Positions 1 through 36,435 of a stretch of 36,435 nt of DNA are shown one piece after another. Numbering within the stretch: position 1 is the first letter of the stretch; every line of letters begins with the position of its first letter. The notes beneath the pieces were generated by a model, which worked only from the letters and a program-made list of their open reading frames with translations, searched no databases and was not told the DNA's origin. The stretch comes from Pseudomonadales bacterium. Its GTDB lineage: Bacteria > Pseudomonadota > Gammaproteobacteria > Pseudomonadales > Pseudohongiellaceae. The DNA lies in the NCBI GenBank assembly GCA_028281635.1, contig JANQJM010000256.1:1-36435 (forward strand), given 5' to 3'. A program made the position numbers and the translations under genes.

Positions 1-1327
1 CTACGATGAGCTTGTCATCTCTGAGCGGATGTATGCGCTGCTCTCGAGCTTCATACAACTGCTGCAGGCTGTTATCGATTTTCTGCATGACATCTGCACC
101 GTGACTCGCTGCATAATCCTCAACCGGCTTATCCAGATTCAGAATCGTGGCGCCTTCAAAATTCCCAAATTGAGTGACTTTGAAAACGTCAATGACTAAC
201 TGCGCTTCTTCTCCCAGGACTTGTTGCAACTGCTCAGGAGTCCATAGAAAGAAGGTTCCTTCTTCGCCTTCACTGTCGGCATCGGTTGCTGAGTAGAAAC
301 CTCCTTCCTCCAGCTGCATGTCCCGTAACACATAATCAAACAGTCGGGTCGCAATACGCTTGTAGAATGACTCACCAGTAAGACGATAGGCGTCTGTATA
401 AATCAATCCCAGTTGCGATTGGTTATAGAGCATCTTTTCAAAATGAGGCACTAACCATTCTTCATCGACGCTATAGCGATGAAAGCCGCCTCCCACCTGA
501 TCGTGTATTCCGCCAAGTCCCATACCGGTGAGCGCCCTGTTGAAAAAACCATAGGCAGCCAAATCTCGACGACGCACAACCTGATCCAGCAATGAGAGTA
601 GCAAGGGCTCTTGCGGAAACTTGGGCGCACCGGCCAGGCCGCCCAGACTCCGATCTTCTCGCTGTAACAATGCTTCCACTACTGTATCCCGCACTCCGTC
701 TGCTACGGCTTGCTGTTGTTTTTCGGTGTTGAGCAGGCGATCAATTGCAGCATGAATACTGTTGGCACTGGTGGCCAGTTCATCTTTTTTGTCACTCCAT
801 GCAACTACAATTTGTTCAAGCAACTCAATAAACTTCGCCGGCGGGAAATAAGTGGCGCCAAAGAATGGCTTGCCATCAGCGAGCAAGAAGTTGGACATAG
901 GCCAACCACCATGTCCGGTCATGATTTGGACACCGGTCATATAGAAGTCATCGATATCCGGATACTGCTCCCGATCCATCTTGACGCTGATGAAATGCTG
1001 GTTGAGATGTTTCGCCACGTCCACGTTATCGAAACTCTCCACCTCCATGACATGGCACCAGTGGCAGGTGGAATAGCCTATCGACAAGAATATCGGTTTG
1101 TTTTCCCGCTCCGCGGCTTCGAATGCTTCAGATCCCCAGGGATACCAATTCACTGGATTGTGGGCGTGTTGCAATAAGTATGGAGAGTCTTCCAACACCA
1201 GGCGATTAATGAACACAGCCGTGCCATCTTCTCGCAGATGCTCAGTGCGTTTGTCATAGTGGCCGGTTTTTGCCTGTTCGGCTTCGCGCAAACGCGCCTC
1301 AAGTGAGCCCTGCTGGTCAGATGTCAT
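1..1327 (-). CDS. DUF255 thioredoxin-fold protein (YyaL/SPATA20 family), partial
   Basis: This is the N-terminal ~442 residues of a YyaL/SPATA20-family protein; the C-terminal part lies beyond the left edge (family members are usually 600-700 aa). The reading frame starts [10 protein letters not shown] and carries the family core: [19 protein letters not shown] near residues 41-59, then a thioredoxin-fold active site CHWC at residues 88-91 inside [13 protein letters not shown], then GGWPM and GATYFPP. A later stretch, [21 protein letters not shown], belongs to the helical (alpha/alpha)6-barrel domain seen in this family. There is no signal peptide, so it is probably cytoplasmic. The molecular role of the family is poorly known; redox or sugar-related roles have been proposed. 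Family assignment is firm, function is not. Confidence 0.93.
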
Positions 1328-1382
1328 AGCTACTGTGCCTTTCTGCCCTTCGCTGTCTTTTATTAGGGAGGTGGGAACATCA

Positions 1383-1391
1383 TGTTATAAT
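1383..1391 (+). promoter_or_regulatory. Extended -10 promoter element
   Basis: TGTTATAAT is a perfect extended -10 box (TGn plus TATAAT). The -35 region about 17 bp upstream is poor (TTAGGG), as is common for extended -10 promoters. It faces right, away from the minus-strand gene beside it, and sits about 120 bp before a plus-strand terminator, so it would drive a short untranslated transcript. Confidence 0.5.
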
Positions 1392-1396
1392 CAATA

Positions 1397-1535
1397 GATA
1401 CGCGACGGCACTGCAATTAGGTCTACTTTGAAAGACTTTCCTGGTTTACCCGTTCTTATAGATTATCCCGCTCTGCATTCGCACGAGCGGTCCTCAATTG
1501 CCCTTTATATCCCTGCTCCCCGCAGGGATTTTTTT
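1397..1535 (+). ncRNA. Candidate small RNA between two minus-strand genes
   Basis: This is a proposed ~140-nt transcript, from just after the extended -10 box at 1383-1391 to the T-run ending at 1535. It contains a stem-loop at 1468-1490: CCGCTC pairs with GAGCGG, and the stem extends with TGC/GCA around an ATTC loop with one bulged base. A strong intrinsic terminator follows. Both neighbouring genes are on the minus strand and the next plus-strand gene starts at 5373, so the terminator has no coding gene to serve. The only reading frames inside use weak starts and lack ribosome sites. I do not recognise an RNA family. The promoter-hairpin-terminator arrangement is seen; that it is a functional RNA is inference. 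Confidence 0.45.
1509..1535 (+). terminator. Rho-independent terminator
   Basis: A perfect 8-bp stem, ATCCCTGC (1509-1516) with GCAGGGAT (1522-1529), closes a 5-nt loop and is followed by a run of T to 1535. The T-run lies only on the plus strand, so it ends rightward transcription. It matches the proposed small RNA and neither flanking gene. Confidence 0.85.
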
Positions 1536-1627
1536 ATCCAAAGAAATCTGGGCAAAAGATTCCGGGCAGAAACGAAGCGCTGCCATGGGTATGTCAGCGC
1601 CTTCTCTTATTAATTGCTTACGAGCTT

Positions 1628-2578
1628 TCACTGGCGCGCGTCGGCAAGCAGCTCCTGATGGTGGTCCAGCGCCTCAGCCTTGAGTTGTAAGGCTTGGTTA
1701 TGAATCCACATATCAACGTTATCATGAGGCAACAGACCCATTTGGTCTGCCTGGTAATCGAGTCCAGCCAAGACTTCGGCATAAGGACCAAATCCCTGCA
1801 CTCGATAAGGAACCACCAGCGCATTGAATCCGTCGGCTTGCGCCTTTTCCACGTAAGCCCGAATTAGACGCTCGGCCTCTTCCCGTTTCGGCGCCCAGTC
1901 TTCGCGCAAGGTGAAGACTTTAATGTCCTGCAAACCTAACCGCTGTTTGGCAAGAATTGTTCGTTCTGAGATTTTGCTGATCCAACGCTCATCCTCGTCA
2001 TCGTCTGCAGGACCATGAGCTAATACCAGAGCAACTTCCTTCGCCGGATCGCGGCTTAAATTGGTAAGTCGGCTAAGCAATACACCATCCATCTCGTCGG
2101 CATCAGCCAATCCCTCATTGCTTAGGTGAAAGTTGAGCTCAGTTTCGATCTGCCAGAAACCCATTGGCATGCGCATGCGTGGCCGATTGGCAGCATTGGC
2201 TTCCCATTCTGCTTTGCTCGGTGCACCTTCCTGCATGCCGAGAATTTGCTGCGTGCGTTCTAACCAGCTTTCACCGGAGATAAACAGCCGCACAACGCCA
2301 ACATGATCGACTCCCTGTTGCTCGAGATTACGCACCGATTCTTCCAGGCTTCCGGCGTCAGCCATACCGAATGCCACCTCTACTGGAAATTGCTCGCGCA
2401 GCGCATCTACCGAATCCAGGACCGCGGCATCCCAGCTCTCAGTACCGCCGTGAGCCATCACAAGCAGCCCATAGTTCGATGCGTCTGCCGAAGCCGATGC
2501 AATTCGCAGCTGCTCAGACACTGAAGTACAGGCATTAAGCAGGATGACAACGAGTGAATAAGCTAACAGTTTATTCAT
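1628..2578 (-). CDS. CbiX/sirohydrochlorin chelatase-like lipoprotein
   Basis: This 316-aa protein begins MNKLLAYSLVVILLNACTS, a lipoprotein signal with lipobox LNAC and Thr at +2, which predicts an outer-membrane-bound, periplasm-facing lipoprotein. The frame extends upstream, but that extension would overlap the receptor gene and lacks the lipobox at its end, so the start at 2578 is chosen. After the signal come two halves that each begin with a chelatase-like strand and His: LLVMAHGGTESWD and LVLAHGPADDD. This is the two-lobe CbiX/CbiK layout, in which such histidines bind metal. It lies 28 bp after the TonB receptor and in the same operon as hemP, so a role in handling haem, a tetrapyrrole or its metal in the periplasm is inferred. 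Chelatase activity itself is not established. Confidence 0.8.
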   Translation of the reverse strand: MNKLLAYSLVVILLNACTSVSEQLRIASASADASNYGLLVMAHGGTESWDAAVLDSVDALREQFPVEVAFGMADAGSLEESVRNLEQQGVDHVGVVRLFISGESWLERTQQILGMQEGAPSKAEWEANAANRPRMRMPMGFWQIETELNFHLSNEGLADADEMDGVLLSRLTNLSRDPAKEVALVLAHGPADDDEDERWISKISERTILAKQRLGLQDIKVFTLREDWAPKREEAERLIRAYVEKAQADGFNALVVPYRVQGFGPYAEVLAGLDYQADQMGLLPHDNVDMWIHNQALQLKAEALDHHQELLADARQ

Positions 2579-2606
2579 TGCCTCTATGCTCCAGATTCTC
2601 CGCTTA

Positions 2607-4844
2607 TTAGAACTCATAGCTGAATGCCACCCTAAAATTGGTTCCGGGTTGCTGAGCGTTTTGAATCGCCGTGATTGAAGTGGCTTCCAATCCTTGAATG
2701 TTTGCCCAGCGCGCATACTGTTCATCAAAGAGATTGAAAATGCCCAAGCGCAGCGTTCCAGCATCTGAGATGTTGATATGTCCCAACAGGTCAACCAGCG
2801 CATAACTGTCGGCAGTCACCAGTGTCGGGTCCGAAACTCTGTCTTGTTCACCGGCCGCCGTAAGAATTACCTCGCCACCCCAAAACCCGGTAGGCGCTGA
2901 GTAGCTGAGCGCGAACACGCCTTGCAAGGGTTCGATTGAGTCCAGAGGTGTATCGTCTACTTCGTTATCACCTCGGGAGTAAGCCACTGAAGAACGCAGC
3001 TGCCACTCGTCGCTGAGGTAATAGTTTGCGACTAACTCAGCACCACGGATCTCAGCCTCCCCGATATTGGTATCCTGAAACAGGTTGATGTTTCCCTGCA
3101 TGCCAACAAAATTGGATTGAATAAAATCGTCGTATTGGTTCTGGTAGATTGCAAAACTGACGAATGCATTGTCCAAGTCTGCGCGGAAACCAACCTCGAT
3201 TCCCTGGCTGGACTCTGGCTGTAATGCTGGATTGGGCACAGTGGCGTAGCCAAATCCCAGGTTAACGAATGCCTGATTCGCTTCGTCAAAATTGGGTGGA
3301 CGATAGCCCTCTGCATATTGTGCAAACAATGAATAGGTTTCATTCAGATCATAGATGGCACCCAGACTCAGTGAGGTCTGACTCACATCCACCGGCGTGA
3401 CCGAGAAGCCCCCAAAGTTCGCAATATCGCCGACTCCGGATAAGTTATCCGTGAGATTCGGATTCATTTCATAGCGGTCATGGCGTACGCCAGGAATCAG
3501 TGTCAGACCGCTATCACCCAACACGATTTCATCCTGCAGATAGACACCAAAACGCTCGGTCTCTGTATCTGGAAACGTTTTGTTTGGAAAGACTTCGGGT
3601 GGCGCGAATGGGAAGGCAGAAATTGCACAGGTCTGCTGGTTAGAAACCAGATCAGTCTCACAACGATTACGAGGCCGTTCGGTATCGGTTGCATCATAGT
3701 TGAACCCATAGGCTAAAGAATGCGTTGCACCTGTAGTTACGACACTCTTTCTCAAGTTCAAGTTAAACGCTGTGGTTTCCTGGTTAAACTCGAAATCTGT
3801 AACTCGAAGCGCCTGGGTTCCGCCAAAGCTGCGCGGATTGCGTGGATCGATAAAAGAAAAACTTGTCCTCTCCTGAACCGTATTTTGCAATGCGTCCGTC
3901 GTCTGAAGATTCCAGATGAATTGCAGGTCATCTGCTAACGCAGTTTCACCCTGCCACAAGTATTGGAGACCGAACCGCTGACGCTCGGTTTCATCGAATC
4001 CGTTTGATTGAGTCACTGACGCAGAGAGATCGGACTCCAGTGTAAGCAGATTCTCTTCCATGAACGTTTCATAGCTGGCGATCAGCTTGTGCCCAGGCGC
4101 GACGTCCCAGAATGCCTGCAGCAATAGATTGTCTGATTCACCATCCTGGGGATTCAATGATCCTGGGCCATTCACTTCCTGCTCTTCAAATTCGCGCCTG
4201 GTGGCTCGTGCCAGCAAGCCGACATCACCAGACTGCACAGCTGCAGTTGCACCCAGCTTGTATTGTTCATCAGCGTCCGCCGCCGAAGCCAGCACATTGA
4301 AATAGGTACCACTATCAGACTGCACATAGTCTTCGGCTGTCTTGCTGTTAAGAATTACCGCTCCGCCCATGGCATCCGCTCCATACAAAACAGAGGCTGG
4401 TCCACGAATTATTTCTACCGACTTGAGATTGTCGATTTCGAAACTGTCTCTACCGTAGGAAGACGGGCCCGCAGCATATATGTCATTGCTGCGAACACCA
4501 TCAATAACTGTCAGTACGCGATTACCGCCAATACCACGAATAGAAAACCCCTGGTTCCCGCCGCGACTTGCCGTATTCATGGTGACTCCCGGCTGAAAGC
4601 GGGTGAGATCATCCAGGTCGATCGCCAGTTCCCGCTCGATGATTTCATCGGAAAGTACCGACACTGTCCCTGCAATGTTTTCGATGGTTCGAGGCAATCT
4701 TGTCGCTGTAATCGTTAACTCTTCGATACGGGATACCGAGTCTTGGGCAGCAACCGAGCTACCGAGTGTTGCCAGGCTCACTGCCCAGGCAAGATTGCAT
4801 AGTAGATTTTTGGGAATGGTGCATTTAGTAGATGCAATAAGCAT
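2607..4844 (-). CDS. TonB-dependent outer-membrane receptor, haem receptor type
   Basis: The protein has 745 aa. A signal peptide (cleavage near SVAAQ) precedes a TonB-box-like stretch, ELTITATR, and a plug domain with GFSIRGIGGNRVLTVIDGVR and SVEIIRGPASVLYGADAMGGAV. A 22-strand-type barrel follows and ends in the typical aromatic terminus FSYEF. The FRAP/NPNL region of haem receptors is present as YRPP (514-517) and NPAL (538-541), but the segment between them has no His, and neither does the conserved part of the plug. It follows hemP and precedes the CbiX-like lipoprotein, so haem or another iron/tetrapyrrole compound is the best guess for the ligand. A GGAG ribosome site lies 9 nt before the ATG. 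Receptor identity is certain; substrate is inferred. Confidence 0.92.
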   Translation of the reverse strand: MLIASTKCTIPKNLLCNLAWAVSLATLGSSVAAQDSVSRIEELTITATRLPRTIENIAGTVSVLSDEIIERELAIDLDDLTRFQPGVTMNTASRGGNQGFSIRGIGGNRVLTVIDGVRSNDIYAAGPSSYGRDSFEIDNLKSVEIIRGPASVLYGADAMGGAVILNSKTAEDYVQSDSGTYFNVLASAADADEQYKLGATAAVQSGDVGLLARATRREFEEQEVNGPGSLNPQDGESDNLLLQAFWDVAPGHKLIASYETFMEENLLTLESDLSASVTQSNGFDETERQRFGLQYLWQGETALADDLQFIWNLQTTDALQNTVQERTSFSFIDPRNPRSFGGTQALRVTDFEFNQETTAFNLNLRKSVVTTGATHSLAYGFNYDATDTERPRNRCETDLVSNQQTCAISAFPFAPPEVFPNKTFPDTETERFGVYLQDEIVLGDSGLTLIPGVRHDRYEMNPNLTDNLSGVGDIANFGGFSVTPVDVSQTSLSLGAIYDLNETYSLFAQYAEGYRPPNFDEANQAFVNLGFGYATVPNPALQPESSQGIEVGFRADLDNAFVSFAIYQNQYDDFIQSNFVGMQGNINLFQDTNIGEAEIRGAELVANYYLSDEWQLRSSVAYSRGDNEVDDTPLDSIEPLQGVFALSYSAPTGFWGGEVILTAAGEQDRVSDPTLVTADSYALVDLLGHINISDAGTLRLGIFNLFDEQYARWANIQGLEATSITAIQNAQQPGTNFRVAFSYEF

Positions 4845-4969
4845 AGTCAGAACTCCAAACTGGGAGAGTCACTGGCTTGCTGCCTTGCTGCAGGATTGCG
4901 GGTGGCTGGCTGAACTCTGAACCGGAAAATATGTGGATCAATAAACCAATTGTCAGATTAGTAGCTGGG

Positions 4970-5131
4970 CTATTTGGTCAGGATCAATTTTTCATTCGAG
5001 GTTACACGCAAGGTGTAGATCTCGCCCTTGTGCTCAATTTTCAATTGACGTGAGGGGCCTAGCAGTTCACCGCTGCTGACCACCGGCACTTGCTTACTCT
5101 TGGGCTCGCAAGCTTTGTTTTCTTGGGTCAT
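4970..5131 (-). CDS. hemP: Hemin uptake protein HemP
   Basis: This is a 53-aa gene that is easily missed because of its size. The C-terminal half, SGELLGPSRQLKIEHKGEIY followed by TLRV and ending LILTK, matches the short HemP/HmuP family closely (family core: LLG, then R-x-L-x-I-x-H-x-G-x-x-Y-x-L-R, ending L-I-L-T-K). HemP proteins are small cytoplasmic proteins encoded beside haem receptors; in rhizobia the homologue HmuP helps activate the receptor gene. Here it is the first gene of the operon, 125 bp ahead of the TonB receptor, and its upstream region carries a Fur-like palindrome. There is no strong Shine-Dalgarno before the ATG. Identification is confident; the exact mechanism is not known from the sequence. 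Confidence 0.9.
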   Translation of the reverse strand: MTQENKACEPKSKQVPVVSSGELLGPSRQLKIEHKGEIYTLRVTSNEKLILTK

Positions 5132-5169
5132 TGCTAAATTAGAGCTTTTATATCAATAGCTTAAGGAGA

Positions 5170-5186
5170 TGTGACAAATTGTCGCA
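5170..5186. repeat. 17-bp near-perfect palindrome upstream of hemP
   Basis: TGTGACAA-A-TTGTCGCA is an 8-1-8 inverted repeat with one mismatch. It lies 39 bp upstream of the hemP start, where an operator would overlap the likely promoter. It does not fit the CRP spacing (the centre is 7, not 6). The regulator is unknown. Confidence 0.4.
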
Positions 5187-5222
5187 GCCCCAATTCTGCT
5201 AGTGTAGGGGGTATTGGATAAT

Positions 5223-5253
5223 AATGCAAATGATAATTGTTCTTATTTGCATT
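5223..5253. promoter_or_regulatory. Fur-like operator in the hemP/methyltransferase divergent region
   Basis: Outer 9-bp arms AATGCAAAT and ATTTGCATT form a perfect inverted repeat around a 13-bp centre. Inside it, TGATAAT at 5231-5237 is a perfect left half of the Fur 7-1-7 motif, while the right half GTTCTTA matches 4 of 7. It sits between hemP (starting leftward at 5131) and a gene starting rightward at 5373. Iron-responsive control of the haem operon is the likely purpose; control of the rightward gene is possible. Confidence 0.5.
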
Positions 5254-5372
5254 GGCTAGAGCGAGCATAAAACGGAAACCAGAATCGTTCGATTGGATTG
5301 CCGAATTCATTCATGCCAGAATCCATGCATTAGCAAATCGAGCTCGCAACCAACACCATCAAAGAGGCAGCA

Positions 5373-6209
5373 ATGAAGTCCTACAAATCCCTGCTAGCTA
5401 TTACTTCCTTATCAGCTTTTCTTGTCTCCTGGCAACTGAGCTTTGCCGACAACCACGCTGCGGATGTATCTAATCTGGAAAGTTTGATCGTGGGCGAACA
5501 CCGCAGTGAAACGAACATCGCGCGTAACGAGTTTCGTCATCCTGTGGAGACGCTGGACTTTTTCGGCCTGCGTCCGGATATGACGGTGATTGAAATCCTG
5601 CCTTCTACCGGCTGGTACACCGAAATTATTGCCCCCTATGTGCGGGACCGGGGAAAGTTTTACGCAGCACACTTCTCTCCCAATGCAACCGCATCGTATA
5701 TGCCGCCAAATCTACGCAGGTTTGAAGAAAAAATCAGTGGCGAACCAGAGCTATATGGACGCATTACCGTAAGACATTTGAACCCCCCGCATGAAGTAGC
5801 TATTGCTCCTCCTAACAGTGCTGATATGGCGCTGACTTTTCGCAATGTTCATAACTGGATTATGGCGGGCCAGGAGCATGAATTCTTCGCTGCCTTCTAC
5901 GCGGCACTGAAACCCGGTGGTGTGCTTGGTGTGGTCGAACATCGCGCCTTACCAGGTGCTGGCATGGATGTCATGGAAACCAGCGGTTATGTGACAGAGG
6001 CCTATGTTAAGGAAGTAGCTGCAGCGGCCGGATTCGAATTTGTCGATTCTTCTGAGATCAATGCCAATCCAAAGGATCCAACGGTGCATCCGGCGGGCGT
6101 TTGGACTCTGCCCCCTAACTATCGACTGGGTGACGAAGATCGCGCCAGGTATGCGGCAATTGGCGAGAGCGATCGTATGACATTGAAGTTCGTTAAACCG
6201 GAAAACTAA
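5373..6209 (+). CDS. Exported class I SAM methyltransferase-like protein (COG4798 type)
   Basis: This 278-aa protein starts with a clear signal peptide (MKSYKSLLAITSLSAFLVSWQLSFAD, cleavage near residue 25) preceded by an AGAGG ribosome site. The mature part has a Rossmann methyltransferase layout: motif I as VIEILPSTGWYTEIIAPYV, a motif II-like NSADMALTFRNVHNW, and KPGGVLGVVEHR. Motif I is unusual, with ProSerThrGly in place of the glycine-rich ExGxGxG turn. Similar exported proteins are annotated as predicted methyltransferases, but their substrate, and how they would obtain SAM in the periplasm, are unknown. It is the first gene of a five-gene plus-strand run and shares its upstream region with hemP. 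Fold is confident; activity uncertain. Confidence 0.8.
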   Translation: MKSYKSLLAITSLSAFLVSWQLSFADNHAADVSNLESLIVGEHRSETNIARNEFRHPVETLDFFGLRPDMTVIEILPSTGWYTEIIAPYVRDRGKFYAAHFSPNATASYMPPNLRRFEEKISGEPELYGRITVRHLNPPHEVAIAPPNSADMALTFRNVHNWIMAGQEHEFFAAFYAALKPGGVLGVVEHRALPGAGMDVMETSGYVTEAYVKEVAAAAGFEFVDSSEINANPKDPTVHPAGVWTLPPNYRLGDEDRARYAAIGESDRMTLKFVKPEN

Positions 6210-6213
6210 TCTG

Positions 6214-6735
6214 GTGAACCGCAAGGATGAAGCGCTCCAGGCCCTGGGGCGCTCCGCCATCCTCGACAGCTTATCTGACTACTCACCCACAGTGGTAAGC
6301 ACACTGTTAGTTGGCTTGGACATCGAAGGAAGCGACATCGATGTCATTTGCTGCTACCCAACTCAAGCGCGATTTGTTGAAGACTTAAGATGCTGTTGCC
6401 AGCAGCATGAAGATTTTCATCTGTCCGTTGCCACTGACCGAGTAGTCGCCAGTTTCACTGTGGATGGATTTTGCATCGAATTATTCGCCACTGAACAAGC
6501 CATACAAAAACAAGCCGCCTATCAGCATTTTCAAGTCATGCAACGACTTGTGGAGTTAGGTGGAAACAGATTTACTGAATCAGTGAAATTACTAAAGAGA
6601 AAAGGCCTCAAAACAGAACCGGCGATCGCTCAGTTGTTAAACCTCAGCGGGGACCCGTTCGCTGCAGTCGCTGACTTGCAAGATTGTAACGATGCAAAGC
6701 TAACCACTTTATTGGAGAATGCAAAAGATGTCTGA
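6214..6735 (+). CDS. DUF4269 nucleotidyltransferase-like protein
   Basis: This is a 173-aa cytoplasmic protein with a GTG start 4 nt after the preceding stop. It has a nucleotidyltransferase-type signature, LLVGLDIEGSDIDVICCY, with Asp41 and Asp43 as the expected metal-binding pair, followed by a second acidic strand, FCIELFATEQA, which could supply the third carboxylate. Length and order match DUF4269 proteins. No substrate is known for the family. Its end overlaps the start of the next gene by 8 bp, so the two are probably translated together. Confidence 0.75.
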   Translation: MNRKDEALQALGRSAILDSLSDYSPTVVSTLLVGLDIEGSDIDVICCYPTQARFVEDLRCCCQQHEDFHLSVATDRVVASFTVDGFCIELFATEQAIQKQAAYQHFQVMQRLVELGGNRFTESVKLLKRKGLKTEPAIAQLLNLSGDPFAAVADLQDCNDAKLTTLLENAKDV

Positions 6736-7462
6736 ACCAGTTTGTCTTATCGTCGGCGCCGGTGACTATATCGGCGCAGCTATAGCCCGCAAGTTTGCAG
6801 CCGGCGGCTACACGGTATGCCTGGGTCGCCGCAATGGAGAGAAATCTGACAGCCTGGTAGAAGAACTCACTAACAATGGCGGTAAAGCCTATGCTTACTC
6901 TCTGGACGCCAGAGAAGAAACTCAAATAGCCGAGCGCTTTGCGGCAATTGAAAAAGATATTGGCCCGCTGGAAGTGGTTATCTCTAATCCCGGCGGCAAT
7001 GTAAATTTCCCGATCCAGGAGACCACTGAACGGGTCTTCTATAAAGTATGGCGCATGGCTTGCTTCACTGGCTTTCTAACGGGACGGGAGGCAGCCAAAT
7101 ACATGGTACCCCGTGGCCGCGGGTCTATTTTTTTCACTGGAGCCACCGCCAGTATGCGCGGTGGCAGCGGATTTGCCGCCTTCGCCAGTGCAAAATTTGC
7201 CTTACGTGGCCTAGCACAGAGTATTGCCCGCGAACTCGGCCCCCAGGGTATCCACGTTGCCCACCTGATTATTGATGCCGGAGTCGATACCGAGTTTGTG
7301 CGCGACCGTATTCGTGACCGCGGGGGCAATCCTGATGAGCTACCGGAAGATACTCTGATGAATCCCACCTCGGTGGGCGAGGCTTATTGGATGTTGCATC
7401 AGCAAACGCCAGATGCCTGGACTCACGAAATGGATCTGCGCCCTTTTTGCGAGAAATGGTAA
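6728..7462 (+). CDS. SDR family protein lacking the catalytic tyrosine (SDR_c10-like)
   Basis: This 244-aa protein has a short-chain dehydrogenase fold. The cofactor loop is VGAGDYIG (residues 9-16), a departure from TGxxxGxG, and NPGG stands where NNAG is usual. The active-site motif YxxxK reads F152-A-S-A-K156, so the proton-donating Tyr is Phe while Lys remains. This matches the known subgroup SDR_c10, which has both peculiarities. The ATG at 6728 is preferred to the in-frame ATG at 6719 because GGAG at 6714-6717 is 10 nt from the former and 1 nt from the latter. It overlaps the DUF4269 gene. It may be an altered oxidoreductase or a non-catalytic binder. Confidence 0.85.
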   Translation: MSEPVCLIVGAGDYIGAAIARKFAAGGYTVCLGRRNGEKSDSLVEELTNNGGKAYAYSLDAREETQIAERFAAIEKDIGPLEVVISNPGGNVNFPIQETTERVFYKVWRMACFTGFLTGREAAKYMVPRGRGSIFFTGATASMRGGSGFAAFASAKFALRGLAQSIARELGPQGIHVAHLIIDAGVDTEFVRDRIRDRGGNPDELPEDTLMNPTSVGEAYWMLHQQTPDAWTHEMDLRPFCEKW

Positions 7463-7485
7463 CAGGCCCGGAGTCCCGATAAATT

Positions 7486-8097
7486 ATGACTATTGAAGTT
7501 TGGTTAGCTTTTGCTGTTGCTTCAGCGGTGCTGCTGGTCATACCAGGGCCGACAATATTAGCCGTAATCTCCTATTCTATTGCCCACGGTGCCAGGGCGA
7601 GCCTGTCACTAGTTGCCGCTGTTTGTCTCGGTGACAGCACCGCGCTTGCTTTCTCCTTACTGGGACTTGGTGTGCTGCTGTCGACTTCTGCCTTCTGGTT
7701 TTCCGTGGTAAAAATCCTCGGCGGTGTTTATCTCATCTATCTCGCCATAAAACTGTTTAGAGCAGGTGTCTCTCCAATCGATGACCAGGAAATGAGGGCA
7801 GGAAGTAACAATCTGTTCATAAACACCTATATCATCACCGCTTTAAATCCCAAAGGAATTGTTTTCTTCATTGCATTTCTACCTCAGTTTGTAGATACAA
7901 CAGTTGATACCAGTGTGCAGCTTTGGATACTCTCGACTACCTTTGTTGTCCTGGCCGCGATAAATACCTTTATGTACTGTTTTTTTGCGAGCAGCGCTCG
8001 TGGTTTTTTTCAAAGCGCCCAAGCGCAGCAAAGATTCAATCTAGCGGGTGGCAGCCTGCTCGGCATTGCAGGAGTATGGGCACTTAGAAATTCATAA
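7486..8097 (+). CDS. LysE/RhtB family amino-acid exporter
   Basis: This 203-aa inner-membrane protein has about six transmembrane segments. The N-terminal stretch AVLLVIPGPTILAVISYSIAHGARA carries the PGP motif near the end of helix 1 that is typical of LysE/RhtB exporters. Later signatures include GGVYLIYLAIKLFRAG and NPKGIVFFIAFLPQF. The family exports amino acids or derivatives such as homoserine lactone, but the substrate cannot be read from sequence. It follows the SDR gene by 23 bp with GGAG upstream. Two runs of seven T occur near the 3' end of the gene, both in phase with the conserved frame. Confidence 0.92.
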   Translation: MTIEVWLAFAVASAVLLVIPGPTILAVISYSIAHGARASLSLVAAVCLGDSTALAFSLLGLGVLLSTSAFWFSVVKILGGVYLIYLAIKLFRAGVSPIDDQEMRAGSNNLFINTYIITALNPKGIVFFIAFLPQFVDTTVDTSVQLWILSTTFVVLAAINTFMYCFFASSARGFFQSAQAQQRFNLAGGSLLGIAGVWALRNS

Positions 8098-8147
8098 TTT
8101 ACAGTGCACAAACTAAATAACTTCTCTCTTTTTGAGGCAACAGTTAA

Positions 8148-8756
8148 ATGAGCATAACCGTAGATTTTCATTATGATTTTGGCAGCCCCAACACTTACTT
8201 CTGTCATCGCGTCATTCCGCTCATAGAGCAGCGCACTGGTGCCAAGTTCAACTATTTTCCAGTGCTACTGGGTGGAATTTTCCGAGCGACTAACAACAAA
8301 TCGCCGATAGAGCAGTTCGCTGAGGTGAAAAACAAGAAGGAATACAATGCGAGAGAAACTGAACGCTTTATCGCCAAAAACAGCATCGACAAGTTTCAGT
8401 TTAATCCCAACTTTCCGGTTAACACACTTTTGCTGATGCGAGGCGCCATCTACGCTAGCGATAAAGACTACTATGCAAACTACATTGAAGCCGCGTATTG
8501 CGGCATGTGGGAACTTGGCCTCAACATGTCTGAAGTGGAAGTGGCCGCAAAACATTTTACAGAAGCCGGACTCCCGGCTGAAGAAATCCTGACTGCCACT
8601 CAGAATCAGGACATCAAACAGCAGCTTATCGACAACACCACGGCATCAGTGGATCGCGGCAGCTTTGGATCTCCAACTTTTTTCGTTGGGGACGAGATGT
8701 TTTTCGGCAAAGATCGATTGCGTGACCTGGAAGAAGAGATTCTGGCGCAGCGCTAA
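8148..8756 (+). CDS. 2-hydroxychromene-2-carboxylate isomerase/DsbA-family protein
   Basis: This 202-aa cytoplasmic protein has the thioredoxin fold of glutathione S-transferase kappa and 2-hydroxychromene-2-carboxylate isomerase. It opens VDFHYDFGSPNTYF, where the Ser of FGSP replaces the Cys of DsbA and is the glutathione-activating residue in this family. A helical insert follows, and the C-terminal part has the cis-Pro segment FGSPTFFVGDEMFFGKDRL typical of the family. The best-studied members isomerise 2-hydroxychromene-2-carboxylate in naphthalene breakdown, but no other such genes are nearby, so the substrate here is unknown. A GAGG ribosome site lies 9 nt before the ATG. Confidence 0.88.
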   Translation: MSITVDFHYDFGSPNTYFCHRVIPLIEQRTGAKFNYFPVLLGGIFRATNNKSPIEQFAEVKNKKEYNARETERFIAKNSIDKFQFNPNFPVNTLLLMRGAIYASDKDYYANYIEAAYCGMWELGLNMSEVEVAAKHFTEAGLPAEEILTATQNQDIKQQLIDNTTASVDRGSFGSPTFFVGDEMFFGKDRLRDLEEEILAQR

Positions 8757-8762
8757 ATCAGA

Positions 8763-9347
8763 TTAACCAGCGCGATCAAAGTAGCGGACCAGTTCGATAG
8801 GTTCCCGGAAGGAGTCCGGCTGGATTGTCATTTCTATGCGCAGCCGCTGACCTTCCTGTTCCAGGGTGTAAATCTCGATAGTAAAACCACCATCCCGCGG
8901 TCGGGCTTCCACCACCAGGCTATTGTCTTCGAATAGGCCTTCGGACCAATCTTCCCCACCTTCGGTGTAGAAGGAGTTCGCCGAGACTCGACGGCGACGT
9001 CCGTCGGTGTGGAAGATGCGCTGAAAACCATCCTCATAGCGGAATGTGAATTCCGAGTCAGTGAACTGGATCTCCAGCACATCGTCATAAGAGATGCGAT
9101 CATACAGTTCATGTTCCGGTGGGCCGCCTCGATAGAAGTCTTCGCGTCGATTGAAAAGGCTACGCCCGCCTTTTCCGCCTCCGGCTTCGATGGCTTCCTC
9201 GACCTGATCGTCAGTGTTATCACTCAACTCATCATTAATAACCCATCGGCCCACGATACTCGCACGAATATCTGCGGACTGTGCGGTGCTGACGTTCGCC
9301 AGCAAACACAGCGCCAGGAGATAGAAAACGGAAGGTAAAACTCTCAT
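8763..9347 (-). CDS. Secreted protein of unknown function
   Basis: This 194-aa protein has an N-terminal signal peptide (MRVLPSVFYLLALCLLANVSTAQ). I do not recognise a family. The mature part starts IVGRWVINDELSDNTDDQ, a short lipocalin-like opening, then has a charged low-complexity stretch (EAGGGKGG, RREDFYRGG). The rest alternates short beta-like segments (LEIQFTDSEFTFRYEDG, GGFTIEIYTLEQEGQRLRIEMTI), which suggests a small beta-barrel. It converges on the isomerase gene with 6 bp between stops and lies 57 bp downstream of the MFS gene on the same strand. Confidence 0.7.
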   Translation of the reverse strand: MRVLPSVFYLLALCLLANVSTAQSADIRASIVGRWVINDELSDNTDDQVEEAIEAGGGKGGRSLFNRREDFYRGGPPEHELYDRISYDDVLEIQFTDSEFTFRYEDGFQRIFHTDGRRRRVSANSFYTEGGEDWSEGLFEDNSLVVEARPRDGGFTIEIYTLEQEGQRLRIEMTIQPDSFREPIELVRYFDRAG

Positions 9348-9404
9348 AAGCCTAGATTGGTAGTTTCCAGAGCCCTAGTCAAGACAACGAGTGAGTACTT
9401 TGAA

Positions 9405-10778
9405 CTACGGACGCTGGAAAAAGACACTGCATTGACGAATCGTCATGCGAGCTGCGATCACCAAAAGCACAAACAATACCAGGTAGTACAGGGGAAAGGC
9501 GGACATTGATTCGATAAAAACCGACTCATTAAGCGCATCCCCCTGCAACTCCCCGGCCTCACGTTCCCTCAGAGTAGCAACCAGCACGGTATAGAAAAGA
9601 CTGGCCGCTCCCAAACCCAGATTGAGTGCCAGGCCCTTGAAGCTGAGCACGGTGGCGCGGATATCCGAACCCACCTCACGATTGATGTAGTAACTCGCCT
9701 GAAACTGCACCATACCCATCATAGCGAATGCGCCAACGGCGAACAGCACACCGTAAATCGGAATAGCAAAACTGATTCCAATTAACCCCAACATCAGAAT
9801 CGACGATAAAACAACGAAGTTAAAGAATGGCGAATGGGTACTCACTAAATAACGCGAGAACTTGGCGTTAGCGATACCGATCAAGGACATACCGGCACCC
9901 ACAAAACCAAACCATGAAACCGGTATATCGATTATTCGATAATACTCACTGGCCAGCACCGCAAACTGTCTGCCTACCGAATCCAGAGCGAGAGCGGCCA
10001 GGATAACAAACAGCACAAAACGGTGGTTGAGGGTCCAACGCGCTGCGGTAAAGATCTGTTTAAAAGGTTCAAATAATGAACGCAGACCGGAACCAGAACT
10101 CGAGGTTCTGTTTGGCGCGTCATCATCCAGCTCATGCATACCCAAAGTTGTGACAAGTACGCAGCAGGCAGTAATGAGGGTGAGAATAACCGGCAAACGA
10201 ATCACTAGATCTTGCTGCAGCCGCCAGTCGGGATTGAGTATGGCCAGCACGCCGTTCACCACCGAGGGATCATAGGCGAAGGCGCCAAGAATCATGGTGA
10301 CGAAGAAGCCAATTGAGACCACAAAGGTGGTACGTTCCAGGATTTTAGCCCACTCGTCTTCCCTGCCCAGCGCCTTCAAGGAATCATAGGCAAGCGCTTC
10401 GTCAGCGCCGCTCGCTGCAGCTTCCGACAAGCCAGAACAAATTCGGTTGCCCAAAAACATCAGGAACAGCAGATTGGATGCGCCTATTGGCGCAAACACA
10501 ATCAACGCCATCTCGATAACCATCAACACCGCGGCGTAGACTAATAGCTGTTTTCGACCGACCACATCGGCCATAGCACCGGATGGCACTTCGGCAAGCA
10601 CTATGCTGATTGCCCAAACGATATTGAGAATTGCGAACTGTTCCAGCGTCAGACCGAAGTCGAGGAACAAAATCGTGAAAATGGGATAGTAGAAACGTGC
10701 TGTGTATAACAGCCGAAACAGCGTGAACCGGCGCAAATTAGCTTCCAGTCGTTTCCGCTCCTGCGCGTCACTGACCAT
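9405..10778 (-). CDS. MFS transporter
   Basis: This 457-aa protein has about 12 hydrophobic segments. The loop between helices 2 and 3 reads EVPSGAMADVVGRKQLLV, the family signature (DxxGRK type). A hydrophilic central loop, HELDDDAPNRTSSSGSGLR, separates the two six-helix halves. The direction and substrate of transport cannot be told. It lies 44 bp downstream of the haloalkane dehalogenase gene on the same strand, so co-transcription is likely and it might move a dehalogenase substrate or product, but this is only context. Confidence 0.9.
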   Translation of the reverse strand: MVSDAQERKRLEANLRRFTLFRLLYTARFYYPIFTILFLDFGLTLEQFAILNIVWAISIVLAEVPSGAMADVVGRKQLLVYAAVLMVIEMALIVFAPIGASNLLFLMFLGNRICSGLSEAAASGADEALAYDSLKALGREDEWAKILERTTFVVSIGFFVTMILGAFAYDPSVVNGVLAILNPDWRLQQDLVIRLPVILTLITACCVLVTTLGMHELDDDAPNRTSSSGSGLRSLFEPFKQIFTAARWTLNHRFVLFVILAALALDSVGRQFAVLASEYYRIIDIPVSWFGFVGAGMSLIGIANAKFSRYLVSTHSPFFNFVVLSSILMLGLIGISFAIPIYGVLFAVGAFAMMGMVQFQASYYINREVGSDIRATVLSFKGLALNLGLGAASLFYTVLVATLREREAGELQGDALNESVFIESMSAFPLYYLVLFVLLVIAARMTIRQCSVFFQRP

Positions 10779-10822
10779 AAATTAATGCCAGTTATTTCAC
10801 GGGCTGGGGATTTGTGAAAGCT

Positions 10823-11701
10823 TTACAGCAAACTGCTGCGCCAGGTAGCAATAGCTTGTCCAATCTCATCGGGCGAGTCTTCCTGCAAAAAATGATTACC
10901 ACTCACAGTAATCTCCTGCTGATTAGGCCAACTACGACAAAACTCTCGCTGTGGACCAATCAAAATGGCACCAGGATCCGCGTTGATAAACAGTTTTGGC
11001 AAATCAGATTCAACCAACCAATCTGCATAGGACCGGACGATATCGACAACCTCTTGCGGTTCACCTTCGATGGGGATTTGTCGCGGCCAGGTAAGAGTTG
11101 GTCTACGATCTTCTCCCGCCTCGGCAAATGGCCTTCGATAGATCGCCATCTTCTCCTCACTCAATTCGCGCAAGATTGAACCTGGCAACACCCTTTCCAC
11201 GAATACATTTTTTTCCAGCACCATTTCTTCACCGGCCGGTGATCGAAACCCCTGAAACACACCGCGAGCCGCCTCCGGCCAATCGTCCCAGGACACTGGA
11301 CAGACGATGCCTTCCATGTAGGCGATACCCATTACTGAATCGCGATGTCGATTCGCCCAGTCAAACCCTAGCGCCGAACCCCAATCGTGAATAACCAATG
11401 TCACATTGTCTTTCACACCCAGCGCATCCCAGGCAGCGTCCAGATACTCCCGATGCTCGACAAAGGTGTAGCGGTCAGGTCCGGAGTCTTCCAGCTTGTC
11501 TGAATCCCCCATGCCAATCAGGTCAACCGCAATACAACGACCCTGATTCTGCAAATGAGGCATGATGTTGCGCCACAGATAAGATGACGTTGGATTGCCA
11601 TGTTGAAAAATGATGGGATCACCTTCACCCATTTCCACATAGGCCATGGTCTTACCCTTCACGTTGATGGTTTTTTTCGGCAGTTCTTTGGCGCTTAGCA
11701 T
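10823..11701 (-). CDS. Haloalkane dehalogenase, HLD-II type
   Basis: This 292-aa alpha/beta hydrolase has the full residue set of LinB/DhaA-type haloalkane dehalogenases. Asn36 ([12 protein letters not shown]) and Trp107 would bind halide, Asp106 ([11 protein letters not shown]) is the nucleophile, Glu130 (YMEGI) the acid and His270 (SGNHFLQED) the base. Length and spacing match LinB (N38, D108, W109, E132, H272), with the acid after strand 6 as in subfamily II. Such enzymes hydrolyse C-halogen bonds to an alcohol plus halide in the cytoplasm. A GGGGGAG ribosome site precedes the ATG. The family is promiscuous, so the natural substrate is open. It diverges from an acyl-CoA ligase gene. Confidence 0.93.
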
Positions 11702-11805
11702 GTGACTTTCTCCCCCTGGCCCCTGTTGGCCCCCTGGCTAAAGTGAGCGGCAGCATAACCTCCCAGCCTGACTGATTCAATGTGACGAGAACCACCTCAG
11801 GTCAA

Positions 11806-11835
11806 TTGAACTGCTTAGCCGTAATCAGCTATGCT
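11806..11835 (+). promoter_or_regulatory. Putative sigma-70 promoter of the acyl-CoA ligase gene
   Basis: TTGAAC (11806-11811) and TATGCT (11830-11835) are separated by 18 bp and lie about 50 bp upstream of the ATG at 11887. Each hexamer has four or five consensus bases. The placement is sensible but untested. Confidence 0.4.
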
Positions 11836-11886
11836 CCACTTCCGCATTGCATCCAGTCGGAAGAAAACATACGGGGGATTTACCGA

Positions 11887-13521
11887 ATGACTATGCAAAA
11901 TACACCTCTGCTGATGTCCAGAATTCTCGGCCGAGGCGCTGAGCTCGATCCAGATGTTGAAGTTGTCACTGCACAAGCAGATGGCACACATCGGCAGACA
12001 TTGAAACAAACCTGGGAGCGAGCACAGCAGCTTGCCAATGCTCTGAATGCCCATGGCATTCAAATTGGAGATCGGGTCGCCAGCTTTATGTGGAATAACT
12101 ACCGCCACCTGGAACTCTATCAAGGGGTTCCCAGCATGGGCGCGGTATTGCACACCCTGAACATCAGACTCTCCCCTGCAGACCTCGAATACATCATCAA
12201 CCATGCAGGTGATAGGGTTATTTTTGCCGACGAAGATTTGTTACCACTGCTTGAGCCACTGTGGGGAAAAATCCCCTGTGTTGAGCTTCTCGTCATTTGC
12301 CGACATGGCGAAGGTGGCGAGAGTAGCTTCGAAAATCAAATCGATTACGAAGACTTCATCGCTGGCCACGAGCCTTCCTATGACTGGCCGGATATTCCAG
12401 AAACCGCTCCCATGGGGCTCTGTTACACCTCGGGAACAACCGGTAACCCCAAAGGGGTGATGTACACCAACCGTTCCACTTATCTGCATACGCTGACCGA
12501 ATCCCTTACCGATTCCATCGGTTTGTCATCACTGGATTCCCTGCTGGGAATCGTGCCGATGTTCCACGCCATGGGTTGGGGCTTGCCGTTTGCAGCCTCC
12601 ATGCTGGGTACCAAACAAGTTATGCCGCACCGCTTCATGACCCCGGATTCTTTTCTCAATCTGATACAGAATGAAGAAGTGACGATTTCTGCGGGCGTAC
12701 CGACAATTTGGCAGGGGGTGCGCGCCACACTGGAAGCGAAACCAGACACTTGGGATCTGTCTAAACTCGGTCGTTGCACTTGTGGTGGGTCTGCTCCACC
12801 GGTTGAGATGCTGCGTTGGTATTGGGAAACCTACAACATTGAAATGTTGCAGGGCTGGGGTATGACAGAAACCAATCCACTGGGTACCCTGTCACGAAAA
12901 GTGGCCAAACGTTCCCATGTTGGAATTTCCGAAGACCAGCAATTCGAAAACATAGCCAAAGCAGGCCTGGCCATGCCAGGTCTGGAAATCGAAATTTTCG
13001 ATGAAGAGTGGAATCCCTTGCCTCACGATGGCGAAGCCATTGGTGAACTATGCATTCGTGGACCATGGATCGCTTCCGAGTATTACAACGATCCACAACC
13101 GGAAAAATTTCACGACGGTTGGTTAGTCACCGGTGACGTTGCCAAGATCGACCCGGAGCAATACATCATTATCTGTGACCGCTCCAAAGACATGATCAAG
13201 TCTGGCGGGGAATGGATATCATCAGTGGATCTGGAAAACCATATAGTTGCCCTGCCGGAAATTGCTCAGGCAGCCGTTGTTGCCCAGCCCCATCCGAAAT
13301 GGGATGAGCGCCCGGTAGCGGTGGTAACCATGGCTGAAGGTAAGGAGTTGAATCAAGCTGCAGTCATCGACCACTGCAGTAAGATTTTTGCCAAATGGCA
13401 ATTGCCTGACGAAGTGATTGCTGTTGACTCTATGCCTATCGGACCAACTGGTAAGATTGAGAAGAAAACTATCCGCGCTAACTTCGAGAAGGACGGCTAC
13501 AAGCTACCTGATCTTCGTTAG
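11887..13521 (+). CDS. Fatty-acyl-CoA ligase (AMP-forming)
   Basis: This is a 544-aa adenylate-forming enzyme that activates a carboxylic acid with ATP and CoA. The P-loop is [18 protein letters not shown]; later come GWGMTETNP (A5-type), the hinge [16 protein letters not shown] and the catalytic Lys in [12 protein letters not shown] near the C-terminus. The start at 11887 ([14 protein letters not shown]) follows GGGGG at 9 nt; the frame is open for 35 more codons upstream but they look non-coding. Sequence style is that of medium/long-chain acyl-CoA synthetases, a group that includes DmdB (methylmercaptopropionate-CoA ligase), so the exact acid is uncertain. It could feed the beta-oxidation genes at 30850-35529. 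Confidence 0.92.
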
Positions 13522-13547
13522 TTCTGCGTTAAATGCAATAATATAGA

Positions 13548-13574
13548 AAAGGGGGCAGCAGGCTCCCTTTTTTT
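13548..13574. terminator. Rho-independent terminator, probably bidirectional
   Basis: A 9-bp stem, AAAGGGGGC (13548-13556) with GCTCCCTTT (13562-13570) including one G-U pair, closes a 5-nt loop and is followed by T to 13574. It ends the acyl-CoA ligase transcript. On the other strand the stem is followed by TTTTC, so it can also serve the convergent acyltransferase gene. Confidence 0.88.
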
Positions 13575-13593
13575 GTTGCCAAAGAACTTCTCC

Positions 13594-14685
13594 TCAACTA
13601 ACAGCAGCCGCATAGCCCACCTGGGCTTTGGTTTTTCGAATTCGGTTGAACGGCATTTCCACAAAGCGAAAAGACAACTCAGTCACAAATAAAATGGCAA
13701 CCAATGCAATCGCTGCAGAAAGCAGTGTTGGTAAACTCTCAAGCCACTGTGAAAAATACAAAAACACTGGAAGGTGCCAGAGGTACATACCATAGGATCG
13801 CGTTCCCAGATAGCGTAACCAATGCCATTCCAGCCACGATTGCTGGGTCGAGTCCTGTTGCATACAAGTCGTTATCCAAAGCACAGCCAGGACATTTAAC
13901 ATCAGGGTACCGTACTGATAATAAAAGCCCTGCCTTGCATCCAGCATATAAATCAACAGCAAGTAGGCAAACAGTGTTGCTAATCTGACTGTTGATGCAC
14001 GGGCTTTAAAATCAATCTGCTTATAGCGCCAAAGAAATGCAGCCAAGCTACCAGCACAGAATCCGTCGATGCGCATATCGGTGCGCAGATAGAGCTGCAA
14101 CCAGCTATCCACACCTTCCCATAGCTTTAATCGCAATAAGGCAACACTAAAGACAATAAGCAATAGCAAAATTACTGCTAGTTTTGGAGAGAGCAAACGC
14201 AGAATTACTAACAAAACGAAGGGCCAAAAAATATAGAATTGCTCTTCGATAGACAGCGACCACAAATGCCCAAAGGCTTCTGGGGTCTGTAAGGTGAAAT
14301 AAACCATCCAGTTATGGAAATAGAAAAGCACCGAGAAAAAGAAACGACCACTGCCCTGCAACTCGCCGGTAACTGCGAATACAAATGCCATAACCATAAG
14401 AAAAACTGCCAGGGCTGGAATCAGGCGCAACGCTCGCCGCAAGTAAAATTTTCCAATGTGCAATGATTGCCGCGCCTCGAATTCCTGCAGGCTCAAGTAA
14501 GTAATAAGAAACCCGCTTAGCACGAAGAAGAGATCGACACCCAGAAAACCACCAGCAACCAGAGGCAGGTAGTCAGTGAAGAAATAGAAAAACAGGTGGT
14601 AGACGAGAACGGAAAGAATCGCGACGCCCCGCAGGCCATCCAGGCCTGCTATATGTCGCGAATTGTGCACAGATGAAGTTGTCAA
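13594..14685 (-). CDS. Membrane acyltransferase, OafA/YrhL family (acyltransferase 3)
   Basis: This ~363-aa inner-membrane protein has about ten hydrophobic segments. It opens HIAGLDGLRGVAILSVLVYHLFFY, with the family's essential His, then FLGVDLFFVLSGFLITYLSL and HLWSLSIEEQFYIFWP, all hallmarks of acyltransferase 3. These proteins O-acetylate or otherwise acylate sugars at the membrane. It lies 1.1 kb from a sulfotransferase gene and the large glycan locus, so it may decorate the same polysaccharide, but the secreted-protein gene lies between. The start is uncertain: TTG at 14685 or GTG at 14670, neither with a good ribosome site. Confidence 0.88.
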   Translation of the reverse strand: MTTSSVHNSRHIAGLDGLRGVAILSVLVYHLFFYFFTDYLPLVAGGFLGVDLFFVLSGFLITYLSLQEFEARQSLHIGKFYLRRALRLIPALAVFLMVMAFVFAVTGELQGSGRFFFSVLFYFHNWMVYFTLQTPEAFGHLWSLSIEEQFYIFWPFVLLVILRLLSPKLAVILLLLIVFSVALLRLKLWEGVDSWLQLYLRTDMRIDGFCAGSLAAFLWRYKQIDFKARASTVRLATLFAYLLLIYMLDARQGFYYQYGTLMLNVLAVLWITTCMQQDSTQQSWLEWHWLRYLGTRSYGMYLWHLPVFLYFSQWLESLPTLLSAAIALVAILFVTELSFRFVEMPFNRIRKTKAQVGYAAAVS

Positions 14686-14714
14686 TCTGGCGGATTAGAA
14701 CAACTCATCATTCA

Positions 14715-15731
14715 CTAGTTGGGATCGGTCGGAGCGTAGTCAACACCCTCAACGTCTGCCGTGCGGGCTCCCGCCAGAATGCCAGGCAAGGCATAGTTAC
14801 CTTCATGACAGGCATATTCAAACATCTGTTCGCTACTACGATTCATGGGCAGCTCACCACTCCAGGCCTGCGAGTAATTTTGCGGATCTTCGACAGTAAA
14901 CTGATAAAGAATGGCATCCTCACTAACGCGAGTGAAACGTTCAGTGACTTTCATTTGCTGGGAACCGTAGAAACGATGATCCAGCGACGAACGCAAACTC
15001 TGCTGCGGATGAAAATCTGTAGTAACCACCACTAGCGTGTCATCCTCATAGTAGCCAATGGAATCACCCATCCATTTGTATTGGGGTGGATCCTGAAATT
15101 CACTGTCGAGCCTAACGACGCGTACATCATGATTCATTTCGGCCATCAACATCACATAGTCTTCAGTTTGCACGATCTGCGTCATGTTGTTGTAGAGCAC
15201 GGGTAGTTTAGGTGGTCCACCAGTAGAACCGAATCCCACCACACAGCGCTCGCCCAATGGTCGAACCTCAGGACCATCGTAGGAGTTTCTTCGGCGCATC
15301 GCGGCAGCGTAGTTTGCGCGGCCTTGCTCACTATAAGGTAGCTTGCCATCTTGCGGCTCGATGAGAATGGACGTCCTCATTTCTCCGTTCACCATAGCCA
15401 GACGCTCACCCGGATCCATCCAAAACGTATTGTAGCCACCCACGTTGCGTCCAGCGGCAGGGGCTTCGCGATTGGGGTCACTGGACTGACTGCTGGCATC
15501 GATGAAAGCTCGGTATCGTGCCTCAATCTGCAGCGCTTCTTCTTCAGTGATGATTAATTTACCTTCGAATTGATCTGCTCGCTCCAGATTCGTCTGAGTG
15601 GCAATTGACCAGATACCCTGCAGATCAGGTGCGCCAGATTCGGTACGTGGCGTGATATAGCCATTGTCTGCCGCCTGCACGACCTGGCTTAAACATAGCA
15701 ATAGCAGGGCGGCCAGTTTTCTATTGTTCAC
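14715..15731 (-). CDS. Secreted protein of unknown function
   Basis: This 338-aa protein has a signal peptide (MNNRKLAALLLLCLSQVVQAAD) and a GTG start with AGGAG 6 nt upstream. It belongs to a family I recognise as recurring in environmental proteobacteria, but which has no known role. Typical elements are GAPDLQGIWS after the signal, ERCVVGFGSTGGPPKLPVLYNN, a central MAEMNHDVRVVRLDSE, the GDSIGYYEDDTLVVVTTDF block, and near the end FEYACHEGNYALPGILAGAR. The repeated short beta-like units suggest a beta-rich extracytoplasmic domain. It is encoded 29 bp upstream of the acyltransferase, on the same strand. Confidence 0.75.
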   Translation of the reverse strand: MNNRKLAALLLLCLSQVVQAADNGYITPRTESGAPDLQGIWSIATQTNLERADQFEGKLIITEEEALQIEARYRAFIDASSQSSDPNREAPAAGRNVGGYNTFWMDPGERLAMVNGEMRTSILIEPQDGKLPYSEQGRANYAAAMRRRNSYDGPEVRPLGERCVVGFGSTGGPPKLPVLYNNMTQIVQTEDYVMLMAEMNHDVRVVRLDSEFQDPPQYKWMGDSIGYYEDDTLVVVTTDFHPQQSLRSSLDHRFYGSQQMKVTERFTRVSEDAILYQFTVEDPQNYSQAWSGELPMNRSSEQMFEYACHEGNYALPGILAGARTADVEGVDYAPTDPN

Positions 15732-15808
15732 TTCGTACTCCTGACATGAGAGTCCGTTGAGTTTGATTGCGGATTATGAGCATTATGACATCACTGCGCT
15801 GGCGGAGA

Positions 15809-16582
15809 CTACTGCGCCAACTCTTTTAGTGCTGTGTAGAGCTCATCTACCTCGGGACTTAAGGCCAGCTGCCCCAGGTCGTCCTGGTTCACCAGCGCTG
15901 CATCGTAAAAGTCAATTCGCTCAGGTTGCGGCAGATCCAGAGATTGAGCCAGATTGCGAACACTGTGCAGCATATCGATTTCAGCGGGAGCGAAATGCAG
16001 CAGCGGAAATGGGGCTTGCTTCAATAAACTCAGAAGTCTTGTGTTGTAGTCCACCCACAGACTCAATCCCGCCTCAAATGACAGATTCTCATTACGCGCA
16101 TTGATTGACCGCGCCACCAGAGCCGGATGTCGAAAAATCCCGACAAACTCAAGCTGAGGCAGGAGTTGCTGCCAGCCCTCAAGCGTTATCAAGACCCGGG
16201 GATCTTTGAAACCCCAACAAGAAAAGTCAGCATATTGCGCAACAATGTCCCTACCCTGTTGCAGCTGCGCCTCACTCCAGACAATTTGTTCCGGAGGTTG
16301 ATGCCAGCTACCTTGATTGGAATCCAGCACCCAATCATTGAGCTGCATAATCTGCGGATTCTCTCGATTGCCTTTTTTGTTGTGGGGATTGGCCTCATGC
16401 ACCCGATGCAATTCCAGCCCAGCTTGCTGCAGTGAACCGGTCAAGTAACTAGTGCCGCTGCGATGCATTCCCAATATGCAGATCACTCTGCTTTTCTCTC
16501 CAGTCGAAGCTTTGCTGGATTGAGTGTTCAAACCTTGGAAATTCCGTCGTTGCAGCCACTTTTTCAGGCTGGGTATAATCAT
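15809..16582 (-). CDS. Sulfotransferase family protein 1
   Basis: This 257-aa protein has the PAPS-binding 5'-phosphosulfate loop ICILGMHRSGTSYL (GMHRSGTS, residues 38-45) and a 3'-phosphate-binding-like segment FVGIFRHPALVARSINAR. GFKDPRVLITLEGW lies between them and recurs in the related protein at 18172. The longest frame begins at 16663, but the ATG at 16582 has GGAG 6 nt upstream and avoids overlap with the exporter gene on the other strand. These enzymes transfer sulfate from PAPS to a sugar or protein hydroxyl or amine. It diverges from the polysaccharide ABC exporter operon with 62 bp between, so a glycan acceptor is inferred. Confidence 0.85.
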   Translation of the reverse strand: MIIPSLKKWLQRRNFQGLNTQSSKASTGEKSRVICILGMHRSGTSYLTGSLQQAGLELHRVHEANPHNKKGNRENPQIMQLNDWVLDSNQGSWHQPPEQIVWSEAQLQQGRDIVAQYADFSCWGFKDPRVLITLEGWQQLLPQLEFVGIFRHPALVARSINARNENLSFEAGLSLWVDYNTRLLSLLKQAPFPLLHFAPAEIDMLHSVRNLAQSLDLPQPERIDFYDAALVNQDDLGQLALSPEVDELYTALKELAQ

Positions 16583-16644
16583 CCACGCTCCGCTTTTAGC
16601 CGCACGGCATGCTAATCGATCCCCAGAGACCTTGTAAACGCTAG

Positions 16645-17418
16645 ATGTTTTTCCGCCTGCCATTCAAGTATCTAGATTTCATCTGGTATCGATCACTTGC
16701 ACAACTGCGCAGCGAATCTTCACGAGCCTACCTGGGCTATCTCTGGTGGGTGCTGGAACCCGCCCTTTATCTTCTGGTTTTTTATCTGGTGTTTGCCCTG
16801 GTTCTCAATCGCGGCGACGAAAACTATGTACGCGTCCTGCTAATTGGGCTGGTGGTTTTTAAATGGTTTGACAGTGCCGTGCGCTCATCGATGGACGTGA
16901 TTCAACAGAACGCAGGCCTGATTGACAAAGTATATTTGCCAAAGATTGTTTTTCCGGCAGTCAATGTAGTTAGCAACGGTATAAAATTTGCCGTTGTGTT
17001 CCTGTTGTTCTCGCTGGCGAATATCGCTATAGCTGGAATCAACCCTGCGAGTTTGCTGTTTCTTCCGGTGCTGCTGGGTATCCACTTTGCTCTGGTGATG
17101 GCCGGTGCCTGCCTGGTGGCAGCAATTACGCCATTTATTCCGGACCTGCGCATGGTCTTCGACAAGTTGATGACTCTGCTTTTTTTCCTTTCTGGAATAT
17201 TCTTTACTGCCGATTCCATTCCAGAGTCCTTCAGGGGGATCTTCCTTGCCAACCCCTTGTTCGCTCTTATAGAAAGCTACCGAACACTGTTAGTGCTTCA
17301 GGAAATACCGGCATTACTCCCACTCGTCTATGTGTTGATGCTTGCGCTGATATTGCTGATGATTGCCAGCTATCTACTCCACCGTTTCGATCGCGTCTAT
17401 CCGCGACTAATCTATTAA
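16645..17418 (+). CDS. Polysaccharide ABC exporter permease (Wzm/TagG type)
   Basis: This 257-aa ABC-2-type permease has about six membrane segments. The N-terminal amphipathic part YRSLAQLRSESSRAYLGYLWWVLEPALYLLVFYLVF is typical of Wzm, KpsM and TagG proteins. Further signatures are VFKWFDSAVRSSMDVIQQNAGLIDKVYLPK and, near the C-terminus, FLSGIFFTADSIPESFRGIFLANPLFALIESYR. With the next gene it would form the inner-membrane exporter moving a lipid-linked polysaccharide to the periplasm. It is the first gene of an eight-gene plus-strand operon whose gaps are 11 bp or less. No strong ribosome site precedes the ATG. Confidence 0.92.
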   Translation: MFFRLPFKYLDFIWYRSLAQLRSESSRAYLGYLWWVLEPALYLLVFYLVFALVLNRGDENYVRVLLIGLVVFKWFDSAVRSSMDVIQQNAGLIDKVYLPKIVFPAVNVVSNGIKFAVVFLLFSLANIAIAGINPASLLFLPVLLGIHFALVMAGACLVAAITPFIPDLRMVFDKLMTLLFFLSGIFFTADSIPESFRGIFLANPLFALIESYRTLLVLQEIPALLPLVYVLMLALILLMIASYLLHRFDRVYPRLIY

Positions 17419-17429
17419 GCTCTTAACCG

Positions 17430-18167
17430 ATGGTAGACACACTAATCTCACTAAAAGACGTAGGTGTCTGCTACCGCTCACATCACTTACTGCACACACG
17501 CAAAGAATCCTGGGCACTGCGACAGGTGAACCTCGATTTACACAAGGGCGAGACACTGGGCGTAATTGGCCGCAATGGCGTGGGGAAGTCGACTCTGCTG
17601 AAGATTTTGGCGGACATTATTCAACCAGATCGCGGACAGATAGAGCGTGTTGCTTGCAGGAGCACTCTGCTGTCGCTGAGAGTAGGTTTTCTCAACCATC
17701 TCGATGCCAGAGAAAATGCTACTATGGCTGGAATGCTGCTTGGCTTAAGCAGAGCAGAAATAGAGGCTAAAATCCCTGAAATACTTAGCTTCGCAGAATT
17801 AGAGGAACAGCATAAAGTGCCAATTGGCACCTATTCTACTGGTATGGTAGCAAGGCTTGGATTTTCAATAGCGATGCAAATAGACCCGGAAATCTTGTTG
17901 ATCGATGAGATGCTGGCGGTAGGTGATGCCAGTTTCCGGCAGAAGTCTTCAGCCGCGTTACGCCAACGCATGCAATCGGACAAGACAGTAGTACTGGTTG
18001 CTCACAACGAACAAGTGATAAGCCAGCTATGTAATCGTGTCGCCTGGATAGAAAACGGCGAAACCCGAGCACTGGGAAACCCGGACGAAGTTCTGGCCGA
18101 ATATCGCGATCATCTGAAGGTAATGAGCTCTCCTGCTCAGGGCACAGCGGGGCCGATGCGCAACTAA
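17430..18167 (+). CDS. Polysaccharide ABC exporter ATPase (Wzt/TagH type)
   Basis: This 245-aa ATPase partners the permease 11 bp upstream. Walker A is GRNGVGKST, the signature helix YSTGMVARLGFSIA and Walker B EILLIDEMLAVGD, followed by the switch His in VLVAHN. The first strand segment ISLKDVGVCYRS and the GVGKSTLLKILA run are standard for the Wzt/KpsT/TagH group. It is a short form that ends soon after the nucleotide-binding domain, without the C-terminal carbohydrate-binding domain that in some Wzt proteins reads the chain cap. Export here is therefore probably not gated by cap recognition through Wzt. Confidence 0.93.
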   Translation: MVDTLISLKDVGVCYRSHHLLHTRKESWALRQVNLDLHKGETLGVIGRNGVGKSTLLKILADIIQPDRGQIERVACRSTLLSLRVGFLNHLDARENATMAGMLLGLSRAEIEAKIPEILSFAELEEQHKVPIGTYSTGMVARLGFSIAMQIDPEILLIDEMLAVGDASFRQKSSAALRQRMQSDKTVVLVAHNEQVISQLCNRVAWIENGETRALGNPDEVLAEYRDHLKVMSSPAQGTAGPMRN

Positions 18168-18171
18168 TTCC

Positions 18172-19293
18172 ATGCCAGAAGAAAAACACATAGTCCTGGT
18201 TTTAGGCATGCACCGCAGCGGCACTTCCATGATTGCCGAAGCACTGGCAAGCGGCGGCCTGCATGTTGCAAGCAAGTTGATAGCTGCTGATCCGCAGATC
18301 AATGCTCGAGGTTACTGGGAAGATGAGGAGCTGGTTGCGATCAACGAAGACCTGTTCGCAAGTCTGCAAAGTAGCTGGTTTGACTTGCAGCCACTAGCGG
18401 AAAATTTCTGGAAATCCCCCGAACTTGATTCTTTGCGAGAACGCGCAAAGTCTCATTTACACAAGGAGTACGGCGCAGCTGAGACCGCAGTGATTAAAGA
18501 TCCCCGGCTCTCCATATTGTTACCCTTCTGGCTGCCGTTGTTTGCTGAACTTGGCTTCAATGTCTCAGCACTCATTGTTAGTCGGCACCCCCTGGCAATC
18601 GCCGCTTCCTTAGCACGCCGCGACCAACTGCCACAGGACTACTCCTTACTGCTATGGCTTAAATATCAAAGAGAACTGGCGAAATACAGCAGCAAGTTCG
18701 ATTCAGCATTGATCGAGTACGATGCCGCACTACAAGATCTTGTAGGCACGATTAATACTGCCCTGCAGTCCTTACCAGGAAATCCGCCTATCAAGGCTAT
18801 CGATCTCGCTATAGCAGATGTGAGCTTGCAGCACTGCAAGGCGAATTCCGAAGCAGCAGGCTCAATAGCCAAGCGGGTAGTCGACTGCTATCAACAACAA
18901 CTGCAAGGTAACAACGTTGATTGGGAAAGCGTGTCGGCTCTGGACGCTGAAGATTACACTCAATTGCTAAGCAACATGGCAATGGATCTGGTTCGCAGCT
19001 CAGGTAAACAGGTTGAAATTGGCGAATTGCACTCTTATGCCCAGAAGATTGTTCAGCAACGAGATCTGGAACTTTCAGCAGCTAATTCGTCCTTAAAAGA
19101 TCAAGGTAAACTGCTCCAACATGCGGAAAACGTCGTATTAGAGAGAGACCAGCAGCTAAAAGAAGCTGCTACTGTGTTATCTGAAGCCCGGGAACAGCGT
19201 GACGAGATGGAAAGACGCCTTTCTGGACTCTATAAAAGACTGCAGGCCTCAATTATTGGTAGACTTGCCTTGCGGCTGATCGATAGGAAGTAG
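18172..19293 (+). CDS. Sulfotransferase family protein 2 with C-terminal coiled coil
   Basis: This is a 373-aa protein. The N-terminal ~230 residues are a sulfotransferase domain: VLVLGMHRSGTSMIAEAL (5'-phosphosulfate loop, GMHRSGTS at residues 12-19), then VIKDPRLSILLPFW and a 3'-phosphate-type segment SALIVSRHPLAIAASLARR. It is related to the protein ending at 15809, which shares GMHRSGTS and KDPR. From about residue 285 to 350 there is a charged heptad-like helix (VQQRDLELSAANSSLKDQG, then ERDQQLKEA and EQRDEMERRL), predicted to be a coiled coil, followed by a basic tail. The coiled coil may tether it to the exporter or other enzymes. It starts 4 bp after the ATPase gene. Confidence 0.85.
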   Translation: MPEEKHIVLVLGMHRSGTSMIAEALASGGLHVASKLIAADPQINARGYWEDEELVAINEDLFASLQSSWFDLQPLAENFWKSPELDSLRERAKSHLHKEYGAAETAVIKDPRLSILLPFWLPLFAELGFNVSALIVSRHPLAIAASLARRDQLPQDYSLLLWLKYQRELAKYSSKFDSALIEYDAALQDLVGTINTALQSLPGNPPIKAIDLAIADVSLQHCKANSEAAGSIAKRVVDCYQQQLQGNNVDWESVSALDAEDYTQLLSNMAMDLVRSSGKQVEIGELHSYAQKIVQQRDLELSAANSSLKDQGKLLQHAENVVLERDQQLKEAATVLSEAREQRDEMERRLSGLYKRLQASIIGRLALRLIDRK

Positions 19294-19300
19294 AATCTAT

Positions 19301-20284
19301 ATGGAAAGTAACCGGCGAAATCTCGCAGGAGTATTGTTTGTTGGAAGCATCATCCTGATTGATGGCTTTATTCTGGTGGAGCAAGACGCAGCCCCCGAAG
19401 ATATGGTGTGGATAGAACCGGGTACGTTCACTATGGGATCAGATCGCGGAATGCCTGACGAGCGCCCCGCCCGCCCGGTTGAGATGTCCGGCTTCTGGAT
19501 TGATACCCACGAAGTTACTAATACCGAGTTCCAGACCTTTATTGAAGATACGGATTACATCACAGAAGCCGAACGCTACGGCGACTCTCTGGTGTTCAGT
19601 AAAGTCGCTGCATCCTCCTTACAGGAGTTGGTGCCTCTTAGTTGGTGGAAGCTTGTAGGCGATGCCGATTGGCGCCACCCGGAGGGCCCACAAGATTCCA
19701 TATCCGCCAAACAAGATCACCCGGTAGTACAAGTCAGTTATGCCGATGCACTGGCTTATTGCAATTGGCTGGATAAAACACTTCCTACAGAAGCGCAGTT
19801 CGAGTTCGCCGCCCGCGGCGGAAAAGAAGGTAATCAATACAGTTGGGGCAATCAGCCTATTACTCACGAACATGCTCATACCAATCACTGGCAGGGTGAG
19901 TTTCCATTGCACAACGATAATGAAGACGGCTTTGAGTCCACTGCACCCGTAGGTAGTTTTCCTGCCAATGATTTCGGTCTTTACGATATCTCTGGCAATG
20001 TATGGGAATGGGTTTCGGACTGGTACCACCCGCGCTCATATGAGCTGGATAGCAATCGCAATCCTACTGGAGTTAAACGCGAAGATAGTTTCGATCCCAA
20101 TGAACCCGGATTAGCCAAACGCAGCATTCGTGGCGGTTCATTTCTCTGTAGTGAAAACTATTGTCGTGGATTTCGTGTGAGTGCGCGTATGCCTGCCGAC
20201 CCGGCGACAGCAACAAACCATACCGGCTTTCGTTGTGTAAATCCAAATCGCAGCAACAGTATTGCTTCACTGTGGCTCAATTGA
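19301..20284 (+). CDS. Formylglycine-generating enzyme (SUMF1/FGE type) with N-terminal export segment
   Basis: This 327-aa protein of the FGE-sulfatase superfamily turns the active-site Cys of sulfatases into formylglycine using oxygen. Landmarks are MVWIEPGTFTMGSDRG, GFWIDTHEVTNTEFQTFI, LPTEAQFEFAARGG, GLYDISGNVWEWVSDWY and near the end GGSFLCSENYCRGFRVSAR. The two Cys (283 and 288, spaced as C-x4-C) match the pair that binds copper in true FGEs and is missing in many superfamily relatives. Before the domain is a positively charged start and a hydrophobic stretch (residues 8-26), read as a signal anchor or signal peptide. The two sulfatases downstream are the obvious substrates. AGGAAG precedes the ATG. 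The next gene overlaps its 3' end or begins a few bases after it, depending on that gene's start. Confidence 0.92.
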   Translation: MESNRRNLAGVLFVGSIILIDGFILVEQDAAPEDMVWIEPGTFTMGSDRGMPDERPARPVEMSGFWIDTHEVTNTEFQTFIEDTDYITEAERYGDSLVFSKVAASSLQELVPLSWWKLVGDADWRHPEGPQDSISAKQDHPVVQVSYADALAYCNWLDKTLPTEAQFEFAARGGKEGNQYSWGNQPITHEHAHTNHWQGEFPLHNDNEDGFESTAPVGSFPANDFGLYDISGNVWEWVSDWYHPRSYELDSNRNPTGVKREDSFDPNEPGLAKRSIRGGSFLCSENYCRGFRVSARMPADPATATNHTGFRCVNPNRSNSIASLWLN

Positions 20285-21044
20285 AAATTCTGTGCGCCTT
20301 ATTGAAGACTACTCAACGATCTATCAGCTTGCAGATGATCTGAGTATTGGCTACGAGCAGGACCCCCCTTTTCCGCATTGCGTTATAGAAGATCTCTTCA
20401 ATCAGGAAGTACTTGAAATAGTCCTGGCTGATTTTCCGCGTCCTGAAGAACAAAAAAACTGGCGCACGATCCACGCCCAACGATTTGGGCAGGATATGCA
20501 ATTCAACAAACTGGGGCTGGCAGAAGAATTGGAATGGCCAGACTCTATACGGCGACTCATTCACGAACTCAACTCCGGTCCCTTTCTACATTTTCTGGAA
20601 AGACTTACGGGTATTGAAAAGTTGTTGCCCGACCCGCGAACTCGCGGCGGCGGAATACACCAGGTTGTAAATGGTGGCCTACTCGGCGTGCATGCTGACT
20701 TTACTGAACATCGCATATATGGATTCGATAGACGAGTCAACTTGTTGCTCTATCTAAACCATGATTGGCAGGACGAGTGGGAGGGGCATTTAGAACTGTG
20801 GACTACTGACGTCAGCCGTTGTGAAAAAAGATTAAGACCAAACTTTGGACGCTGCGTAATTTTCAACACAGACGCCAAATCTTTTCACGGTCATCCAGTA
20901 CCTCTTAACTGTCCTGAAGAGGTGACGCGCAAATCGATTGCACTTTACTATTACACGATTGGGCGTGAAGGCACGCAGGTAGAGCACACCTTTCAAACAG
21001 ATTGGCAGCAATTGCCGGAAACAGAAAAACCTGAACCACAATGA
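20262..21044 (+). CDS. 2-oxoglutarate/Fe(II)-dependent oxygenase (prolyl-4-hydroxylase-like)
   Basis: This protein of up to 260 aa has the double-stranded beta-helix iron site: His144 and Asp146 in LGVHADFTEH, the distal His209 in KSFHGHPVPL and Arg223 in TRKSIALYYY for 2-oxoglutarate. The GRCVIFNTD strand before the distal His is typical of the PF13640-type group. It opens with a short helical part containing PPFPHCVIEDLF. The start may be TTG at 20262, overlapping the FGE gene by 23 bp, or GTG at 20292. Its end overlaps the sulfatase start as ATGA. The substrate is unknown; hydroxylation of a sugar, lipid or peptide are all possible. There is no signal peptide, so it acts in the cytoplasm. 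Confidence 0.85.
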   Translation: MLHCGSIENSVRLIEDYSTIYQLADDLSIGYEQDPPFPHCVIEDLFNQEVLEIVLADFPRPEEQKNWRTIHAQRFGQDMQFNKLGLAEELEWPDSIRRLIHELNSGPFLHFLERLTGIEKLLPDPRTRGGGIHQVVNGGLLGVHADFTEHRIYGFDRRVNLLLYLNHDWQDEWEGHLELWTTDVSRCEKRLRPNFGRCVIFNTDAKSFHGHPVPLNCPEEVTRKSIALYYYTIGREGTQVEHTFQTDWQQLPETEKPEPQ

Positions 21045-22912
21045 AAACCCACCCAACCAGTTTCAGTCTGATTGCTCTGTTCTGTTTCTTGCTGATGGGT
21101 TGTGCATCAGAATCGCCAAGTAATGTTCTGATATTGTTCCTGGATGACTTCGGTTACGGTGATCTGGCAATTAATCGACCGGCCAATGACACAGCGATAC
21201 CGGCATCAACTCCAAACCTGAATCAATTTCATAGTGAGAGTCTCGTCTTCACACGACATTACACAGAAAGCACTTGCTCTCCAAGCCGAGCAGCGCTGCT
21301 GAGTGGTCGCTACCCTTCCCGCTTTGGATTTACGGCGAACGGACGGGGATTACCTCCTGATATCACCACCTTGCCAGAAGCGTTTAGCAATGCAGGCTAT
21401 CAGACTCATTTTATCGGCAAATGGCATCTTGGACACACCACCGAACTGGCACATCCCGAACATCAGGGATTTGACACCTGGCTTGGCTTTCTGAACCAGT
21501 GGATGCTGAGGGATTCCTATTCAATGGAAACTAACAACCTTACGCGCCCCACCTATATTGATCCCTGGCTAATGGATGAGTCAGGAAAAACAACGCAGCA
21601 CCAGGGGTATCTTACAGACATTTTAACAACGGAGGCTGTGGAGTTTATCGAAGCCAAAGAGGAATCCAATGAACCGTGGTTTTTACAGGTTTCCTATTTC
21701 GCTCCCCATGAACCGGTAGAGGCAGCACCGAGATATCTGGAAAACTATCCAGACACTCAGCAAGGCGCTTATCTGGCCTTGCTGGAACAACTCGATGGAA
21801 ACATTGGTAGAATTCTTCGAGCCCTTGAAGACGCCGCACTAGCAGACAACACACTGGTTGTAATTGTCAGCGATAACGGCGGCACTGAGCAACGTTACCC
21901 AAGTAACTCACCCTACTTCGGCATAAAAGCAACCTACACGGAAGGCGGTGTGAGAACCCCCTTAATGATTCGATGGCCAGACGGAAGCTTCAGTGGCTCA
22001 AGCTATGGCCATCCAGTAAGCCTTATGGACTTGTATCCGACTCTTCTGGCCGCTAGCGGTGTGAAAGGTGCACACGAAGACCTGGATGGTGAAAACTTAT
22101 TGCCTTACGTTGAAGAGAATGTGGAGCTAAGGCGACCTCTTTATTGGGAATCCTTCGGAAATGACAATTACTTCTTTAGTGTACTGGACGAAACACACCG
22201 TTACCGCTATAGCGAAGGGCTTCTCGGTAGCGATGTACTCATGGATCTTGAACGAAACGAGTTCGGCAAGCCTGATAGCTTAGTTGAAGACCCTGGCGTA
22301 GTCAGTCAGCTCAGAAGTGATTATCTGCAATGGCGCGAAGAGACTCATGCACTGAGAATTGAATACCAAGCAATAAATGAAAGCGGGCTAGCGATTCTCT
22401 CGGGAGATGCCTTGCAACGCAGCCCAGGCCATGGCGGCTTTACCTTCGGCATCGGAGTGGAAGCAGTGGAGAGTACAAGCAACACTATCCAGCAGATTGC
22501 TTACCAAAGTGACTTGCTTGACGTACATTTAGAAAATGGCCTTCTCAACATCACCGTCCAGGATGCCACTTTCTCAGCACCTTTTCCTGCGGATGAACAG
22601 TGCCATAGCATTATCCTGACTGCGCAATTTGAAGCCCGCATCTCATGGCTGCTCAGCAATCTAGACATGCAATCGCCGATTCAGCTACTGATTGATGGAG
22701 AAGTAGTAAGTGAAGTAATTGATGGGAGAGAACTGCCAAAAAATGCCGATCTGGAGGCGCCAACCTATATCGGCTATAGACCTTCAGCCACGCAACAAAA
22801 CGTGTTTGACGGTCAGCTATCAGAACCTGTTTTTTACAATCATCGAGTCTACCCAAACGCGATTAATTCTCAGCCCGGCGCAGAAAGACTCGCCTCATTG
22901 CTCTGCCCATGA
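21041..22912 (+). CDS. Type I sulfatase, lipoprotein
   Basis: This is a 623-aa lipoprotein. LLMGC (Cys21) is the lipobox, and Ala at +2 predicts outer-membrane sorting. The sulfatase domain follows: metal site FLDDFGYGDL (Asp35, Asp36), formylglycine site Cys79-Ser-Pro-Ser-Arg83 in STCSPSRAALLSGRYPSRFG, then FIGKWHLGH, YFAPHEPV and VIVSDNGGTEQ, with KATYTEGGVRTPLMIRWP after. Beyond about residue 470 is an extra ~150-residue beta-rich domain resembling a LamG/concanavalin-type fold, which could bind glycan. CxPxR makes it a substrate for the FGE two genes upstream. It would remove sulfate esters from a surface or external glycan. The start overlaps the oxygenase stop (ATGA). Confidence 0.93.
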   Translation: MKTHPTSFSLIALFCFLLMGCASESPSNVLILFLDDFGYGDLAINRPANDTAIPASTPNLNQFHSESLVFTRHYTESTCSPSRAALLSGRYPSRFGFTANGRGLPPDITTLPEAFSNAGYQTHFIGKWHLGHTTELAHPEHQGFDTWLGFLNQWMLRDSYSMETNNLTRPTYIDPWLMDESGKTTQHQGYLTDILTTEAVEFIEAKEESNEPWFLQVSYFAPHEPVEAAPRYLENYPDTQQGAYLALLEQLDGNIGRILRALEDAALADNTLVVIVSDNGGTEQRYPSNSPYFGIKATYTEGGVRTPLMIRWPDGSFSGSSYGHPVSLMDLYPTLLAASGVKGAHEDLDGENLLPYVEENVELRRPLYWESFGNDNYFFSVLDETHRYRYSEGLLGSDVLMDLERNEFGKPDSLVEDPGVVSQLRSDYLQWREETHALRIEYQAINESGLAILSGDALQRSPGHGGFTFGIGVEAVESTSNTIQQIAYQSDLLDVHLENGLLNITVQDATFSAPFPADEQCHSIILTAQFEARISWLLSNLDMQSPIQLLIDGEVVSEVIDGRELPKNADLEAPTYIGYRPSATQQNVFDGQLSEPVFYNHRVYPNAINSQPGAERLASLLCP

Positions 22913-24324
22913 AACTCAACATGTTGAAAATTTACCTGCTGATTTGTTGTCTGGTTCTGACAGCCTGTAAGCGATTACCCGCAGATGCACCAAACTTCCT
23001 GCTCGTTATCAGTGATGACCAATCCTGGATCCACACCTCATTCTCCGGCACTCAAGCTTTGTCCACACCAGGCTTCGATCGCGTGGCCGAGTCAGGCGTT
23101 TACTTTCCACAGGCTTATGCGTCTGCTCCAACTTGCACGGCCTCACGTTCCGCCGTCCTGGCTGGCCAGGATTTTTGGCGACTGAGCACAGCTGCGGTTT
23201 TACAAGGCAGATTTCAGCGAGCAATGCCTAGCTATCAACGCATACTTGCTGACGCGGGATACCATGTCGGATTCTCAGGCAAGGGCTGGGGGCCAGGTCT
23301 TGCAGATGGCGAATCGCCAGTGGGACCAGCATACAACTCTCAGTCTGAGGCTACAGGCACAAACGACTATAGTGCTAATTTTCTGGAGTTCCTGAGTCAG
23401 AAACCCTCCGATCAGCCTTTTTCATTCATTCTTACTCCGACCGAACCTCATCGGCCTTTTAGCAGAGGCAGTGGTGTCGCTGCCGGCAAACCTCTTTCAT
23501 TGATAGAACCGCCTCAGTTTCTTCCAGACAACCCTATTGTCCGCGAAGATCTGGCTGACTATTTTCACGCTATCGAACAACAAGACGCCGAACTGCTTGA
23601 GATAATAGATGCGCTAGAACAAGCAGGAGAATTGGATAACACGCTGCTCATTGTCACGTCTGACAATGGCATGCCATTCCCGCGCGCCAAAGCCACCAAT
23701 TACGAGTATGGCGTTAGAGTGCCATTGGCGATTAGCTGGCCAATTAAGATCCAAGCAAATCAAACCAGCAAAGCAATTGTGAACCTGGCTGATTTGGCGC
23801 CAACTCTGCTCGCAGCTGCTCGCGTGGAGGCTCCGAACAGTATGAATGGTCGCAATCTTCTCCCTCTATTACTGGCGCCAGAAAGCGAAGCCAATCTACA
23901 GGAGTTCAGCTCTACTGTGACCGGCTTCGAACGGCACATCTTTGATGCCAGAGAGGGCAACAGAACCTATCCCGTGCGCGCGCTACATACCGCTGACACG
24001 GTCTACATAAAGAACTTTGCATCAGATCGCTGGCCAGCAGGCGCAGCACCACGATTTGTTGATATCGACAACACCTCGCCGAGTAAGAATGCGGTACTGA
24101 ATTCACCGGAATTTCGCTCGCTGGCAACGTCTAAACGTCCCTCCCAGGAACTCTACTATCTGCCCGAAGATCCCTTTCAACTGTCGAATCTGGCGAGCGA
24201 ATCAGAACAACAGGGCTTGCTTGATGAGTTGGATTCCTTGCTCATGCAAAGGTTGAGAGAAAGCAACGACCCGTTGTTAAGCCAGGGGATAGATGCCTTT
24301 ACGGCGTACCCGGTGTACAGGTAG
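22909..24324 (+). CDS. Sulfatase, SGSH-like, lipoprotein
   Basis: This is a 471-aa lipoprotein with lipobox LTAC (Cys20) and Lys at +2. The sulfatase landmarks are NFLLVISDDQSW (Asp36, Asp37), the formylglycine site Cys76-Thr-Ala-Ser-Arg80, FSGKGWGPG in place of GKWHLG, TPTEPHRPF, and IVTSDNGMPFPRAK. The C-terminal RTYPVRALHTADTVYIKNF and ELYYLPEDPFQLSNLA resemble heparan N-sulfatase (SGSH)-type proteins. The site has Ala instead of Pro at the third position (CxAxR); this variant occurs in sulfatases, though Pro is the norm for FGE. The start overlaps the previous stop as ATGA, so it is translationally coupled; ATG at 22921 is a second option. Confidence 0.9.
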   Translation: MKLNMLKIYLLICCLVLTACKRLPADAPNFLLVISDDQSWIHTSFSGTQALSTPGFDRVAESGVYFPQAYASAPTCTASRSAVLAGQDFWRLSTAAVLQGRFQRAMPSYQRILADAGYHVGFSGKGWGPGLADGESPVGPAYNSQSEATGTNDYSANFLEFLSQKPSDQPFSFILTPTEPHRPFSRGSGVAAGKPLSLIEPPQFLPDNPIVREDLADYFHAIEQQDAELLEIIDALEQAGELDNTLLIVTSDNGMPFPRAKATNYEYGVRVPLAISWPIKIQANQTSKAIVNLADLAPTLLAAARVEAPNSMNGRNLLPLLLAPESEANLQEFSSTVTGFERHIFDAREGNRTYPVRALHTADTVYIKNFASDRWPAGAAPRFVDIDNTSPSKNAVLNSPEFRSLATSKRPSQELYYLPEDPFQLSNLASESEQQGLLDELDSLLMQRLRESNDPLLSQGIDAFTAYPVYR

Positions 24325-24332
24325 GTGCGAGC

Positions 24333-25298
24333 ATGTTCAGGAAGAAGATCAACAACCCGAAACTGTCTGTCATTGTCGTTTTTTACGACATGCCAAAACA
24401 GGCGCTCAATACCTTGTTCACTCTCAGCACAGACTTCCAACAAGAGGTAGGACCAGATGATTACGAAGTTATCGCTGTTGAAAACAGATCAGACAATCCG
24501 ATTGATCAGGACGCTCTGACAGAGCTGAAAGGCAACTTTCGCTATTTTCTGCGCGATGAAACATTGCCTACACCGGTGAATGCAATCAATTTTGGTGTCG
24601 AACAGGCCCTGGGTAAACAGGTCTGTATCATGGTTGATGGCGCACGCATGGTGAGTCCCAGGCTTATTCACTTCAGCATGATAGCAGCCAGGCTGTATCC
24701 ACAAGCGGTAATCTCTGTTCCGGGCTACCACCTTGGAGAGAAACTGCAACAGGAGGCAGTTAGCGATGGCTACAATGAATCGGTTGAGCAAGAATTACTC
24801 GCCAGCGTTCCCTGGCGGGAAGATGGCTACCGCTTGTTCGATATCAGCTGCCTTAGCGGCACCAGTCGCAATGGCTATTTTGAACCCATGGGTGAGAGCA
24901 ACACACTTACTGTACCCAGATCCCTGTTCGACGCTGCGGGCGGATTCGATACTCGCTTCACCGAGACCGGAGGTGGCCAGTGCAATCTTGATTTTTACAA
25001 GCGTGTGGTCGAGCTTCCGGAAACCAATCTAGTAATGCTAATGGGAGAGGGATCGTTTCATCAGTTTCATGGCGGGGTCACCACAGGCAGAGAGACCGGA
25101 GAGCAACGAGACAGGACCATGAACGAGCATTTTGCTCAGTATCGGGAAATTCGCGGCGATTCCTATTCGCCACCACAGAAAACTGCAACTCTGCTGGGGG
25201 AAGTGCACCCGTCACTGCTTAAATTCGTACACCACTCGGCTCAGTTTTCCCGCTACAAACGAGGCGAAATCCAGCCGGATACTAAAGACCAGGAATAG
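24333..25298 (+). CDS. GT2-like glycosyltransferase
   Basis: This is a 321-aa cytoplasmic GT-A-fold protein. The N-terminal LSVIVVFYDMPKQALNTLFTLS is the nucleotide-sugar-binding strand of family 2 enzymes. NFRYFLRDE, NAINFGVEQALGKQVCIMVDGARM and the later MGESNTLTVP and MGEGSFHQFHGGVTTG follow. The DxD-type metal site is represented by VDGAR, an atypical form. It is closely related to the C-terminal half of the protein encoded at 26066-27841, sharing YDM, NFRYFLR, YHLG and GSFHQFHGGVT. AGGTAGG lies upstream of the ATG and the gene is 9 bp after the second sulfatase, at the end of the operon. Confidence 0.85.
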   Translation: MFRKKINNPKLSVIVVFYDMPKQALNTLFTLSTDFQQEVGPDDYEVIAVENRSDNPIDQDALTELKGNFRYFLRDETLPTPVNAINFGVEQALGKQVCIMVDGARMVSPRLIHFSMIAARLYPQAVISVPGYHLGEKLQQEAVSDGYNESVEQELLASVPWREDGYRLFDISCLSGTSRNGYFEPMGESNTLTVPRSLFDAAGGFDTRFTETGGGQCNLDFYKRVVELPETNLVMLMGEGSFHQFHGGVTTGRETGEQRDRTMNEHFAQYREIRGDSYSPPQKTATLLGEVHPSLLKFVHHSAQFSRYKRGEIQPDTKDQE

Positions 25299-25308
25299 CG
25301 ATGGGCTC

Positions 25309-26061
25309 TTAACCCTGATCCTGCGCCTGCCTGAGCTCTAACTCTTTACGCAGCCTTTTATCCCGCCTCACCGCTTCATGGCTCTTGCTCAAGTGCACAT
25401 AGAGCCTGCGCAATCGCTCGGACGTTTCATCGTTGCCTTCAAACAGCAACTGCTCGAGTTCGGTTAGCGATCTTCCTCCCGGCTTCCGCAATACGCCAAG
25501 ACCATAACCGTGGCGAAAAGTGAAAGTATCATGCTGCTGTTGCAGTTCGTCCCACAAATTGCGTACACCATAGTCCGGGAGTCTTGCCTCTATATCGTGA
25601 AACAACAGAATGCCACCAGGCGCCAGTTTGGGATACCAGGTGTCAAAATCGTGCTTCACTGCCTGGTAAGTATGCAAGCCATCTATATGCAGTAGTTCTA
25701 TCGATTCGTCATCGTATTGAGCCACCGCATCATCGAAGCGCATGCGTAATAGATAGGTGAAACCGCGGTAATGCTCCCGGGCGTGGTCTCTTACTTTGCT
25801 GAAAATCTCTTCATCATAAGCCCCAGTGTGCTCGTCTCCTTCCCAGGTATCCACTGCATAGGCGGTAGACTCGATGCCATGCTCCTGCACTGCCTGGCAG
25901 AAAGTGAAAAATGAAAGGCCAGAATAAGTTCCTAACTCGACAATTAATCGTGGTCGGATTGCTGCAACGATGTCATAGCCAAACGGCATATGGTCTATCC
26001 AGGTACTCAGAACGATGTGCCTGGCTTCGAAATCCAAAGATAGAGGAAGGTATACGGGCAT
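25309..26061 (-). CDS. Class I SAM-dependent methyltransferase (Methyltransf_24 type)
   Basis: This is a 250-aa cytoplasmic protein. Motif I is LIVELGTYSGLSFFTF, followed by AYAVDTWEGDEHTG, ELLHIDGLHTYQAVKHDFDTWYP and PGGILLFHDI, the layout of Methyltransf_24 or CmcI-like O-methyltransferases often found in glycan clusters. Asp and His in HIDGLHTY are typical metal-linked residues of the group. The last ~40 residues (SKSHEAVRRDKRLRKELELRQAQ) are a charged helix, probably coiled coil. The gene is the last of the minus-strand operon, 4 bp after the tandem glycosyltransferase, and ends 10 bp from the stop of the convergent operon. A sugar-methylating role is inferred. Confidence 0.85.
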   Translation of the reverse strand: MPVYLPLSLDFEARHIVLSTWIDHMPFGYDIVAAIRPRLIVELGTYSGLSFFTFCQAVQEHGIESTAYAVDTWEGDEHTGAYDEEIFSKVRDHAREHYRGFTYLLRMRFDDAVAQYDDESIELLHIDGLHTYQAVKHDFDTWYPKLAPGGILLFHDIEARLPDYGVRNLWDELQQQHDTFTFRHGYGLGVLRKPGGRSLTELEQLLFEGNDETSERLRRLYVHLSKSHEAVRRDKRLRKELELRQAQDQG

Positions 26062-26065
26062 GCTG

Positions 26066-27841
26066 TTACTTATCGTCTGACCAGACTTGATCCAGTCTGT
26101 CCTTAAAATTGTCGAACCGTTTTAGCATTCTATAGGAAGAGAACTCAAGGTATTTGCGGGAGTGCCTGGTGATCGATCCGATTACCAGTGGATTACGCTC
26201 CAAAAAGTGATAGCTCTGATTCCAACGCTCATGCAGTTCCTCCTTGAAATCGCTGGTAAACTCCGCTCGCGTCTTGTTAGAGGTGACACCTCCATGAAAC
26301 TGATGAAAACTTCCCTCGCCCAGTAAACACAGATAGTCAACTTCTGGATAGATACCTAACTTGCGCACTAAATCCAAATTGAGCGAACCCGCACCCGCTT
26401 GCTGATAACGTTCATCGGCGCCGCCAATCGCTGTGAAAAGCTCTTGGCTTGCGAAGTAGCAGTTCGACTCCATAATCGGCGCCAGGAAGCCGCGGGGATT
26501 TGCCCCGCACAGCGACGAGATAGAAAACAGTGCATAACCATTCGATTGCCAGTCAATGTCGTCTAATAGCGCTTGCTGCTGCTCTTCGTTGTAACCCTGC
26601 TGAGTACTGAGATGCTGTTCGTCCGGACCTAGATGGTAAGTAGGTACGGTGACGAATGGTCGCTCAGAAAGTCGCAAGGCAATCATGGCAGTGTGCAGCA
26701 CACCCGGCGTCAGCATATGAGCCGCATCGACCATCAAACCAATATATTCACCTTTCGCCTCAGCCAATCCAAAATTAATGGCCGCCGCCGGGCTTTGAGA
26801 AAGTTCCTCTCTCAGGAAGTAACGAAAATTACCAGGCAGACTTCTCCGCGTTTCACTATCCAGTGGGCGATCTGAGTCATTTTCAATTAGCAGCACTTCG
26901 TAGTCCGATTGCTTTACGCCCAACTGATAGTCGGCGCTCAAACTGGCAATCGTGTTAGGCAACTGTTGCTGCATATCATAGGCGACTACCAGCAAACTTA
27001 GCTTCGGCTTGTTTGCATCAAGAAGCGAGCCAGAAGTTTGCTCGAGTGCGTAAGGCAAATCAGTGTCTGCAGTGTTGCTAATGATCTTGTATAACGAGCT
27101 GTGAACCTGTCGTCCGAATTGACCGAACAGACGTGGGACTGTGGATGCCGATGTTAACGTCCCGTGAATCTGCCAATCTCTCGCCACAGCAGCTTCGGCT
27201 GGCAACAGAAACACCGCACGCTGCCGCTGGAAGTGTTGACGCACGTGATCATAAAACTGCAACTGCTCCAGCTCGCTTAAGTCTCCAGAATCTATGATTG
27301 CCGTTTGCAAACTGTGTTTGCTGAAAAAGACTGGGGCCAAAGTCTGAGGCAGCTCCTGGAACCTGGTCCAAGCTGCTGGTTGTAAACTTTCGTCCTGAAA
27401 AAAATTATATTTTTCAATAAGTTGTGGAGTCGATTTTGAATTCGAAACATAACTCGGAACGATTACGGCTGCCTCCGGGAAAGCCTCAAGCACTCTGATC
27501 GCATCGGGAATCACCCCTGGAGAGAGAAAACACTCTGTTGTTGGTAACAGACCGATGATCGATCCTTGGCTCAGGGCGAGCGCTGTTTCGATCTGTTCGG
27601 AATAAGAACTGTCAGCATCTGAAAAAACTGACCAGCTAATGAATGAAAAACCAGCAAGCTCGCGCTCAAATTCCTGGTGCTGCTCCTCATTCGCAACAAT
27701 CACCAGCTCAAAGTCAGAATCACTCGCCTCAAAATAGCTCTGTAGCAATTCAAAACAACTGGTTTCAAGGTTCCGCCCAAGAGCAACTTTAGCAATAAGA
27801 CTCAGCCGACAATTTTCAACTTGTCTGGAACTGGTAGCCAT
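26066..27841 (-). CDS. Tandem GT2-like glycosyltransferase
   Basis: This is a 591-aa protein with two GT-A-like halves. The first (residues ~10-265) is degenerate: it has the strand DFELVIVANEE and the segment GSIIGLLPTTECFLSPGV, where the DxD position reads PTTE, so it may be non-catalytic. The second half (from ~275: KLSLLVVAYDMQQQLPNTIASLS) closely matches the separate 321-aa protein at 24333, including NFRYFLREE, AAINFGLAEAKGEYIGLMVDAAH, YHLGPDEQ and GEGSFHQFHGGVTS. It overlaps the sulfotransferase gene upstream by 26 bp and precedes the methyltransferase. It probably adds a sugar to the glycan made by this locus. Confidence 0.85.
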   Translation of the reverse strand: MATSSRQVENCRLSLIAKVALGRNLETSCFELLQSYFEASDSDFELVIVANEEQHQEFERELAGFSFISWSVFSDADSSYSEQIETALALSQGSIIGLLPTTECFLSPGVIPDAIRVLEAFPEAAVIVPSYVSNSKSTPQLIEKYNFFQDESLQPAAWTRFQELPQTLAPVFFSKHSLQTAIIDSGDLSELEQLQFYDHVRQHFQRQRAVFLLPAEAAVARDWQIHGTLTSASTVPRLFGQFGRQVHSSLYKIISNTADTDLPYALEQTSGSLLDANKPKLSLLVVAYDMQQQLPNTIASLSADYQLGVKQSDYEVLLIENDSDRPLDSETRRSLPGNFRYFLREELSQSPAAAINFGLAEAKGEYIGLMVDAAHMLTPGVLHTAMIALRLSERPFVTVPTYHLGPDEQHLSTQQGYNEEQQQALLDDIDWQSNGYALFSISSLCGANPRGFLAPIMESNCYFASQELFTAIGGADERYQQAGAGSLNLDLVRKLGIYPEVDYLCLLGEGSFHQFHGGVTSNKTRAEFTSDFKEELHERWNQSYHFLERNPLVIGSITRHSRKYLEFSSYRMLKRFDNFKDRLDQVWSDDK

Positions 27842-28574
27842 AGACCTTCATCAAGTCACCGCATTGCTTATGAATAAATTCCAGATCATCAAGGGAAAGT
27901 AAATCCTTGTAGCGATTCTTTTCTTCATGAACCGGCAGAGATTTCAAATCAAGCACAAGCGGTTTTTCTTCCAGGTAGGAGAGTAACTTATCGACTTTCT
28001 GTTGAGGTTGCTCAACCAGATCTTCATAGCCGATTTCAATCAAGCGATCTGGGAAACCCTGCTTAAACTGTTGCACGATGGACAGACTCTCTGTCCAGAA
28101 ATTTACAGCACCCCTAATTTCCTGTGAGTTCATCATTCTGCCCGCTTTCAAACTGGCAACAACATTATAGGGGTGGCGATGAATATGAATGAACCTGGAT
28201 TCAGGATAGGCAGCAGAAATCAGCAAAATACCATAAACATTCTGCGGAGTTTTATCGAACCAACGGTTAGCCCCCTTGCCCCTCGCCTCAAGAAACAAAC
28301 GGGCATAGTGGTCCATCAACTCACGCCTGTTGGCTGCGTTGTGCATGGTGTAAAAGAAATCGAAGTTCTCAACCCCATCCAGTTGTCGATGCTTTTTGAA
28401 CAGCGCTTTGCGGGCGTAGTTCTTTTCATAGACATCGGTACCGAAAGGGTCGGACCAGCGAAAAAAATGCGTTTCTTCAGGACAGTCAAGATTAGGATGT
28501 TGTCTAAGAAGATCGCGCAACAGTGTAGTGCCGGATCGCACACTACCAACAATGAAAAATGGGATACAACTCAT
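27816..28574 (-). CDS. Sulfotransferase family protein 3
   Basis: This 252-aa protein has the PAPS loop FFIVGSVRSGTTLLRDLLRQH (GSVRSGTT, residues 9-16), the acceptor-side PEETHFFRW, FDKTPQNVYG and the 3'-phosphate-binding segment FIHIHRHPYNVVASLKAGR. A C-terminal EIGYEDLVEQPQQKVDKLLSYL is standard for the Sulfotransfer_3 group. ATG at 28574 starts directly before the domain; a GTG at 28616 would add 14 residues, and neither has a good ribosome site. It differs clearly from the two other sulfotransferases here, which share GMHRSGTS, so a separate acceptor position is likely. It sits inside a glycosyltransferase operon. Confidence 0.88.
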   Translation of the reverse strand: MSCIPFFIVGSVRSGTTLLRDLLRQHPNLDCPEETHFFRWSDPFGTDVYEKNYARKALFKKHRQLDGVENFDFFYTMHNAANRRELMDHYARLFLEARGKGANRWFDKTPQNVYGILLISAAYPESRFIHIHRHPYNVVASLKAGRMMNSQEIRGAVNFWTESLSIVQQFKQGFPDRLIEIGYEDLVEQPQQKVDKLLSYLEEKPLVLDLKSLPVHEEKNRYKDLLSLDDLEFIHKQCGDLMKVYGYQFQTS

Positions 28575-28639
28575 TGGATTGTTTCGAAACCGAACAGCAT
28601 AGCGCTGTTTCCTCACACACTCTGCAGGCGTGTTGAAAG

Positions 28640-30811
28640 TTACTCGTGCAGCGGTCTGGTGGACAGCTTACGTTTTACATTGCGTCTTATCCACATGGGA
28701 ATAAGATTGGCGATGTGCCCGAACAGGCGATGGCTATTTAGCCAGACCAGTGCACGATAGAAACGACGATTTACCGTAGAGGCTTCAGGTAACTCCATAA
28801 GCCAGTGGCTCATCAAGTGTTTGGCATCTACCCTCTCAAACTCAGGAATGATTCCGGGGTGTATATAGTCCTCGCGATAGGAAAACAGCGTACTGGGTTG
28901 ACTCAACCAGGATCTGGACTCGTTATGCAATATGAGTTCATGTCTTATTGATTCCAGCCTGGCCAACCATTGCTCCGCATCCATATCCCAATCTTCGATC
29001 CAGGTGTGCGGCCGATTATGCAATCTCTCCGCGAAGGAGCCGATGTTGGGACAAGCCACTGGCAATCCACTTTCCAGCGCATTGCTCAATGTATAACTAT
29101 AGGTTTCCGGCCAGGTGCAGGGAAACCAAATGAGGTCCGGCTTGGCTTGCCGTAACAGTGCTTTCACATCTTCATCTTTGTACGCACCTGTGGTGTGCAC
29201 AGTATTGGCCAGCTTTTTGTATGCGTATCCGATAAGCGTAAACTTAAGCGGTCGTTTTTGTCTGGCGGCGAGTTGGGAAACTCGTTCCAACATATTTGCG
29301 CCTTTGATAACACCGAGTGCCCCCATCACAACTACATGCATAGGTTCATCACCCTCCCTAACCCGCGGGTGTACCGGAGGATAGGAGCCCATCAGCTCAT
29401 TGTCAGGATGGAATGCGCAGGTAATCTCCAACGAGGGGTGATACTGATTGTAGATGGCAGCAGCGGCATTGCTCGGCGCGATAACTCGCTTGGCACGCTT
29501 TAGCAGACTTTTCCATCGCTCTCGCCATTGTTCTGCATCGATGCCTTTAGGAAAGGGAATGGCATCGGCACTCATCGCATCACGGCTACGCCGTTCTGCA
29601 CAGAAATAGCCGCGCTTGTCCGCCAGCGCTGGATTTACATGCAGGAAATAATAGTCGTGCAGGGTAATGTCATAGGGGACATCAAGCAGTCTAAGCAAGT
29701 CATAGATGCGGTCTTCCCAACCTTTCACATGATGAATGTGAATGCGGGCCAGGGAGAGGGAGAAGAGGAAGTTCTTCAGCGCATGTAGCTCCTCAAAAGG
29801 AAACTCAAACAGACCACCCGCCGCAACATTTGGAAACACGAGTCGCATGCAGTTCGCTTGCGGAACCAGCATCGCATGTTGTTGACGACCACTGCTAAAC
29901 GCAGATAACTCCACAACATGTTTATCGGTCCCTCCACCAATACCATGGCTTATATGTAACACCATGGGCGTGCCTTGCTTGCTCCTCAATATTAACTCGG
30001 CAGCGAAGCGCCAGCATCTGGCAGGATCGTCTGCGATGTGTTGAGCTACTTCGGCATGATAGCTGGGATACTTGCGATCCAGGATCACCATCGCCTGTCG
30101 CACCAGGGCCTGTTTTTCTTCGCCAAAAGACACCGCACCGTGATGATGGACGTAGACATTAGTTGCCAACAGATGGGTGAAGTTAAGCGCAGAAGCCCGC
30201 CTACAAAAATCGTTCTCCTCACCATAGCCACGGCCATAAGTTTCCGCGTCGAACATACCAATGCGATCTATACATTCGCGTTTGATAAACATACAGAAAC
30301 CGACCGCCGTAGGAATCTGGATCGCTGGTGAATCTAATACAGCGAACGCATCGTCTATAGTCGCTACTGCAAAATCCTTATAAGCGTCGTTCGATTCACA
30401 AATGTTCGGCCAGCTACAGATCTCTGCGTTGTTTGAGAAAGGCGTAACCGTTGCGATGTTAGAGCTGGTATAAGCGTGTTTGACAATCCTATCCAGCCAA
30501 TCATTGGCCACCAGAGTATCGCTATTGAGAAGCAACACATCCCTGTTATTGCGTTGAATTCCGCGGTTTATGCAACGCACGAACCCAAGGTTGGTGTCGT
30601 TAATGATAAGGGTAATTTTTTTCTGGCTGGCAAGTTCAAGCAGCCGATCTCGCAGCAACAGATCAGGCCCGGCGTCAAAGATTACGACTACTTCTGCACG
30701 AGTGGTGAGTCTGGGAAGGGATTCACATACACTCTCAATACAAGCAAGGGTTTCATTAGTTCCAGCATAAACTGGAATGACAATATCTACTTTATTCTTC
30801 TTGCTATCCAC
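28640..30811 (-). CDS. Bifunctional GT2-GT4 glycosyltransferase
   Basis: This is a 723-aa fusion with a GTG start. Residues ~8-250 are a family 2 (GT-A) domain: VDIVIPVYAGTNETLACIES, NLGFVRCINRGIQRNNRDVLLLNSDTLV (metal site NSD), and later GRGYGEENDFCRRA (ExD-type base). Residues ~280-680 are a family 4 (GT-B) domain: VLHISHGIGGGTDKHVVEL, then VVMGALGVIKGANMLERV and WFPCTWPETYSYTLSNALESGLPV. In the last, the usual second Glu of EX7E is Asn. Such fusions would add two sugars, one inverting and one retaining, to a growing chain. It is the first glycan gene of the minus-strand run and lies 38 bp after the acyl-CoA dehydrogenase gene, with no visible terminator between. Confidence 0.88.
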   Translation of the reverse strand: MDSKKNKVDIVIPVYAGTNETLACIESVCESLPRLTTRAEVVVIFDAGPDLLLRDRLLELASQKKITLIINDTNLGFVRCINRGIQRNNRDVLLLNSDTLVANDWLDRIVKHAYTSSNIATVTPFSNNAEICSWPNICESNDAYKDFAVATIDDAFAVLDSPAIQIPTAVGFCMFIKRECIDRIGMFDAETYGRGYGEENDFCRRASALNFTHLLATNVYVHHHGAVSFGEEKQALVRQAMVILDRKYPSYHAEVAQHIADDPARCWRFAAELILRSKQGTPMVLHISHGIGGGTDKHVVELSAFSSGRQQHAMLVPQANCMRLVFPNVAAGGLFEFPFEELHALKNFLFSLSLARIHIHHVKGWEDRIYDLLRLLDVPYDITLHDYYFLHVNPALADKRGYFCAERRSRDAMSADAIPFPKGIDAEQWRERWKSLLKRAKRVIAPSNAAAAIYNQYHPSLEITCAFHPDNELMGSYPPVHPRVREGDEPMHVVVMGALGVIKGANMLERVSQLAARQKRPLKFTLIGYAYKKLANTVHTTGAYKDEDVKALLRQAKPDLIWFPCTWPETYSYTLSNALESGLPVACPNIGSFAERLHNRPHTWIEDWDMDAEQWLARLESIRHELILHNESRSWLSQPSTLFSYREDYIHPGIIPEFERVDAKHLMSHWLMELPEASTVNRRFYRALVWLNSHRLFGHIANLIPMWIRRNVKRKLSTRPLHE

Positions 30812-30849
30812 GAGCTTCTATCAAGTCGTTCTTCAAACAAAGTCATTGA

Positions 30850-32016
30850 CTAAATCTCTCTAGCGATTAACAACTTCATGATTTCATTACTGCCGCCATA
30901 AATTTTCTGCACGCGACTATCTGCAAACATCTTCGCGATGGGGTATTCCATCATGTAACCATAGCCACCGAAAAACTGCAGGCAGGTATCGACAATTTCG
31001 CACTGCTTCTGTGCGGTCCACCATTTCGCCATAGAAGCTGTAGCAGTATCTAACTTACCTTCCATCAATTTAATCGCGCAATCGTCCACGAAGGTTCGAG
31101 CGATGCGAGCTTCAGTCATACACTCGGCTAGTTTGAACTGAGTGTTTTGGAAATCCAGAATGCGCTTACCGAAGGCTTTACGCTCTTTGACATAGTCAGC
31201 AGTCAAGCGCAGCGCGGTTTCCATTGCAGCAACTGCACCGACAGCGATTATCAGACGTTCCTGGGGTAGCTGCTCCATCAACTGGACAAAGCCCTTGCCT
31301 TCAACAGGACCCAACAAAAAAGAGGCAGGCACTCTCACATCATCGAAGAACAACTCAGCGGTGTCCTGCGCTTTCAGACCCAACTTTTCAAGATTGCGAC
31401 CGCGGGTAAATCCTCCTTCACCTTCCACCTCGTCGGTTTCAACCATTACCAGCGAAATTCCTTTGGCCTTTTCACTGGGATCGGTTTTGGCTACCACACA
31501 CACCAGGTTGGCAGTCATACCATTGGTAATGAATGTCTTTTGGCCGTTAATGAGGTAGTCATCACCCTCTTTTATTGCCGTCGTACCCACAGCCTGCAGG
31601 TCGGAACCTGTACCCGGTTCGGACATGGCAATAGCAGAAACCAGTTCACCGCTGGCCATCTTTGGCAACCAACGTTGCTTCTGTTCCTCTGTTCCATAGG
31701 CAGAGATATAGTGCGCGACGATGCCGGAGTGCACGCCGTTTCCAAAGCCGGTCACATTGGCCTTGTTCAGTTCTTCCACCAACACCATCTCGTGGCGAAA
31801 GTCGCCGCCACCGCCGCCCCATTGCTCTGAGATAGACGCGCACAGCAAACCGGCTTCACCAGCTTTGTTCCATGCATCTCTATCAACAAACCCTTGCTTG
31901 TCCCATCTGCTTGCATGGGGTGCAAATTCACGTTCGACAAATTTCTTCACGGCATCTCTCAAAATGCCGAGTTCTTCATCCATCCATGGTGATTGGTAGT
32001 TTTCTAACAGTGACAT
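30850..32016 (-). CDS. Acyl-CoA dehydrogenase, long-chain (ACADL) type
   Basis: This 388-aa FAD enzyme catalyses the first step of beta-oxidation. AMSEPGTGSDLQ and TFITNG are the FAD/substrate signatures. The C-terminal position that carries the catalytic Glu in medium-chain enzymes reads IYGGSNEI (Gly), whereas LMEQLPQERLIIAVGA provides Glu253, the site used by long-chain (LCAD) and isovaleryl-CoA dehydrogenases. Overall wording, such as CLQFFGGYGYMMEYPIAKMFADSRVQ, is close to LCAD, which accepts branched chains. The start at 32016 (MSLLENYQSP) is chosen; 13 upstream codons are in frame but overlap the thiolase gene. It begins 10 bp after the thiolase stop, so they share an mRNA. Confidence 0.93.
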   Translation of the reverse strand: MSLLENYQSPWMDEELGILRDAVKKFVEREFAPHASRWDKQGFVDRDAWNKAGEAGLLCASISEQWGGGGGDFRHEMVLVEELNKANVTGFGNGVHSGIVAHYISAYGTEEQKQRWLPKMASGELVSAIAMSEPGTGSDLQAVGTTAIKEGDDYLINGQKTFITNGMTANLVCVVAKTDPSEKAKGISLVMVETDEVEGEGGFTRGRNLEKLGLKAQDTAELFFDDVRVPASFLLGPVEGKGFVQLMEQLPQERLIIAVGAVAAMETALRLTADYVKERKAFGKRILDFQNTQFKLAECMTEARIARTFVDDCAIKLMEGKLDTATASMAKWWTAQKQCEIVDTCLQFFGGYGYMMEYPIAKMFADSRVQKIYGGSNEIMKLLIAREI

Positions 32017-32026
32017 AAGTGCTCGT

Positions 32027-33214
32027 TTAGTTTGGAAGCGAATCCATACGTTCAATAATCATGGCATTCGCGGTACCACCTCCTTCACAGATAGCCAACA
32101 ATCCGTATTGTTTCTCCTGTCGCTCAAGCTCATGTACCAGCGTGGTCATAAGCTTTGCCCCGGTACCACCAAGCGGATGACCAAGTGCTTGCGCCCCGCC
32201 ATTCACATTGAGTTTATCCATGTCTGCACCCACCGCTTTGGCCCAGGCCAGCGGTACAGACCCGAAGGCCTCATTGACTTCGTACAAGTCGATGTCATCG
32301 ATGCTTAATCCCGCTTTATCCAGCACTTTTTCAGTTGCCGGAATAGGACCTTCCAACATGATGACCGGATCCGACCCTACCACTGCCAGAGAGTGTATTT
32401 TGGCGCGCACAGGTAGATTGTATTTCTTCACAGCCTCTTCATTGGCGACCATTATAGCTGCTGAGCCATCACTAATCTGACTGGCAGTACCTGCGGTGAT
32501 CACCCCATCTTCGCGCAATGGATTCAATCCCTGCATACCTTCAAGCGTGGCTTCGAAACGAATACCTTCGTCGATCTCATGCAAGTCATCGCTGCCGTCT
32601 TCCAGCTTAATAGGTAATGGCACCACTTCCTTCTTGAAGTAGCCATTGTTGGTGGCCTCGGCAGCTCGCTGATGACTAAGCAGACCGAAAGCATCCAGAT
32701 CTTCACGAGTAATTTCATATTTCTCTGCCAGCAACTCAGCACCATCGAATTGGCTGAACTGAATGCCCGGATACTGCATTTCCAGCCTTTCGCCTTTTGG
32801 CTTGCCGCGGCCTTTTTCCAAACCGTCACGCACATTAGAGCCAATCTCGACGGTGCTCATGGCTTCAACACCACCGGCAATCACCACATCTTGCGTACCA
32901 GACATCACTGCCTGCGCGGCGAATTGGATTGCTTGCAAGGAAGACCCGCACTGCCTGTCCACGGTGGTACCCGGGACTTCCAGTGCTAACTTGGAGGACA
33001 TCGATACATTGCGACCTAAATTGCTGGCCTGAGCGCCGATCTGCATGACCACACCAAAGATCACGTCATCCACCTGATCATTAGGAATGCCCGTCCTATC
33101 CACCAGCTCGTCCACCACCATGGCACCCATGTCCACTGGATGAGTCTTGCTTAAGCGACCATTCTTTCTGCCGGTTGCGGTACGCACGGCGCCAACGATA
33201 TAGGCGTCTGCCAT
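32027..33214 (-). CDS. Acetyl-CoA acyltransferase (thiolase)
   Basis: This is a 395-aa thiolase-fold enzyme that cleaves 3-ketoacyl-CoA in the last step of beta-oxidation, or works in reverse. The nucleophile Cys89 lies in TVDRQCGSSLQAIQFAAQ. NVNGGAQALGHPLGGTGAKLM gives His346, and AICEGGGTANAMIIE gives Cys376, in a slightly altered C-x-G-G-G motif. It opens YIVGAVRTATGRKNG, the FadA-like start. Length is standard. AAGAGGAA lies upstream of the ATG. It is 124 bp downstream of the HSD10-like dehydrogenase and directly followed by the ACADL-type gene, forming a compact beta-oxidation unit. Confidence 0.94.
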   Translation of the reverse strand: MADAYIVGAVRTATGRKNGRLSKTHPVDMGAMVVDELVDRTGIPNDQVDDVIFGVVMQIGAQASNLGRNVSMSSKLALEVPGTTVDRQCGSSLQAIQFAAQAVMSGTQDVVIAGGVEAMSTVEIGSNVRDGLEKGRGKPKGERLEMQYPGIQFSQFDGAELLAEKYEITREDLDAFGLLSHQRAAEATNNGYFKKEVVPLPIKLEDGSDDLHEIDEGIRFEATLEGMQGLNPLREDGVITAGTASQISDGSAAIMVANEEAVKKYNLPVRAKIHSLAVVGSDPVIMLEGPIPATEKVLDKAGLSIDDIDLYEVNEAFGSVPLAWAKAVGADMDKLNVNGGAQALGHPLGGTGAKLMTTLVHELERQEKQYGLLAICEGGGTANAMIIERMDSLPN

Positions 33215-33338
33215 TTGGAATTCCTCTTTGTTTTAATCGATAACTCTATAAATGAAATAAAGAAAGTACTTCTGGCCTGCTTTCTGATCACAGCAACTTC
33301 TTAAAGAATACGTTTAACGAAGAAGCTATTGCCAGGTT

Positions 33339-34109
33339 CTATATTGCTGGCATTCGAATACCGGCATCCAGGCGAATCGTTTCTCCATTGAGATAGGAGC
33401 AACGCACAATATGGGCCACCTCTTCTGCAAACTCATCCGGATTCCCAAGCCGCTTCGGAAACTGAGTGATCGCTATTAGCGGCTCTTTAACCTCATCGGG
33501 AGCCGCTGCCAGCAGTGGTGTTTCAAACACACCTGGCGCTACTGTCATGATACGAATCCCACGCTTGGCCAGATCCCTGGCAATCGGGAGTGTCATGGCG
33601 ACGATACCTCCCTTGCTAGCCGCGTAACCGGCCTGACCAGTTTGCCCATCGAAAGCGGCGATAGAGGCCACGTTGATAATAACGCCCCGCTCCTGATCTT
33701 CTGTCTGTGGCTCATTAAGCTGCATCACTTCGGCACACAGACGCAACACATTAAATGTACCGATCAAATTGACCCGCACGATGTGCTCAAATTTAGCCAA
33801 TGGCATAGCCCCATCTTTGCCAACGGTGCGCGCGGCACCGCCGATTCCGGCGGAGTTGACGTTGATGTGGAGAGTGCCGAAACTGGATTTGGCTTTCTCG
33901 ATAGCTGCGGTAACTGCACCCTCATCGGATACATCACCAGCATGCCAGGCTGCTGCCGAGCCAAGTTCTGACGCCGCTTGCTCCAGCGCTTCGGCATTGA
34001 GATCAAATAAGAAGACGTTTGCTCCGGACTGCACGAAGTTCTTGGCCGTAGCCAAGCCCAGTCCTGACGCGCCGCCAGTAATAAAGGCGGTTTTATCCTG
34101 TAAATCCAT
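33339..34109 (-). CDS. Short-chain 3-hydroxyacyl-CoA dehydrogenase (HSD17B10/HSD10-like)
   Basis: This 256-aa SDR matches the length and pattern of HSD10-type enzymes, which oxidise 3-hydroxyacyl-CoAs, including 2-methyl-branched ones, with NAD. The cofactor site is TGGASGLGLA (residues 11-20) with FDLNAE selecting NAD. The catalytic triad is Ser149 (NVASIAAF), Tyr162 and Lys166 (YAASK). The end AGIRMPAI is typical. The frame is open 61 codons further upstream, but that part has no SDR features; the ATG at 34109 has GGGGGAA upstream and gives the family length. It sits at the head of the thiolase and dehydrogenase genes. Confidence 0.9.
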   Translation of the reverse strand: MDLQDKTAFITGGASGLGLATAKNFVQSGANVFLFDLNAEALEQAASELGSAAAWHAGDVSDEGAVTAAIEKAKSSFGTLHINVNSAGIGGAARTVGKDGAMPLAKFEHIVRVNLIGTFNVLRLCAEVMQLNEPQTEDQERGVIINVASIAAFDGQTGQAGYAASKGGIVAMTLPIARDLAKRGIRIMTVAPGVFETPLLAAAPDEVKEPLIAITQFPKRLGNPDEFAEEVAHIVRCSYLNGETIRLDAGIRMPAI

Positions 34110-34186
34110 AGTGCTTTTCGTTCCCCCTTGCGCAGTAATGTCCGCAAAACTGCCGCGCAAGAATAATCCATCGCCGGTTAAAAGGA

Positions 34187-34200
34187 AAATTCGGGAATTT
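34187..34200. repeat. Perfect inverted repeat in a divergent promoter region
   Basis: AAATTC-GG-GAATTT is a perfect 6-2-6 inverted repeat lying 78 bp upstream of the HSD10-like gene and 172 bp upstream of the CoA transferase gene, which diverge. Eighteen bases further right is another palindrome, TTTGGCCAAA (34218-34227). Either could be an operator for a regulator of this fatty-acid locus. Confidence 0.3.
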
Positions 34201-34371
34201 CGGGGTTTCTGCAGGCCTTTGGCCAAAAGCGGAGGCTTGGCTGATGGATTCTTTGCTGAGTGGCGTAGCTGGTTTTGATTCTGGGCGCCCATTCCTGCCC
34301 CTGGATAAATCGGCCATTCACGAGAAGGACAGAGTGCTTTTATAAGTCAGTTCTCATATGATTCACGGGCT

Positions 34372-35529
34372 ATGACTGACTCTAATCCAAGCAACACAGC
34401 AAAAGGACCGCTAGCGGGTATTCGAGTAGTGGAAATGGCCGGGATTGGACCGGGCCCTTTCACTGCCATGATGCTCTCTGACATGGGCGCAGAAGTCATT
34501 CGCGTGGATCGACTGGCGCAACAAGGTACTGGTCACCGCGCAAACGTATTGAATCGTGGACGTAAATCAATAGGCCTCGATCTGAAAAACGAACAGGGCG
34601 TGACAACTGCCTTACGACTGATTGATCAGGCCGATGTGGTGGTCGAGGGATTTCGACCGGGAGTTATGGAAAGGCTTGGACTTGGTCCTGAGGTATGCCT
34701 GAAAAGAAACCCGCGGCTGGTATTTGGTCGCATGACCGGCTGGGGACAATCTGGCCCGCTTTCGCAGGCGGCAGGTCATGACATCAACTATATTTCCATC
34801 GGTGGTGCCTTGGGCGCCATGGGTTACGCCGACCGCCCTCCAGCTCCCCCTTTGAATCTGGTAGGAGACTTCGGAGGTGGTGCCATGTACCTGCTGGCCG
34901 GAATACTGGCCGCCCTGGTGGAAAGAAGTCACTCCGGCACCGGTCAGATTATTGATGCGGCAATGACTGATGGCACTGCCAGCCTGCTCACTCCATTTTA
35001 CGGTTTGATGGCGATGGGACTCTGGACAACCGATCGTTTTAGCAATCGCCTCGATGGCGGTGCCTATTATTATGGCAGTTACGAATGCAGTGATGGTAAA
35101 TACATTTCTATTGGCTCGCTTGAACCACAGTTCTATGCGCTGCTACTAGAGAAAGCCGGTATTGATGATCCGGATTTTGAAAATCAGTTGGATCAGGAAA
35201 ACTGGCCTCGCAAACGAGAGATACTGGTCGAACTCTTTAGAAGCAAAACTCAACAACAGTGGTGTGACATCATGGAAGGCACTGATGTCTGTTTCGCCCC
35301 GGTTTTAAACCTGTCAGAAGCGCCAGCTCACCCACATAACCAGGCGAGAAACACGTTTGTCGATTTCGAAGGCGTTATACAACCCGCACCGGCACCTCGA
35401 TTTAGCCGTACACCAGGTGAAATTCAACGCAGCGCCGCAATGGTTGGAGAACATACGGAAGAAGTACTGGCTGAATGGGGGTTCAGCGATGAGGAAATCG
35501 CAAACCTAAAGGCGGCAAACGCAGTCTAA
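34372..35529 (+). CDS. CaiB/BaiF CoA-transferase family III, alpha-methylacyl-CoA racemase-like
   Basis: This 385-aa protein has the class III CoA-transferase fold. LAGIRVVEMAGIGPGPFTAMMLSDMGAEVIRVDR is the racemase-type N-terminus; in transferases of this family the nucleophilic Asp is in a different block. His136 (AAGHDINYIS) and Asp166 (NLVGDFGGGAMYLLAGIL) are spaced exactly 30 apart, as in mycobacterial MCR (His126, Asp156), the pair that racemises the alpha carbon. It would turn (2R)- into (2S)-methylacyl-CoA so that beta-oxidation can go on. It diverges from the HSD10-like gene; the partner dehydrogenase and thiolase are in the next operon. Confidence 0.88.
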   Translation: MTDSNPSNTAKGPLAGIRVVEMAGIGPGPFTAMMLSDMGAEVIRVDRLAQQGTGHRANVLNRGRKSIGLDLKNEQGVTTALRLIDQADVVVEGFRPGVMERLGLGPEVCLKRNPRLVFGRMTGWGQSGPLSQAAGHDINYISIGGALGAMGYADRPPAPPLNLVGDFGGGAMYLLAGILAALVERSHSGTGQIIDAAMTDGTASLLTPFYGLMAMGLWTTDRFSNRLDGGAYYYGSYECSDGKYISIGSLEPQFYALLLEKAGIDDPDFENQLDQENWPRKREILVELFRSKTQQQWCDIMEGTDVCFAPVLNLSEAPAHPHNQARNTFVDFEGVIQPAPAPRFSRTPGEIQRSAAMVGEHTEEVLAEWGFSDEEIANLKAANAV

Positions 35530-35534
35530 TCAGA

Positions 35535-36435
35535 ATGGAAAACCAAACCCTCGTTATTGCGCTTACACTGGTCTCGATAGTGTCCAGTGTTGCGCTGTTC
35601 GTGAACTGGGCCGGTAACAGGCATATACCCGGCTTATTCCTGATCGCCTCAGGTTTTGCCTGCACTAGCGTGGGTATATTGCTGTTGGCAACCCAGGGCA
35701 GCCTGCCCCCCATTATTTCTGTTGTGACCTCCAACGGGCTCATCATGGCTGGTCGCATTCCGATAGTTGCTGGATTGGCTGCCTTTTGGAATCAGGAAAA
35801 ATCAAGATTGCCTGCGATTTGCTTCGTACTCTTCCTGATTACTCTCAGTGTACTAAGTTATTTCGCTCTGATTGAAGACAACATAACCTGGCGCATCAGA
35901 TCTTACACGCCATTGGCAGTAATTTTCTCGCTCTGCAACATCTATCTCATTGCCAATGGACTGCGCATCGAGCGCAAATTGCGACCAGTGATGACCACGA
36001 CTTCCAATTTTGGTGCTTTCCTGGCCCTTATGCTGTTCAGCTTTAACACGGTAGCTGAATTTATTCTGATGTTTCTGCGGGCAGGTGTCTCGCTCAATGC
36101 GCCGGATCAAGGCACCTCCCTTTTATTACTCGGCGGTATATTCACCATGGTGGTGTTCTCATTCGCCATAATCATCATGACCATGGAAGAGCTGAGCGTA
36201 GAACATAAGGAAAACGCGATCTACGATCCGATTACCACCATCCTCAATCATCGCAGCTTTTTGGAGGTGGGCCAGCGAGTTATGGGTATCGCTCTGCGCT
36301 ACTCCAAACCAGTATCCATGCTAACTATCGAAGTTGAAAATATGGACGAGATTGTCAAAGAGCATGGCTATAAAGTAGGCAATGAATTCCTAAGACATTT
36401 TTCCTTGCTCGCCACCGACAGGCGACGCAACGAAG
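35535..36435 (+). CDS. Membrane protein with degenerate GGDEF-like domain, partial
   Basis: About 300 codons are visible; the 3' part lies beyond the right edge. It starts 5 bp after the CoA-transferase stop at an ATG without a strong ribosome site. The first ~225 residues hold about seven hydrophobic segments, an MHYT/7TM-like sensor arrangement. Then YDPITTILNHRSFLEVGQRV and MLTIEVENMDEIVKEHGYKVGNEFL match the N-terminal half of a GGDEF domain. However, the DxD metal pair is Glu-x-Glu, and the Asn and Asp that bind the guanine base are Val and Asn. The GGDEF signature itself is not in view. It may be an inactive or substrate-sensing domain. Confidence 0.75.
   Translation, partial: MENQTLVIALTLVSIVSSVALFVNWAGNRHIPGLFLIASGFACTSVGILLLATQGSLPPIISVVTSNGLIMAGRIPIVAGLAAFWNQEKSRLPAICFVLFLITLSVLSYFALIEDNITWRIRSYTPLAVIFSLCNIYLIANGLRIERKLRPVMTTTSNFGAFLALMLFSFNTVAEFILMFLRAGVSLNAPDQGTSLLLLGGIFTMVVFSFAIIIMTMEELSVEHKENAIYDPITTILNHRSFLEVGQRVMGIALRYSKPVSMLTIEVENMDEIVKEHGYKVGNEFLRHFSLLATDRRRNE

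Follow-up and report, generated by a model that had tools for sequence, protein, structure and literature searches.

We read the thirteen genes at positions 15809-30811 of the window (the whole stretch of 36,435 nucleotides analysed here) as a locus for the biosynthesis and export of a sulfated surface glycan with built-in desulfation, in which two sulfatases would trim the cell's own exported glycan; we hold this reading with somewhat more confidence than doubt. It draws on the gene content, motifs and operon structure of the locus and on a recurrent link of one of the sulfatases, SULF1, to sulfotransferase and glycan clusters in other genomes. The pairing of enzymes that add and remove sulfate recurs in the clusters of other bacteria, and this suggests trimming of the own sulfated coat by some bacteria, in a manner resembling that of animal cells with heparan sulfate.

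Gene content and organization of the locus

An earlier note on this DNA had proposed a set of three sulfotransferases, a Wzm/Wzt exporter, a formylglycine-generating enzyme (FGE) with two catalytic Cys, two sulfatases with a lipobox, three glycosyltransferase genes, a methyltransferase and a 2OG oxygenase. Scans of the 13 genes, including Pfam, confirm this content, which is given below together with one further gene. G218, used for comparison, is a genome from a sister genus; among relatives that have the core operon it is the closest.

13594..14685, minus strand, acyltransferase (Acyl_transf_3; PF01757, 123.5 bits)
15809..16663, minus strand, ST1, PAPS-type sulfotransferase (Sulfotransfer_3, 25.5 bits, under the cut-off of 27; GMHRSGTS motif)
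16645..17418, plus strand, Wzm/KpsM-like ABC-2 polysaccharide export permease (PF01061, ABC2_membrane, 41.6 bits; 51% identity to the G218 copy)
17430..18167, plus strand, Wzt/KpsT/TagH-like ATPase, 245 aa (PF00005, ABC_tran, 73.2 bits)
18172..19293, plus strand, ST2, sulfotransferase with a long C-terminal helix (GMHRSGTS motif; family profile matching PDB sulfotransferases)
19301..20284, plus strand, FGE with an N-terminal hydrophobic segment (PF03781, 259.6 bits)
20262..21044, plus strand, 2OG-Fe(II) oxygenase (PF13640, 2OG-FeII_Oxy_3, 59.7 bits; 60% identity to the G218 operon copy)
21041..22912, plus strand, SULF1, S1 sulfatase, 623 aa (PF00884, 197.1 bits; CSPSR; lipobox LMGC)
22909..24324, plus strand, SULF2, S1 sulfatase (PF00884, 128.3 bits; CTASR; lipobox LTAC)
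24333..25298, plus strand, GT_A, GT2-type glycosyltransferase (PF00535, 22.7 bits, just under the cut-off of 23.3; 63% identity to the G218 operon copy)
25309..26061, minus strand, methyltransferase, MT (Methyltransf_24; PF13578, 98.0 bits)
26066..27841, minus strand, GT_B, glycosyltransferase with a GT2 domain in its C-terminal half (PF00535, 37.8 bits, residues 282-394)
27816..28616, minus strand, ST3, sulfotransferase, remotely NoeE-like (PF13469, Sulfotransfer_3, 125.0 bits)
28640..30811, minus strand, GT_C, GT2 and GT1-group double glycosyltransferase (PF00535, 39.1 bits; PF00534, 25.1 bits, just under the cut-off of 26.4; 51% identity to the G218 copy)

The measured gaps agree with the two convergent, tightly spaced operons and one divergent gene described earlier. 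On the plus strand they are 11 bp (Wzm-Wzt), 4 bp (Wzt-ST2), 7 bp (ST2-FGE), -23 bp (FGE-2OG), -4 bp (2OG-SULF1), -4 bp (SULF1-SULF2) and 8 bp (SULF2-GT_A), SULF1 thus overlapping by 4 bp both the 2OG gene before it and the SULF2 gene after it. In the run convergent to this one, MT, GT_B, ST3 and GT_C are separated by 4, -26 and 23 bp. ST1 is divergent from the Wzm-GT_A run, and its true start probably lies downstream of the listed one, since the latter overlaps Wzm by 19 bp. The adjacent polysaccharide-export-type ABC-2 permease and ATPase, placed inside a glycosyltransferase cluster, identify a Wzm/Wzt pair, with NCBIfam equivalog models matching under their cut-offs (the best for Wzt being TagH at 165.8 and Wzt/RfbE at 161.6 bits). 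GT_A and GT_B are akin, each one's profile matching the other, and the 2OG-Fe(II) oxygenase probably acts in glycan modification. The acyltransferase at 13594..14685, possibly also a member of the glycan locus, groups by BLAST with genes of six other loci; scans of two of these genes identify them as Acyl_transf_3.

As the earlier note had also stated, no glycoside hydrolase or SusCD-type gene was found by Pfam among the 13 genes, and the region does not have the make-up of a polysaccharide utilisation locus (sulfatases accompanied by a SusCD-like pair and by glycoside hydrolases or lyases). The TonB receptor at 2607-4844 has a haem receptor as its nearest kin. The contig matches its own genome bin in GC and tetranucleotides (16 contigs compared), and the bin contains an APS kinase, so that PAPS can be made.

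Sulfotransferases, FGE and sulfatases

A sulfotransferase domain with the 5'-PSB (RSGT) loop is found in all three sulfotransferases, above the cut-off in ST3, under it in ST1 and via a family profile only in ST2, for which the Pfam scan gives no match. ST3 matches NoeE at 46.8 bits, under the cut-off, and the CurM sulfotransferase in the PDB at E 6e-12. The ST1/ST2 family profile was built from 27 sequences in which GMHRSGTS is invariant; at E values of up to 1 (4e-4 for the best match) it retrieves 39 PDB sequences, of which 36 are named sulfotransferase, two 'uncharacterized' and one 'polyketide synthase'. The ST2 model, of low confidence (mean pLDDT 61.6, built from 3 sequences), places a helix at residues 283-372, and a Foldseek search with it ranks P-loop kinases on top and sulfotransferases from rank 21, none better than E 0.001.

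The FGE aligns to human SUMF1 (1y1e) at 256 bits and keeps both catalytic Cys (GGSFLCSENYC); among five FGE-domain proteins in the genome bin it alone has the two. By its domain and these Cys it is assigned as a formylglycine-generating enzyme and predicted to oxidize the sulfatase Cys. The two-Cys FGE motif was found in none of the 17 other genomes with a strong SULF1 match, and the G218 operon has no FGE; the FGE is therefore a local addition to the locus. The same 17 genomes gave no TIGR03942 match above cut-off. A radical SAM/SPASM protein neighbours the SULF1 locus in genome G215 and in a Planctomycetota locus.

SULF1 and SULF2 each combine PF00884 with the C-x-P/A-x-R nucleophile motif and are predicted to hydrolyse sulfate esters as type I (S1) formylglycine sulfatases. 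Judged by its sequence, SULF1 belongs to a distinct sulfatase subfamily with its own C-terminal domain: near-complete members score 662-824 bits and two fragments 499 and 573, against 341 for the best non-member, with a model whose alignment included most members (L098, L129, L180 and L181 were outside it). This assignment is further supported by the C-terminal-domain profile, which matches subfamily members only, and by clade support of 100/99 versus three outgroups. All 22 members read retain the catalytic Cys and the C-x-x-x-R frame, and a simple pattern finds no lipobox in 16 of the 22 proteins. The best PDB match of SULF1 is 6prm, an S1_19 kappa-carrageenan 4S sulfatase; those of SULF2 are S1_8A, then human SGSH.

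SULF1 is linked to ST2 and to glycan clusters

We further note that the link of SULF1 to ST2 and to glycan clusters exceeds chance. With its own genome left out, strong SULF1 matches occur in 17 of 193 genomes of the host order, and all 17 sit within the 36 ST2-family-positive genomes (hypergeometric P 8.8e-15, a value that ignores shared ancestry). This genome-level tie spans nine other families of the order. Seven of 19 SULF1 genes have an ST1/ST2 match no more than 20 kb away, versus 0.41 expected (P 7e-8, on rounded genome sizes and disregarding contig ends). When every cluster label is counted, 12 of the 22 SULF1 genes are inside a glycan cluster; one more overlaps a Sulfotransfer_3 gene, five are outside clusters (5 of 18 placeable genes) and four are on contigs shorter than 5 kb. 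SULF1 is found inside glycan clusters in four of the nine other families, and in two loci found via SULF1 alone, L180 (a Planctomycetota MAG) and L181 (a gammaproteobacterial MAG), both with cluster genes. Relatives of SULF2 adjoin GtrII, FdtA/WxcM, GT2, DegT or acyltransferase genes in four of six scanned loci, and these four are surface-glycan synthesis loci, not utilisation loci. These associations are in keeping with the idea of the earlier note, here partly supported, that the cell would edit the sulfation of its own glycan.

The proposal that the full set forms a conserved system is not supported. In addition to the missing FGE motif, no ST1-3-type gene is labelled in the eight SULF2-relative loci read, and the cluster is not conserved across the genus, ST2 occurring in none of its 80 other genomes. 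The G218 operon keeps the order of the core genes but lacks FGE, SULF1 and SULF2, and this colinear core indicates that desulfation is dispensable. Of the 36 other ST2-positive genomes in the order, 18 gave no SULF1 match at E <= 1e-60; outside the order, ST2-family genes occur in 35 of 368 genomes, and these 35 show no SULF1 at the same threshold, with only 3-5 candidates scored per genome. From G218 and these 35 genomes we conclude that desulfation is an optional module of the sulfated-glycan exporter. The refuting condition named in the earlier note, sulfatases and FGE without the sulfotransferases and exporter in relatives, gives a mixed outcome: at the genome level strong SULF1 was not found without sulfotransferases, but there are sulfotransferases and an exporter where the sulfatases are lacking.

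Proposed mechanism and alternative explanations

In the reading that we prefer, the glycosyltransferases would assemble a chain of capsule or O-antigen type on a lipid carrier in the cytoplasm, where ST1-ST3 would add sulfate from PAPS, and Wzm/Wzt would carry the sulfated chain out. The FGE, presumably anchored at its N-terminus, would turn the active-site Cys of both exported lipoprotein sulfatases into formylglycine. SULF1 and SULF2, attached to the outer membrane, would then take some sulfates off the exported glycan and so set or alter its sulfation pattern. More tentatively, such loci may form a transferable class that sets sulfotransferases against a dedicated exported SULF1 subfamily, making own-coat sulfation tunable after export, with maturation enzymes that are interchangeable or unrecognised; SULF1 would perhaps be matured by the FGE here and by the radical SAM/SPASM neighbour in G215 and the Planctomycetota locus.

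The least unlikely of the alternatives, though still an unlikely one, is that the sulfatases serve to scavenge foreign sulfated glycans, from algae or competitors, and owe their place in the operon to chance or to co-regulation. The carrageenan sulfatases that are the closest solved kin of SULF1 are consistent with this, as are the abundance of other sulfatases in relatives (a match in 47 of 58 genomes of the genus and order) and genome G053, both of whose SULF1 copies are outside its glycan cluster. Against scavenging speak a locus free of glycoside hydrolase and SusCD-like genes, the presence of ST2 in all 17 other strong-SULF1 genomes, and the glycan-synthesis setting of 12 of 22 SULF1 genes and of four of the six scanned SULF2-relative loci. 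A small control also speaks against it, in that none of the 11 other sulfatases among the matches listed for G000 and G053 (SULF2 aside) has an ST match at a distance of 20 kb or less. Next in plausibility, and likewise unlikely, desulfation could be an obligatory biosynthetic step rather than later editing, in which sulfate is a transient mark or a leaving group, or in which excess sulfate is proofread before chain completion. The 4-bp overlap of SULF1 with the 2OG gene, which also directly adjoins SULF1 in G097, G205 and G129, points this way, but sulfatases with export signals would work only once Wzm/Wzt has exported the chain, and neither of the two is present in the core operon of G218.

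It is improbable that the sulfatases serve turnover, helping to take apart the coat for detachment or for recovery of sulfate and sugar: the lipobox of both and the linkage of SULF1 to own-glycan clusters would suit such a role, but no chain hydrolase or lyase is present at 15809-30811. We give very little credence to the notion that no sulfate is removed, SULF1 and SULF2 being inactive or having a different function within the alkaline phosphatase superfamily. That neither a two-Cys FGE motif nor a TIGR03942 match above cut-off was found in the 17 other strong-SULF1 genomes could be taken in its favour; the nucleophile frame kept by all 22 subfamily members read, and the coupling of the sulfatases to a two-Cys FGE in this locus, argue against it.

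Should editing of the cell's own glycan be borne out, bacterial sulfatases could not be taken by default as degradative, and counting sulfatases in marine genomes may overestimate the use of algal glycans. Coat sulfation would then be a regulated trait, with possible effects on phage adsorption, on grazing and on adhesion. The contrast between operons with SULF1 and that of G218, with and without desulfation genes, makes the idea directly testable, and genomes that have SULF1 but no recognised FGE raise the question of which enzyme matures their cysteine-type sulfatases.

Comparison with known systems

Published bacterial clusters for sulfated polysaccharides, in the available portions of their descriptions, have sulfotransferases and no sulfatase (PMC8205485, PMC11641403, PMC7356697). 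The synechan xss cluster of Synechocystis PCC 6803 likewise serves the production of a sulfated extracellular polysaccharide and includes two dedicated sulfotransferases; the authors of that work were not aware of sulfotransferases in any other polysaccharide cluster of bacteria. Unlike for the present locus, Wzm is not mentioned in the text, and sulfatase appears once, in a reference title (PMC8205485). The capsule cluster of Vibrio sp. KMM 8419 shares sulfotransferases, PAPS genes and ABC-transporter export with the locus, and there the sulfated capsule structure has been determined, but the main text does not contain the word sulfatase (PMC11641403). Pontiella both degrades and produces sulfated glycosaminoglycan-like exopolymers and has a sulfotransferase inside a glycosyltransferase cluster, whereas no sulfatase is named for this biosynthesis cluster in the accessible text, the legend of the cluster figure included (PMC7356697).

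The extracellular Sulfs of animals, which act on heparan sulfate, likewise desulfate the cell's own glycan after its synthesis (PMC3890690, PMC7147386), and offer an analogy for how the present locus would work. There is no sign that SULF1 and SULF2 belong to them: SULF1 is nearest among solved structures to S1_19 carrageenan sulfatases and SULF2 to S1_8 and SGSH; none of the best 60 PDB matches of either is named a Sulf endosulfatase, in a PDB copy that may hold no solved Sulf. The S1_19 carrageenan sulfatases 6prm and 9hh2 share the fold of the SULF1 catalytic domain (TM 0.79 and 0.76, by target length), but their chains are about 450-480 residues long, and to these SULF1 adds its C-terminal domain and its glycan-synthesis context.

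Organization and genome context of the locus

The gene content that the earlier note had claimed for 15809-30811 is borne out, with all 13 genes present as described.

Gene layout of the glycan synthesis and export locus
15809-16663, divergent: ST1, sulfotransferase
Plus operon, + strand: Wzm and Wzt (ABC polysaccharide exporter), ST2 (sulfotransferase), FGE (formylglycine-generating enzyme), 2OG (2OG-Fe(II) oxygenase), SULF1 and SULF2 (S1 sulfatases), GT_A (glycosyltransferase); gaps 11, 4, 7, -23, -4, -4 and 8 bp
Convergent operon: GT_C (glycosyltransferase), ST3 (sulfotransferase), GT_B (glycosyltransferase), methyltransferase; gaps 23, -26 and 4

As annotated, the first 19 bp of ST1 overlap the start of the divergent Wzm gene; with an alternative ATG 81 bp downstream, the two genes would lie about 60 bp apart. 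The window is one entire contig of 36,435 bp (G000:C173) in a draft genome of 4.24 Mb that is 86% complete. Misbinning of the cluster is unsupported, as its GC (0.494) and tetranucleotide distance (0.119) are in the range of the genome's own contigs. These distances were 0.075-0.134 for 15 of 16 contigs and 0.263 for one, the 16 being what remained of 20 own-genome stretches, from a bin of 257 contigs, after four on contigs shorter than 5 kb were excluded. PAPS synthesis is possible, since an APS kinase is present in the bin. Two genes left of the span were also considered. An Acyl_transf_3 gene (13594-14685) falls into one group with genes from six further loci; it may belong to the glycan locus. 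The nearest match of a TonB-dependent receptor (2607-4844) is the haem receptor PhuR (263 bits), not a glycan SusC.

ST3 is a clear Sulfotransfer_3 member, and ST1 and ST2 form one family with an invariant GMHRSGTS loop. Searched against the PDB, the profile of this family retrieves solved sulfotransferases (36 of the 39 matches are so named, best E 4e-4); the structure model of ST2 is too weak to settle the fold. ST2-family domains in relatives often lie within proteins of 500 to more than 1300 residues (L070, L072, L079 and other loci). SULF1 and SULF2 each carry the sulfatase cysteine motif and a lipobox. The residue after the lipobox cysteine is Ala in SULF1 and Lys in SULF2, and under the Lol rule both are predicted to reside in the outer membrane.

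Desulfation genes in a glycan synthesis core

In a genome from a different genus of the same family (G218), ST1 points away from a Wzm-Wzt-ST2-2OG-GT_A series whose gene order matches that of the window; identities for these six proteins are 46, 51, 58, 35, 60 and 63%, respectively. GT_C, ST3, methyltransferase and GT_B-like genes are found around this series. There is no FGE between ST2 and 2OG in G218, and no SULF1-SULF2 pair between 2OG and GT_A; the sole sulfatase nearby, a few kb off, is remote (24% identical over 389 residues). As this core stands without FGE, SULF1 and SULF2, the gene orders indicate either insertion of the desulfation genes into an already existing glycan core or their loss from it. 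We further note that the ST2 gene occurs in none of the 80 other genomes of the genus, so the locus is patchy in distribution, as surface-glycan loci often are.

A SULF1 subfamily associated with sulfotransferases

Eighteen aligned SULF1 relatives, including that of the window, agree in their catalytic residues, and all carry a C-terminal extension. Among the open frames compared, a profile of the subfamily scores near-complete members at 662-824 bits and two fragments at 499 and 573. Truncated copies of the window's own gene reach 351 and 374, and the best other sulfatase 341; four of the members scored were outside the alignment behind the profile. The C-terminal part alone, a domain modelled at low confidence, gives a profile that matches members only. 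In the tree the subfamily forms a single clade, supported at 100/99 relative to three outgroups. Cluster and non-cluster members intermingle within it, the 10 non-cluster rows having been left out of the label test. Lipoprotein anchoring is not universal, because a simple lipobox pattern is found in six of 22 members; several of the remaining 16 have a hydrophobic N-terminus.

To assess the association, 194 genomes were drawn evenly from the order; 37 of them carry ST2-family genes and 20 have SULF1 at E <= 1e-60. The matches in G090 and G112 are weak (E ~1e-61) and by score fall outside the subfamily. Strong SULF1 matches (E <= 1e-88) comprise 20 genes in 18 genomes, own genome included, all 18 of which are ST2-positive. 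With our genome excluded, the strong-SULF1 genomes, spread over nine families, are ST2-positive in 17 of 17 cases, against 36 of 193 overall (hypergeometric P 8.8e-15, ancestry ignored); adding the weak G090 and G112 gives 18 of 19 (P 1.6e-14, ancestry ignored). Physical proximity follows the same pattern, an ST1/ST2 match lying within 20 kb of seven of 19 SULF1 genes (own excluded; expected 0.41, P 7e-8 with rounded genome sizes). The link does not hold beyond the order. Class-wide, in 369 genomes with the best 3-5 candidates scored per genome, the ST2 family is found in 35 of the 368 others (E <= 1e-8) and SULF1 at E <= 1e-60 in none of the 368, ST2-positive ones included; both counts are lower bounds. 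The sulfatase-sulfotransferase pairing proposed earlier is general within the order for SULF1; the complete gene set is known from our genome only.

Half of the 20 SULF1 genes in the order draw sit in clusters together with genes for Wzm/Wzt, GT_A/B, a methyltransferase or a sulfotransferase. These labels come from profiles built from homologues of window genes, not from curated annotation; genes of other families are named in loci that were scanned.

Genomic setting of SULF1 genes
In a cluster (own family and four others): window, G064, G083, G097, G129, G133, G169, G193, G205, G215
Away from a cluster (five): G053 second copy, G094, G104, G127, G155
Unplaceable (four, on contigs shorter than 5 kb): G063, G095, G127 second copy, G148
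L180, Planctomycetota MAG, near SULF1: GT2, 2OG, ST1-family, methyltransferase, second sulfatase, carbamoyltransferase, radical SAM/SPASM
L181, gammaproteobacterial MAG, with SULF1: methyltransferase, GT_B, Wzt, Wzm; no sulfotransferase seen on the stretch read

G064, G129 and G193, which carry an ST/Wzm/Wzt/SULF1 cluster, are each a single contig. G169 has its ST1/ST2 matches on a different contig and is counted by its exporter, glycosyltransferase and methyltransferase genes; G215 is counted by glycosyltransferase and methyltransferase genes with a Sulfotransfer_3 gene of a different family. One G053 copy has a 4-bp overlap with a Sulfotransfer_3 gene. L180 and L181 come from a separate genome-contig collection, in which a search with the single SULF1 protein found no relative and an alignment-based search found at least these two true members; with them, 12 of 22 SULF1 genes are in clusters. 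SULF1 copies of G053, G127 and G155 (L066, L123, L124) lie outside the cluster and have an LppC-type gene as common neighbour, with RsmI also nearby in G053 and G127 and a sulfotransferase beside SULF1 seen in G053 only.

SULF2 has eight relatives above 300 bits in five other genomes (G127, G155, G063, G053 and G039), four of which are SULF1- and ST2-positive. No ST1-3-type gene, the only sulfotransferase families sought, was found in these eight loci, some of which are on short contigs. A Pfam scan of six loci (L263 and L269 left out) placed surface-glycan synthesis genes in four, one each in G053, G063, G127 and G155, with GtrII, FdtA/WxcM-hexapeptide, GT2, DegT or acyltransferase genes; in these loci (L267, L268, L270, L272) the sulfatases sit within O-antigen-like loci. 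Next to the G039 relative are another sulfatase and a gene of phenol-hydroxylase type; a second G053 copy (C7) is without surface-glycan context.

Maturation of the sulfatases

The catalytic cysteine is retained in all 22 SULF1 members. The window FGE has both of its cysteines, a pair that none of the bin's four further FGE-domain proteins possesses. Since it is the only two-cysteine FGE found in this incomplete genome, it may also serve other sulfatases of the cell; a SULF1 query has at least seven matches in the bin, SULF1 itself counted. Another sulfatase match of this genome (G000:C12:7813-9174) has one TAG stop within the frame.

FGE as a constant partner is rejected: its relatives (E <= 1e-20) occur in 15 of the 194 order genomes, of which five are ST2-positive, own included in both counts. 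Among 20 genomes searched for PF03781, the two-cysteine motif is found in our genome and G112 only. With a fixed pattern, and some genomes incomplete, it was found in none of the 17 other strong-SULF1 genomes (for example G053, G064, G097 and G193). The window's FGE is thus a local addition rather than a component of the conserved pairing. The anaerobic sulfatase maturase model found nothing above cut-off in 20 genomes (best 169 of 349 bits, in G169). A radical SAM/SPASM gene overlaps SULF1 in G215 (L127:11585-12694), and another, identified by Pfam only, adjoins it in L180 (L180:12039-13370). The two proteins are only remote relatives (31 bits), and other NCBIfam families match that of G215 better (best 68 bits, below cut-off). 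These neighbours are possibly maturases or glycan enzymes; to call them alternative maturases is a guess. The 2OG oxygenase adjoins SULF1 in four loci, and a maturase role for it is unlikely because G218 carries 2OG without SULF1.

Proposed function and comparison with known systems

The earlier note held that the cell edits the sulfation of its own surface glycan after export. The linkage of the genes, their overlaps and the lack of degradation genes make desulfation of the cell's own glycan the most likely reading of the locus. The glycan would be synthesized and sulfated in the cytoplasm and exported by Wzm/Wzt, after which the anchored sulfatases would take off some of the sulfates.

Among the open-access papers that literature searches brought up, no title or opening of an abstract describes a bacterial sulfotransferase-sulfatase pairing in glycan clusters, subscription literature lying outside this scope. 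The portions consulted of the accounts of the synechan cluster (PMC8205485), of Pontiella (PMC7356697) and of the Shark Bay mats describe no sulfatase in a glycan biosynthesis cluster. The same holds for the portion consulted on Vibrio KMM 8419 (PMC11641403), whose cluster combines a sulfated capsule, ABC export and sulfotransferases.
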